Of a DNA stretch of 64,000 nucleotides, positions 1 through 64,000 are shown piece after piece. Position numbers and translations under genes: made by a program. The stretch spans positions 5,857,001-5,921,000 of the forward strand of contig NC_092577.1 of NCBI RefSeq assembly GCF_037975245.1. The letters run 5' to 3'. The DNA comes from Apostichopus japonicus. Taxonomy: Eukaryota; Echinodermata; Holothuroidea; Aspidochirotida; Stichopodidae. The notes under the pieces are model-generated. The model did not search any database, was not told the DNA's origin, and worked only from the letters and a program-made list of their open reading frames with translations. The first letter of the stretch is position 1; each line of letters starts with the position of its first letter.

Positions 1-926
1 TCAGGCACACTGGGATATTTTTTTGATAAAATGAACCCTTTCCAATATATAGAACAATCAGAAAATCTACTTGACAGTGCTCAAATTTGGGATATTTTTA
101 TATAATTACATCCAACTTGTACTGAAAAAGCTACGAGGTTGTTCTGTACAGAATCATATTTTGTATTTAAGAAAATACAATGTTTGGTTAAAAGACTTCT
201 GAAGCAAGCAGATTACCTTATTGTTTATTAAGTATTTTAAAAATCAACTTTAAGTTACATTGTAACATGAATCTGTAAAATTTAGTGATTTATAGCAGAA
301 TAGTTCACAGATTCAGCGCTTTTGAAATGGAGGTATCATTTAACAAAAAGTATACGGCATTAAACAAAACAAAATTAAATGCAGTTAGCTCAAGTAGCTT
401 AATACTTTTGGCCACATTCACTGCATATCTCACTCTCTACTTTCCTTCATCTGCTCACAAAGAGAAGTTACTTTCGGATTTATACACCATCTGTAAGATT
501 TCTTTGCCCTAGACCCTCTCCCTGGATCAATCTCGAACAGTATTCTGTAGGGAATAATTTGAAAAAAGTTTCATGAGTCCAATCTATCCTTGTTTACCAA
601 AAACATCCTAGTGCTTAAAAATTAAATTTATTCAATTTTGGTAATAGTATCCCTAAAATTAGTTAAACTTCACATAAAAGTTATATATAAATATATATAT
701 ATAAGTAAAAGTTTGTATCCATTTTATTATATATAAACTGTTGTTATTTGCATGCCGTGACAGGTGCACTAGTAGTTTAATGAAAACATTTAATGTTGCA
801 CAACATTTGTTGGCATTGACAGTTCTTCTTTGCAGTTCTTCTTGCATGATCTCAACAAGATGGAGGAACTGTACTTTGAATGCACCTCCTTTGTTAATCT
901 GTCAAGAAACTAGGTTTAAACTGTAC
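1..926. other. No gene recognised; left edge
   Basis: AT-rich sequence with only short chance ORFs. On the minus strand, about 895-740, there is an open stretch of some 50 codons that might belong to the degenerate gene at 927-1642. The link would need an intron of about 28 bases, so I do not call it an exon. Confidence 0.4.
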
Positions 927-1642
927 CTCTGTATGTATTCCATGGTTGCTTGAACCTCGAGCTATGGGATAGCATATGTTGAACACATAGTAGCTCATGA
1001 ACAACATCTTCAACACAGCAGTAATGGATGTAGGATACAGCAGAGGTTCCCGATCAACTGTTATTGCCATTCTGTTTCTAAGAAATGGATTGCAACCTGT
1101 TACATAAAAACAAAAGTATTTTTTATTAATATCTTAAAGTATAAAAATCCATGGATTATAATTTTAAAAGCAATTTCGTTCAGAAATTATGCAAGAGTAG
1201 CCTGCAAGTGAAACTCTTGCACTCTGGATGAATCCAGTGGTCACCGTGATGCACTTTACTACAAAAAAAGTCAAAACCTGATGATCTAGTGCATAGATAT
1301 GTGAGACCAATCATAGTCTTAGGATAGAGATAAAATGAGTGTTTCAATACCATCTTCTCTATGGTCATGATAGAAGTGACTTTTCAAAGCTGAATAACTT
1401 ACAAAAATTCTGTTGCACTTTTCTTCAGGAAATGCACGTAAATTGAAAATTTGGTTGATTTTGATGAAGCCTGTAGTGACACATCTTTCTAGCTGCAGTA
1501 TCAGAGTGAACACGTAACCATCTGCAAGAGAGTAAAAACATATGGAAATTAAAACCTTTCGGAAATGGGTCAGGCTCTCCAACAATACATTACAAATCCG
1601 GTGCCCCTGACTATTCCATCTCAGGTTTAGCTGAAGCCAATC
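927..1642 (-). pseudogene. Remnant of a C2H2-finger, transposon-associated gene family
   Basis: Three open blocks on the minus strand look like exons of one old gene. Block 1 (1642 downwards) follows a good acceptor (cctttcatag). Block 2 (1521-1403, perhaps reading on to about 1322) follows ctctcttgcag. It contains half of a C2H2 finger spaced C-x3-F-x5-L-x2-H-x4-H in the stretch CNRIFVSYSALKSHFYHDH, and the first zinc cysteine is not visible. Block 3 (1096-927) follows a tract ending atgtaacag and contains MLFMSYYVFNICYP. That hydrophobic signature recalls the repetitive uncharacterised proteins of fish, cnidarians and lancelets that carry C2H2 fingers and are linked to transposons. The reading phases of blocks 2 and 3 do not join directly, so either an exon is missing or the copy is broken. 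Family assignment is from memory and weak. Confidence 0.3.
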
Positions 1643-4040
1643 CTATGAAAGGAAAACAATAAAACACTTTTGGTTACATATATATTGACAGATGACAAAT
1701 CATATCAGTTAATACTGTAAGTAGGTTACAGTTTGGCATAATTCATAACACCCACAATCAACACATTCATGCTAAGATCGGGTTAGTATAGCATACAACA
1801 GTGCATACATCAACTGTTCATGATACTTAAAGTAGGCTAGGGGCAATTAGCAGCTCAGGCACAGTTCTGGATGGGTGGGGGTGGGGGGGGGGGAGGAGGG
1901 CTAGGAGGTAGACTTTGCCTGTAAGTTTTTTCTAGCTCGCAATTATCACACTTCCCCTTTACAAAGAAATTTCCTTCAGGAATTTTTTGTATAGTTAACT
2001 TCCACCTAAGCCCTCTCCCACTCAAACATACCTATAAATACTAAATTTCGAGTTCAAACATCTTTGGTTCTTGTGATATCGTGTTTATACGCCAAGGCAT
2101 CAAATGACAGGCACATAGTAGATACAGGGTTTCCCCATTACATGCAGTAGCATCCTTCAGAATTGAACAAGGAATAACAAATGGTTTTACCGACCAATAA
2201 TTAGTTTTAAAAATTCAGCGAGAAAAACAAAACAAGTTGTATTGGTAAAATTCTGATTTATCACTGGAAAAACGTGATTTATCAGACAAAAAAAAAACAA
2301 TTTTATTGATCGATGATCTATTTTAGTGATAGACCAGAGTTTGTTAACCATAAACCTAGCCTAGATTGTTCATTTCTGACTTTTAACATTTGGCGTGCCA
2401 TAGGGGACTGCACGACTCCCCCAAGATTCAGGACGGGACTGCACGACTCCCCCAAGATTTAGTGTAAGCCGATCGGGGGCTTCAAACTAAACAGTAAAAG
2501 TGATATCAAGAAGTTTCCTAAGAGAATCTATGTTATATAATAAAGCATATATACTGATTGACCAGTGTGACCAGTGTCTAGGCTGCGTTATATCATAGCC
2601 AATAGAAACGATACCGCGAAAGAATGAATGTAAGCTTAGGTTTGGTATGACTGTCAAAACAGCTACGACGATATGCTAGAAGTAAGCGATCGTATATGCT
2701 CGCCTAACAAAGAACTGCCATAGCATCCTGTGCTAGTATGCACACAATGGACCGACAGAGAGCTATGCTGTCGGCCTAGCCTACTTGCTTTGCCGCTTAT
2801 TTCAAAACAAACAAACCAAGAAACGAACGTTTAATAAATGCTTACGTAAAAAGTAACAGTTTCATATGACTCAATTCACTATAGTTGCACTCATGTTAGA
2901 TTAAAAAGGACTACAAAGCTTTGAAATCATAACTTACCGTAATTACAGCGGTTCCGGACCTTCGGTGCGCGCGCCCAGCGTCATTCAACTGTAAGTAGTG
3001 TACAAAGGTCATCTACAACTTTGCGACACAGTTGTTAACTTTACTATTTCGGAAAAAACTCGTTGATTGCGTAAGACTAAACGTATATGCTACTTTCTAT
3101 CATTCCAACAACATATAAAATACGGTTCTCGTTTTATGATGCAAGATTTGGTGTAACGTTTTCGCGGTCACTTCGACCGCATAATGAAAACTTGGATCGA
3201 GCCTGATGCTTTTGTTCCGACACAGCAGTTGATGTATTGTTATGAACATTTTGTTCCCATATACAGAAAATGTTGTTACAATACATTTTGTAAATGGACA
3301 ACAATATTTTTTAACAACATGATTAATTTTAGTAGATGAACGGCGTAAAGCTGTTATATCACAGACATTTTTTACAGTGTAACACTCACTTTTGATTGCA
3401 GCTGATATTTCTTAATCGAGAAATGTTCTCAGAAGAATTAGAGTTGGTTTCGGTATCGAAACTTTCTTAGACAAATATTTGGTGAATTAAAAAAAAATCA
3501 GGTCGAATGAAAAAATCTTTGCATCAAAATATGTCAACCAAAAATTTGACAGGAGAAGTGACATGTAGGCTATACCGCAAGCTAAAGAAGTGAAAAGAAT
3601 CAGCTTTGGAAAAGAAATCGTCTCTAACTTAAATGCATTGCTTTCATCATTTATTTTTGGGTATATATACAAATTACAACAGTTGCTCATTAATAAGGAT
3701 ACAAGAAAGAGTATAAATGTCATCGCCTTCCATGCCTAGCGAATTGTAATAGTTAGTTAACAAGTGATTTGTAATCCTCAAAGTCTTATCTTTTCTTATT
3801 GATTTTCCTGTTGCCCATGAGGAGTATAGAAGTAATAAACTTATTGGCTAATAAGGTAGTCTAGCTACTTTGATTGATGAATTCCTAATATTTACAAGAT
3901 ATCAAGAAATGCAAAGTTAAATTAGATGTTTGTTTTTTATTACTATCTAAAGTATACATCAAGAGGTAACGTCGTACGTTCAAAGCAACCATGGTATAGG
4001 TTACAACTCATGCACTTGTGAAGGCTCCGGTTTGGAAAAT

Positions 4041-4041
<1 letters not shown>

Positions 4042-4095
<54 letters not shown>
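4042..4095. repeat. (TA)n microsatellite
   Basis: About 27 uninterrupted TA dinucleotides. The apparent isoleucine/tyrosine ORF across it is a product of the repeat and not a gene. Confidence 0.95.
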
Positions 4096-4098
<3 letters not shown>

Positions 4099-5381
4099 CT
4101 TTACGTATTGCTTACATGGTACACAATACGGTAAATCTATTCTTTTCACATTATTTTGTGCCTTGTTCATTAGCTCTACGAAGGAAAAGAAACCAAGACA
4201 CCAAGTGATACATGTTTTTCCTTTGACAGAAACTTTAAATAAATATTGAATGGCAACTAAGTAAAACGTAGTGAGACATAGAAGAAAAAAAACGAAGAAA
4301 AAGTTAACATAGTAACCAGTGTTTTAATCTAATTCATATAGAAGTAAATACATTTTTATCTTCACAGTTATAATTATGAGACTATGAGTGTAATATTTAT
4401 GAATGCAGGCCTACCAATGTAATGTTCAGAAGGAAAAGCGAACCTGTCTTTTTATTATCTATAAATTTATATCTAGCCTCGATATATATTGACACCTTCT
4501 TAGAACTTATCTTGCCAAAATGAACACCTAGCCGTTATCAGCACACAAAAAAGGAAATACATCCTGCCATACTCTTCGACCACTCAGTCACTGAGTTCTA
4601 GAAACCGTTAAAATATTCCTAGATAGTGGCTAGCTAAAGCCATTCACCGTATAATGTACCCTACAAAGAAGTGAATAATTATCAATAGCTTTTCTTCGTA
4701 ACCACATGCTTTTTTCTTTAAGCCACAATTTCCACCTAATTCGGTCCTTTCGGTAGGGCTGGGATCATGATAAAATTATCTCGAGTTTAGCCACGCATAT
4801 TTGATAATCACGTTTAAATGGTAAGTTTGATTACACAGCTAAGTTGCAAGGTTATATAGTTAGAACAACTTACGGGATGTTGCAATACTTAAAGAGCATT
4901 AATGTCTTACTAAACTTTCAATACCAACACCAACTCAAACATCCCATCACTTCTCATCGCAATTGATCAATGCATTAATTTTCATATACTTTAAATTTAG
5001 CACAATTCAGAGAATAACTGGTATTTCTGGCAAACAAAGGGAAAAGTCGGAGAGAGCAGTTCACATTAACGACTCACCTATTGAAAAATGTATAGCTCCT
5101 GCATAAAACTGTGTAGTTTAAATTTAATAATTGCTTTAGTTTTAGTCATAGCTTACTAAAAAGTCAATTTCAGTTGTATCGTTTATTATACTGAGCTAAT
5201 GTCGAAATGATAAAACATTCCTGGTTTATACCTCAAATTCTACAGCGATATTTCTTTGTTGAAAAGACGTTAGTAATTGTAGAACAAAGTTAACACCACT
5301 TCTTTGCAAACATAATCACACATATCTTTAATTCAGCCATTATTTTAGCTAAGCGTTATATCTCTCCACAGCCACATCTTT

Positions 5382-5387
5382 TTTATT
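5382..5387 (-). terminator. Poly(A) signal of the UNC93-like gene
   Basis: AATAAA on the minus strand about 50 bases after the stop codon of the UNC93-like gene. It is the nearest canonical signal; the cleavage site is not determined. Confidence 0.5.
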
Positions 5388-5434
5388 TAGTTTCTATTAC
5401 TGTTAGGACCCAGCATGTCGATGATCATTTTACT

Positions 5435-5945
5435 TTACAATTTTGTTTTATCTTCCTGTACGTTCCTTGCAAAACTTCCTGTTCGTAGTCTTCTTTCATT
5501 CGCTTCTATAACGACATAGCAGCATGTACCAAGTCCCAGTACTGCAAAGAGAATGGTAAGCTTAGTCCAAACGCATAAGTAGTTACTGTAGGCGAAGGAT
5601 ACAGTAAAACCCAAAGATTCCCATAACCGATAGTTGGAGAAAGCAGCTTGTTGCCTTCCTGGGAAAAGAGCCCCGTATATTGCTGTGAAAGAACATTGAC
5701 ATTCGTTAACTGAGATCAATAATCTTGAATTCTTACATGAATGAATTGTTTCTATTTACCGTAAAAAGATGATTTCATGCACAACAGGTAATTGTAGACC
5801 GTAATAAGTCATCCTCCCGATTGTATTTTTATGTAACACGTTTGTATCTTTGACGAATTAAACATCTGAGGGTCACTGAAGTGGCTGAATTACTTAATTC
5901 AACACTCAGACTATTACGTCAGTTCCATATCTAGAATCATCACCA

Positions 5946-6010
<65 letters not shown>

Positions 6011-9000
6011 ATCATCATCACCATCATCATCATCCTCCTCCTCCTCCTCAAGCCTTTATGACTCATTCCAGCGTTTAAGCATATTTCAAATTTACATATC
6101 TTGAAAACTGGAATGGCTATAGGAACATCTCTATAACACTCGTGTTCTGTCGAAGTCATGCATTAAGTGATCAATATACAGGTATTGTTACTTCTTGAAA
6201 ACTCGACGTAACAGATCAATGAGATCATAAACCTTACATAATAATGTTACTTACCAGCCGATCGCACCTTATTTTACCATTCAAAGCTAATGCTGAATGT
6301 GAGAAACGATCGCAATGTGATGGCTTAACGATTTGATAAAATGAGAAGTGGGGAAAAAATGGGGAAAGGCAAATAGGAAGAGCCCATTAATTACAACTCT
6401 AACGAATATGCCTTACAGTTTATTTGTGTTTGCCATACTGCATCTGCCACGCCCCACAATGCAGCCAGAATAAACATAACCCATAGTTGCTCTTCTGTTG
6501 GCAGCCATGTAAGAAGTATCACTATGAGAACAAAATGGATTGTGGTCCCTGATGCAAAGATGAACGTTCTACCGGTTGTCCTGGCGACACGACCCCAGAC
6601 AAGTGAGAACAATGCATTAGTGGCTCCATAGCATATCATGATGTAACCAACCCATCCGACTCCGACTGTACACGTCACAAAAGACTGAAAAAGAAAAACG
6701 TTAATTATTTAAATCATTCTGCAGTGGTGGCATACACATTCCAGTTATATTTTATTTTATTTTTGTAGGCATTTATAGATGCCTATTTCCTTTTTTTCTG
6801 TCAGTTTTAACACTATGTAACTCTCAATCAACATTCTTTACAAGGTGCAAGGACATTCACTTAATCACCAGCCTGTCATTGATGTACAGGTTATTAAATC
6901 ACACTTAACACACCTAAATACTTGTAATAATAATACAAATACGAATATCCTTTGTTTGTATCGAATTTTCCTTTTTGATGCGAAAAGTGTTCAGCGGCCA
7001 GACGACCAGAGGTTTCATCGGGGGATCCAACCCCCTGATTCAAGGTCAATTGTGATATGGGATATGGAATATGGGATAAAGAATAACATTTTCATAATAT
7101 ACTTAAGGATGTATGAAGACATCACAAAGGATGGCCCGGTAAATATGTCTGTCATCGGAACCGACTTGGCTTTGAACGTTTTTGAGCGTTACTCACCTTC
7201 GTAAAATCCCCTGTTATGAATGCTTGTTCCAGGCCACTATAGACAGTTAAAGGTATCAATAATACAATGTTTGCCTCTCGCATCAATTTTGTAGTCGCCA
7301 GAAATAAACCACAGGTTGTTTCTGGCGTTTTCTTGTCATTCCTTTCCAACCTTTGGACAAACAGAGCTACCGTGATGACCGCCGCAATGCCACAAGCCAA
7401 GTAGACAGAGAGCAGGATGTTTGTAAGGTTCTTATCAGGAGGATCACAGTAAGTTGTAGCATTTTCATCTCCTGTTTCTGTGTTCGAAAGTAGATAAAGT
7501 GGTAGAAAGCTCAATTTTGGAACTTGTTTTCACTTACTCTACTTGCATTAAGCGGAATGAAAAACATGGACGAGTAGACATTTCAACTACTGGCGTTGAA
7601 GCCCGTTTTGGCACAGTAATACTTATGTCAACTGGCTTCTTTGCTGATGGCTTCATTCTTTCTTCTGGATACCATGATAATCATATAACATTACTCTTTA
7701 CTCCATCCATAATTTCATTGCGGCCCCAATTTGACCAAATACAAATGGGCTGCAACCCTCTCTTCAGACACGTATTCAACCTGCTAGTAACAAAATCAAC
7801 TATGATCCATTATATCCTGGATTTTGTAAATGAAAAATTGCAATATCTTACAATGAAATATTTTAGGTCATTCTCTGCTCACAAAAGAAATGGTGCAAAA
7901 AGTGGAGGAGTTGCCTTGGTGAAAAGTATGATACTGTTACATCACTGGACAATTTTTTACTCAACTGTTTTGGACAAGCTACTATTCAATTTACTATATC
8001 CATTATCAAGTGTAAATAATTGCACTTTGAATTCCACACAGTGAATAATTATTTAATATCATTGCGAAATATGTCGTGTTGGCCTCTTCTCATGCTTACA
8101 ACAAAGGTGAAAAAACATGGTTTGACTCCTTGAGTGAAAAGTAATCGTGTACCTTGCGGCCATTATTGTAGATAAACCAACTAAATACAGCCTTCTCCTG
8201 GTTGTGGAGAATTAATTTGCAGTAAAGAACTTTCAATGCCTATTAGTCATAAACGAATACATTGTTAAAACGTAACATATAAAGTGCCACCCGATACACA
8301 CAGAGAACACATTTACTACTGTAAATCTTAAAGTTTTGTAACAAAGGTAAAACTAGATCGTGCTATAAATTGGTAGCATTTGCTATTAGGATTACAGTAA
8401 GAACTGAAGATACGTGTAATTCCAACAAATCCAGTTGTTGGGAATTGTTGGGATTGGCACATATCCTCAGTTCCTACTAACTGTAAACCTAATAGCACAT
8501 GCTACCGATCTATCAGATTTGTCAGCACAATCCAGTTTTTTTCTGTGGTACATTTTTTTATATTTATTTACATTTAGTAACAGTAATCTCTGTGTGAATC
8601 GGCTGAAAGTGGAATGTCTTTTGGAAATCATCTTACCGGTATAACAGTCTTGAGCACCGCATGTAAATTCTGTCTGATTGTTTCCCTCGTCCGTGGAATC
8701 GTCAGATTTCAACACCAATGAAGACACCAAGTTACCGATAATTTGACTCGATTGGAAGAATAAGAAGAAAATGCCAAAATATCTATTGATAATAGCCTCC
8801 GGGGCGGACTTTCCAATCTGAGCGTACCTTCGTCCAAGTGTGGTTAGGTAAGTGGCTTTCGCTGTCCAGAGTGGTGCCGCTGCAAACCCGACAAGAGCTG
8901 AAGCTGGTATTAAGGTCCCCCAAGATGGGAAGTAATTGGCGAGTGTATAGATCGCGTAACAGACCATAGCGATGGCAAGCGTCCATTTAAGTCCAAGGTA

Positions 9001-9243
9001 GCGAATCATGATCGATGGCACAAACATGGAGGATAAAATCAATGTCGCGTAAATGGTCGAGAGGGACGCCAGACCCAAACCTGCATCGCAGTTGATGCTA
9101 CTTTGCAGGTTGGATAGAGCTTGGAACGCCGTAAATAGAAGTAAAAAGCTAAAACTGATAACAATTACATTTCGATTAATTCTGCGCTTAGTCCATTGTT
9201 CAGGGACGATGAAGCTACCGGTTTCTTCCATCGTCACTGTCAT
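5435..9243 (-). CDS. UNC93A-like multi-spanning membrane transporter, 4 exons
   Basis: Exons on the minus strand: 9243-8637, 7477-7197, 6684-6417 and 5682-5435. All introns are GT-AG and the phases (1, 0, 1) agree, giving 467 aa, close to the roughly 457 aa of human UNC93A. Family signatures are plain: LLLFTAFQALSNLQSS and LGLKWT in the first exon, YSGLEQAFITGDF at the end of exon 2, GRVARTTGR in exon 3, and WQTQIN joining exon 3 to exon 4 (IYGALFP), followed by AAFSNYRLWESLGF. Hydrophobicity fits the 11-12 helices of this major-facilitator branch. UNC93A has no settled substrate; UNC93B1 escorts Toll-like receptors, and this protein resembles the A type. The start is the first Met of the exon. 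A second Met four codons on is also possible, because tttatgacag just before it could be an acceptor. Confidence 0.9.
5937..6049. repeat. (TCATCG)n / (TCA)n / (TCC)n microsatellite
   Basis: A hexamer array that changes to TCA and then TCC repeats, lying in intron 3 of the UNC93-like gene (5683-6416). The Met/Thr-rich ORF here is a product of the repeat. Confidence 0.95.
8288..8605. mobile_element. Palindromic MITE in UNC93-like intron 1
   Basis: The left end (ccgatacacacagag) and right end (ctctgtgtgaatcggctg) are inverted copies of each other. Inner sequence also pairs: gtagcatttgctattagg near 8370 matches the reverse complement of cctaatagcacatgctac near 8488. The same ends and interior occur at 59463-60011. 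The element stops about 30 bp from the exon 1 splice donor at 8636, so the splice site has survived the insertion. No target-site duplication could be assigned with confidence. Confidence 0.75.
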
Positions 9244-12229
9244 AAATAGGAAAAGAAAAGGTTGTTTATAATATGCAGATCGATGATCATAGTGTGGATG
9301 TTAGTGACTCGTCATCATATCGGGATACACGAGGTCTAAGGCAAAACGGATATCAAATGCAAAAAAAAAAAAACACGATTGCATTTGAATCCTGACATAA
9401 TTGCGAAGCTCACAAGTTCACAAAGAGTTATTTCTTCATGATGTTAGCAGCAAAATTCCAAAACTTCAAAACAGCTTTGAACCATGTCTTTCTTTACTTA
9501 AGTTGATATTTTGTTGTCTATATATTCCATGTGTGAACTTATAAGGCGTCGCAAATCATCTTTTGTTTGGAGTTTTTTTTTAAGGGGAAGAGTTTTGTAG
9601 AACCTCCGTTAATAGATGTGGACTTATATTAAAGTGAGATATGGACACGTAATACGGATCTTGCCGTAGAGCTGATTCAAAGTGAAGACTATGGGCAGCA
9701 TATAAAATAACGGCGCATGCATTATATAATGGAGGGTTAAACACTTCAAACTAAGTTTGCAGACTTATTTGCCGTCTTCTTCTCTAACTTTTAAGGTGAC
9801 CGATCGACGAAATAAAACAATAGTAGAGTTCCATACAGGATAACTATAATGCCAGCAATGCATAATAATGAGAACCTTCCCATGCAGACAGTAATCCAGA
9901 TTTTACGATTAAGAGGGAGTTGTTGATTGGTTGAAACATTTCATTAGGAAATTGCTACAGATAGCCACTCACAAGGGATACCAAGGAATTAACAAAAAAG
10001 TGAGCTGTACCTTGTGGTGCACGGTAACATTACACATCTCGTATTATCAAATTGAAACTAACTTGCCCAAGACTACTTTATTTGATAACGCATGCTTCGA
10101 GATACAGGCGATTAAAACCTCCCCGGTAAGTAACCAAAAAAATTGTCTTGCTTAAAGTTTGTTTGTTCTCAACAACAAGCTTATCATTTTGAGTTATATA
10201 CTCGAAATACTGACATATAAATCAATCAACTGATGTATCATTTGGGTGTTGGCACCAGCTCAGCCAATTGAAAGTTTCGATGGTATTAAGATCACATTTC
10301 TTTGTATTATTCTACATTGCGGTTGGTTTTGAATGAAAGTGGCGATTACTATTTACTGTCAATATGCTTTTTTGTTTGTTATTGAGCCATTTTCTGTAAA
10401 TTATGGATGAAAACAAAATGTCATTTAAGGTATAACTTTACTCCTAAACCGCAAGTTAAGGCATATCTTGCTTAAAATAACTTCAATGAGTTTTAAATAA
10501 TTTGCAACAACCGTAGGTCAGGGCGATTGTCTACCTAAGTTTGTGGCTTTCAAATACCAGACAACGTGCATGGGTGATCAATTGACATGTATGCTTCCAA
10601 TATATAGTAGGAAATGAACAGTTAGAGTATGTTATGTCCTTATTGGCATTAATGTGTTCTTCTTTCTCTTTGGGTTGAGAGAATTCAAATGTTTAAATGG
10701 AAATGAAAAGAGAGCCTAAGCTTTTTAGTAATTGTAGTTTTTGTGCGTACTTACTCTTCAGCTCACCAATTTGAATTTTGATATTTGGATTGTTCCTTTA
10801 AGTCACGATATATGGATATAATATTTAGTTTAAAGCTTCGGTTTAAGACTAAATCAGCTGTAGACTTTAAAAGTGCAGGTGCCATGATGATAAATATATT
10901 CCAATATTTGGTTTGTAATTGTCCAACTCTGGAAGGTCAGGCACTACAGTGATTTTGGTTAACCGTAGAGTAAAATGTATACTTTTTTTCTATCTGTTCT
11001 TATTGTTAATATGAATCTTTTATATTCGTCAACAAAAGTTATTCCTATTTCCTATTCGATAATGCCTCGTACTTTGAAAGAGCATTTCCAATGTATATGC
11101 TTCCATTCCACCGTTCGTGAGCCGAGATTTAATGTTAAAGTGTACCATGATAACGAATAATAATGATAGTATCTTACCTTATACATGCAATCTTAACTTT
11201 TCGAAAATCCGTTTAAGTCGACCGGATAACTTTGGTTGGCTGCATATAGACGACAAACGTATACGAAGTATCCGATACAACAAGTGCTACCACAGCTGTA
11301 TTGTATTGTATTATTGTTGTTTGTATGATTGTATTGTTTTCCTTATAGACGATCCGTGTACACCTTAAGAAATCAAAGTCCAATAATGGGGATACTTTAA
11401 TACCACCTGCGTAAGGTGATACTGAGACGCGAACTGCATACAAGAAGCAAGGTTTGTTATAGTGCAACAGACGTTTGTTTTTGACGAGGACTTGTTTATC
11501 AGATACTTGCTCATTCCCTGGGTGTGTTACTTGCAATCCAAACAGTCCCTGGGATTTGCCCTCGTCGTTGAAGTAAGATTGTCACTATGACAAAATTCAG
11601 GGTAGCCTATATATCACTTGTACCTCCCTGCATTTATTAACACTTCGTGCACGTTGTTTGTGAAATAGGCGGGTAGCATGAATACTTCTTTGTCAAGATA
11701 ACGCATCGTTTTTTTTTATATTATAGACAGCAGTTTTAATCACTAGTCATTCGAAAATAACTAAAGGAAAAACTCATGGCATCATTTTTCAGTTTCAAGA
11801 GGAGACTTTGTTTCTTATTATTTAAACTCAATTATTGTAATGTATGGTGTTTTTGATGTGGAGTATGGGAACATATACTTTGGACATATATTCAGTCTTC
11901 TATGATAGCATACCAGCGACATAGCCAGATGGAGGGGAGCGGGTGGGGTGGGGTGAGATGGTGTGAGTTCCCCGCGAACCTTTTCGGGGATAAAAATGGA
12001 ACGGCAGAAAATGTGGCAGAAGAAAAGTTAATATTTATATAAGCTACTTGTTTCTATAGCACCGTGGGACTTGATACTCATAAGATTTTCCTCGTTAGCC
12101 ATATACTAGGCATAAAACGAGATTTGTCTGAAGAAGTTAAATTTGTATCAGTTATTGGCACAGTGGAAATTCCGTGCGGTGTGTGATACTGGTTGTCGTC
12201 TTAAAGAAAAACACAAGGTCACTGAGATA
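9244..12229. other. Intergenic stretch upstream of UNC93-like gene
   Basis: The first few hundred bases should hold the promoter and any 5' untranslated exon of the UNC93-like gene, but I see no clear TATA box or splice donor. An A-run lies at about 9360-9373. The remaining short ORFs are without family features and are not called. Confidence 0.45.
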
Positions 12230-12910
12230 TGATACCACTCGATACTCATAGCTAGTACAGTAAATACTGTTCATGTTCCACAACCGTGCATCAGTAGCTA
12301 CTGCGCTGTGTTCGCAACACTGTAACATGTGTTACAGGTGGTACAGTAATTACTGCAAAGCTGTTACACATTGAACTACGAGTCTGAAAGCTGAAAATGC
12401 GCGGCGACTGGATAACGAGGCTAGTCCTAGCCGTACAATACGAAGTGCATGGTCGGCGCTGGCACAACACGTAGCCGACACACTGCGGCGGTTACTTTAA
12501 TTTACTTTTTTACTTCTCTAATCGTATTAGTATATCAATTTGATTGAAACATTCTTCACGGACAAGTGAGTGTGTGCAAGTCTCAAATAGATACAAAACA
12601 GATACACAAAATGGGACCTAAGTTGGGGGAGGGGGAGCCTAGATTAGCATTATGGGTAGTTCCACGTCTAAATTAGGCCTTAATATAGCAATAGTTTACC
12701 AGCATAATGACTCGGGTACTACTACTAATACCCTGCATCGTGCGTTTTTGTCTTACATGTGAACGTGTAACAGCTTTGCAGTAATTACTATGCCACCTGT
12801 AACACATGTTACCGTGTTACGAACACAGCGCAGTATAGTTACTGATGCACGGTTGTGGAACATGAACAGTATAGTTACTTTACTAGCTATGAGTATCGGG
12901 TGGTGATACC
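12230..12910. mobile_element. Foldback element with ~130-bp inverted arms
   Basis: The left arm (12230-12368) and right arm (12770-12910) are near-perfect reverse complements. Examples are ctcatagctagtacagtaa against its complement near 12880-12900, and gtgcatcagtagctactgcg against cgcagtatagttactgatgc. The roughly 400-bp middle has no coding capacity. This is the form of a non-autonomous foldback or MITE transposon; the superfamily is not clear. Several small differences between the arms show that it is not recent. Confidence 0.75.
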
Positions 12911-15639
12911 TACGTAAACCTAAACACACGAACTACTATGTATTTGTAAATGTTTACTATCGGAAAAACAAACAGGGTTGTAGCCCCTGGGAGCGAGGGA
13001 CCTGGTAACACATCATTTAATTTTCCTTGCAATGACTAATAACTTATAACACAAACACACGCACACATCAAGCGGTAAACACAAATATTATTAAACTGAT
13101 GGAAATGATAGCACCATTTTGTATCTAAGGCCTCTCTACCTAAACAAACATTTCTCAATAGGGACGAGAAACCCTTCCCCTTTTGGCGCGTCCCTATAGT
13201 ACGGACGTCATCAAATTTGTGTGTCCCTCTCTCTAACTACATATCTTTCATACCCGCACTTTACCTTGGTGCTTACAAAACATTTTGTCTTCTAAAGCCC
13301 TCATTAGCAGGACAGCTGCCGGCAAGGCAAAAGTATGCAACATTGCACCACTCTTTTACTTAAGAATTAAGGGGTTGGGGTTGGACGGTGGGATGGGGTT
13401 AGGTTGTTGGAGGTGGGGGTGCCCTCGATTACATAATTTTCATCCGTGCACGACCTTGTTGTCGATGCCTTTGCTCGTTCTTTATGCCTTTCACATTACG
13501 GCGCGGCAACCTTTTGTGTTGTCGTAATCTTCATGTTACTTCATATTACATGTTTCTCCCACCAATCGTACTTACTGCTGAAATAAACAAAATGATGGGT
13601 TTTATTCATGGCAGAGTTTAAAGTATAGGTTCAGAATAGCTTCTTTCCTTTTCAAGGGCGGAGTTAGGTGGGAGAGTTTGTCGGGTTATATACAAACCTC
13701 GCGTTTAGACCTAGTTATAGACATAACTTTTATTCTAAAAGTGTTTCGAAATACAACATATATCGTCTAAAACTGTTTCTCTTTTTTGAGGAGGAGGAAA
13801 AACCTCACAAGCCCCCTCCATAGCAATTAATTTAGGCCGTTCCAGAACCACACTTGCTTCTTTATATAAAAAACAACAACCTGAATCCGCCCTTACATTT
13901 TGGCATGGCTGTTGTAAAGCTCTAGGCGACTAGCTAGTATAGCGTATATCACAACAAAGTATGTAAAAATTGGTAAATATTGGTTTGTTGTTTCTTTCAG
14001 AAAAGAAAGATAATTGGTAATTTAGCATCAACTTTGGTATACACCGAAACTTGGCCGCTTTCTGGAGACGGTACGGCTGCGGCAAGCAGCGTATATACTT
14101 TGATATATGGGGCTAAAGAGAGGTAGTAAAGTTTGTATGTAATACGAGAAAAGATTGTTGAGTACATTTGGTTAGAAAACAAAATCTGTTCATACCATAT
14201 AGGTAATCATTTTCTAGGGTTATGCTACCGTTATTACTTTGTGTTGATGTTTTTCGAAGTTCAATGCTTGTAAGATGCTCAAACACTTGCAACGTCTATT
14301 CAAGTAGTTTAAGAGGTCGATGACAAAATAACGAGAACTTACAAAATGAAATAGCATTATATTTTTGACTAAGTCAAATAAAGAGCCTCCATCCTATCAA
14401 TTAAATTAATATAACACGTTTTCTGTTGGAAATCGGTTGGAAACCCGGTACTCTCAGTGTTTCTGTGAATTCGCCCTTTAGACAGCCTCTGCTCGTATTT
14501 TGATGACTCATTATCGGGCCTCGCATTTTCCAACAGTAATTTCGTACTGAGGAAATGGACTAGTTCATTTTTCTAAGGAGGTGAACCAGCGTGTGCTTAA
14601 CATTCAACTGAGTTAGTTTATTTGTAGCCTAGGCGAAAAATCGCTTGTGTTATGACTCTTTCACTTGCTACTGTCTTTTTAGTAGTTCTTGTTGTGATAC
14701 TATGTAAATTGTATTCACATAGTATACACACAGTTTATACAGTACTTATTTCGACTTTTACCTTGACTTGCAACGGAACGTTCAGTGAGAAACCAAAATC
14801 ACACAGGTTCGTCACCAATGTCCGAATTTCAAGTCGCATATTTCTTTACCTAGAGACCAATATGCACGGAGAAGTCGACTTTCGTATCGCGTAATTAATC
14901 AGGTACCTTTCCGTTGCAGAACGAATCACATTTAGCGATACTTACATCGATAATTTTAATTTCTTTGGGGGTCTCTGGGATTAAGTTTGGTTTTGAAATG
15001 AAGAGTAGAGTGTGATAACGTCACAATCAAACACTAAGCGTAATAGAGGGGACATTTCGTATTCTTTACAAAACTGCTATTGCTTCCCATCCACCAATCA
15101 GAATGCAGTTTATGTTGATAAGTACCTAGTTCATCACACTAGTCTAACAAAGTCAGTTTATTGGCCGTTCCGAAACGGTACACAGAAGATGAAGTTGTAG
15201 TTTTGCAAAGACTGAATGAGATCCCTTTGTGAGGATTTTCAAAACAATCCGTATGGATTTGCTTCTAAAATTTTACTTTTTGTTTAACAGAAAAATTCTT
15301 CCCTAACTTTCCTCAAATTTTGTTAAACGACAGTTACACTATTGGATAACTGATGAATTAAACTTCGTATTATATTCATAGTACCCCATTTTAATTTGTT
15401 GACTTAGGATTTGAAATGAATTCGATTTAGTGTGATATTAAGAACTTTCTCACTAAGAAAAGAGATGTACGTATGCAGATTTGCACGTATTTTATATCCT
15501 CCTGCAAGCAGGAACTCGCAAAAAAGCCTCACCGGCTTATCGCTGACCGAAGTCAGTCTCTTACATTCAAATTTAACGTCCATGATTATGAATTCACAAT
15601 TATCAACAACTCTGTATCTGGACGACATACAATAATCTT
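12911..15639. other. Intergenic stretch, nothing recognised
   Basis: AT-rich sequence with a few GC-richer patches (for example G-rich 13370-13425). Open frames at 13285-13527 and 14652-14894 lack recognisable motifs and look like chance. The latter starts with a hydrophobic run but has no supporting splice sites or homologue that I know. Confidence 0.4.
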
Positions 15640-15705
15640 GGAGTGACTCGAACCGGGGACGCTATGGTTGGATGTCACTGGCGTTAACCACTGAGCTAAC
15701 ACTCC
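15640..15705 (-). ncRNA. tRNA-like sequence (tRNA pseudogene or SINE head)
   Basis: The minus strand reads as a tRNA-like unit. The ends GGAGTG and CACTCC can pair as an acceptor stem. An A-box-like TTAGCTCAGTGGTTAA and a B-box-like GGTTCGAGTCA sit at tRNA spacing. The T stem (CCCGG against the bases after the loop) does not pair and the D stem is imperfect, so it is probably not a working tRNA. It is more likely a pseudogene or the promoter head of a tRNA-derived SINE. No SINE tail was identified. Confidence 0.4.
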
Positions 15706-16267
15706 TTGGTCACTGAAGACGTTGAAGATTACTGAAGGAGATGGCTAAATGCTCGATCAAATTCCGTTCGGGAAATGATTCAAATCGAGGAAATGTTGGA
15801 CTTTTCGAATGGCATTTTGTTCATTTCGCTCATTTTGTTCAAATAAAGAAATGGACGGTGGGAGGATGCTAAACGGTGCTATATTTTGCAAGTTTTGAAA
15901 CAATACCGTTCACGTTGTACTATACATTTCAATAATGATGCACAGTTATGTATTCTTCGCTAGGATTATTTTGTTACGTTATGTATGTCGGTGAGCAGGA
16001 CTGTTATGATGATTGACATTTAGGATGTTTAAACAAACAAGATGTTCAAACACTTGCAACGTTTATTCAATAAGCTAAAGTGGTTGATATCAGCTTATTC
16101 TCTCATGCCGAAGCATCACTTCATGGTCCATAATCCTACTTGTTTGAGAGAAGTGGGTCGACTCATTTTAATTCAAATCAGTCATTAGAGACTTTTCATG
16201 TGAGACCTAGTTCAGAAACAACTGTATCAAGCTTATCATTGTATTGTATTGACTCTGTTATCTCAGA

Positions 16268-16649
16268 GTGCCAGATGCTACCCTTCTCACTGAAGTGTTT
16301 GATGCAAACTGGGTGAACCTTCGTGGGACTGAATATAAACGTCACCATAAGCTTCGCTCTGACATGGAAGACATGGAATTGTTTGGTCAGGTAAAGCACA
16401 TATTGATTTATATATAAGAATATTGTTTGTTTTGTGCTTATTGTGTGGAGCACACTGTCTTATAAATCATTGTTTCACGGATTTGCTGTGAAAGATGCAG
16501 TACCTCAGCAGACTGTTGTGAGGAAAACGAGTGAACTTGTTGACTTCAAACCAATGTCATTACTGAGGAGTCAATCAAGATGCGATCTCACACTTATGTC
16601 TGTCAAAGGCACATACGTTTTCAATGAGTTAATTTTGCAAATTTTCTGA
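16268..16649 (+). pseudogene. C-terminal fragment of a transposon-associated gene, frameshifted
   Basis: After a good acceptor (ttatctcag) a reading frame gives PDATLLTEVFDANWVNLRG and then DMELFGQ, ending near 16390. It meets a stop (TAA, about 16416) within the next nine codons. A different frame then carries on with VCFVLIVW, AVKDAVPQQTVVRKTSEL and VDFKPMSL, and stops at 16649. The order FGQ, a hydrophobic strand, then a VDFKP-like strand matches the C-terminus of the same uncharacterised, transposon-associated family as the remnant at 927-1642, as far as I remember it. The frame change and stop suggest a dead copy. A short intron is an alternative, since CAG|GTAAAG is a usable donor, but no clear acceptor follows. 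Confidence 0.4.
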
Positions 16650-17596
16650 CTGAAGTTCCCCAGTCAGTGTTCCTTTCCAAGAAATGTTTGATCTGTGAAC
16701 AGTGATTAACTTGTTTTGCTAGCTAGAAATTAAAGGAATATGCTTCAAATTACCTTGTATTTTTTTATGTGAATATTTATGCTTAAACCTCTAGTTATAA
16801 CAGTGACAACAACAAATTGTGATTGGTTTCCATGCATGTGTTTATCATTTTTAGACATAGGTATAATATTTACTTTGAGCTTTCATAATATGTAAGTATA
16901 ATGATCTGATTTACCTTCATTAAAAAAAAGAGAGTTTCTAATCAGTTTATGGGCTTGCTCATTTAAGGCAAGCTTTTGTTCATTCTTGTTTATACACCTG
17001 ATATGTTGTTTGCTGATCCTTTAGTGCAAAGTTGATTTCTTTACAACTGATGCTTTAAGATGAATAAAAACGTGTAAGACATTGCAAATGACATTTTCAG
17101 TTTTCCCTGTTGTTTATTGCTTAACACCGAGGTTGTTAAGTTTTAACACCAGACTTTTTGCGGTGTAAAAAATACTAAAAAATACTATTTGTACTTGTTG
17201 CAGAATATTAGATAACAAGTATCTTTTTTCTTTCCGTAACAATATCTTTAAAGGATAAACATTTATGCATAGGTTGTGTAAACCGCAGGAGTAATTCAGT
17301 TTTTAAAGTAAACTATGTAATGATAAAAACAAATCTAGGAACTGTTCATTAACCAGGCCGGTTTAATATTACCCAGTATATATAGCAACAAACCTAACGT
17401 ACCGTTGAAAAATAGGTACCGTTTTGAAATCAATTGGTAAAGTTTAGTATTCATGGCAACAACAAAAACAGAATGACATGCTAGCCATAATATATATATA
17501 TATATATATATATGTTTATATATGTTTATATATATATATATATATATGTATATAAATATATATATATATAAATAAATATATAAATATATATATATG

Positions 17597-17651
<55 letters not shown>

Positions 17652-17677
17652 AATAAATATATAAATATATATATATG

Positions 17678-17737
<60 letters not shown>

Positions 17738-19565
17738 GAGTAGCTTGTTATTCTGGTTTGAATGAATTCCACTATTGACATGATCGATCTACATTGACTA
17801 TCTGTGAGCCGGTGCTGTACGGTTTACTAAAGTTGTGTTTTAGAAGAAAAAAACCCCAATAGTTTCATTATGTTACCGTTGGTGGGTGCCTGGAACTATT
17901 GATCTTCGTCTGAAGTACTCTGCAGTAGAATGAAAAGTACACATATAACATGATGTAACAAAATAATTTCATTTTTCCCATGATGGTCGAAAGTACAGCG
18001 GCTTGATTTCAGTGAAGGTTCATATATATATAAGAACGTGTTAACAAACCCGTCAGGACTAACATTAAGAAAAGGAAAAAAAGTAATACAGAAAGAAAAC
18101 GGAGTACAATAATTAGTAAAAATCAAGTGAAAACCATTGAATATATCAAAAAAGGAAATGTTGACAGAGACTTGAAAATGATAAAGCCAAGTGAATTTTA
18201 TGAAAATAATCACATTAGTTATTTACTTTACGTTTTTACGTGTTTCTACTGGGACATTATCTATACAATTTAAGATGTATGATATACAGTGCTTATAGAA
18301 AGGGATCAGACAATAAACATACCACGTGACCACAGTATACATAATTACCTTGTTTTAAATCAAATGGCTAAATTAAGAATATTACCGTAGTGCTCACTTT
18401 GTATCATTTGTTGGCAGATGGTAAAGCGTTGTAAACATCTTCGAATATATGTTTTGTTCGATATGCTCCATAAGTGTGTTACATATTCATTATTGTCATC
18501 GTTGACTATGTGTGTTTTTTCATTAGCGTGGTAAAGTGGAAATTTCCGCTTGGTCGAAGTCGGGCAAAGGCCAATGCTGCCCTCGCCCAATGATGTTTAG
18601 AGTGTGACCTTTTTTACCCGCCTCCTTGCTTTGCATACTTACGTAATCGATGCATACTAACGTATTATGTGAGTCCTTTCCTAGTTCAGAGTGGTATGAC
18701 ATGTGCTATTGTAGCAGGAAATCATAAGTTGCATGTAAGCATCCTATATGTTTTATATAGGCATTGAGGGGCTATAAATCTTAAATTGTATACTTCTTTA
18801 ATATCACGTTCTTGAGATTTGCTTGTGATTTTGCTATATGCTTGTGCCTGTTATTAGTATTGCCTCCTGTGTATTTGTAGTTTTGCTTATTTGTTATATT
18901 ATCTAGTCTTTAACTTTCTTATCTTGTCTTTGAAAAGTATTCTCCAGGGTTTATCGTTTTGTCGGTATATTTATACATTCTCCAGAAAACAGCCGTAAAC
19001 CCAGGAAAGCCGCAATAAAACCCCAAAAGACACTGTAAGCCCCTGACTGTCGCAGTTTGTCGTGCGGAAAGTTTTGCCCGGCAACGAGTGTAAGCTGAGC
19101 GTTATTGTTAATAAGAATTCAATTTTGGTCAATCTTACTGAAAATTTTGTTTCATGTTACCAAATGTTACTTGTTATACTTATTCCTTTTGTGCATTAAT
19201 CTTTAAGGGGAAATATAATGCTATATTATGTTATCATAGACTGGGGCAATTTCATGTGTTTGATTCACCAATGTTTTAGCAAGTACTGCAAGTAGTGACA
19301 CATATGAAGTCTAATGGACATCAATATTCAGAGCTCTGCTTTTCCCTCTTACTGACAATATTTACTACAATTTTATTTCCATTTTTACATTACTTCAACC
19401 TTTAATATTGCCATTACACAAGGATCATCTTCAACCAAATGAGTGTATTTCAAAACTTCCCAATCATTAAAGAAAGTCCTTCCCCTTGACTAGTGCCACA
19501 TTGCAAGTGTGATTTACTACTGTATATCGCTGTACAAGAAGGTTTTTCCTATTACACTTTTGCCT
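16650..19565. other. Intergenic stretch with long TA tract
   Basis: No gene recognised. The main content is the TA-rich block listed separately. Other open frames are chance or low complexity. Confidence 0.45.
17489..17735. repeat. TA-rich compound microsatellite, ~250 bp
   Basis: Runs of (TA)n are interrupted by ATGTATATAAATATAAATA-type blocks. At least two longer units repeat (near 17546-17600 and 17637-17690), showing growth by duplication of larger units. The long Ile/Tyr ORF on the minus strand is a product of this repeat. Confidence 0.95.
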
Positions 19566-19573
19566 TCCATCAA

Positions 19574-20353
19574 CAAGGGCGGCGGAACCGGGGGGGGCAC
19601 AGGGGGCACAGGGGGCACGTGCCCCCCACTTTTCCTCAGGTTAAAAATGTACCCTTTTTCTACATAAATATTTCTAAATAAAAAAAGAGTTTACAAAGCG
19701 AAACCCACGTCGAATGAATTATTTCGGGAAGTTTTAAATGTTTACTACCACAGGCGTAAGAGCCCAATTTGATTTGGGGGAGGGGGGCTGTAACGACTTG
19801 CCCGAAAAATATCACCAAAATTTTTCGCGCGCTACGCGCGCGTTCAACATCTTAATGTGCATATCATATTGGCATGCGTTGGTTATTACATCGCATGCCA
19901 ATAACATACAATCATTTGCCGTGTTATAACCCTTCCAAATTGGTTAGAATTATTGGCAAAGTCGTTATAATCATAATGATCATAATAATATCAGTTTAAC
20001 CATTGAAAAACACATAGAAAATTATTTTTCTTTCAGTATTTTCACATATTTCATTTGCTTTCATGCATGTATCGATCGCGTGTGCAGGGACTTGGACTTT
20101 ATAATGATTTCACCTCATTTTGTCTTTTTCCTTCTTTCCCAATTTGCACATTAGATATTGCAGTGCTAGTATGCATTGTTTCCTTGAGGGGGGGGGGTGG
20201 CGTTGATGGAGTGATGTGTATACGCAAATAAGATAATACAATAAGAGTTATAAAGGGTACTAAATATCAGGCTGCATCAGTCCAATCGAATTTCTGCAAA
20301 GTGCCCTTCGACGTTGGTGCCCCCCCAGATTAAAAGTGCTTCCGCCGCCCTTG
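19574..20353. mobile_element. Non-autonomous hAT-type MITE, 780 bp
   Basis: Terminal inverted repeats begin CAAGGGCGGCGGAA at the left and end TTCCGCCGCCCTTG at the right. The element is bounded on both sides by an exact 8-bp target duplication, TCCATCAA (19566-19573 and 20354-20361). An 8-bp duplication and a CA(A/G)GGGCGG terminus are hallmarks of hAT elements. Next to each end there are G- or C-rich stretches. There is no transposase, so it is a passenger element moved by an autonomous relative elsewhere. Intact ends and duplication suggest a fairly young insertion. Confidence 0.85.
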
Positions 20354-20751
20354 TCCATCAAACAAACATATCGTTATCGTCATAGCAACATTAAAGCAAA
20401 CAATGTGTGTATTATAGCAATGAAAGCTGTAAAGCATCCACTGTTTGAATACAGCAAGGTTGTTGCATGGAAGTGGATTTGACATATGATGTGGAATAGG
20501 CCTGGTCTCCCAATCCCTTTTCTTTGCAGGATATTACCAAGACATACAGTATATGCAGAGCAGTATATTTATTCATAACTCGTGGTCTCAGTGTTGGCTA
20601 CCATATGGTTGCCATGGAGATAATGAATTAAATGATAAACAGCGTGTCATTGCAGTGTTATAATGTCCACACGTATACAGTGCAATCAGTAAAGGAAATT
20701 TAGAGACATTAAATGTGCAGTGTATTGTACAGCTCAGTGAATAATTTAGTG

Positions 20752-21214
20752 TTTGAACTTTGCATAAGTCATAGTTTTGAAATCAGGCTCTTAAAACCTT
20801 ATCATAAAATGATTGACTCTCAGATGTTGTTCCTTTACAGATGCGATATGACTAAATCCTAATAATAATAGTTATTTTTTAAATTGGACGCTTTTAAGAT
20901 GTAAAAAATAGAAGTTATTTACGAAACAAGATTTGTGTTCAAGTAACGCAAGCATATGATGTATAATGAATTGAAAGCACCGTTTGAAATTTGCATAAGT
21001 CATAGTTTTGAAATCAGGCTCTTAAAACCTTATCATAAAATGATTGACTCTCAGATGTTGTTCCTTTACAGATGCGATATGACTAAATCCTAATAACAAT
21101 AGTTAATTTTTAAATTGGACGCTTTTAAGATGTAAAAAATAGAAATTATTTACGAAACAAGATTTGTGTTCAAGTAACGCAAGCATATGATGTATAATGA
21201 ATTGAAAGCACCGT
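20752..21214. repeat. 231-bp tandem duplication (2 units)
   Basis: Unit 1 is 20752-20982 and unit 2 is 20983-21214. They are almost identical, starting tttgaactttgcataagtc and tttgaaatttgcataagtc. Part of unit 2 matches, inverted, the far end of the right arm of the large duplication (57340-57450), where there is only one copy. The tandem copy therefore arose on this side only. Confidence 0.9.
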
Positions 21215-21849
21215 GAACATTTTTCTCTTTGCTTACCGAGCTTAACATGTTTTCTATAAAGACAATGAATGCCTCTGAGCTAGTTTCTGACGATCACAGG
21301 AAGTGATACTGCCAGTGAAACTACCAAATGGTACATCGTATTCTAAGAATCAGGGAATCAGGAAAAGGTAACCGTCTAGATTGTATAACCGAAGATATAA
21401 TGACATTTCACTGTACGGTATGACAAGCACGAAGTCATTTCAGATTGTAGCGATGTCTGTAACGATATTATCTATTAAAGCAACTGCAAAGTCGGATCAC
21501 ATTTCTTTTAATTCGAAGACTTACCATAACAAATATACATTAGAGTAATGTTGTTACATTTGGTGATGTCAAGATATTCGTTACAAACGTTACTTCACAA
21601 AGCTTGAACAACACATGATTCACAAGCATGTATCATTATCTCTGTTGATAGGCTCTAAGAACGTTCCAATACCTTCATTATAACACTTTTTTACATTAAT
21701 TTGTAAATATTATTGCTATAACTTTCTTCTTGATGTTGTTATTGATGGCAAAATGAAATGATTCATCATATGAGAGTGTTTGAAATTTGCAAAAGAAGTC
21801 AGAAGAATGTTAGGTTTTTAATAAAGAATCCTTATACTCCTTAACCTTC

Positions 21850-21942
21850 CAGCCCCAGCCTCAGCCCCAGCCCCAGCCCCGGCTTTAGCAACAGCTCAAT
21901 CACAGTCTCAGCCCCAGCCCTAGCCCGTGCCCAGCCTCAGTC
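21850..21942. repeat. (CCCCAG)n-like minisatellite
   Basis: Degenerate hexamer repeats (agccccagcctcagcccc). A related, inverted and diverged G-rich stretch lies at 56460-56605, at the equivalent place in the right arm. Confidence 0.8.
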
Positions 21943-22596
21943 CAAAATGTAGGTCATATTGCCACAATAGTTGTAGTCCATTGATTGGAATACAAGACAA
22001 GACACTGAAAATGCATTTGATCAAATGTATTGTATATTCTTAGAAGTATCTTAACATCGAATTACCGGTTGCAATGTCCTATTGAACTATAAAAAACATT
22101 AATATATACATATAACAACATTAGCAAACTAGGGTGAGTAAAGATAACCGAAAATTGCATGCAATAGAAACAAAATACTTTTTTTTAAAAACAGATTCTA
22201 TATCTCTTTCATAAAACTCAAATGGTTTTCTATTTCTTAATTATACCACAAATGCACGATAAACTGTACATTTTAAGAGGGGGTGTAATGAACAAATTTA
22301 TATAAATCATCGTTTACTATACACTCGAAGCTTACCAATGATACCCAATTTGTGTCAAACAAAGCTTGCATACGCGAGGAATAAACGATCAAAAATTCGA
22401 GGGTAATAAAAGCTTTCTAAAAACTGTTGTTTTTTATGGAAATGCAGCGAGACGTCAGCAAACTTCCGGGACGCTATGCTTACATTTATAATCATCTGAG
22501 AACACACAACATAACACTGTTACAGTGCTATTTAGTAATTGAGATTTGGCGTTTGGAGTTTTGGTTTTACATAAATTTATCTCGTAACTGTTAATT

Positions 22597-22725
22597 ATGC
22601 CGAGCCGATTTGTGGTTGCAGGTTGCTTCAGCACAAGTAAAGACGGATTTCCCATACACGTTTTTCCAAAACGATGACAGAAATCGAGAATTTGGAGACG
22701 TTTCGTTAGAAAAAACTACACATAG
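22597..22725 (+). pseudogene. THAP-type zinc-finger fragment with a stop
   Basis: Starting at the ATG, the frame reads MPSRFVVAGC, then FPIHVFPKR, a TGA stop, and then RIWRRFVRKN. This order (MPS..C, then F..FPK, then a tryptophan near R..W) is the N-terminal half of a THAP domain (C2CH zinc-binding DNA-binding fold, found in P-element-like transposases and host proteins). The later C-x2-H pair is missing, the frame has a stop right after FPKR, and it ends at 22725. It therefore looks like a decayed piece of a THAP transposase or host exon. It sits in the part of the left arm absent from the right arm, which suits a transposon insertion. Confidence 0.5.
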
Positions 22726-23149
22726 ACAACGTTAAGAGTAGCTGTGGGCCCCTGACATTGTTATGACCACATTCTAAGCCTCCTTGATACACATTTTGTA
22801 TTAGTTACCTGGTATTTTGCAAAAAACTTAAAGCCACTTGTGGTAAAAATGGCGTTGTGCTATAATTTTAGCGTAACAGTTGGACGATACCATTTACACA
22901 GGCTAGTCTGTTATACAACGTCTTTGACTACTAGTAGTATTATAGGGTTGCACTTGTACTTTACAGAATGTCACAATTTCCTTGCATTGTAAGTAACAAC
23001 AATTTAAAAACTTTGCTACCAAGTTAGGTCGATGGATCATCGACACTTGATTAAATTTAAATCATATTATGGTCTTAATAACGGTGGTTTTGTTAATGAT
23101 CAACCGACCAGCTTCGGTTTAAGATAGTCCGACCGCTCTGCTCGGGACT

Positions 23150-23365
23150 TTCATCGGCAGCGACGCGTCTCGGTCATCGGGATCGTTTTACAATTACTCT
23201 GCAAGGGGCTTGATTTGATAGGGCAAATCACCGATATCTTCATCACCCTCGAAAAAGATTTCCTCCTCTTCTTCCTTAAGAAGATATTTTTCGTCTAAGC
23301 TAACGAATGTTCTGAGAGTTGAACGCCCACTTCCTCGGAATCGGAAGATGTGGGAGAAGAATAGC
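23150..23365 (-). pseudogene. Possible transposon coding remnant
   Basis: The minus strand shows an acidic stretch followed by EGDEDIGDLPYQIKPLAE, interrupted by stops on both sides. Motifs of the form IGxxPYxFEPLA occur in uncharacterised invertebrate proteins linked to transposons, and this may be a decayed copy. It lies in the same arm-specific insertion as the THAP fragment but on the opposite strand. Evidence is slight. Confidence 0.2.
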
Positions 23366-23699
23366 AGTTAATGAGGAGAGTGTTGTATTTATCTGTACGT
23401 AGTAAACTGTATGACGCCGTAACACTAAAAATCAGGGAGTCGGCTCTGGCTGAAATGGTCCACACTGACGTCATATGAACTGCTGTGGGAAGCTTTGAGT
23501 TCTGTGACGGAGGTCTGGAGGTCTCTAGGGAATACTTCTACAGCGATTGTCTGGTTTTTGCAGCTGCATTCACGGGAAGTAGTGAATGAGTAAAGTTGTA
23601 GTCATGTAGATAAACCTTTCCAAGACATGAAAACCACCATTCATCCCTCTTTAATGGTCAACAGTTTTACCTTCAAGATTTCGAAAAGTCAGATAATGG

Positions 23700-26449
23700 T
23701 CGTACTACAACAAGCATTGCAGTTATCTTATTTTATACAACAACCCTCGGAGGCTGGAAACAACCTATACGACCAGAGCAGCTAAGAAAGTACTCTTGAC
23801 GAACTCTAACAATGTAGCCGTGCTAAACTTGGAGCAAATACATTTAACATTCAAGCTCCATAAACCTATATGATGTGTTTTCTTTGCACAGTGTAGCATA
23901 TGCTAAATAAATAAATGGACGACTAAGTAATTGGTCCAAGTCAACACGTCAACAAGAAGGCAAGTTAAAGGCACGCCTTGATTTCGCGTCACCAGCATTT
24001 ACTTATTATATTGGTGTAGCTAGCTGTTTCACCCATCAACGTGCAAACACATTTCCCGTAAATGCCTGAACGCTCAGGCTAACTACAAACAAGAACAACC
24101 CTTTTGCATAAAAACAAAAAGGGTTATGATTGACCAGAATTTATCGTTAACTAAATCAAATTTGAATTCAATTTTTCTTAATTTAAATTGAATTAATTTA
24201 CTAATGCCTTATAAACGTTTAACTAATTATTGATTGATATTTACCCAATACAAAAAGAAAAAAACCAAAACTTGCCCATGGTTTTTATATTAGCCATCAA
24301 AAATAGTAAAAGGCATACATTCTCCAGTACCTTCGTGTTTGGACGATTCCTGGATATCCCGTTTCATGAAAATTAAAAGACAACATCACAACATTAACTG
24401 ATTCTTACATATATAATTGATACGTTCTGTACATGTGACCTCTTTTCAACAAAAGGAGTAACATAAGTTGTTGACCTTATTCAATCCCGATTCCAAAATC
24501 CCAGAACATCGTAAATAAGTATATGAAGGGGAAAAAAGTTGAAAGGTATTTGTTTTCAGAGTTTGATTTTGTAATAAGCGTTATGTAAAGAAGTTTTTAT
24601 TCCTCGTGTAAACGAGTGTCTTGTGGGAAAATATTATTAGAATTATACATACTTAGTCAAAGTTGTCTGAAGTAGGAACATTTCTGTCACTGTTCGCAGA
24701 CTCCATACTAGACCGTGCATAACTTCGCAGGTTGCGTATAATAACCAGGAAGGCAAGAAAGAGTAAAACTGTATTTCTCGTTTCCAAACATTGCAAGTAA
24801 AAATATTATTTAATGTGTATCTTGTTATCACAATTAGCAGTAAAACGTTTTCATTACTGTCCTCAGCATTAACGAAAGACATTCGACAGACCAAACACAA
24901 ATCATACTATTATATCTAACGTGATGGGTATCACATTTTATCTGTTGGCAAAGAAGTAGGTATGGCCCTATGTATACGTGAAGTTTGCTGCTGATAATTT
25001 CGTGTCATGCTGTAATCTATTTGCCAACGCCAATAGATGTACTTTCAGTTAAATACAAAACTACATTTGAAACTAGCTATAGTCTAGTTATAGCAACAAA
25101 TGCATTGTATTCCATTGCGACAATAATTGTGTGACAAAACTACAGTAATTTTGTTTTCATTGCAAACACTTTATCTAACACAATGACCTGATACTTCCTA
25201 AATGTACTTCTCTTACGATTGTGGTTATTTTCTAATCAATAACGTGACTGTTCTAGTTTGGTTTCTGAGACAGTTTTGCTGATATGCTTTCCCTTCATTG
25301 TCGTTAATTTTATAACCTTCTATAACTATTTTGTACCTCTAATACTATATAATTCAGTCTTACCACACAAATACGAATATATGAATCACATGTACAACCA
25401 CTGAGCACTGAAGTTTCATTCATGAAACAAAAATATCTGACATCGTCAAAATATTTTTTCAGTGCCAGTGGAAATAAATGAGAGAGGAGCACAGCAAATT
25501 CCTTTATAAGATCAAATCATTCAAGCAAATTAAGGTATGAACGTTATCTAAGTCAATGAACTTTCTGAAAGTTCATAAATAAGTGCTAAGAAAAATCAAA
25601 CGCCATTACTTCTGTACAATTTTGGTACGTAACCCTGAAGATATATAGATTTAGTTTTGGTGTTGCGTAGATTTTGAGATACTCAAGTAAAGATCATGTT
25701 AATTACATCCTTTTTTGTTGGTAAATATATTATAAACGTTCGGAGCGCTGTTACGCGGTAAATTTTGAGATACCTAAATATAGCAAAATGTATTATTAAC
25801 AAAACTGTTGTTATAAACATGTTGAAGATAGTGTGGAGCTATGCATTCACCATGGTTCTACAATGGTTAACGTAAGAGGACACTGAACATACATGCTCAC
25901 GCGATACTCAGATTAAATTATAGATCATTTGTCCGTGATAAATTTGTAGCATGTTCTACATTTCATTTGAGACCGCAAATTGCTTCTATTCCTATTAAGA
26001 TTTGTGATGCTGTATTGTGAAAGTGACTTAATAATCTGTGTACTATCTTATGTAAAGTCCAGTCGCCTTAAATGATGAACCATGTCTCTTTAAATGGTAA
26101 TATGTTAAATATGATGCAATGATGTAATAGTAAACCTGGACTAATAACTATGGTTTCTAGCGTTCTTCAACATATAAATATAAATATTGTACAGAAAGTC
26201 ATCCTTAACATGGATCATATTTTTAAACGTGTCAGGACTGGTTAAATTGTGCGTTACATAAATCTACAGAATTGACGGGAAGATGCAAGATAATAAAAAA
26301 TAAACTTTTCAGTAAAAACTAACATGGCAATATTTTATTGTCTTTAATCTTCACCTACTACTCTGAAATTAAATAGTTTCTTAGCCAACGAATCTCATGG
26401 AAACAATCTGAAGAAAATGTTTGAACCCTTATGGACCAAGTTTCTATTC
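23700..26449. other. 3' flank of VLIG-like copy A (duplicated)
   Basis: No gene of its own. Nearly all of it aligns, inverted, with 52950-55900. The short frame at 24643-24900 (minus) and its counterpart at 54872-55132 (plus) look alike only because the DNA is duplicated. Their proteins differ by many substitutions and share no known motif, so I do not call a gene. Confidence 0.5.
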
Positions 26450-26455
26450 TTTATT
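26450..26455 (-). terminator. Poly(A) signal just after copy A stop
   Basis: AATAAA on the minus strand about 9 bases after the stop codon. The same block (TAATGAATTCAAATAAAG) follows the stop of copy B, so it is conserved. It is unusually close to the stop; a further AATAAA lies at 26334-26339. Confidence 0.4.
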
Positions 26456-26463
26456 TGAATTCA

Positions 26464-29400
26464 TTACATTCCTCCGTCCATTGTAGTAGTGAGGCTTAGC
26501 GGAATTAGATCATAAGCTTTTTCAACAGACTGTATGGCCTCTCTTTTTGTGAATGTAGACCAATCTTCAGGGATATCGGCCTCAACACAACTATAGTGTT
26601 TTGCAAATTTTCTGTTAAATCTGTTAAAAATGTATTTCCAGAATTCGTTCGGTTCATCAACTTTACTGGGAATATTCCAAGTTGGATAATCTTCCTTGTA
26701 TTCACTATAGGGTCTGTAGTCAGACTTCGGGGAAACAGACGTCATATAACTTGCAAATGCATAAGTACATACTTTAACTAACATCGGCCAAGTCCAATCA
26801 TCTCCCTTGTTTTCACTGTACGGTCTAAAGTCAGCCTTCGGAGACCTATACCTCAATTGACTTGCAACTGCAGAAGTGCATACTTCTATAAACAGCTTCA
26901 TAGATTCTACATTACGCCAACCCTTTAGCCCTCCCGGGTAGTGCAGCTCTGTTTCATGAAATTCATGACCCTCAAGTGTATTTTCACAGACTGCTCCACA
27001 AAATGGGCACTGCTCAGTACAACCTTTAATGATCTGCGCAAGTTCGATGTGTATCTCTCCGGGCAGTGACAAAAGCCATGTCTTTGTTTCATCCATGTTA
27101 CCTTTATAAGGAAGGATTATTGACTCCTCAAGTTGGGGTTTTAATTGCTTTAGTACAATCCGCATGGAATCTTCAAAGTTTTCAAAGTTCTGTACCTCTG
27201 TTAAGTTTGCAATGTCGTCTAATGTATTAACACTACAACATGTTTTGCAATAAATCCTCAGATTCTTTTGGAAAAGCTTTAGCCAAATTTTTAGATTTTT
27301 AGCTTCTGATTGAAACTGACCCATGGTTTCATCAAGAACTTTCTTTGCATTTGTTGTGAAGAAAAGAATGGTTTCGATTTTTAAAGTTCTGATCATGGAA
27401 TTATCACACTTATTGCATTCGTTTGCTATGAAGTCCAAAATCCATTTCTCTGTGAAGCTATCATAGTTCTCAAAGAACTGAGCAAATCCTAAGTAATCAC
27501 TTTTTACGCAAAGGTCTCTCAAGACCGTTCCAATAAATATTCGCTTCAAATTAAAGACATCTGACTTTACAAAGAAAAACTCTCTTAATCGATGGACAAA
27601 GCTTTCTTCAGTAACTCTCACTACCGAGTTTACCATTGCTTTCCCAACAATTTCACCCACGAGACGATCACAGTTTTCACTGTTTTTTGTCTTTTGTATG
27701 GCTAGACACAAAATTGACTCTTCATATGTAAATGTGTTAGCAATGTTCTGCTTTCTTTTTTCCTCAAATTTCTTCAGAGATATCACGTCTGAAGACCATG
27801 CAGATATGTGTGCGGTAGCAGCAGCTCTTACTATTTCAGCATCACTACCATCGATGGTAGCTTTTTGAATCAATTTGAACATTTCATCTAACGTTCTATT
27901 AAAGTCAAACGAAGATTTTGAAAGTGCTCTGCCTATCACTGTCATTTTCGCTTCAGTTATAGTGCTGTTGATGCTGTTCATATCTTCTGAAGAAAGAACA
28001 GGAAGCATATTAATAAAATACCTGTCAAGCCTTTGTAGCGTGATAAGATTGAATGGGAGAAGTGCAAACTTTGTGATATTTGAAGCAGTCATAACTTCTC
28101 TGAGGACAATCATGTCTGTATGGGAGCACACCTTCTCAATATTTGAGAGAAAAAGACAAGCCTTGCTCTCTAGAAAAGAGTAGTCTAAAGGCTGTGCCAG
28201 TTTTTTTTCATAGTCGGCTTGATCGAAGAACCATCTAGTTTTTACATTGATTTTACTTTCACTCGATTGAATGTCATCAACTGAAAGAGCTTCGACCTCT
28301 TTTAAGTGAGCTTTGTGGACTTCAGAGAGGAAATTGGAGCCAAAGTATAAATACATTGTCAATCTTTCAACAATACCGCTAAATTCATCTTCAAATCCAT
28401 TCAATAAGACGCAAAGTTTCTCAGAGGAAGCAGCAATGTCATGAGGGTTGGAAGTCAAGTTTTTTATTTTGGAATGAACTTTGTCAAATATAACAGAAAT
28501 GTCTTCATTTTTAACGTTGAAGTTATCATTTATGTTTCTGATATTATTAGATGTTAAATCAGTTTTGTGTGCATTGGCACAGTCAGAAAGTGATCTGTTT
28601 GTTAATAATGACTCGACTTCTTTGCCGCATTGCCTTAATTTGCAAAGCATGTGTTTTTCCGTATTCTGTTTGATATCACATAACTCGTTCAAGGGATATC
28701 TTCTTTGCATCTTGTTAAGGAACTCTTGTTTGGTTTGGTTAAAAGATTCCGTACTGTCCTCTGTGTTTTCCTCAAGCATATTAATGAAAAGTTCCCTCGC
28801 ATTCTTAACTTGCTTGACAATTAACTGTGATTGTTTCACCTCTTCAGTTACTTCTTGGAAGCGTCGCTCTACTGTCTGCAAGAAAAAAGTTTTATTCGAC
28901 TCGATATCTTGTTCAAAGTAATGCTTTTGCTCCTGTAAATATTTATATTTTGGTGATTGCATCATTTCTGAGACCTTTTGCTGAAATGCTTTCATTTTAT
29001 CGCTGGCAGTCTTACAGAGAACATCCAGTTGTATAACTTTAAGGTTCTCAATATCATTTGACGAATCGTACCTTAGTTCATTACACGCTAATGCGAGTTT
29101 TTCAGAAAGGCCCTGCAACAGGTTTAAGAGCATGCCCCGGTACAATGTTACAAACTCGTGGTTGAGTTTTTCAGCGTTGGTATCGTGAAAATTCTCTACA
29201 AAGCTGCTAGTCTTAAGCGCTTTACCAACATCAGCGAGGCGTTGACAAAATCCATTAAATGACATTTGAGGACGATTGCATTTCTCTAAGAGTTTTAAGA
29301 TATACTGCCGAAGAGCAAGAGCATCTGAAGATTTGTGTTGGTCTTTGCTTGATAAAAATGTTTTACTTGGTCGTACTGTAAACGCGCATCTCTCATGTTG

Positions 29401-32400
29401 GAAAAAGAAAATATCGCTAATATTTTGATTTGAGATTTCAATACCGTCACTCTTAAGAATTTCCTGTAAGTACTTAAGTGTTTTTCTGAATACTTTGTCG
29501 GAATGATATTCTCCATGAACTTTGCTAAGATTTTTTTGAGCATGGTTGACCAAACAACATTTTCCTGACTTATTTACTTCCTGCATTCTAAGAATGCTCT
29601 TTGAAATAGTTTTCATAAACGTATTGTTATCCTCTGTGCACATTTCTTCCGTCACGTTAATGAGAACGACATCAGCGAGACAAGTAGCTAAGGAACAAAT
29701 AAAGTTGTTTCTCTCAATATAATCTGGAGATGAAATTTCCTCGGTATGAAAACTTTCTGTGTTTAGTATCAGTAGAAAGTCATATGGGATGTTTGCATTT
29801 TTAGCATTTCTAACCGGCAATAGTTGCACGAGAACGCCATCTCCGTTTTTACAGAATGAGAAGTTTACTCCAAACAATTGATTAATTAAGGAAGTCTTTT
29901 TGGTTTCTTTGCAGCCAATAATCGAAACAACACAAACCTTAGAATCAGCTATGGATCTGCTTTGCAGACTGTCAAATACTTTTTCCAACCATTTGATCCC
30001 AATTGTATTCGTATTACTGTGACAAAGTGGCAATGAAACGCCTCTTTCAAACAAATGAGCAAATTTTTCGGGATATGTTTCATTATCGGATGCCAAATTT
30101 TCGCTACGTGCGAACCTTGGATGATCACATTCCACCATTTGTCCAACCTCGTGTACTAAATCATTTACATCAAACTTGTTATTTGTACCCTCTTCATGGT
30201 GTAAAACCTTCCCTAGCCAATGATCAGGAAAGGTTTCAAGATACCTGTAAAGCAAGTAACTGTTTTTAATTTCACTGTCTAAGCAAGTCAGGAAGATTTT
30301 CAACGGCTCACTCAAACTCGAGTTTTTCTGCAGATTTCTAATTTCGCGTTTCCTTTTTAATTTGTTAGAGACTTCATGTTCAACACCTTCGACTCCAATC
30401 TCTTCCCTGTCTACTACCACCCATTTCCTCCAAAGGTCTTGAAGTGGAAATATTTCTTGCCGTGTTCTCCCTTCTCCTTCTACAGCATCAACGATGTTGT
30501 GAGAAATGTCTTTGGTACTCTTACAGTTTGGATATTCGTCATCAACATCAATGTCTAACATTTCACAAATCTGCGGAAACATTGCGAATGAAATCTGCTT
30601 ATCTGTAAGTACAGTTTTTTTTATGTGACTTAATAAAATGTGACCCAGCTGCGATCTTATGGCGGGTTCAACAACGGTAACATTTTGAGTTGATTGGAAT
30701 GCAACCAAAGCGTCGGTGTGAGCTGAAACCAGAATAACGTTTGAGGATTCACTTATTTCTTTGACCCTTTTCTGAGCTTCGTCATTTAGGGTGGTTTCCA
30801 CAAACAGAATAACAGTGCTTGACACTTTACAGCAAAATTGAGCTTGTTCTTTGTGATTGAAAGAATCACCATGCAAATTTAGAACAGCCAAGGGTACTGT
30901 GATATCGTTTTCCTCTTGTGTTGGTAAGTACCAAGCACATTCAACGATCCCTTTAGAAAAAGCATTGTCTTTATCCTCTGATAGGTATGCCTTACAAGGT
31001 ATATCAGAGTTGCTCATTGCTGAAAGCATCTCATTAAGAACCTTAGTCTTAGAAACACTTACCTTTCCAATCCTAAAACATGATATAGTGACAAATAGCT
31101 GGTTAATGATACCTGTTACATCTTCTGTGCTGGTGCATACATACGACCTTCTTAGACCATAATGTAGTAAAACGGGGTTTTGATGTAACCTCGGAAGTAT
31201 GATTGGCACAGCTTTTCCAGTTAAAGATAAGTTGCGTAATACCTCTTGGAGAAGGTGAATATCACAGCAGGTCAATATGGCAAACAAAATATCTCTGATT
31301 CCATAATCTCCATTTGTCATTCCTTTGGCTTCTTTCAGGGTTTTCAAATGGTCAGAAAGATCTTGAAGTGCAGTTTGTTGGCCTAACGAGAGGCGATTTA
31401 GAAATGTCTGTATGATGTCTCGGCGATCATTGGTGTTCAAGTCTTCTTTGATCATTCGTTGGTCTCGAAGTGTTAACTTTGATGTTTCATCCAAACCAAG
31501 AAAACTTAACAGGTGTTTGAATTCCTTTTCCTCCTTTGAGATTGGTTCTGAGAGAACAAAGTCCAACTATTAAAAAGTAGTTGTCCTGTGGGGCTGTGTA
31601 TATTCTCATCCTGTTTAAATTATTCTGGGATCTTATCATTTAGTTTAAATACCCTACCGGACAAAATCACCATTTAATCATATATCCCATACTCTGTACA
31701 GGACAAGTGCTTACAGTTGTCTAAGTACAAAATACTGATAAAAGGGAATTGAGACTTGATATTCTGCTTCATTACAACACGACGATATTCCAGGTGTGAT
31801 GGAAAATTGCCTTAGCAGATAATGCTCAGATGAAAAGATTAGATGCTCAAATCCATGACTGTTGTTATTACAGGAGACTAACATGAGACACCATTTGCTT
31901 GACTCTTTATTCAAACGAACTATATTATGGTAGCAAACACAATGACTGGATTATTGGGGCAATTCAAGGAATAACAACTGAAGGGATAGCGTATCCATAT
32001 GTAGGCCTATGCTTCAATGTACAGTGACGCAATTTTTATATAACTTTGAAATTTTGTATAACTGGGATGTCTAAATTAAGGAGGATTGTTTCTTATGACA
32101 GGTTGTAAGAGACCGATAGTCGTTAATACATAAAAAGTTATACCACTGTACATTTTTAAGGACACTCACTCCGCCCCTTAAATGACACAGTGTAATAGAC
32201 ACATACCGAAGTAATATCAATGGAAGTTTTATGCAATAACGATTCTTTAGGTTTTTTAAACCTGAATGATTACAGAAAAGGATTTTAGCTTACCGTGGAT
32301 TGGTAACACATGTTTGACTATAATGTATCCTAAGCCGACAACGACAGCTCCGTTAATTGGTATAATTAGGTCTTCAAAAGCTGTGAAATAAAATGATATC

Positions 32401-35400
32401 TTTGGTCTCAGTTACTCTGAAGCCTACGAGTCGAATTCTGTTTTTAAGCAGATATATTCCTTCCAATATTATTGGTGAATGGATTAGGTCCATATTTTAA
32501 ATGAATACGTTTCCTTAACTGTGTCTGTTTTACGTGAAAAGGAAATTCTGAAATCGCAGTCGTTGTGACTCTATAAGTTGATAAACAAAACAGAGTAGCC
32601 TACTACCTCTTATCAATAACATACTGTTACCAGTTTTAACAAACTAACGACTACACAGTACATAAAACATATCGTGGCACACTGGCCCACCTATGTCGGG
32701 GGCCTCGGGCCCCTTCATATGCTGTAACTATATTATTCATACAGCACAGCTGAGTGATCACTTGGTCAATGCACTAAGTTTACATTTTATTTGAGATGAT
32801 ATTGTAAATACTGATGCAGATGTTCGCTGTAATCCAAACATGCGTAGCATAGGAAACACATTTTTGACAACAAGAGGCCGAAATATAGAGGCCATTTTAG
32901 TAATTTCTAGATAAGAGGCTAATTTTCGAAACACTTTTTAAAACATGTTACAACATACAACATATGTGCCGCATATTGTGGGTGCCTTTCATTTTGAAAA
33001 CTCCAAGTGACAATTAAGTATTCCAGTCCGCCCCTGAGTTATGGACTTGCGTGCCACACAGCCCCCGCCAACTCACCCCAAAGGAAAAAAAATGAAATGA
33101 CATATTTAAGTATTTAAAAACACACTGTAAGAAAGGAATATTTTAATACGGTAGCATTATTTGCATCTTAATCCCAGGCCTGAATGACAAACGAGAGTCA
33201 CATGAGACACAAAAATATTGAAAATGTGGTAACAAAAAGAAAACAATTTGACCATAACAGGATCAAGGAGTAACCAATGTAAATTAATAAATAAATAAAC
33301 TATAATAATATAAAGAGTGGGGCACCAGCAATCAAGATAAAATTTCTTTTTTCTTATAACATGACAAACCTTAATGCGTTCTCGTAAAGAAGGACGAATT
33401 GTCATGGACTCGAAATTTCGTTTTTGAACAAAAAAAAACTGTATATTGAGATCATAAGCTCACTTATACTGTCCAACATATGCTGAAATGCTATGAAAAG
33501 GTCACTAATGCGGAAAAGTAAACACATATTTTAAGGTTTATTTCTCTATCCCCCCCTCCCCACCCGTATAGGTTTAAATTGGCAATTGTTAGCATTAGGA
33601 GATTTGAAGCGGGACATATGCATACGATTAACTTTCATCAGTCAATTAAAATCGGACACCTCAACCCCATTAAACGTTTTTTTTTTAATTAAAGCAGCAT
33701 TTTGCGTTGAGTCGCCGTTTTCCTCAATTTTTCCGTGTCTATCAAGTTTTTGTCATAATACAATCACAAAAAAACAAAACTAAGGCTTTTTCATACTTTT
33801 TTTGCCCACAGCAAACGTTAATTAGCAGTAATTAAAGCTTTTATATGATTCTGAGATGAGTGTCTCCCTGACACATCGAATCATTTAGTATTTATCACAT
33901 GCAGCTCAACAAAACCGCCTATTCAAATTAAACCAAACAGTGAAGAGATGTTTATGAAGAGATGTTAAAATAGACTCATTCATTGGCATGGTAATCCCTT
34001 GCTGCAAAGCACTATTTAAATCTCCACGTGGCCTAGCCAATATGCCTTATTGCATTCCCTTATGAGAAACGTTACTTTCCTCTCCTGAAAAAACGTTGTT
34101 TTCTCCCATGTTGTTAGAGGAGGATAATAAGGTTTTCAAGAGTGGAAACTAACGGGTCCGGAAACTAACGGCCCCGTTGCGCTACACTGACAGTTACATT
34201 GCTTTTAGTGCACAATGCACAGCGTGTACATAACGTTTTTCAGGCCAAACCAGTGTAAGTCACACACGAATAGGTGTGATTGTACTACAGTAACTAGTCT
34301 ATGTAACACCGAGTAGAGTGACACAATATCGTTCTCGCGAATGTTACGTACCGATCAGGTTCTTCTGGTTCCATGACTTTCTCTCTTATGTATCCTTGCT
34401 GTTTTTTTTTTTCGTCGTTTGCAATGAGATATGGCGTAACAACATGTCCCTTCGCGCAGTACGTACATCTCCACAGCTGATTTTTGTTTACTGTTTACCT
34501 TGCTATTCTAAGTACCTTGTCCGTTATACATATTCACAAGGTTCCTATAAGTGGGAGGAGTCTATCAAAGTCAAAGATTCAAAATACGAAAATCAGAAAA
34601 TGTAATATTTTTTGCACTTGTCGGGAATAGTTTGAGTTGAAACTTTAGAGTTAGCTTAGTTTACGTCATTGGTATAGTATCCTAGTATTGAAAAACCTCG
34701 AGAATCAACGCAAATTGCTGCTTTAACATTGTCAAGCGATACAAATTTTATATATATATGTCATTAAAAGAAAGATAACTCACAAAACTGGGTCATTGTA
34801 AGGTATGCAAATATGCTAACTGCCACGAATAGGGCGAAGCGGATCTTCTTTTCATTCGGTCGTCCATGCTCTGGTTCCTAATATTTGAGATTAAAAAACG
34901 TATTGTTCAATAAACTGGATAATTTTGAGGAATCATTGTGAGCATATTATGTTGTTGGTGCGTGATACAGTTGTTTTCAATGACACTTTACGGTGTTGTA
35001 ACACAATTAATTGTTGCATTGACTTAATGCATTCAATTCATCGGTTGCCAAAACCGTTAGAGCATAAACATATTAATCATAGACATATTCTACTGACATT
35101 TCCTATCAACCATATATGATAGCTGGTAGCTGATAGTGCGTAGCCTGTCGTAGCACATTCCATTTTTGCCCACCGCTTGTTTGTGTTATTTATTAAACAT
35201 TCTGCTTCTTAATCGCCAAAAAAAACACAATAAAAAACACTTACCAACAGGTTTAGTAAGTGGTTGATCAATCCAAAACTAACCACAGCTACAGCAAAGG
35301 CAGGTGTAAGTAGCAACTTCATAAACAATATATCTGCAATTGGCATGACATGATAGAAAATGACAAGGTCACCATGCCATGTTTAAACTCGTACAGCGAG

Positions 35401-36038
35401 CACGCATAGCTTAATAACGACTACATAAGGGGGTATGGACAGTTATGGTCCACGTCATTTTTTCTAAAAGTCGGTTTGGATACCATTATTTATCTTCATA
35501 TCGGACAACATAAAATAAGTACAAATTAATCATAAATATAATGAGAAATATTCAGGATAGCCATAATTAAAAGAGAAGATTCATTGAATGGATAAATTAA
35601 TACAATAATTAAAGCATACCGTTAAATTCTGACATAATGCTAGAGACTAAATCAAGTTTTCATTTTTTTTAATGTCCGAGTCTATTACTTACAACAATCA
35701 ATAAACGTATATGTAATACAAGTTTTGAGTAGTTATAGAAGGGAATAATGTTTTCAAATGTCAACATATCATGTTTTAAACAATGTACAGCGTAACATAC
35801 ACCATAATGATATGTAAGTTGTACGTTTACAAATTCCAAAACACCATATGATTGTATAGCAGTGCACATTGTATTTAAAAGTAACAAACAAAAGTGAAAT
35901 TTATTTCAACTCATTTCTGCTTTGATGGTCTAGAATATTTATGTATAATCTCTAAGTTTTTCCTATTTTTTAAATGGTAAGTGAATGTATTGAAAGTATA
36001 GGATACTTACAGAATCCTTCGCTTGCTTTTTGGTCCAT
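26464..36038 (-). CDS. VLIG/GVIN-like giant pseudo-GTPase with N-terminal membrane anchor, copy A
   Basis: Five exons on the minus strand: 36038-36011, 35333-35245, 34877-34784, 32380-32294 and 31547-26464; 1,793 aa. All introns are GT-AG and phases agree (1,0,1,1). Exons 2-4 each encode one hydrophobic segment (about residues 12-34, 52-70, 74-92). The last exon begins at residue 100. It holds an URGCP-like N-terminal module (ILPRLHQNPVLLHYGLRRSY; GKVSVSKT at about 260; LNLHGD), then a VLIG-type G domain (VVSIIGCKETKKTSLINQLFG at about 642) and a long helical region. It ends with a C-terminal Cys/His cluster (CTEQCPFCGAVC, then HEFHETELH). Known VLIG proteins are interferon-induced, cytosolic and about 2,400 aa. 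Here the P-loop glycine, RCTRG and DTEG are lost, so GTP hydrolysis is unlikely. A 37-residue tandem duplication lies near the C-terminus. The Met at 31566 is intronic read-through and not the start. Confidence 0.85.
26674..26893 (-). repeat. 37-residue tandem duplication inside copy A
   Basis: The protein reads VCTSAVASQ, SPKADFRPYSE, then VCTYAFASY, SPKSDYRPYSEYKEDYPTW. The second block repeats the first with substitutions. Copy B has a single block at this place (52620-52725), and vertebrate VLIG proteins also have one. The duplication therefore happened in copy A after the two genes split. The reading frame is preserved (111 nt). Confidence 0.85.
26990..27027 (-). other. Conserved Cys cluster of the VLIG C-terminus (copy A)
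   Basis: Encodes CTEQCPFCGAVC, spaced C-x3-C-x2-C-x3-C, followed about 10 residues later by several histidines (GHEFHETELH). The matching VLIG motif (CPFC..PC...H) is a family hallmark. Zinc binding is an inference from the spacing. Confidence 0.7.
29890..29916 (-). other. Degenerate P-loop (G1) of copy A
   Basis: Encodes GCKETKKTS where GxxxxGK[S/T] is expected: the glycine before the lysine is a lysine. The same change is present in copy B (49588-49614). The DTEG (G3) equivalent is NTES at 29763-29752, and a VNHAQKN stretch at about 29550-29530 stands where VLIG proteins have FVHQNV. Confidence 0.8.
32294..36038 (-). other. Membrane-anchor exons 1-4 of copy A
   Basis: Exon 1 encodes MDQKASEGF. 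Exon 2 encodes a helix containing LLLTPAFAVAVVSFGLI. Exon 3 encodes EPEHGRPNEKKIR, then FALFVAVSIFAYLTMTQF. Exon 4 encodes LIIPINGAVVVGLGYIIV, then KHVLPIH. They align exon by exon with copy B: exon 2 is 89 nt in both, and exons 3 and 4 are each two codons shorter here. Substitutions between the copies keep both the frame and the hydrophobicity. This is strong evidence that the exons are real although they are too short to show up as ORFs. Confidence 0.8.
32381..34783 (-). other. Long intron 3 of copy A
   Basis: 2.4 kb, against 1.0 kb for the same intron in copy B. No coding sequence is recognised. It holds a C-rich run (33551-33562), a short duplicated motif (actaacgg near 34150 and 34164) and several A or T runs. 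The extra length probably comes from an insertion, but I could not find clear ends. Confidence 0.5.
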
Positions 36039-37669
36039 CTTTCATACATTTGTTAGACAAATGATAAATAGTTAAGTGATGAAAAAAACAACTTGCAAGT
36101 CTTCTATCAGCTGCCAACATACCGTTATGCTTCCATTGCCACTGTATGTGAGTCTATAAACGTATTTCAAAATAGTCACTGATATTTATACCATGTCAGA
36201 GTAGGATGTCGAGCGTGTTAATTATGACTCTACTTTCAATCCCCAAATCGTCAGCAGCTGAAACTGCGCATACTCGCTGAACTATGAACCTCATATAGAT
36301 GAAATACGTTAAAAGTGCCTATCAACAGAAAAAGAAACGTTTTTTTTACTCAGCAGAAATCAACTCGTCAAGATTGTAAATATATAGTTCTTGACTTTCG
36401 TCACACAATGAGCTCGAAATAGCTCATGAATGTTTTGTTCACCATCAAATGAAGAAATATTGAGCGGAATAGATTCAGTTTTCATTGATATTTTTTTTCT
36501 GCCGCCCACTTTTCATAGTAAAGTATACATTAAAACATAGTATTATTGATTTACACGCTTGAAAAGAAAATGAATTTTAGTATCGAACAGGTTCGTCTAA
36601 AATCAATTTCAATGATGGAGCTATATAACCGCATGGCTTGTAATATTCTTATTTTCAATATTTAACTCAGGTTCATCCAAAACATTGAATATTATTGGCA
36701 AAATGTCCGTGGCCAACGTGTGCGCAACGACGTGTACATCCTCTTGCCAATAATTCAATCAAGGGATCAGCCATTCCCTAACTTACAAGCAGAAAACCAT
36801 CAAAGTTCCCTAATTTAAAACTAGCATGTATTTACGGTACAAATTAAAGGTCTACGGACATCTATATGAACATCATTGTCATAATCTCCCATCGACATCA
36901 TTCAAACATTAATCATTTTTCTTTCTCTTCCTAATTCTAGTTTTATATATAAATAAGCATTAGCTAATTATGCACATTGATGCTGTAAAGGTAGTGGCTG
37001 CTTTATTTTCTAATATGTTATTACTTTGTTTTTAAGGCCTTTGTTTCAAGGACACTGAACACAGGTTTGTAGCCTAATGCAAGTTTTTAAAATAATTTAT
37101 TGTCTACCTTGAAATGAGGAACATCACATTATTCAAATGATTTGTGTGGTCTTGTAATTAGGCCTGACATAAGAAACTTTGATGAGCGCAAAACTCTATG
37201 TCATAGTTTGCATATATTTAATGAGTTTCCCAAATTTATCAAACCTTCGGATGTATTCATCTTGGAAAAAAAGTAATTTCAACAAATTTGACAGATTTTG
37301 AATGAAATTATCACATCCAACAAACGTACTGAATATGGGGCGAATTGGCTAGGTTTCCGTAGTACTTCAAACAGTCAAAACCGATTACGCTTTGTTTTTC
37401 AAAAAGTTCAACAATATATTAAGACCACATTAAATCCATGCTTTCTCCTTTTTAGAAGCATTTCTCAGAGAGAGAGAGGACACCACTCCTCTAAAATTCC
37501 CCCTCCTGCAAAAAAGAAAAGAAAAAAATAATCCTAGTCCAAAAACAGTTGGTAGCACGCATAATTCTGACCCAGATCCCCTGCCAATTAATATATCAGG
37601 GAAATTAACGCTTCTTCACTTGAAAACAGAATACAAAAAATAATAGTGTACAATATACATGAAAGTGAA
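36039..37669. other. Upstream region of copy A
   Basis: Expected to hold the promoter of copy A. I see no clear TATA box, and no obvious similarity to the sequence upstream of copy B, so the two promoters have diverged or were never both copied. At 36670-36755 two short inverted copies of attattggca flank about 65 bp, which may be the ends of a tiny element. Confidence 0.4.
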
Positions 37670-39115
37670 ATTTGTTATCATGGTATGTGAGAATTGGAGA
37701 GTATGGGTGAGATTGTGAGAGTATGGCATGGTATCATGGAATGTTAGCATGGTATGTAAGAGTTGGAGAGTATGTGAGGGTTTGTGAGAGTATGGTATGT
37801 TACATAGTATGTTATCATGGCATGTGAGAGTATGTGAGAGTTTGTGGGAGTATGTTATGGTACCATGCATGGTATGTTATCATGGTATGTGAGAGTTGGA
37901 GGGTAAGTGAGAGTTTGCGAGAGTATGGTATGGTACCATGGTATGTTAGCTTGGTACGTGAGAGTACGTGAGAGTTTGTGAGTGTATGGTATAATGATAT
38001 GTTATCATGGTATGTGAGAGTTGGAGAGTATATGTGATATTTTGCGAGAGAATTGTACCATGGTATGTTAGCATGGTGTGTGAGAGTTTGTGAGAGTATG
38101 GTATGGTATCATATTTTATCATGGTATGTGAACGTTGGAGAGTATGTGAGCGTTGTGGGAGTATCGTATGTAGCTTGGTATGTGAGGAGTTGGAGAGTAG
38201 GTGAGCGTTTGTGAGAGTAAGGCATGGTATCATGGAATGTTATCATGGTATGGGAGAGTTGGAGAGTATGTGACAGTTTTTGAGAGTATGTTATAGTATT
38301 ATGGTATGTTATCATGGCATGTGAGAGTATGTGAGAGTTTGTGGAAGTATGTTATGGTACCATGGATGGTATATTATCATGGTATGTGAGAGTTGGAGGG
38401 TAAGTGAGAGTTTGCGAGAGTATGGTCTGGTACCATGGTATGTTAGCTTAGTATGTGAAAGTATGTGAGAGTTTGTGAGAGTATGGTATAATGATATGTT
38501 ATCATGGTATGTGAGAGTTGGAGAGTATGTGATATTTTGCGAGAGTATTGTACCATGGTATGTTAGCATGGTATGTATGAGTTTGTGAGAGTTTGGTATG
38601 GTATCATATTTTATCATGGTATGTGAGAGTTGGAGAGTATGTGAGCGTTGTGGGAGTATGGTATGTTAGCATGGTATGTGAGGAGTTTGAGAGTAGGTGA
38701 AAATTTGTGATAGTATGGTATGGTATCATGGTATTTTAGCATGGTATGTGAGGAGTTGGAGGGTATGTGAGAGTTTGTGAGAGTATGGTATAGTATCATG
38801 ATATGTTAGCATAGTATGTGGAAGTATGTAAGAGTGTGTGAGAGTATGGTATGGTATCATGGTATGTTATCATAGTATATGAGAGTTGTAGAGTATGTGA
38901 GAGTTTACGAGAGCATTGTACCATGGTATGTTAGCATGGTATGTGAGAGTATGTGAGAGCCTGTGAGAGTCTGGTATGGTATCATATTTTATCATGGTAT
39001 GTGAGAGTTGGAGAGTATGTGCAAGTTTGTGAGAATATGGTATTGTATCATAAAATGTTATGGTATGTGAAAGTTGAAGAATGTGTGAGAATTTTGTGAG
39101 AGTATGGTATGGTTC
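37670..39115. repeat. Minisatellite, ~1.45 kb
   Basis: Tandem, higher-order array built from catggtatgtgagagttgg, agtatgtgagagtttgtgag and agtatggtatggtatcatgg blocks. They combine into units of roughly 80-100 bp that are themselves repeated with variation. All ORFs here (Ser/His/Thr-rich on minus) are products of the array. It lies in the spacer between the two divergent VLIG-like genes. Confidence 0.95.
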
Positions 39116-40008
39116 TAGAAGTTACTATTGTATAAGTATTGTTTTTTGTGCCTTGGCAGCTATTTCACAAGCCTTCCCTTTCTCCTCAAAAGTAAAAAGT
39201 GAAAGGTACATTCTGACAATTGTAAAAATATGTAAAATCTTTGCAAATCATTTTCATTGAACACCAACTGCAACAATGAACGTCAACGATGATGATTGAG
39301 CTCAGAATTACACAAATAAATAAAAGAAAAAGGTAGGAAACGTTGATCTTGATATTCGTTCTGTTTATTGTGACCCTAGTTAAAAAGTAAGAAATAGAAC
39401 ATTACAATTAATACCTATAAGTCTGCTTTCCTTCTATAAACTACTTTCTACTGGTGTGTGATGATTTGCATAAGTAACTGAGTGCACTCACAGCCACTTC
39501 ATTTAAAAGATTTCAACCAAGCGCCCTCTCTCTTCGTTACATTCTTTATTACGTTGCTCGTTGTTTTTTTTTTACGTTTGGACATACACATTTAGTATTC
39601 AAATGTATGTGGAGAACACAGTAACTAAGTACCGACACTATGTTGTTAAAGCAAGCGGGTTCTTTAGATCGGAAACTTCTTTGGTTTGAAAAACTTTCAA
39701 ATCACTCCTGATTGAATTTTCAATGTGGCTACGTTCGTCAATAGTTTTAAAATTGTGATTAAGTTATGCATCGGATATCCAGGTTTTATTTTCATCTCTC
39801 TCTCACTCTTCCACTTGTTGAAGTTACCTTCCCATGTACTCATTATTCCTGACTGACGAAATTGCCAGTTAATTTGGACATGTACTCCCTCACATTCTGT
39901 GCCGACGTCCGCTGCAGTGCAGATCACTTCACTCGCTATACCATCGATAAGATGAAAGTACCGTTATACATACATTTAACAGTTTGTGAGAAAAAATCTT
40001 GTGCATTT
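39116..40008. other. Spacer, one weak exon-like block
   Basis: Mostly nothing. On the minus strand, about 39930-39820, an open block ends at a possible donor (GGAAG|GTAACT) and encodes VICTAADVGTECEGVHVQIN. I do not recognise it, no partner exon was found, and it may be chance. Confidence 0.25.
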
Positions 40009-40997
40009 TAATTTATCTTCGTGATTAAAAGCGTTTATCTACAAACTAACTAAACAAGAAAAAACATAACTTATGTTGTATTTCATGTCTTCTTTTTGTT
40101 TTGCAACCTCGTATCAATATTCACAAAATGTTGGGCAAGAACGGGTCATTCTAGTCACGTTTTGGCAAGAAAAACAAAATGATGTAACGTTTATATTTTC
40201 CGAAAGTTAGTTTCATTAATGGCTGCGAGATCCCAAGTTAGAGCGGTCAGGATTTAATGGGACAATCGGCAGGCATGGCGCTATTACTATATAATAATGT
40301 TAACTGTATAACGAATTCGAGTCTAGAGCCTTGGTCCTGAGCCTTCATGGCATTCAACCTTCATTGATTGTAGCAAGAACCAAATTCGACAGGTTACGAT
40401 TTAATGGACAGTAAACAGTCTTGGCGTTATTACTATAATAATATTAAGAACAAAAATTTGATCCTTGGCTTTTATTGCATTCAACCTTGAGCCTTAAGCC
40501 TTGGCCAAAAGCCTCCATAGATTGCTACGAGATCCCAAATAAGAGCGGTCACGATTTGATGGGATATTAGGAAGTCTGGAAGCTATTACTAAAATAATAT
40601 TAAGTACAATAATTTGAGCCTTGAGCCTTCATTGCATTGAGCCTTGATCCCTGAGCCTGCAGCATTGACCATGAGCCTTCGTTGATTGCTGCGAGATACC
40701 AAATAAGAGAAGTCACGATTAAATGGGATTTTGGCAAGACGTGGCGCTATTGGCAAACTCATTTTAAGTACACGAAAAGAAAGCATTGTTGAGTATGTTA
40801 CCTTGTTGCTGAGTTTTAGCTGACGATTTGGAAATATCTTCAACATGTTATTCTTCAAAAACTTTATTTGAAAAGAGACAAATATCGTACCAAGTTGATC
40901 ACCTTGTATAACATTATATTAAATGAGCATTCCGATCTTTAAATGATAATATCAATAAAGTGTTCGTGGTGTGAATGGGGAAAAGCCAAAATGTTTT
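40009..40997. repeat. Direct repeat, copy 1
   Basis: The head (taatttatcttcgtgattaa) and tail (gagcattccgatctttaa, then gtgtgaatggggaaaa) recur in the same order and orientation at 41322-41985. Between them the block has internal repeats of a unit containing ctgcgagatcccaa and gtcacgatttaatgggac. It also has a GCCTT-rich minisatellite (gagccttcattgcattgagc) near 40480-40690. Confidence 0.8.
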
Positions 40998-41321
40998 TTT
41001 TTTCTGTAAGTGACCTAACTCTAAAATCCTCAAAGAACTCATTTTAGAAACCCCAATGTTCAAAGTGATGGCCAGCGAGAGACATTTTTCTGCAGAATTG
41101 CAGTGTTGCTAGGTCGACTTGTAACACCTCAAACATAAAAAAGGATATTCTAGTAACTAAAGTTGGTGGTTTAACAATTTGTGTTGGAACTGTCTCCCTT
41201 CTTTGGACATAAGCTTAATCCTCATAGCAATTTTAATACGAATATTTGAATTCTTTATTGATATTTTGAAAACACATCTGGTACACAGCAAAGGGAACGA
41301 TGGTGTTTTTTAAGGCATTCT

Positions 41322-41985
41322 AATTTATCTTCGTGATTAAAAGCGTTTATCTACAAACTAACTAAATAAAAAAAAACATAACTTATGTTGTATTTCATGT
41401 CTTCTTTTTGTTTTGCCTCCTCGTATCAATATTTACAAAATGTTGGGCTTGAACGGGTCATTCTAGTCACGTTCTTGCGAGAACAATAAATGATATAAGG
41501 TTTTTTTCTTCGAAAGTTAGTTTCATGGATGGCTGCGAGATCTCAAATTAGAGAGGTCACGATTTAATGGGACAATCGGTAATACTTGGCGCTATTACTA
41601 TACTAATGCTAAGTACAAGCATTTGAGCCTTCAGCCTTTGCCTTTAGTCTTCATTGCATTCAGCCCTGAGCCTTCATCCTTGGCCTTGAGCCTTCGTGGA
41701 TTGCTGCGAGATCTCAAATTAGAGCGGTCACGATTTAATGGGACCATCGGAAAGACGAGGCGCTATTACTATACTATGTTGAGCACAATAAACGAAAGCA
41801 TTGTTGACTCTGTAACCTTGTTGCTGAGTTTTAGCTAACGATTTTGAAAATAACTTAAACATGTTATTCTTTCAAAACTTCGTACCAATTGGGTCGCCTT
41901 GTAGAACTTCATATTACATGAGCATTCCGATCTTTAATTGGTAATCTCAATAAAGTCTTCGTGGTGTGAATGGGGAAAACTCAAA
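41322..41985. repeat. Direct repeat, copy 2
   Basis: Shorter copy of 40009-40997 with fewer internal units. Differences lie mainly in the number of inner repeats, as expected from unequal exchange. No coding sequence. Confidence 0.8.
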
Positions 41986-44900
41986 TGTTTGTTTCTGTAA
42001 ATGAACTAAATCCAAAATGAAATCTATCTATCATTGCCATCATTTTAAATGCATTTCTACGGAACAACGTTTAATGTGGACGACTTTATGTAGATGTTGG
42101 TGTTTTTTCTTACCGTCTCCGTTCGTCCCCGAAACTTCCTGTTGTGTGGGCGGGGATGTGACCCCTGGCTACTCCACTGACTCTCATCTCAGTGCATATT
42201 CAATGGAACATTCTTAACTTAAGTTATCATGTGAATAAAACTAAAAAAGAAACTTGTTTCGAAGAAGTAACACTAAGAACGAACCTTTATTTAGTTAATT
42301 GTTTGGTAAGAATTGATATAAAATATTTTATTATGTCATTCATGAAATATTGATGTAAGAATAATGGCTTGATTGAGTTGAATAGCTATACATTTCACTG
42401 GTAATTAACGAGATGGATTTCTTACGTTTACAGTGATTGTAAAGTTATTGGTCACGCGTGCAATTAGCATAATCGTTCTTCAGTAAAGCTGCTCCCATTA
42501 ACAGGAACCTTCGTCATGCTTGTCGGTGCCAATTATTAAAACGTCCAGTAACAAAGAAAATAACTTAGTTTGGAATAGGTCGACGGATGTGTAATGGGAA
42601 CCGATATCATTGTGATTCACCATCTGCATCAAATCACTTGTGATTCAGCAGGAATTTTGCTAAAGACAGCTACTTTCAACGTAATCCGGAAATATTATAT
42701 GAAAATGTTTTCGAAAACAACGGAAACAAATGAGATTGTTATTTCCATTATATGATCTAAATCCTGTTTTACCAGAAATGGGTTTTTACTTGATAGTGTG
42801 ATGGAAATGACCAAAACGTTTGCAAATTGTGTGCACGGCAGAAGTTTTGATAAAGAGGGCGCTCGTTTACTGAATTATTCAGCAACAAAGATCGGCTTCG
42901 CCAAAAATTTAATATAGACCGAAACACTAGAAGATGATTATACATAATAACAGAAATGAATAACCCTGAAGAAGTAGTGTGTTGTAAAGTAAGAAGATAA
43001 AATTATACTTAGTTACAGCTAAACTGAAGTTAATACGTCAAAACACCTTAGTTTTGAGTAGACATTTTGTTCGGCTAGGTGCTACATTTCCATGGCAATT
43101 TGGATTACCATTTGACTATAATCAAATTGAAATCTAAACAAAGAAATTCAAAATCGGGACTGTTGAACATTACTTATTTCCGTTTTAACGTGTGATTAGT
43201 AGGCTTATTTAGCTTGATAGTGTATGGGCGACGAAGTGTTGAGAACGAGCCCTTGGTTACTCAGGCTCGTGAACCAAGTTCGTTTGATAAAGACATACTG
43301 GAGGTTAAGGTGACATAAAACTGTCACAAAACACTGCTTACCCGCCCTCCCATCGTTCATTCTCTACCATTATAAATTTCTCATTCCTATTATCACACAT
43401 CAAGTCCATCAACACCCACCCCCCACCTCTGATCATAATCACTCTCCATTACTTCTCCCGGTTAACCTGCTTTAATAATAAACCCATGTCTCCCAGCCCA
43501 CTGATTTCCTTAATCTGTTTGCCGCCTCTACATTTCATTTAACCATTCCCTCTTTTCTTTGCCTAAGTTGGTTCTGGTCATTGTTGAATGGTACTTGTTT
43601 TTAAAAGTGATTTACAAAGCGAAACCAAATACGTCACGGCTTTAGCGATACTGCGGGCTCAAATAGACCAACAAAGAACCAAACCGTAGAAAAAAAACAC
43701 ATCTTCCCACACACCATCCTCCCGTGGTATTCACACATCTAGTACTACCAAATTCACCTACGGGCGGCCCTCCCGCCCGCTAACAAAATGCTTCGGTCCT
43801 AACCACCATAACAAGAGGTCATGACAATACTTCACCGCTGCATGAACCACGGATGGGGATTTCACACGAAAAACAACATCGCACCTATTGCGCCATACAT
43901 GTTTTTTGAGCACAACTGAAATTAACGATACTGTATGAACTAACACTAAAAACCCATTGTTGAATGATCCCGTTGACCTCTTTGTGCATATAACTTTCTG
44001 ACATGATATCCTTGGTGTATTTCTTGTCTTAGCCTCTGAAGAAAATTATTGTGAGATCGAAACGTCAGATTGTTCAGTGATGTCTTATTTATTATCAAAT
44101 GTAATATATTTTGTATTACTTCTTTATTGGATTGTCCAAAATAAGTACCCAAACATAAACATAACCTAAACTGAGACGTCATTGGCATGATGCACGGTTT
44201 GGTTGATACACCAGGCGTTCCATGCTAAAGAGAAACCCATTAGGGAATCGGGAAACCACTGTTGTCATAAGGATATCGGTAACAGTGCTTCCTGTTGTGA
44301 TTTTCCTTTCTCTTTGAAATATCTCTTGAAGAAAAATCGCACTTTAGACCTAGGCAAAACAAAATGTGCAAATATGAATTGTTACTAGCACCAGGATCCC
44401 TGTAGGTTAAACAACATTAACGTATCCTGCCCCTATGATGTATCTTTTCGGTTCAGAAAATGTTGAATAATGCAGTAAATAGATTGAACTGATTATTGAA
44501 TGGAGTCTTCTTTTCTTTCAATGTAAACCTATATTGGCTTCTGCAATAACTCGTACCTTAGTTATGCTTAGGTCATCTGTTCACCCTTTTGAAGCCTTAC
44601 ACTATCTTATTCACACATATTCGCAACATAAATCATACATATGTGTTTTGATGGCGCGGTGAAGGTTGCACAATACCATGATTATACTATAGCTCATAAA
44701 GGCATTGAACATTTTCTTACAGACAAAAACATTTCTTTGAAAACGATAAAATCGTGGATGTGGCGTTTTGTTTCAACACATTTCAACACATTCGTACTAT
44801 TGGTCTAAGATAATATATTAAAACGACTGACATCGTGTGGTACTGAGCATGTTGAGATAAACGGTACACATTATGTAAACAAATGGTTACGTGCACGTTC

Positions 44901-45253
44901 CCTGATGTTATATCAATTCAATGTTAAAAATTAATAATTTGTTTGCTTGATGCACATACTGTTATCATGCAATCTCTGTATAAGAGGTTCATAGTGTCAC
45001 AAACATCCCCATTGAACTAACACTATCGTTTAGAGACGTGTAATAAAGTGCGATTAATTTAACGCGCAAGTCCATTACATTTATTCGAGTTCTTTCCATG
45101 GTTAACGGACGTGTTTGATAAATAAACGAGGAATTACCCACTGGAACCATTTAGAACATGTACAGTCACTTTGTTCGGTTCAATATCGCAAAAACTGTAG
45201 AATGACATAGTATTAAACCAAGATTTATTCTTTCATTTCACAACTTATCCAAT
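41986..45253. other. Spacer upstream of copy B
   Basis: No gene recognised. A C-rich stretch occurs near 43400-43440. Around 44030-44075 the plus strand has ctctgaagaaaattattgtg followed by atcgaaacgtcag, which resembles a phrase common in Penelope-like and other retroelement debris; no element could be delimited. The last few hundred bases should contain the promoter of copy B. Confidence 0.4.
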
Positions 45254-47730
45254 ATGGACGAAGAAGACCACAACCAGAATCGTGGTAAGTCACATTAAAA
45301 TGAAATCCTTATTTAGGTACTCGACCGAGGTCCTCAACAGAGGTACCACGATAGTTGGTTTCTTTGTTTGTCCTATTAAGGCTGGAAATTAAGGGTGATT
45401 AACAAATCGTGTTTTTATATGTGTGTTTATTGGTTTCGAGCCTAGTAAATAAATACTGCAGATTATGTGATGGGTCAAGTTTTTTTGATAATGTGAGAAT
45501 GTGAGAATGTAAGAATGTGAGAATATAAGAATACATATACAAGAATATATATACGAATGCATATAAGAATACATATATAAGTAAACATATGTAAGAATTT
45601 AATGTGTTTCATTTCTAAGAACCTAACGTACCCATTACCATTTCTTCCCAGATGTATCCGCTTTAACCTTGTTATTAATCCCAGCTTTTACTGTTGCAGC
45701 GATTAATCTAGCATTCTACAACCGGATAAAAAGTCACCTGGTAAGATTGCTTGAAATTTTATTTATTTATATATCATTGTTGATGTCTTGAATATGCTAA
45801 ACATTGATCACAGCGGTGGCGCACTAATACGGTTGGTCACATATTGGACGTAAAGTGAATAACATATTCCAGTGTGAATTCGCATATATTCTAGCATTAA
45901 TTCGAATATAATCCGGTATTAAATTTGATTATATGTCGGCAGTAATTTGAAAATATATGTGAACATCTCCCCATATAATGGAATTAATGTTCAAATTGAA
46001 TGATGACATACACACGTGACTTATGAATGGCTAGGAATATCGTTGTACATTAAAATGAACTGATGTCGACACGTATTCGAATTAATATCGTCATAGATTC
46101 TCCATTGATATCCTCTGTTCCAAACCATAATCCCTACAACGTTGTACAACGATGCTTGAAATAAATTTAATCTGCCAGTTTGAACGGTTCCTCGTTTGAT
46201 TATGAAGATAATAAACCAACAACGTGTCAAATTGTAAACAGTTCCCCGGATAACTCTGAAATACTGTTGGCTAACCAACGTATATTGAATCATACCGAGC
46301 AGTAATTGCGAACGTAAGCTACTTTCCTTTTGCAAGATACGGGGTGGCTTTGCTGACGCATGTTAAGACGTGTAATTCAGTAGCACGAACAATGACATTT
46401 ACTTATTTAATTGTGGTCGTCTTTTCCGAAACGGTTTTCCCATATCATCCGTAAATATAAAAATTGTTACATTCAATCTTTTTCTTATATTAAACTACAG
46501 TCATTGTCTTTCGATTAATTTTAGGTTCCAGAGCCCGGTCACCAAAACGATGGAAACAAGAAGACTCGTTTTACAATATTTTTTGCAATTAACATATTTG
46601 CATACTTATCAGTCACACAAATATGTAAGTATTAAACATTGTCCTTCTTTGTAACAAAGTAAATGAATATACGCATACAGTGCTTTGATTATTCCTTTTA
46701 TTGCACAACATGATATTTAAAGATTGGATGAGTACATAGATAAATATTCATAGGATTAAAAGATTCGGTGTATTGGTTCAGTTGATAAATAAATAACCAG
46801 TTTTATTGAGTAAGATAAAACCAGTATTGTATGATGTATTCCATTCTCCCGGTGATAACTTGAGCAGTAAGAATATTGAAATGTTTGTCTCTTTGTCTTA
46901 TCAGTGTGTTGCTGTGGTTGTTGTTGTAATCAAATGCAATTATAATCCGGTTACCCCGTTGAAGAGATCCAACATGAAAGCTACAATAAACGTATTTATT
47001 GAAACTACTCATCTATTAGGCCACTTTTGATAATCTTATTGGTAATTCATTCCAGAAAATGGTAATGAATATGTGTCAGTTCAAGTGAGGTTTTCATGTT
47101 TAAATATTAAATAGATGGCTTGTCAGAACTTGCCCTTTATTTAATGTCAACTCGGTTATGACCTCAGCTCCTTTGTAATGTTAATCCATGATTTGTATTA
47201 GATTTGCCAATATTTACAACACAGAGTATTCTTTTACTCTTGCTTAGTCAATGTTATTCCCAAAGATAATCTTAACACGACAAGTACTTGCACATTATTA
47301 AACGATATGAAAGAAAATTTAGTATGTATTGTCAACGTTGTAATGAGTTGAGCTACAAACCTCGACTAGTCATTTTCAAAGCAAATAAACATGTAAAAAG
47401 TATCTGCTGCTGCAGTGTGTGCCTCACTCTCCAAACAGTTCACTCCTTATTTGATATAAACGGAGTAGCTCTCAACTTTATTAATTCCAATATTACATTG
47501 ACAATTATGAAATAATTGATCGTGACAAGATGCATTGTCTTCGTGCCTTCCCTAGCCTTCCCTTTTTCCCTATTCAATAATCCCGACATCACATAACATG
47601 GGTTTTACGTACATATATGTTTATTTTTTCTTCTCAGTTTTTGGCGGATTATATTTACCCATCTTTCTATGCCTGACAATCTCGGCAGCCGGTGGCTACT
47701 TAATTGCCAAATACATGTTTCCCGAGCATG
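45254..47730 (+). other. Membrane-anchor exons 1-4 of copy B
   Basis: Exon 2 contains LTLLLIPAFTVAAINLAFY. Exon 3 contains VPEPGHQNDGNKKTR, then FTIFFAINIFAYLSVTQI. Exon 4 contains LPIFLCLTISAAGGYLIAKY, then MFPEH. Segments 2 and 3 are separated by only a GG-containing turn. Intron lengths (367, 784, 1013, 205) differ from copy A (677, 367, 2403, 746), while exon boundaries are the same. The short frame from 47598 past the donor at 47731 is intronic read-through around exon 4. Confidence 0.8.
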
Positions 47731-50700
47731 GTAAGTTGAAAACTCGAAGTATTTCATGGCATCCTGGTAGCCATGCTGGCTATGGTGTGTCTATTCTTAA
47801 TAAACCACCCAGCATAGCTTATAGTTCTTTTAACAAAATATGATCTTTGTGGAGAAAGATTGTTTTAGCGTATGCTTAGTAACATTTATTCAATTGCTCG
47901 AGACAGCTTTTTATGTACCATATCTTTATTCTCAGAAACAATACTTCCAGAAGTACCCATAGAAGAGGACAAGGATTTTACACACCTGTTAGGACTCCTT
48001 GGCTTGGATGAAGCATCAAAGTTAACCCTTCAAGATCAACGAATGGTCAAGGACGACTTGAATACTAATGATTGCCGAGACATTATACAAACGTTTCTTA
48101 ATCGACTTTCGTTTGGTCAACAAACTGCAGTTCAAGATCTTTCTGACCATTTGAAAAACCTTGAAGAAGTCAAAGAAAAAAGCAATGGAGATGACGGAAT
48201 CAGAGATATTTTGTTTGCCATACTGACCTGCTGTGATATTCACCTTCTCCAAGAGGTATTACGTAACTTATCTTTAATTGGAAAAGCTGTGCCAATCATA
48301 CTTCCGAGGTTACATCAAAACCCCGTTTTACTGCATTATGGTCTACGTAGGTCTTATGTATGCACCAGCACAGAAGATGTGACAGGTATCATTAACCAGC
48401 CATTTGTCACTATATCATGTTTTAGGTTTGGAAAGGTAAGTGTCTCTAAAACAATGGTTCTTAATGAGATGCTTTCAGCAATGAGCAACTCTGATACGCC
48501 TTGTAAGACATACCTATCAGAGGATAAAGACAATGCATTGTCCAAAGGGATCGTTGAATGTGCTTGGTACTTACCAACACAAGAGGAAAACGATATCAAA
48601 GTACCCTTGGCTATTTTAAATTTGCAAGGTGATTCTCTCAATCACAAAGTACAAGCTCAATTTTGTTGTAAAGTGTCAAGCACTGTTATTCTGTTTGTGG
48701 AAACCACCATAAATGATGAAGTTCAGAAAAGAGTCAAAGAAATAAGTGAATCCTCAAACGTAATTCTGGTCTCAAATTACACTGACTCTATGGTACCTTT
48801 CCAAAAAACTCAAAATGTTACCTTCGTTGAACATACTGCCGCCATAAGACCGCAGCTGGGTCACATTTTATTAAATCACATAACAAAAACTGTACTTACA
48901 GATAAGCAGATTTCATTTGCAATGTTTCCGCAGATTTGTGAAATCCTAGACATTGATGTTGATGACGAATTTCTAAATTTTAAGAGTGCCAAAGTAATTT
49001 CCCACAATATAGTTGATGCTGTGGAAGCAAAAGGGAAAGCACAACGGGATATATTTCCACTTCAGGACCTTTGGAAGGATTGGGTTGAGGTAGACCGGGA
49101 AGATATTGGAGTCGATGGTATTGAGCATAAAATCTCTAACAAATTACACAGGAAACGCGAAATTAGAAATCTACAGAAAGACTCGAGTTTGGGAGAGCCT
49201 TTGAAAATCTTCTTGAGTTGCTTAGACAGTGATATTGAAAACAGTCACTTGCTATACAGGTATCTTGAAACATTTTCTGTCCTTAGGCTAGGGACGGTGT
49301 TACAGAATGAACAGGATACAAATATTAAGTTCGATGTAAATGATTTAGTACACGAGGTTGGACAAATGATGGAATGTGATCATCCAAGGATCGCACGTAG
49401 CGCAAATTCTGCAACAGATAATGAAACATATCCCGAAAAATTTGCTTATTTATTTGAAAGAGGCGTTTCATTGCCACTTTGTCACAGTAATGCGAATGCA
49501 ATTGGGATCAAATGGTTACATGAAGTATTTGACAGTCTGCAATGCAGATTCATATCTGATTTTAAGGTTTGTGTTGTTTCGATTATTGGCTGTAAAGAAA
49601 CCAAAAAGACATCCTTAATTAATCAATTGTTTGGAGTAAATTTCTCCTTTTGTACAAAAGGAGATGGCCTTATTGTGCAACTACTGCCGGTTAGGAATGC
49701 TAACAATGCAAACATTCCATATGACTTTTTGCTAATACTAAACACAGAGAGTTTTAATATCGAGAAAACTTCATTTCAAGCTGATATTGAGAGAAACAAC
49801 TTTATTTGCTCCTTGGCTACTTGTCTCGCTGATGTAGTTCTCATTAACACGACAGATGAAATGTGCAAAGAAGATAAGAAAACGTTTATGAAAACTATTT
49901 CAAAGAGCCTTCTTAGAATGAAGGAAGTAAATAAGTCAGGAAAGTGTTTTTTGGTCAATCACACGCAAACCAATCCTAGCAACAGCGATTGGGAATATGA
50001 TTCTGACAAAGTGTTTAAGGAGACAATAAATTATTTACAGGAGATTCTTCAAAGTGACGGTAATGAAATCTCAAAACAAGATATCAGCGATATTTTCTTA
50101 TTCCAAAATGAGAGATGCGCGTTTACAGTACGACCTAGTGAAACATTTTTATCGAGCAAAGACCAACATCAATCTTCAGATGTTCTTGCTCTTCGGCAGT
50201 TTATTTTAAAACTCTTGGAATCATGCACTCGTCCTCATATGTCATTTAATGGATTTTGTCAACGCCTCGCGGATGTTGATAAAGCGCTCAAAACTAGCAG
50301 CTTTGTAGAGAACTTTCAAGATACCAACATTGAAAAACTCAAGGACGAATTTGTAGCATTGTACCGGGGAATGATCTTACAAATAAGGCAGGACCTTTCT
50401 GAAAAACTTGCATTAGCGTGTAATGACCTTAGATACGGTTCGTCAAATGATATGGAGAACCTTAAAAGTAAACAACTGGATGTTCTCTCTCAAACTGCTA
50501 GCGATAAAATGAAAGCATTTCAGCAAAATGTCTCAGAAATGCTGCAATCTCCGAAATATAAATGCTTACAGGCGCAAGAGCATTACTTTGCACAAGATAT
50601 CGAGTCAAATAAAGTTTCTTTCTTGCAAACAGTTGAGCAATGCTTGCAAGAGATAACAGAAGAAGTGAAACGATCTGAGTCTATTGTCAAGCAAGTTAAG

Positions 50701-52935
50701 AATGCGAGGGAACTTTTCATTGAAAAGCTTGAGGAAAACACAAAGGACAGTACGGAAACTTTTGAGCGAACCAAACAAGAATTCCTTAACACGATGCAAA
50801 GAAGATACCCTTTGTACGAGTTACGTGATATCCAACAGAATACGGAAGAAAACATGCTTTACATATTGAAGCAATGCGGCAAAGAGGTCGAGTCATTATT
50901 AACAAACAGATCACTTTCTGAATGTGCCAATGCACAGAAAACATCTTCAACATCAAATATTATCAGAACCATCAATGATAACTTCAATGTTGCAAATGAA
51001 GACATTTCTATAATATTTGACAAGGTTCATTCAAAAATAACAAATATATCTTCTAACCCCCATGAAATTGCTGCTACCTCTAAGGAACTCTGTGTCTTTT
51101 TGAAAGAATTTGAAAATGAATTTAGCGTTGTTGTTGACAGGATAACTATGTATTTATACTTTGGCTCCAATTTTCTCTCTAAAGTTCACGAAGCTCACTT
51201 AAGAAACGACATCAAAGCTCTTTCAGTTGATGACATTGAATCTACTGACAGAAGAATCAATGAAAAAATCACAAGTTTATTCAATCATGTTGATTATGAA
51301 ATAAAACTGGCAGAACCACTAGACTACACTTCCCTAGAGAGCAAGGCTGTTCTATTTCTGTCAAATCTTGAGAAGGTGTGCTCTAACTCAGACATGATTG
51401 TCCTCAGAGAAGTGATGACTTCATCAAATATCACAAAGTGTACACTGCTTCCCTTCAATCTTATCACGCTACAAAGGCTTGATAGGTATTTTCTAAGTAT
51501 GCTTCCAATTCTTTCTTCAGAAGATATGAACAGCATCAACAGCACTGTAATTGAAGCGAAAATGACAGTGATTGGCAGAGCGCTTTCGAAAGCTTTTTTG
51601 GACTTTAGTAGAACATTACATGAAATGTTCAATTTGATTCATAGAGCTATTATCGATGGGAGTGATAGTGAAAAGGCAAAAGCTGCTGCTCTCGTACACA
51701 TATCTGCATGGTCTTCACACGTGATATCTCTGAAGAAACTTGAGCAACATAGAGTTCAGAACATTGTTAACACATTTTCACATGAAGAGTCAACTTTATG
51801 TCTGGCCATACAAAAGACAAGAAACTTTGAAAACTGTGATAGTCTCGTAGGTGAAATTGTTGGGAAAGCTTTGGTAAACTCGGTAGTAAAAGTTGCTGAA
51901 GAAAGCCTTGTCCGTCGAATAAGAGATTCTCTCTTTGTAAAGTCAGAGGTCTTTAACTTGAAACGAACATTTATTGGAACGGTCCTGAGAGACCTTTGCG
52001 TAAAAGGTGATTACTTAGGATTTGCTCAGTTCTTTAAGAACTACGATAGCTTTACCGAGAAGTGGATCTTGGAGTTTATAGCAAACGAGTGCAATAAAAG
52101 TGATAATTCCAATATCGAAACTTTAAAAATTGACATCATGCGTTTCTTCATAACAAAAACAAACAAAGTAATCGAAGAAACTATGAAACAGTTTGCATCA
52201 GAAGCTAGCCAAAGTCTTAAAATGTGGTTAGAACTTTTCCAAAAGAATATGAGGACGTATTGCAAAACATGTTGTAGTGTGAGTACATTAGACGAAATGG
52301 CAAACTTAGCAACAGTGCACAACTTTGAAAACTTTACAGAGTCCATGCGGATTGTACTCAAGCAATTAAAATCTCTGCTTGAGGAGTCGATAATCCTTCC
52401 TAAAAGAGGTAACATGGATGACACAAAGACATGGCTGATGTCACTGCCCGGACAGATACACATCGAACTTGCCCAGATCATTAAAGGTTGTACTGAGCAG
52501 TGTCCATTTTGTGGAGCGGTCTGTGAAAATACCCTTGAGGGTCATGAATTCCATGGAACAGAGCTGCACTACCCGGGAGGGCTAAAGGGATGGCATGAAG
52601 TAGAATCTATGACGCTGTTTATAGAAGTATGCACTTCTGCAGTTGCAAGTCAAATGAAGTATAGGTCCCCGAAGTCTGACTTCAGATCCTACAGTGAATA
52701 CAAGGAAGATTATCCGACTTGGAATATTCCCAGTAAAGTTGATGAACCGAACGAGTTCTGGAAATACATTTTTACTAGGTTAAACAGACAATTTGCAAAG
52801 CACTATAATTGTGTTGAGGCCGATATTCCTGAGGATTGGTCTAAGTTCACAAAAGAAGAAGCTATACGGTCCGTTGAAAGAGCGTATGATCTAATTCCGC
52901 TAAACCTCACTACAACATTGGACCGAGGAATGTAA
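45254..52935 (+). CDS. VLIG/GVIN-like giant pseudo-GTPase with N-terminal membrane anchor, copy B
   Basis: Five exons: 45254-45284, 45652-45740, 46525-46624, 47638-47730 and 47936-52935; 1,770 aa. All introns are GT-AG with phases 1,0,1,1, identical to copy A. Exon 1 encodes MDEEDHNQNR. Exons 2-4 encode three hydrophobic segments (about residues 13-33, 56-75, 78-98) with a basic linker (GNKKTR) before the second. The 5-kb last exon starts at residue 105 and parallels copy A throughout: URGCP-like module, VLIG-type G domain with GCKETKKTS and NTES, long helical region, and CTEQCPFCGAVC cluster. It lacks copy A's C-terminal duplication. In a 195-residue sample after the N-terminus I count about 14 differences from copy A. 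The frame is open over 5 kb in both, arguing for selection. Biochemical role unknown; innate-immune function is only inferred from the family. The Met at 47872 is intronic and not the start. Confidence 0.85.
49588..49614 (+). other. Degenerate P-loop (G1) of copy B
   Basis: Encodes GCKETKKTS, identical to copy A, with NTES at 49741-49752 in place of DTEG. The shared loss means that the change came before the duplication and has been kept. Confidence 0.8.
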
Positions 52936-52943
52936 TGAATTCA

Positions 52944-52949
52944 AATAAA
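52944..52949 (+). terminator. Poly(A) signal just after copy B stop
   Basis: AATAAA 8 bases after the stop, in a block shared with copy A. Use not proven. Confidence 0.4.
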
Positions 52950-54016
52950 GATGACAAACCTAGTCATTAGGGGTTCTAACATTCTCTTCAGATTTCTTTC
53001 CATAACATCGTTAAGCTAAGAAGCTATCTAATTTCTGAGTATAGGTGAAGATTAAAGACAAGAAAAGATTGCCATTGCCATTTATACCAAAAATCTTGTT
53101 TTAATAATATTAAATCTGCCTTTATGGTTAATCCAGTTTTTAGCCAGTCTTTTCACGTTTACAAATGGACCTATTTAATAATAATCCTTTTAAACGATAA
53201 TTTTGGTAATAAAATTAATATTGTGTTGAAGAACGTTAGAAACTATAGTTATCAGTTCAGGTTTACTATTGTATTATTGCATATTATTTAAGAAATGACA
53301 GTTTAAAGAGCCACGGTTCATCAATTAAGCGACTGGACTTTACATAAGCTAATACATATATCATTAAGTCAGTTCCACAGATACTTCACAAAACTCAATA
53401 GGTAAAGAAGCCTTTTGCAATCTCAAACGAAATCCTACAATATGTTTTAAACTTATCGCCGACAAATGATCTTCAACTCCATTTTTTTTTTGCGCTGTTT
53501 CTTCTGTTATACTTAAGTTAAAAGGCATGATGCAGTGAGTTATAAAAATTCCTAAAACAATTCATGTAACATTAAGTAAGTGTAATGAAGAGCCGAGCTC
53601 ATCGTCAAATAAAATGTATTGGTCCATACAGGGATTGACCTTTTGTAACTTTTGAAATCTTGAAACCTGGAATGCTTTTAAACCTATATCGGCACTTATT
53701 TCCGTGTGTTTCGATTTTTTCTATAACATACTAAGACTACAATTCTGCCTAAAATCATCCTTTAGAGACATTTTCCACAGTGAATGTACAGCTCCACACT
53801 TATCTTCTACATGTTTACAACACCATTGCTGTGAATAATACATCGCGCTATATTAAGGTATCCTTAATTGCACTGAGTAACAGCGCTCCGAACGTTTAAA
53901 ATATAGTGAACATAAGGATGTAATTAACATAAGCTCTACCTGGCGTTTGATTTCTTTCTTATCACTTATTTGTAAACTTTCAGAAAAGTTGATGGACTTA
54001 TATAGCATCCATTGCT

Positions 54017-54048
<32 letters not shown>

Positions 54049-54051
54049 GTT

Positions 54052-54101
<50 letters not shown>

Positions 54102-55292
54102 TATAGAAGTTAAACTTTGCTATTAAACTTGAATGGGAACTCAAGCAAAGAGGCAAGACTAATTTAGTAATTGCACTATACTGTTCAGTAAATTACCATG
54201 CATCATCGTTTTTGTATGTAAAGGCTTTTGACCTTATTGTATGCAAATATGTTCGAATTGGCAAAAGAATGTAACCAATAACGATACCAAGCGTGGTAAA
54301 AAAAAAGTTCATAGCTAACTTTACTTCAGTACTTTACACCTAAATGCTCAGTGGTGGTAAAAAAAAGGGATTTATAATTAAACACGCATAGTGTGGTAAG
54401 ACTAAATTCTATGTTACTTGAGATTTATGGAATTAATGACGATGACGGGAAAAAAATTTCAGTAAACCTGTCTCATGATCCAAACTAGAACAATCGAATT
54501 ATAACTAAATAACCACAATCGTAAGAGAAGTACACCTGCAAAGTATTCAGTTCATTGTGTTGGTTAGAGTGTCTGCAATAAACAAAACACTACTGTAGTT
54601 TGTCACGCGATTGTTGTCCCAATAGAACTCAGTGCATTTGTTGCTATAACTAGACTATAGCTCGGTTCAAAGTCTGTTATAAAACTGAAGTACTTCAAGT
54701 GGCGTTTGCAAATAGATTATAGAATGGCACGAGTTTATCAGCAACAATGCTCACGTAGACATACAGACATATCTCCTTCTCTTTTGCCAACATATGAAAT
54801 TGGATACCAATGGAGTTAGATATTATAGCATGTTTTTGTTATCTGACGAATGTCTTTCGTAATGCCAAGGCATGTTTTTATGTTCATGTGATCAGAGCAA
54901 TGATGATCAGTATGAAAACGTTTTTGCTTCTGATTGTGATAATATGATACAGCCACGTAAATTACTAATTTCACTTACGATGGTGGGAAGCAAGAAATAT
55001 ATTTTTACATGCTCTTTAATTTCTTCCTGGTTATTATACGTACACTGTGACGTTATGCATTGTGCAGTATGGACTATGTGTACAGTGACAGAAATGTCGC
55101 TACTTGAGACAACTTTGACTAAGTATATATAATTCTAAAAATATTCTTCTGCCCGACGCTTGTTTATATAAGCACTTATTACAGAATCAAAATCTGAAAA
55201 CAGAAATATATTAATATTTTTTTCCCTCCATAATCTCAATTGACTATTTGATAACGATGTTCTTGGATTTTGGAACCGGAATTGAATGAGGT
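52950..55292. other. 3' flank of VLIG-like copy B (duplicated)
   Basis: Aligns inverted with about 24300-26440. No gene recognised. It contains the TA tract at 54017-54097. Confidence 0.5.
54017..54097. repeat. (TA)n microsatellite
   Basis: Two TA runs separated by a short ttatatatgtttatg break. Not present at the matching position of the left arm (about 25550-25600), so it arose after the duplication or was lost there. Confidence 0.95.
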
Positions 55293-55732
55293 CAACAAGT
55301 TATTCTATTTATATTCTATTTCTATTGTTGAGACGAGGTCACAGATACAGTTGCGAAAAACGATTCTATGTAGAAATCAGTTCATGGTGTCATTCCAAGT
55401 ACTGAAACAGGATATCCAGGAATCATGCAAGCACGAATTTAGTGGCTAATATAAAAGCATGGACAGTTTTCCTTTTGTGGTAAATGTAAACAAATAGTTA
55501 TGTGTAACGTGCAACAAGTTATTCTATTTATATTCTATTTCTATTGTTGAGACGAGGTCACAGATACAGTTGCGAAAAACGATTCTATGTAGAAATCAGT
55601 TCATGGTGTCATTCCAAGTACTGAAACAGGATATCCAGGAATCGTGCAAGCACGAATTTAGTGGCTAATATTAAAAGCATGGACAGTTTTCCTTTTGTGG
55701 TAAATGTAAACAAATAGTTATGTGTAACGTGC
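55293..55732. repeat. 219-bp tandem duplication (2 units)
   Basis: Units 55293-55511 and 55512-55732 are almost identical, each starting caacaagttattctatttat. The left arm has one diverged equivalent, so this is a recent change in the right arm. Confidence 0.9.
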
Positions 55733-56037
55733 AGACTCGCCATCTTGATAACGTGTTCATTTGGCACAGTTACTAAGTCGACAATTTATTTCTTTATAAT
55801 ATTCTAGACTGTGCAAAGTACACATATCATGTATGTTTATGGAGCTTAAATGCCTAGGGTATTAGCTCCAAAGTTTAGCACCATTGCAATTGTTAGAAGA
55901 CGTTGACATTATTTTCTTAGCTTCTCTGATCGTCTATTTTATTTCCAGCCTCTGGTGGTTATTATATTAAACAAGATAATTAAATGCCGTAGTGTGGTAG
56001 TACAATGCTTGTTGAAATACGATCATTATTTTTTTTC

Positions 56038-56062
56038 GGAGAGGGGAGGGGGGGGGGGGGGT
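56038..56062. repeat. Poly-G run
   Basis: A G-rich run (gagaggggagg followed by about 12 G). Simple sequence only. Confidence 0.8.
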
Positions 56063-57450
56063 TGGCAATATTGAGGGCAATACTGTTGACATTTAACAGT
56101 ACGTTTTATTGTACATTGATGTATAATTGAGAAATATAATACCATTCGAGTTTTATGGAAGATAAATAAAATATATTCTCGCATAATATGACAAACAGCC
56201 ATGTTTCATTTCGTTTGCGTTCAAAACGGTTCAACCGTTCGGTTATCTTGACTTCATGCTACTTTGTTTATGTTATTTCATGAATATTTTAATGTTGTTT
56301 TATTTTACATAATCTATGATTCAATGTGACATTGCTGCTGATATATCGATGCTAAGAAACATTTCTCCCAATAAACAATACAATCGATGCAATGCAATTC
56401 CAGTGTCTTGTCTTGTATTTCAATCAATTGACTTCGTCCGTTTGTGGAAAAACAGCTACGATTTGGACTTGGACTGAGGTTGGGGGTCGGAGCAAGGGTT
56501 GGGGGTAGGGTTGGGATTAAAACTGAGGCAGAGGTACGGTGTGGGGCTAAGTATTAGGCTTACAACTGTGGTTGTGCTGGTACTGAGGGTGGGGCTGGAA
56601 GGTGATAGGAGTGCTGGGGATACTAAACTTTCACACATTAGGATTCTTTATTCCAAAACCTAACATTCTACTGACTCCTTTTGCAATTTTTCAATCACTC
56701 TGATATGATGAAACATTTCATTTCGCGATCGATAACAACATCTACAAATATTACACTCTAGTAACGTTGCGAAAAGAGTTATGAATATCAAATGTTACGT
56801 TGTTATTATAGGAAGAAAGATATTGCAATCATATTGACAAAGTAATGAATCAAAGCTTTATGATGACATTATTGAAACGTTGTTAGAGCGTGTCAACAGT
56901 GTTGATGCATTTGAATCGTGCGTTGCTAAAGCTTTACGAAGAAACGTTTGTAACGAAAGTCTTGACATCACACACACATGACAACGTTATTCCCATGTAT
57001 ATTTGCTATGGTAAGTCATTCAATAAATTGTCAAACTAAAGAAAAATGAAATATGATCCGACGTAAAGGTGAAAGTTGCTGGTTTTTTTTATATATTTTT
57101 TATAGATAATATCTCTATACATACATGCAATCTGAATCGACTTCGTGCTTAGCATGCCGTCGGTGATACAATCAAAACGGTTATTTCTTGTTCCTGATTT
57201 CCTAATTTATTCTAAGAATACGATGAACCAATTGGTAGTTTAATTGGCAGTATCACTTGCTGTTATTGTCGGGAACTAGCCCATAGACTTTCCTCGTCTT
57301 TATCGCAAACATGTTAAGCACAGTGAACAGATAGGACAAATATAAACGGTGCTTCCAATGCATTGTACATCATATGTCTTTCGTTACTTGAGCACAAATC
57401 TTATGTCCCAAATAATTTATAATTTTTAAATCTTATACGTTTTCAATTCA

Positions 57451-59125
57451 AACAATGATTTCTTGTGTATATATAAAGATAAACCTCAAAATTAACATGC
57501 TAAATTTTACGTTATTATATTGTCAATAGTCAACTATTTACAAATGAGACATACCTCAACTTATAAGCCACATATACCTTTCACCCGATTCACCTCTTTA
57601 CCCCCTCACCCTATTCACCCCCTTCACCCCCTTCACCTCCTTCACCCCTCACCCCATCACCCGCTTTTCAGTAGACTGACATACATTTTCATAATAACTA
57701 TGTGAGAATTTAAGAAAATAAAATCTTCATTGATTCTTCGTAAAACGTAATTATCCATCGCCTAGACGAGGCCTAGTTATCAACACATTTTATGAAATCA
57801 TCACAGCATATATGCGATCAATTAATTTTACAATGAAATGGTTCAACGATTAACTTGGGAGGAAAGTCTGGATGATTCCTGTAATAAATGAAGTTCAGAT
57901 AACCTCTACCTTACATCGGAGGCAAACGGACTGGTTGGTTATAATCGAGTAGCTCACGATGTCCCAGAGCAGTAGACGATTACTAACAGTTATAGCCTAA
58001 TATATCAAACTTGTATTTAGAACGTTTTAATACAAGGTTTGTTCCAATAATTAACTACATTTGTTGTTATCTTTAATGAATAAAGCGTAAGTATACAATT
58101 TGTTATAGACCTGCAAAGCATAACTGTCTATATGTTGCTTTCACAAGCTAATAATCCTTAGATAATGAGGGAAACGGGTGGTAGAGGGTACTTTGCCCTT
58201 TTCTATTGCTGTAAGGACAAGCTGATAATTTTCGTCCGAGGTCAGTCAGCCCGCCAAAGCCTAATAGCAAGTTACCTTGAGTAAATATACATTTCATAGG
58301 CATATACTATTTCCAATGAATTCCAACTAAAATGGGGGAAAGTTCTGCGAAGGTCTAAAATATTTCATCTGATTTCACCGACCAATTTTTTTGTTATTCA
58401 TAGAAAACATCAGAATTCCCAAACCAACAAATGACACATATTCGCCATTTCAAAGATTCAGATTAAATAATTAGTCGATGGTATATATCTTTAATGTTTT
58501 GAGTAATTCAATTTTTTTAACAAGGACTAATAATTTAGTTAAACTGTGATATAGAGCATTAAAATATATGAAAAAGGTTGATGACTATACTTGCACATCA
58601 CTTTATGGGTATTAAACCGTTAATTTTTGAAATATATACAATGAATGTTTATTTAATATACAATGAATACCCGCCTAAACTATTAAGGTTCCTTGTTACT
58701 TTTTTTAATTAAAATATTTTTCTTTTGGTTTTGCTAAATTAATAAGTAATAAACTTAAGGCAGTGAAGTACTGGTTAGTTACATGTGGTTACTTTGTTGT
58801 TACGATACAACAAACAGTAAACGAATAAGTTAATAATATTTGTTACTAGTTTTAAATTTCATGCGTGCATTATGCATTGACCATCCATTTTTTTTTCATT
58901 ATCATCATACTGGAACCTTTCAGAATGACATTTGGGTACATAAAATTCACGTTCAAGTAGCCTGACGTTGATTTTTCCGCCTAAGAAATATACAGTGATA
59001 AAGCAACATTCATATGACCTCAGTGAATGCGCATGCGTGGATTAATGTAGAGATTTGTTTACAGAGGCGTCGCAGTTCCTGAATCGATCAATGACCAATG
59101 TTTTCCGAGATTCTGTTGCTGTTGT
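57451..59125. other. Intergenic stretch beyond the right arm
   Basis: No gene recognised. At 57590-57665 a short minisatellite of ttcaccccc units produces a Pro/His-rich ORF without meaning. The rest is AT-rich unique-looking sequence. Confidence 0.45.
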
Positions 59126-59131
59126 TTTATT
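59126..59131 (-). terminator. Poly(A) signal of the EF-hand gene
   Basis: AATAAA on the minus strand about 100 bases after the stop codon of the EF-hand gene. Confidence 0.5.
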
Positions 59132-59232
59132 TAAAGTCTATAAATAGTAGAGTTAAGACAATGACTGATATTTACAAATGTTCATCTCGTCTTTCGATGA
59201 TCCAATCTCGAAATATTTGCTTTCCATTGTTT

Positions 59233-62200
59233 TCATGTCGTAGTGATTTGTACAGGTATAAATTCTTCCATGGTTATAACGTCATCTCCTATGAATGAAA
59301 ACACAACAAAAGTGATCAGGAACTCTGCATTTATTGATTAAATATCAGGCGTATTTCTCAGGAAAAGAGGAAATGGACTGTAAGCCCTTCCTTCCCTTCC
59401 CACTCATCCTTCAATGTATATTGAAAAGAATTTCCATCTGCTCGAGAATTATAAGCTCAAGCAGCCGATTCACACAGAGATTACAGTAACTATACTGTAA
59501 ATCTAAAGTTTTGTACCACAGTAAATCCTGGATCGTGCTGACAAATCTGATAAATCAGTAGCATGTGCTAATACGTTTACAGTAAGAACTGAGGATATTT
59601 GTAATTCCAACAAATCCCAAACAACTGGATTTGTTGGAATTACATATATTCTCAGTTCTTACTGTAATTCTAATAGCACATGCTATCAAATTATAACATG
59701 ATCCAGTTTTTACTGTGGTACAAAACTGTATGATTTAGACATTTAAAAGTTACACGTCACGAGCAGATTGCCTTTTTTTAAATATGTTGGAGAATATCCA
59801 TCTCAGAATTTCTGACGATGGGCCTGCTAACCCATCCGATACACACAGAGAACAAATTTACTACTGTAAATCGTAAAGTTGTGTTCCAAAGTAAAAACTG
59901 GATTGTGCTATTTAATCGGTATCATGTGTAATTAGGACTACAGTAAGAACTGAGGATATGTGTAATTACAAGATTTACAGAAGTTACTGTACTCCCTGTG
60001 TGAATCGGCTGGCTAATTAAAGGTGGGGCAAATTACATTTGGAGAGCACGTTGTGCTGTTGTAATAGCTTTTGTCAGTAAGGATAGACGTCCGGTTATCA
60101 CGAGGAGAAGCACCCAGACGGAAGCGTGTTCATGAATACACTATTGACGTGCGTTATAAGTAGCATGAACTCAGTGAGGTTGTAACCTCGTGAAATTAAT
60201 GCAGCAAGCATATGGTATGAACGGAATTTGAAACTTACTTCCGTAGAAACGTAGAAATAGATTTTCACAAACAACAAAGAATATATTGTTGATAGGTGTT
60301 TCCTCTACGTTGAAATCGCAAGAAACATTTGAACAAAGTAAGTGGTTGCCGACTTCTTACAAATCTTAACGATTATTATGGAATGGGATTTTTTGGATAC
60401 TTAATTGCCCCCAAAACACAAGTAGTATAGTGTTTGAACGGAAAGATGACATCGATTCTTAGAAAATTATAGATTACACTAGTAAAGATAAAATAGGCGT
60501 AATACAGGAACGTATGTGACTTGATCTCTCAAGGACAAGTCGAAAGTAACGTGAGGGTTCGTAAACCTCGTATCAAACTATACGGTATAGTCCATTAACT
60601 CTTCGTTTAGCTTTACTCTTCGATGTAGCTTCCAAATAGAGTTCAGGGATAAAATGGGGTGCTACAAGTCGTGTATCAAGGCCGCGACCTTCTCACACGA
60701 CTTGACTATAGTTAAATCCTGGTCATAGGTAATTTGCTAAATGCAGGGTGACAATTACACAAATGTGCACAAATGCAAATACTCGCTATAAAGGACACTG
60801 CTGCATATTTCTCATGGCGTGCAGCCACAAACCGTTGCTCGCAGCTATTGGTAAAAAGATACCTCACATGTCCTCTTGTTACTACCTATTTGAAGAGTTG
60901 CAAAGGGGCATTAAGTGCTTCGGATAATAACGTTAAGAAATGATGTGGTCAAGACTAGTCTGAAAATGAAAACCCTTAGATTGTACTCCCACTGTCATAT
61001 CCGTTGGCCATAAAGAGCTCAATCTTATCGCGAGAATAATTTGCATAATGTTACCCTATATTTGAATCCATATCATTTTCCCTTTTACTGGACAAAAGTT
61101 ACTCACCATCTAAGTCCATATCTTCCAGTATATTCGCAAAATCTTTTATTCTCGTATCATATGGTGCACTGGACCATTCGCAAGCATCAATAACACCATC
61201 GTCATTTTCATCAAGTTGAAGGAAAACATTCTCAGACGACAACAAATCAAAACGTTCCAAAACAGATCTAAAAATAAAGGAAAACCCATATAAATGTAAT
61301 AACACGGTACATAGAGTAATTTTCAGCGATTGGTTGGATGTCACCAATAAATTCTTTCCAATTTGTACGCACGAAATGATTGCTGCACTTGATCTAACTT
61401 TGACAACCCAACCTCGGAAACATTTGACCATAGTATATGCGCATGCATAAGTACTTGAATCATTCCATTCGGTTCTCAACATTGTTGTCGCCCAGACAAT
61501 TTTCATAAAACGAAGCCATAGTTATGCTAACGATTGACATTGATTCTAGGTTCTAGGATGTATATGGTGGCATAGTCCATATTTCATAAACTTATTTGTT
61601 TTCTCACAACATTCAGATGAAAATATTACAATTAAGCCAACAAAACTACAAAGAGGTGTAAAAGGAAGTACATATGGACCTTTATTGACTCGCCCGACTG
61701 GAAAAGGGTTATGAAAAGCAACATCAGAACTTTTTTTTATATATTTATTAACATGTATTAACATGTATGTATTTTGTGGCTTCTTTGTCAGTCTGAGAGT
61801 AACTAAATGGAGGTACACATTGTGCAAAACATTAGGTAATTGTATACCACTTAAAGCCGTCTAGGACCAAAGTACGAATTTTTGTTATTACTCAGTAAAA
61901 AAGTGTGCTTAAAAGTGACGAAAAATGCAGGCTCTCATAGCGAAAAATCTTCATGGTCCTGAAACTAAGGACGCCATGAGTAGCCAACTTGTCAGCTGTT
62001 CAGTGATGGGTGGTGTTCAGCTAGTTAGAACTACTTCTAGGATTTAAAGATAACGTTACTCTAAGGCTCTAGCGTGTACGTTAATGGGGCAATCATATGG
62101 AGTGTGTTACCAGAAACACAGTCAGCTTAGTATAAATATATACATAAAAAACGAAAGACTAACACAGGAATTGAAAGAATTGTTTTTTTTTAGAAATTAA

Positions 62201-62570
62201 ATTATGTCTAACTGTAATAAATGCATTCATCTGCATTTATGGAAAATAAATGATACTGCGTTTCAATGACCTATATTTAATCACATACATATTTTACACA
62301 TACAAATAGTTAGGTTTCTTTAAAATGCCTCCCCCCCCAAAAAAAAGAGAGAATATATAAGACTTAGTCTCTGATTATTCACCTCTTAATACTCTTAGGC
62401 TCTTCGTTAGCAATCGTAATAGTAAGAAGCCTGTCGTCCCCAGCTTTACTGTAAGTCACATGACTACCTGGTACAGGTGCACCTTTACCCGGTGTCGGTG
62501 TACAACACTTCCCTTGCTTCGAAAACGTCAGGAATGTAAGAACAATAACTATATGATATGATAGTGCCAT
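59233..62570 (-). CDS. Small secreted protein with two EF-hands, 3 exons
   Basis: Exons on the minus strand: 62570-62383, 61267-61107 and 59288-59233; 134 aa. Introns are GT-AG (donors gtgaat and gtgagt; acceptors atttttag and attcatag) and phases agree (2, then 1). Residues 1-20 form a signal peptide (MALSYHIVIVLTFLTFSKQG). A short Pro/Gly/Thr-rich stretch with two adjacent cysteines follows. EF-hand loop 1, DENDDGVIDACE, lies wholly in exon 2. Loop 2, DLDGDDVITMEE, is split by the second intron and only becomes complete after splicing, which supports the model. Both loops have the ligand positions 1, 3, 5, 12 and Ile at 8, so calcium binding is expected. It ends soon after with a Thr-rich tail. 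I do not recognise a named family; a secreted or ER-lumen calcium binder is the safest call. The Met at 62732 lies upstream of the signal peptide and of the likely start site of transcription. Confidence 0.75.
59463..60011. mobile_element. MITE of the UNC93-intron family, composite
   Basis: Ends are cagccgattcacacagag and tgtgaatcggctg. Inside, near 59838, a second left-type end (ccgatacacacagag) occurs, followed by another partial copy. The block therefore looks like two copies side by side or one nested in the other. A strong palindrome (aattccaacaaatcc against ggatttgttggaatt) lies near 59607-59645. It lies in intron 2 of the EF-hand gene (59289-61106). Confidence 0.75.
60012..61106. other. 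Rest of intron 2 of the EF-hand gene
   Basis: No coding sequence or repeat recognised besides the MITE at the far end of the intron. Confidence 0.5.
61268..62382. other. Intron 1 of the EF-hand gene
   Basis: No recognisable exon. The open frames here (for example 61546-61827) have no supporting motifs. Confidence 0.5.
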
Positions 62571-62673
62571 TTTATGAAACTGTCGAAAACGCAACTCGAT
62601 AATCCAGCTGTTGGTGTAATGGCAAATGACCTGTAGTTTGGCGTTGTGTAGATTGTTATTCGGAAGCTGCCTG

Positions 62674-62683
62674 CTTTTATATA
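62674..62683 (-). promoter_or_regulatory. TATA box of the EF-hand gene
   Basis: TATATAAAAG on the minus strand, about 105 bases before the ATG at 62570. Transcription would start near 62645, leaving a 5' leader of about 75 bases with no intron needed. This rules out the upstream in-frame Met at 62732. Confidence 0.55.
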
Positions 62684-64000
62684 TCCTATCTGTGGCATAA
62701 ATGTTGCTCGCAGAGTAAATTTGGAATCGCACGTCATGAACTTAAAATATCTTACGCATAATTTACTGAAAGTTATTGACCGCACCACAAGTATTGCAAT
62801 TGTACATCCGCTGAAAGGTTTAACCGGAAACAATATAAAACAGGACCCACGAAGACTACAGTGATCGTTTAAACACATTTCAGTTATTATCACAGGATTC
62901 TTGCCACTATGTGAAAGAGCAATCTCAAAGAGCCCATTTTATATAAAAATTAGGCCTCGCCCTGTAACTAGTGCGTTATCTCATTTTTTGTTAACACAAT
63001 GACACATATTTCAATATCTCAAAGAAATTAGGCCAGGCTTTTCTACGTCCCAATAATCAAAATTAACTTTACCTTCATATATAGTTTTCAGTAATGTTAG
63101 ATTCCATTCTGTTAATATTTTTAGAGTGTAAACACGTCCGATGGGCAAGCGTCCTTCATTAGCCTCGCCTCGCGGGGGTGGGGACGGGGTTGCTGAAATG
63201 TAACACTAAAGCAGAGAACAATGTTACCAACAATCAACCTGGTAATTGTAGGTTAGATTTCATAATTTTCTTTTCCATGCGGTTATTTTTCTTCACGATG
63301 GAATTTGTTGTATATCATTGTAAATTGGTACTGTGTTTCTAACTTTAAGTAATTTCCGTAAAAAGAATCTTCAAATTCCATTTTACATGCATTTGATTGC
63401 AAATACAAACTTATTCTGCAAACTTCATGACATATGTAAAACGTCTGTAAAAATCACAGTATTTAACTTGTAAATATAAAAAAAACTGACAATTTCTGGA
63501 AAATTTTACAGTATGGATTGAAAAATACTTAACCACTTCTGTATACAAAACGTCTATTAAAATAGAAGTTTACATGTACATATAAAACTCCAAATTTGTC
63601 TGGAATATTCGACAGGAATTTACTGTAAATTTACATTTTTGTTTTAACAGTGTGCCGTGATTGGTCAAGCTATGATATCAAGTGATGGGTAGGATATCTG
63701 CCAGTTGAAACTGTCTGTCCTTTAAGGGCCTTGAGAATTGAAGAATTTATTGCGGCAGTCAAAAAATTGAATGACACCTATTGGGAAGTTTGTTAAACAA
63801 ACTACATCCGGGATCATAAATAGCAAAGTTCAATAAACAAGCAGAATGTAACTTCGATTAATTGATCCTCAAACCGGATCTAAGACTTGGGCATTGCTAA
63901 TATATATAAAAAAAAAAACGCATGTATTATTGAAGAACTCCGGTTATCCTCTGGAGGTGAGAACCCAGAGAGCAGGAATGAGGTTGATCCATGGAAGTGG
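62684..64000. other. Right edge, nothing recognised
   Basis: Upstream region of the EF-hand gene, then AT-rich DNA. At about 63430-63650 several acagtaaattta-like motifs occur in both orientations, which may be a worn palindromic element, but no clear ends were found. Confidence 0.4.

Follow-up and report, generated by a model that had tools for sequence, protein, structure and literature searches.

The 64-kb window, which is the whole stretch of Apostichopus japonicus DNA that was analysed, holds two uninterrupted reading frames of about 5 kb, one of 1700 codons on the minus strand (26464-31566; gene A) and one of 1688 codons on the plus strand (47869-52935; gene B). An earlier note on this DNA had proposed that each of them is only the last exon of a longer gene, and the proposal held: four short upstream exons join the 5-kb exon in frame in both genes, giving predicted proteins of 1793 aa (gene A) and 1770 aa (gene B). 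No tRNA and no Rfam family was found in the window. The placement in Echinodermata is backed by the echinoderm mitochondrial code and by a cox1-nad4L-like gene order. The predicted exons of the two genes, with their C-terminal motifs, are as follows.

Gene A exon 1, 36011..36038, minus strand: ATG start and short N-tail; donor GTAAGT, running phase 1
Gene A exon 2, 35245..35333, minus strand: hydrophobic segment 1
Gene A exon 3, 34784..34877, minus strand: charged loop, then hydrophobic segment 2
Gene A exon 4, 32294..32380, minus strand: hydrophobic segment 3
Gene A exon 5, 26464..31547, minus strand: URGCP domain, degenerate G domain, C-terminal region with Cys/His motif
Gene A CPFCGAVC motif, 26986..27009, minus strand: C-terminal, of a kind shared with paralogs
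Gene A stop codon, 26464-26466, minus strand: within exon 5
Gene B exon 1, 45254..45284, plus strand: ATG start and acidic N-tail
Gene B exon 2, 45652..45740, plus strand: hydrophobic segment 1
Gene B exon 3, 46525..46624, plus strand: basic loop, then hydrophobic segment 2
Gene B exon 4, 47638..47730, plus strand: hydrophobic segment 3
Gene B exon 5, 47936..52935, plus strand: URGCP domain, degenerate G domain, C-terminal region with Cys/His motif
Gene B CPFCGAVC motif, 52501..52524, plus strand: C-terminal, of a kind shared with paralogs

Exon structure and family membership

The running phases at the exon ends are 1,0,1,1 in both genes, as had been claimed, the introns are of the GT-AG type, and the splice sites conform to the consensus throughout (donors GT[AG]AG, 8 of 8; acceptors AG, 8 of 8). 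The same exons and phases were found in a third copy, copy C, which lies ~650 kb away and whose exon 5 carries a frame break and a stop. Between A and B, exons 1 to 4 differ in length by 3, 0, 6, and 6 nt, each divisible by three, while the introns (lengths 677/367/2403/746 in gene A and 367/784/1013/205 in gene B) gave no alignment, so that the two copies do agree exon by exon and have diverged in their introns. As a sign of promoter conservation, a 17-bp near-match located 5' of A and B (16/17) and only partly kept in C was not counted.

By its sequence, the large exon is a member of the URGCP/VLIG family. Both genes scored above the curated cut-offs for PF25496 (URGCP; ~160 bits, cut-off 27) and PF25683 (URGCP_GTPase; ~110 bits, cut-off 55; positions 108/109-373 of 396), which bears out the VLIG-like identity assigned to it earlier. 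The best PF25683 piece reached 283-345 bits at 52 loci and 116-259 bits at six fragmented loci; in the three genes A, B, and C it scored 111-114 bits, with the frame unbroken across that region. The C-terminal motif, CPxC...C...H..H, is present in A, B, and C and in all 17 of the other paralog rows that reach that region. Searches against solved structures gave no significant match for B or for the G region of A and B, and neither an IRG-family Pfam match nor an RHD3_GTPase match was found in A or B at E values up to 1.

Like the known VLIG/GVIN/URGCP proteins, A and B combine a URGCP domain with a GTPase-family region, have one giant body exon, and carry the C-terminal Cys/His motif; unlike them, they possess four additional 5' exons that encode three hydrophobic segments, and their G motifs are broken. 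The VLIGs described for vertebrates are soluble and are not known to carry a membrane anchor, a trait from which A and B depart through the three predicted hydrophobic segments in exons 2-4. The gene of human GVIN1 is intronless, its product was modelled with two large-GTPase domains, and the word "transmembrane" is absent from the main text of the GVIN1 paper (PMC11974893).

Hydrophobic segments of the upstream exons

The presence of three hydrophobic segments upstream in both genes was confirmed by hydropathy scales. The best 19-residue Kyte-Doolittle windows scored 2.16, 1.64, and 1.98 for the segments of gene A, 2.12, 1.36, and 2.00 for those of gene B, and 2.25, 2.09, and 1.43 for those of copy C. 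On an approximate insertion-energy scale, all nine segments beat every exon-5 window of A and B. The highest-scoring exon-5 window of A exceeded the weakest segment of each of A, B, and C by Kyte-Doolittle, and the weakest segments of A and C by Wimley-White; overlap between the weakest segments and the best exon-5 windows was seen on two of the three scales. The N-terminus of gene B matched no known domain; three sub-threshold matches of the N-terminus of gene A (best E, 0.011) were discounted as hydrophobicity matches.

The segment 1-2 loop has a net charge of +2 in B and +1 in C and shows no bias in gene A (3+/3-), the N-tail has a net charge of -4 in both B and C, and the stretch C-terminal to segment 3 is net negative (1+/5- in B, 2+/5- in C). 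Since the loop of A is unbiased and the stretch after segment 3 is negative in B and C, these charges offer little basis for placing the body in the cytosol.

The exon chain was sought as three hydrophobic exons in the given phase order, with settings that were chosen after the exons had been seen and that recover all nine hydrophobic exons of A, B, and C. Over both strands of the window the search returned two chains, which were exactly genes A and B; it returned one chain at copy C, and the upstream regions of 22 other family loci, out of the 58 other G-domain loci, gave none. The chain search and the third copy together rule out a chance assembly of the exons. The family has at least 61 G-domain loci in this genome, and the anchor architecture was found at three of them only.

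An initial scan for hydrophobic exons (18 loci, without a positive control) gave no candidates. A looser scan with controls, which missed gene B exon 3 and copy C exon 4, gave isolated upstream candidates in 8 of those 18 loci (L011, L012, L015, L018, L020, L021, L027, and L028); they were at or above shuffled levels, clearly above in L020, and overlapped in single stretches without forming a chain. Five further loci, scanned or rescanned, yielded one isolated candidate (L031). A profile of exons 2-4 found nothing significant at the other paralog loci (best E, 0.15, at L019), and a genome search with the N-termini of A and B found loci A, B, and C only, plus one match at E 7.2. Even between A and B, the anchor exons match only at E 0.015 or weaker, so this genome search would overlook a cassette that is more distant.

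Loss of GTP-binding motifs and selection

In both genes the motifs of the G domain are altered at the following positions.

Gene A broken P-loop, 29890..29916, minus strand: GCKETKKTS, against GIQSSGKST in paralogs
Gene A broken G3, 29749..29763, minus strand: NTESF, against DTEGL in paralogs
Gene B broken P-loop, 49588..49614, plus strand: GCKETKKTS
Gene B broken G3, 49741..49755, plus strand: NTESF

The P-loop of copy C reads GCNETNKTS. The motif GxxxxGK[ST] is kept at 58 of the 61 G-domain loci, and A, B, and C are the three that lack it; the form G[IV]QSSGKST occurs at 54 of the 61 (reversed-pattern control, 0), and GxxxxGKST with one residue changed occurs at 4. G1, switch I (CTRG), and G3 (DTEG) are changed in all three members of the branch and intact in all 17 of the other paralog rows covering those columns. 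The Lys and Thr of GxxxxGK[ST] are retained in A, B, and C, with the second glycine being Lys or Asn, so that nucleotide binding by these proteins would be unlikely, though possible. One further locus, L036, has an intact P-loop together with CKRG at switch I and HTEG at G3, and partial motif loss thus extends beyond the anchored branch. The earlier note had spoken of an interferon-GTPase-like scaffold and had not remarked on these changes; the family and the exons stand. With the P-loop, switch I, and DTEG of the second G domain broken in A, B, and C, a pseudo-GTPase scaffold is more likely than a GTPase-like one.

Between A and B, purifying selection acts on exons 1-4 (dN 0.51, dS 1.44, omega ~0.36), the bootstrap range of omega being 0.18-0.63 across the unsaturated replicates (472 of 500). 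The range was 0.21-0.76 for A-C (499 replicates) and 0.33-1.19, which is not clearly below 1, for B-C. The upstream coding sequence of A has a dS above 1 relative to both B and C, and gene A resembles a chimera in which an old 5' portion is joined to a younger 3' portion. For exon 5, omega was 0.41 for A-B, 0.41 for B-C, and 0.51 for A-C, and 0.30-0.56 for seven other paralog pairs; exon 5 is thus still constrained, and A and B are not simply decaying. In sliding windows, the dN between A and B stays moderate through the G region. In a 19-row tree, A, B, and C grouped together as a single clade (SH-aLRT, 100) at the end of a long branch; because of long branches, its nearest relative (L013) is unsure.

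A putative membrane-anchored pseudo-GTPase branch

On this sequence evidence, the best reading is that A, B, and C constitute a branch of the VLIG family whose members are membrane-anchored pseudo-GTPases with a cytosolic body. At its N-terminus the branch would have acquired a three-segment membrane anchor, specified by the four small exons, and it has lost the GTP-binding motifs of its second G domain, which is canonical elsewhere. In the topology that we infer, two units would enter the membrane, namely segment 1 and a tight hairpin made of segments 2 and 3; the segment 1-2 loop and the large C-terminal body would lie in the cytosol, and the short N-tail on the lumenal or outer side. Anchored in a self membrane and without the ability to cycle GTP, the body would become a regulator or a docking scaffold, and that such an anchored, GTP-dead body acts in one of these ways we regard as reasonably probable. 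It may bind P-loop-intact VLIG paralogs via their G domains, for which the chances are no better than even; the paralogs would then be restrained on self membranes, just as GKS effectors are held back by membrane-bound IRGM proteins of the GMS type, or their assembly would be seeded there. An immune role as a "self-membrane guard", evolved separately from mammalian IRGMs, is a doubtful extension of this reading: a GTP-dead membrane-spanning member would mark self membranes, and P-loop-intact VLIGs, held in check on self, would coat only unmarked (pathogen) membranes.

The likeness to IRGM is by analogy only. GMS proteins are named for an altered G1 motif, in which they carry one substitution, and to our knowledge their attachment to membranes is not through three N-terminal hydrophobic exons. 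A and B, in contrast, are without IRG homology and are changed in G1, switch I, and G3. What is alike is that membrane-bound members regulate effectors of the same family, with GMS IRGs restraining GKS effectors on self membranes (PMC4837601).

The G domains of P-loop-intact paralogs resemble RHD3 (4 of 4 scanned, 3 of them over the cut-off), the sole paralog tested against the Sey1 structure 5ca8 (L022) matched it at E 1.9e-6, and both designs, that of Atlastin/RHD3/Sey1 and that predicted here, couple a dynamin-superfamily fold to membrane helices. A and B differ in having no RHD3 match, broken G motifs, and an N-terminal hydrophobic part, which in atlastins is C-terminal. For guanylate-binding proteins, the best PDB match of the A/B G-region profile was GBP5, at a nonsignificant E of 0.35; A and B are without the G motifs, and we know of no URGCP domain in GBPs.

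Unlikely, yet to be taken seriously, is the alternative that the three hydrophobic exons are part of the gene, whose product serves at a membrane as a scaffold or receptor and has no part in VLIG regulation, for example as one whose body and Cys/His motif are held at the membrane and recruit other factors. The exon structure and the constraint say nothing on partners, and all three copies have kept CPFCGAVC intact but not the G motifs; however, the whole exon 5 frame is still constrained, and the A-B dN stays moderate through the G region, which fits continued contact via that fold, short of proof. It is improbable that transcription begins in or just before exon 5 and yields mainly a soluble pseudo-GTPase VLIG, with exons 1-4 forming either a minor isoform or a small membrane-protein transcript of their own that stops in intron 4. 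The first methionine of exon 5 (QRM[IV]K[ED]DLNT) is common to A, B, and C, so a soluble isoform could start there, and the human relative GVIN1 is intronless (PMC11974893); against this, all three copies retain the acceptor of exon 5 and the phase-1 join despite the upstream dS of A, and in exon 5 they are already similar to one another 5' of that methionine. That A and B are decaying pseudogenes, with motif loss and odd N-termini due to drift, is very hard to credit: the frame break of copy C and the loss of three G motifs would suit it, but both reading frames are uninterrupted, the exon 5 omega of 0.41 lies inside the range of the seven other paralog pairs, and every splice site of A and B is consensus.

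The VLIG/GVIN proteins are little-understood interferon-inducible GTPases, whose function was "enigmatic" until human GVIN1 was reported in 2025 to form an antibacterial coat on bacteria (PMC11974893). Among the open-access titles and abstract openings listed, none described a VLIG that spans a membrane or is a pseudo-GTPase. For a cell that has dozens of possible coat-formers and its own membranes to spare, a branch that is, as we favor, both membrane-anchored and GTP-dead would be the kind of part able to regulate or place them. The combination suggests that these proteins regulate or scaffold at a membrane instead of working as enzymes.

Exon structure of genes A and B

The two 5-kb open frames turned out to be the last exons of two divergently oriented genes, A and B, and both matched URGCP and URGCP_GTPase above the Pfam cut-offs, in agreement with the VLIG-like identity proposed in the earlier note. 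As had been described there, four short upstream exons of each gene (exons 1 to 4, the putative anchor cassette) fuse in frame, the running phases being 1,0,1,1. The splice sites match the consensus, and the joined products of exons 1 to 5 comprise 1793 (A) and 1770 (B) amino acids. The features of the window were as follows.

7152-7529 and 8467-9300, minus strand: UNC-93 family gene, exons (E 1.4e-6 and 1.2e-13)
20751-21214: tandem repeat of two 231-bp units (98% matches)
26464-31547, minus strand: exon 5 of gene A
36281-36297, minus strand, and 44979-44995, plus strand: TATA[AT]GAGGTTCATAGT, ~260 to 275 nt upstream of the A and B start codons
37673-39042, between genes A and B: 1.4-kb degenerate minisatellite, ~60- to 70-bp units in a 497-bp higher unit
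47936-52935, plus strand: exon 5 of gene B
61099-61521, minus strand: weak EF-hand match, below cut-off (E 0.0011)

The TATA-containing element is alike in A and B at 16 of 17 positions; a third copy with the same exon layout, C, retains only part of it.

Both strands of the 64-kb window were searched for chains of three exons. Each exon had to be 70 to 130 nt long, begin at a pyrimidine-rich acceptor, end at a GT[AG]AG donor, and contain a hydrophobic window of 19 residues, and the phases had to run (1,0), (0,1), and (1,1); these settings were picked after the exons had already been seen. The search returned two chains, those of A and B. One further chain was found at copy C (C17:6.56 Mb, L009); the upstream stretches of 22 other family loci yielded none. 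These 22 upstream stretches were 2.9 to 4.7 kb each, of which a few hundred bases belong to the large exon, so that a cassette of the size found in B and C (2.7 to 2.9 kb) would mostly fit. Since the 4.5-kb cassette of gene A exceeds 21 of the 22 stretches and the search covered 22 of the 58 other family loci, the cassette may not be confined to A, B, and C. Genome-wide, the A and B N-termini matched A, B, and C only, plus one match with an E value of 7.2, in searches whose reach is close relatives.

Hydrophobic segments and predicted topology

A, B, and C each carry three hydrophobic segments, of which, by their best windows, segments 2 and 3 adjoin or sit at most a few residues apart, as a tight hairpin. 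The segments were scored by hydrophobicity scales. The three segments claimed earlier stood out on an approximate insertion-energy scale (0.35 to 2.93, versus 3.48 for the best exon 5 window of A or B), while by Kyte-Doolittle and Wimley-White the weakest of them overlapped the best exon 5 windows.

Topology was read from the charges by the positive-inside rule. The N-tail carries 1+/5- in B and C and 1+/2- in A, and the loop between segments 1 and 2 carries 4+/2- (B), 4+/3- (C), or 3+/3- (A). In B and C these charges favor a cytosolic loop and, given three crossings, also a cytosolic body. The charges of A are neutral in this respect, and the stretch past segment 3 (B, 1+/5-; C, 2+/5-; A, 4+/4-), negative in B and C, lends no support.

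Divergence of the cassette and composition of gene A

The A-B comparison of exons 1 to 4 gave a dN of 0.51, a dS of 1.44, and a point omega of 0.36 (bootstrap 0.18 to 0.63, with 28 of 500 replicates removed as saturated). The respective values were 0.51 and 1.10 for A-C (omega bootstrap 0.21 to 0.76) and 0.14 and 0.21 for B-C (0.33 to 1.19, not clearly below 1). The A-B length differences of these exons are all divisible by three. No alignment of the A introns with those of B or C was obtained at E 1e-3, while the B and C introns could be aligned in pieces (70 to 91%). The earlier observation that the exons agree while the introns have diverged in length was borne out, and these data indicate that the frame and the hydrophobic character were preserved while the introns of A diverged past recognition.

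Exon 5 is still constrained (A-B omega 0.41; 0.30 to 0.56 for seven other paralog pairs), and its A-B dS is only 0.26. The similarity continues beyond the stop codon at 74% over ~545 nt, whereas the upstream exons of A have a dS above 1 to both B and C. Gene A therefore seems to be a chimera, old in its 5' part (exons 1 to 4 and introns) and younger in exon 5 and the 3' flank. Its apparent origin is a gene conversion or recombination event close to where exon 5 begins; A-B nucleotide identity there is 78 to 90% over the first 250 nt and 92 to 98% from that point to nt 600. If so, the cassette would exist in two old lineages, one in A and the other shared by B and C.

GTP-binding motifs, and possible family turnover and mode of action

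At least 61 G-domain loci were found in the 671.6-Mb genome (80 match rows merged within 3 kb, all counts being lower bounds). The P-loop pattern G[IV]QSSGKST was present at 54 of them, with one match outside the family loci and none for the reversed-pattern control, and four more loci retained GxxxxGKST with one residue changed; one of these four, L039, has a frame break ahead of G3. In the alignment, GIQSSGKST, CTRG (switch I), and DTEGL (G3) of the second G domain were kept in all 17 other paralog rows covering those columns; A, B, and C retained none of the three and have GCKETKKTS or GCNETNKTS at the P-loop position. The family score of the best piece was 283 to 345 bits at 52 loci, 116 to 259 at six broken loci, and 111 to 114 for A, B, and C. 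At the first G-like domain, all 18 rows covering it, A and B included, show SKS or SKT in place of the P-loop GK[ST]; judged by this motif, the domain may be inactive across the family. Another of the four loci with one changed P-loop residue, L036 (G000:C17:34168062-34169231), keeps an intact P-loop (GIQGSGKST) but has CKRG for CTRG and HTEG for DTEG, which may reflect an independent second loss of GTPase activity.

Exon 5 of copy C contains a frame break and a stop (L010, about 3420-3430; C17:6.5599 Mb); the copy could be a pseudogene, or the break could stem from an assembly error. Two paralogs, L011 and L020, are broken as well, so the VLIG/URGCP family may be turning over in this genome. 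In the L022-L028 cluster (C17:5.23-5.55 Mb), the paralogs carry additional N-terminal sequence that contains a GSHVSxGPFxxGG-like motif, and one of the three that were scanned gave a MACPF match below threshold (E 0.023); a pore-former-like domain on VLIGs, if present there, would be worth attention. Elsewhere in the assembly, the mitochondrial contig reads well with the echinoderm code (AAA as Asn, ATA as Ile) and holds an ND4L-like frame after cox1, both pointing to an echinoderm as the likely source. A second contig (G000:C29:14745-31219) carries COX1 pieces in scattered order, either mitochondrial copies in the nucleus or a remnant of the assembly.

In sea cucumber coelomocytes, a Gvin1-like transcript is reported to be lower after Vibrio challenge (PMC4519954), a result that permits no link to A or B. 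Human GVIN1 is described as forming a coat on cytosolic Burkholderia, for which cofactors are required (PMC11974893; commentary, PMC12133148). In the IRG family, according to PMC4837601, GMS (regulator) proteins on self membranes hold GKS effectors inactive there. The likeness would lie in a family member on self membranes that restrains effectors; A and B showed no homology to IRG proteins in the Pfam scan at E up to 1. A putatively membrane-fixed, GTP-dead member alongside 58 P-loop-intact loci could be a regulator keeping effectors off self membranes, or, alternatively, a docking site where effectors assemble, and such a member would fit either role.
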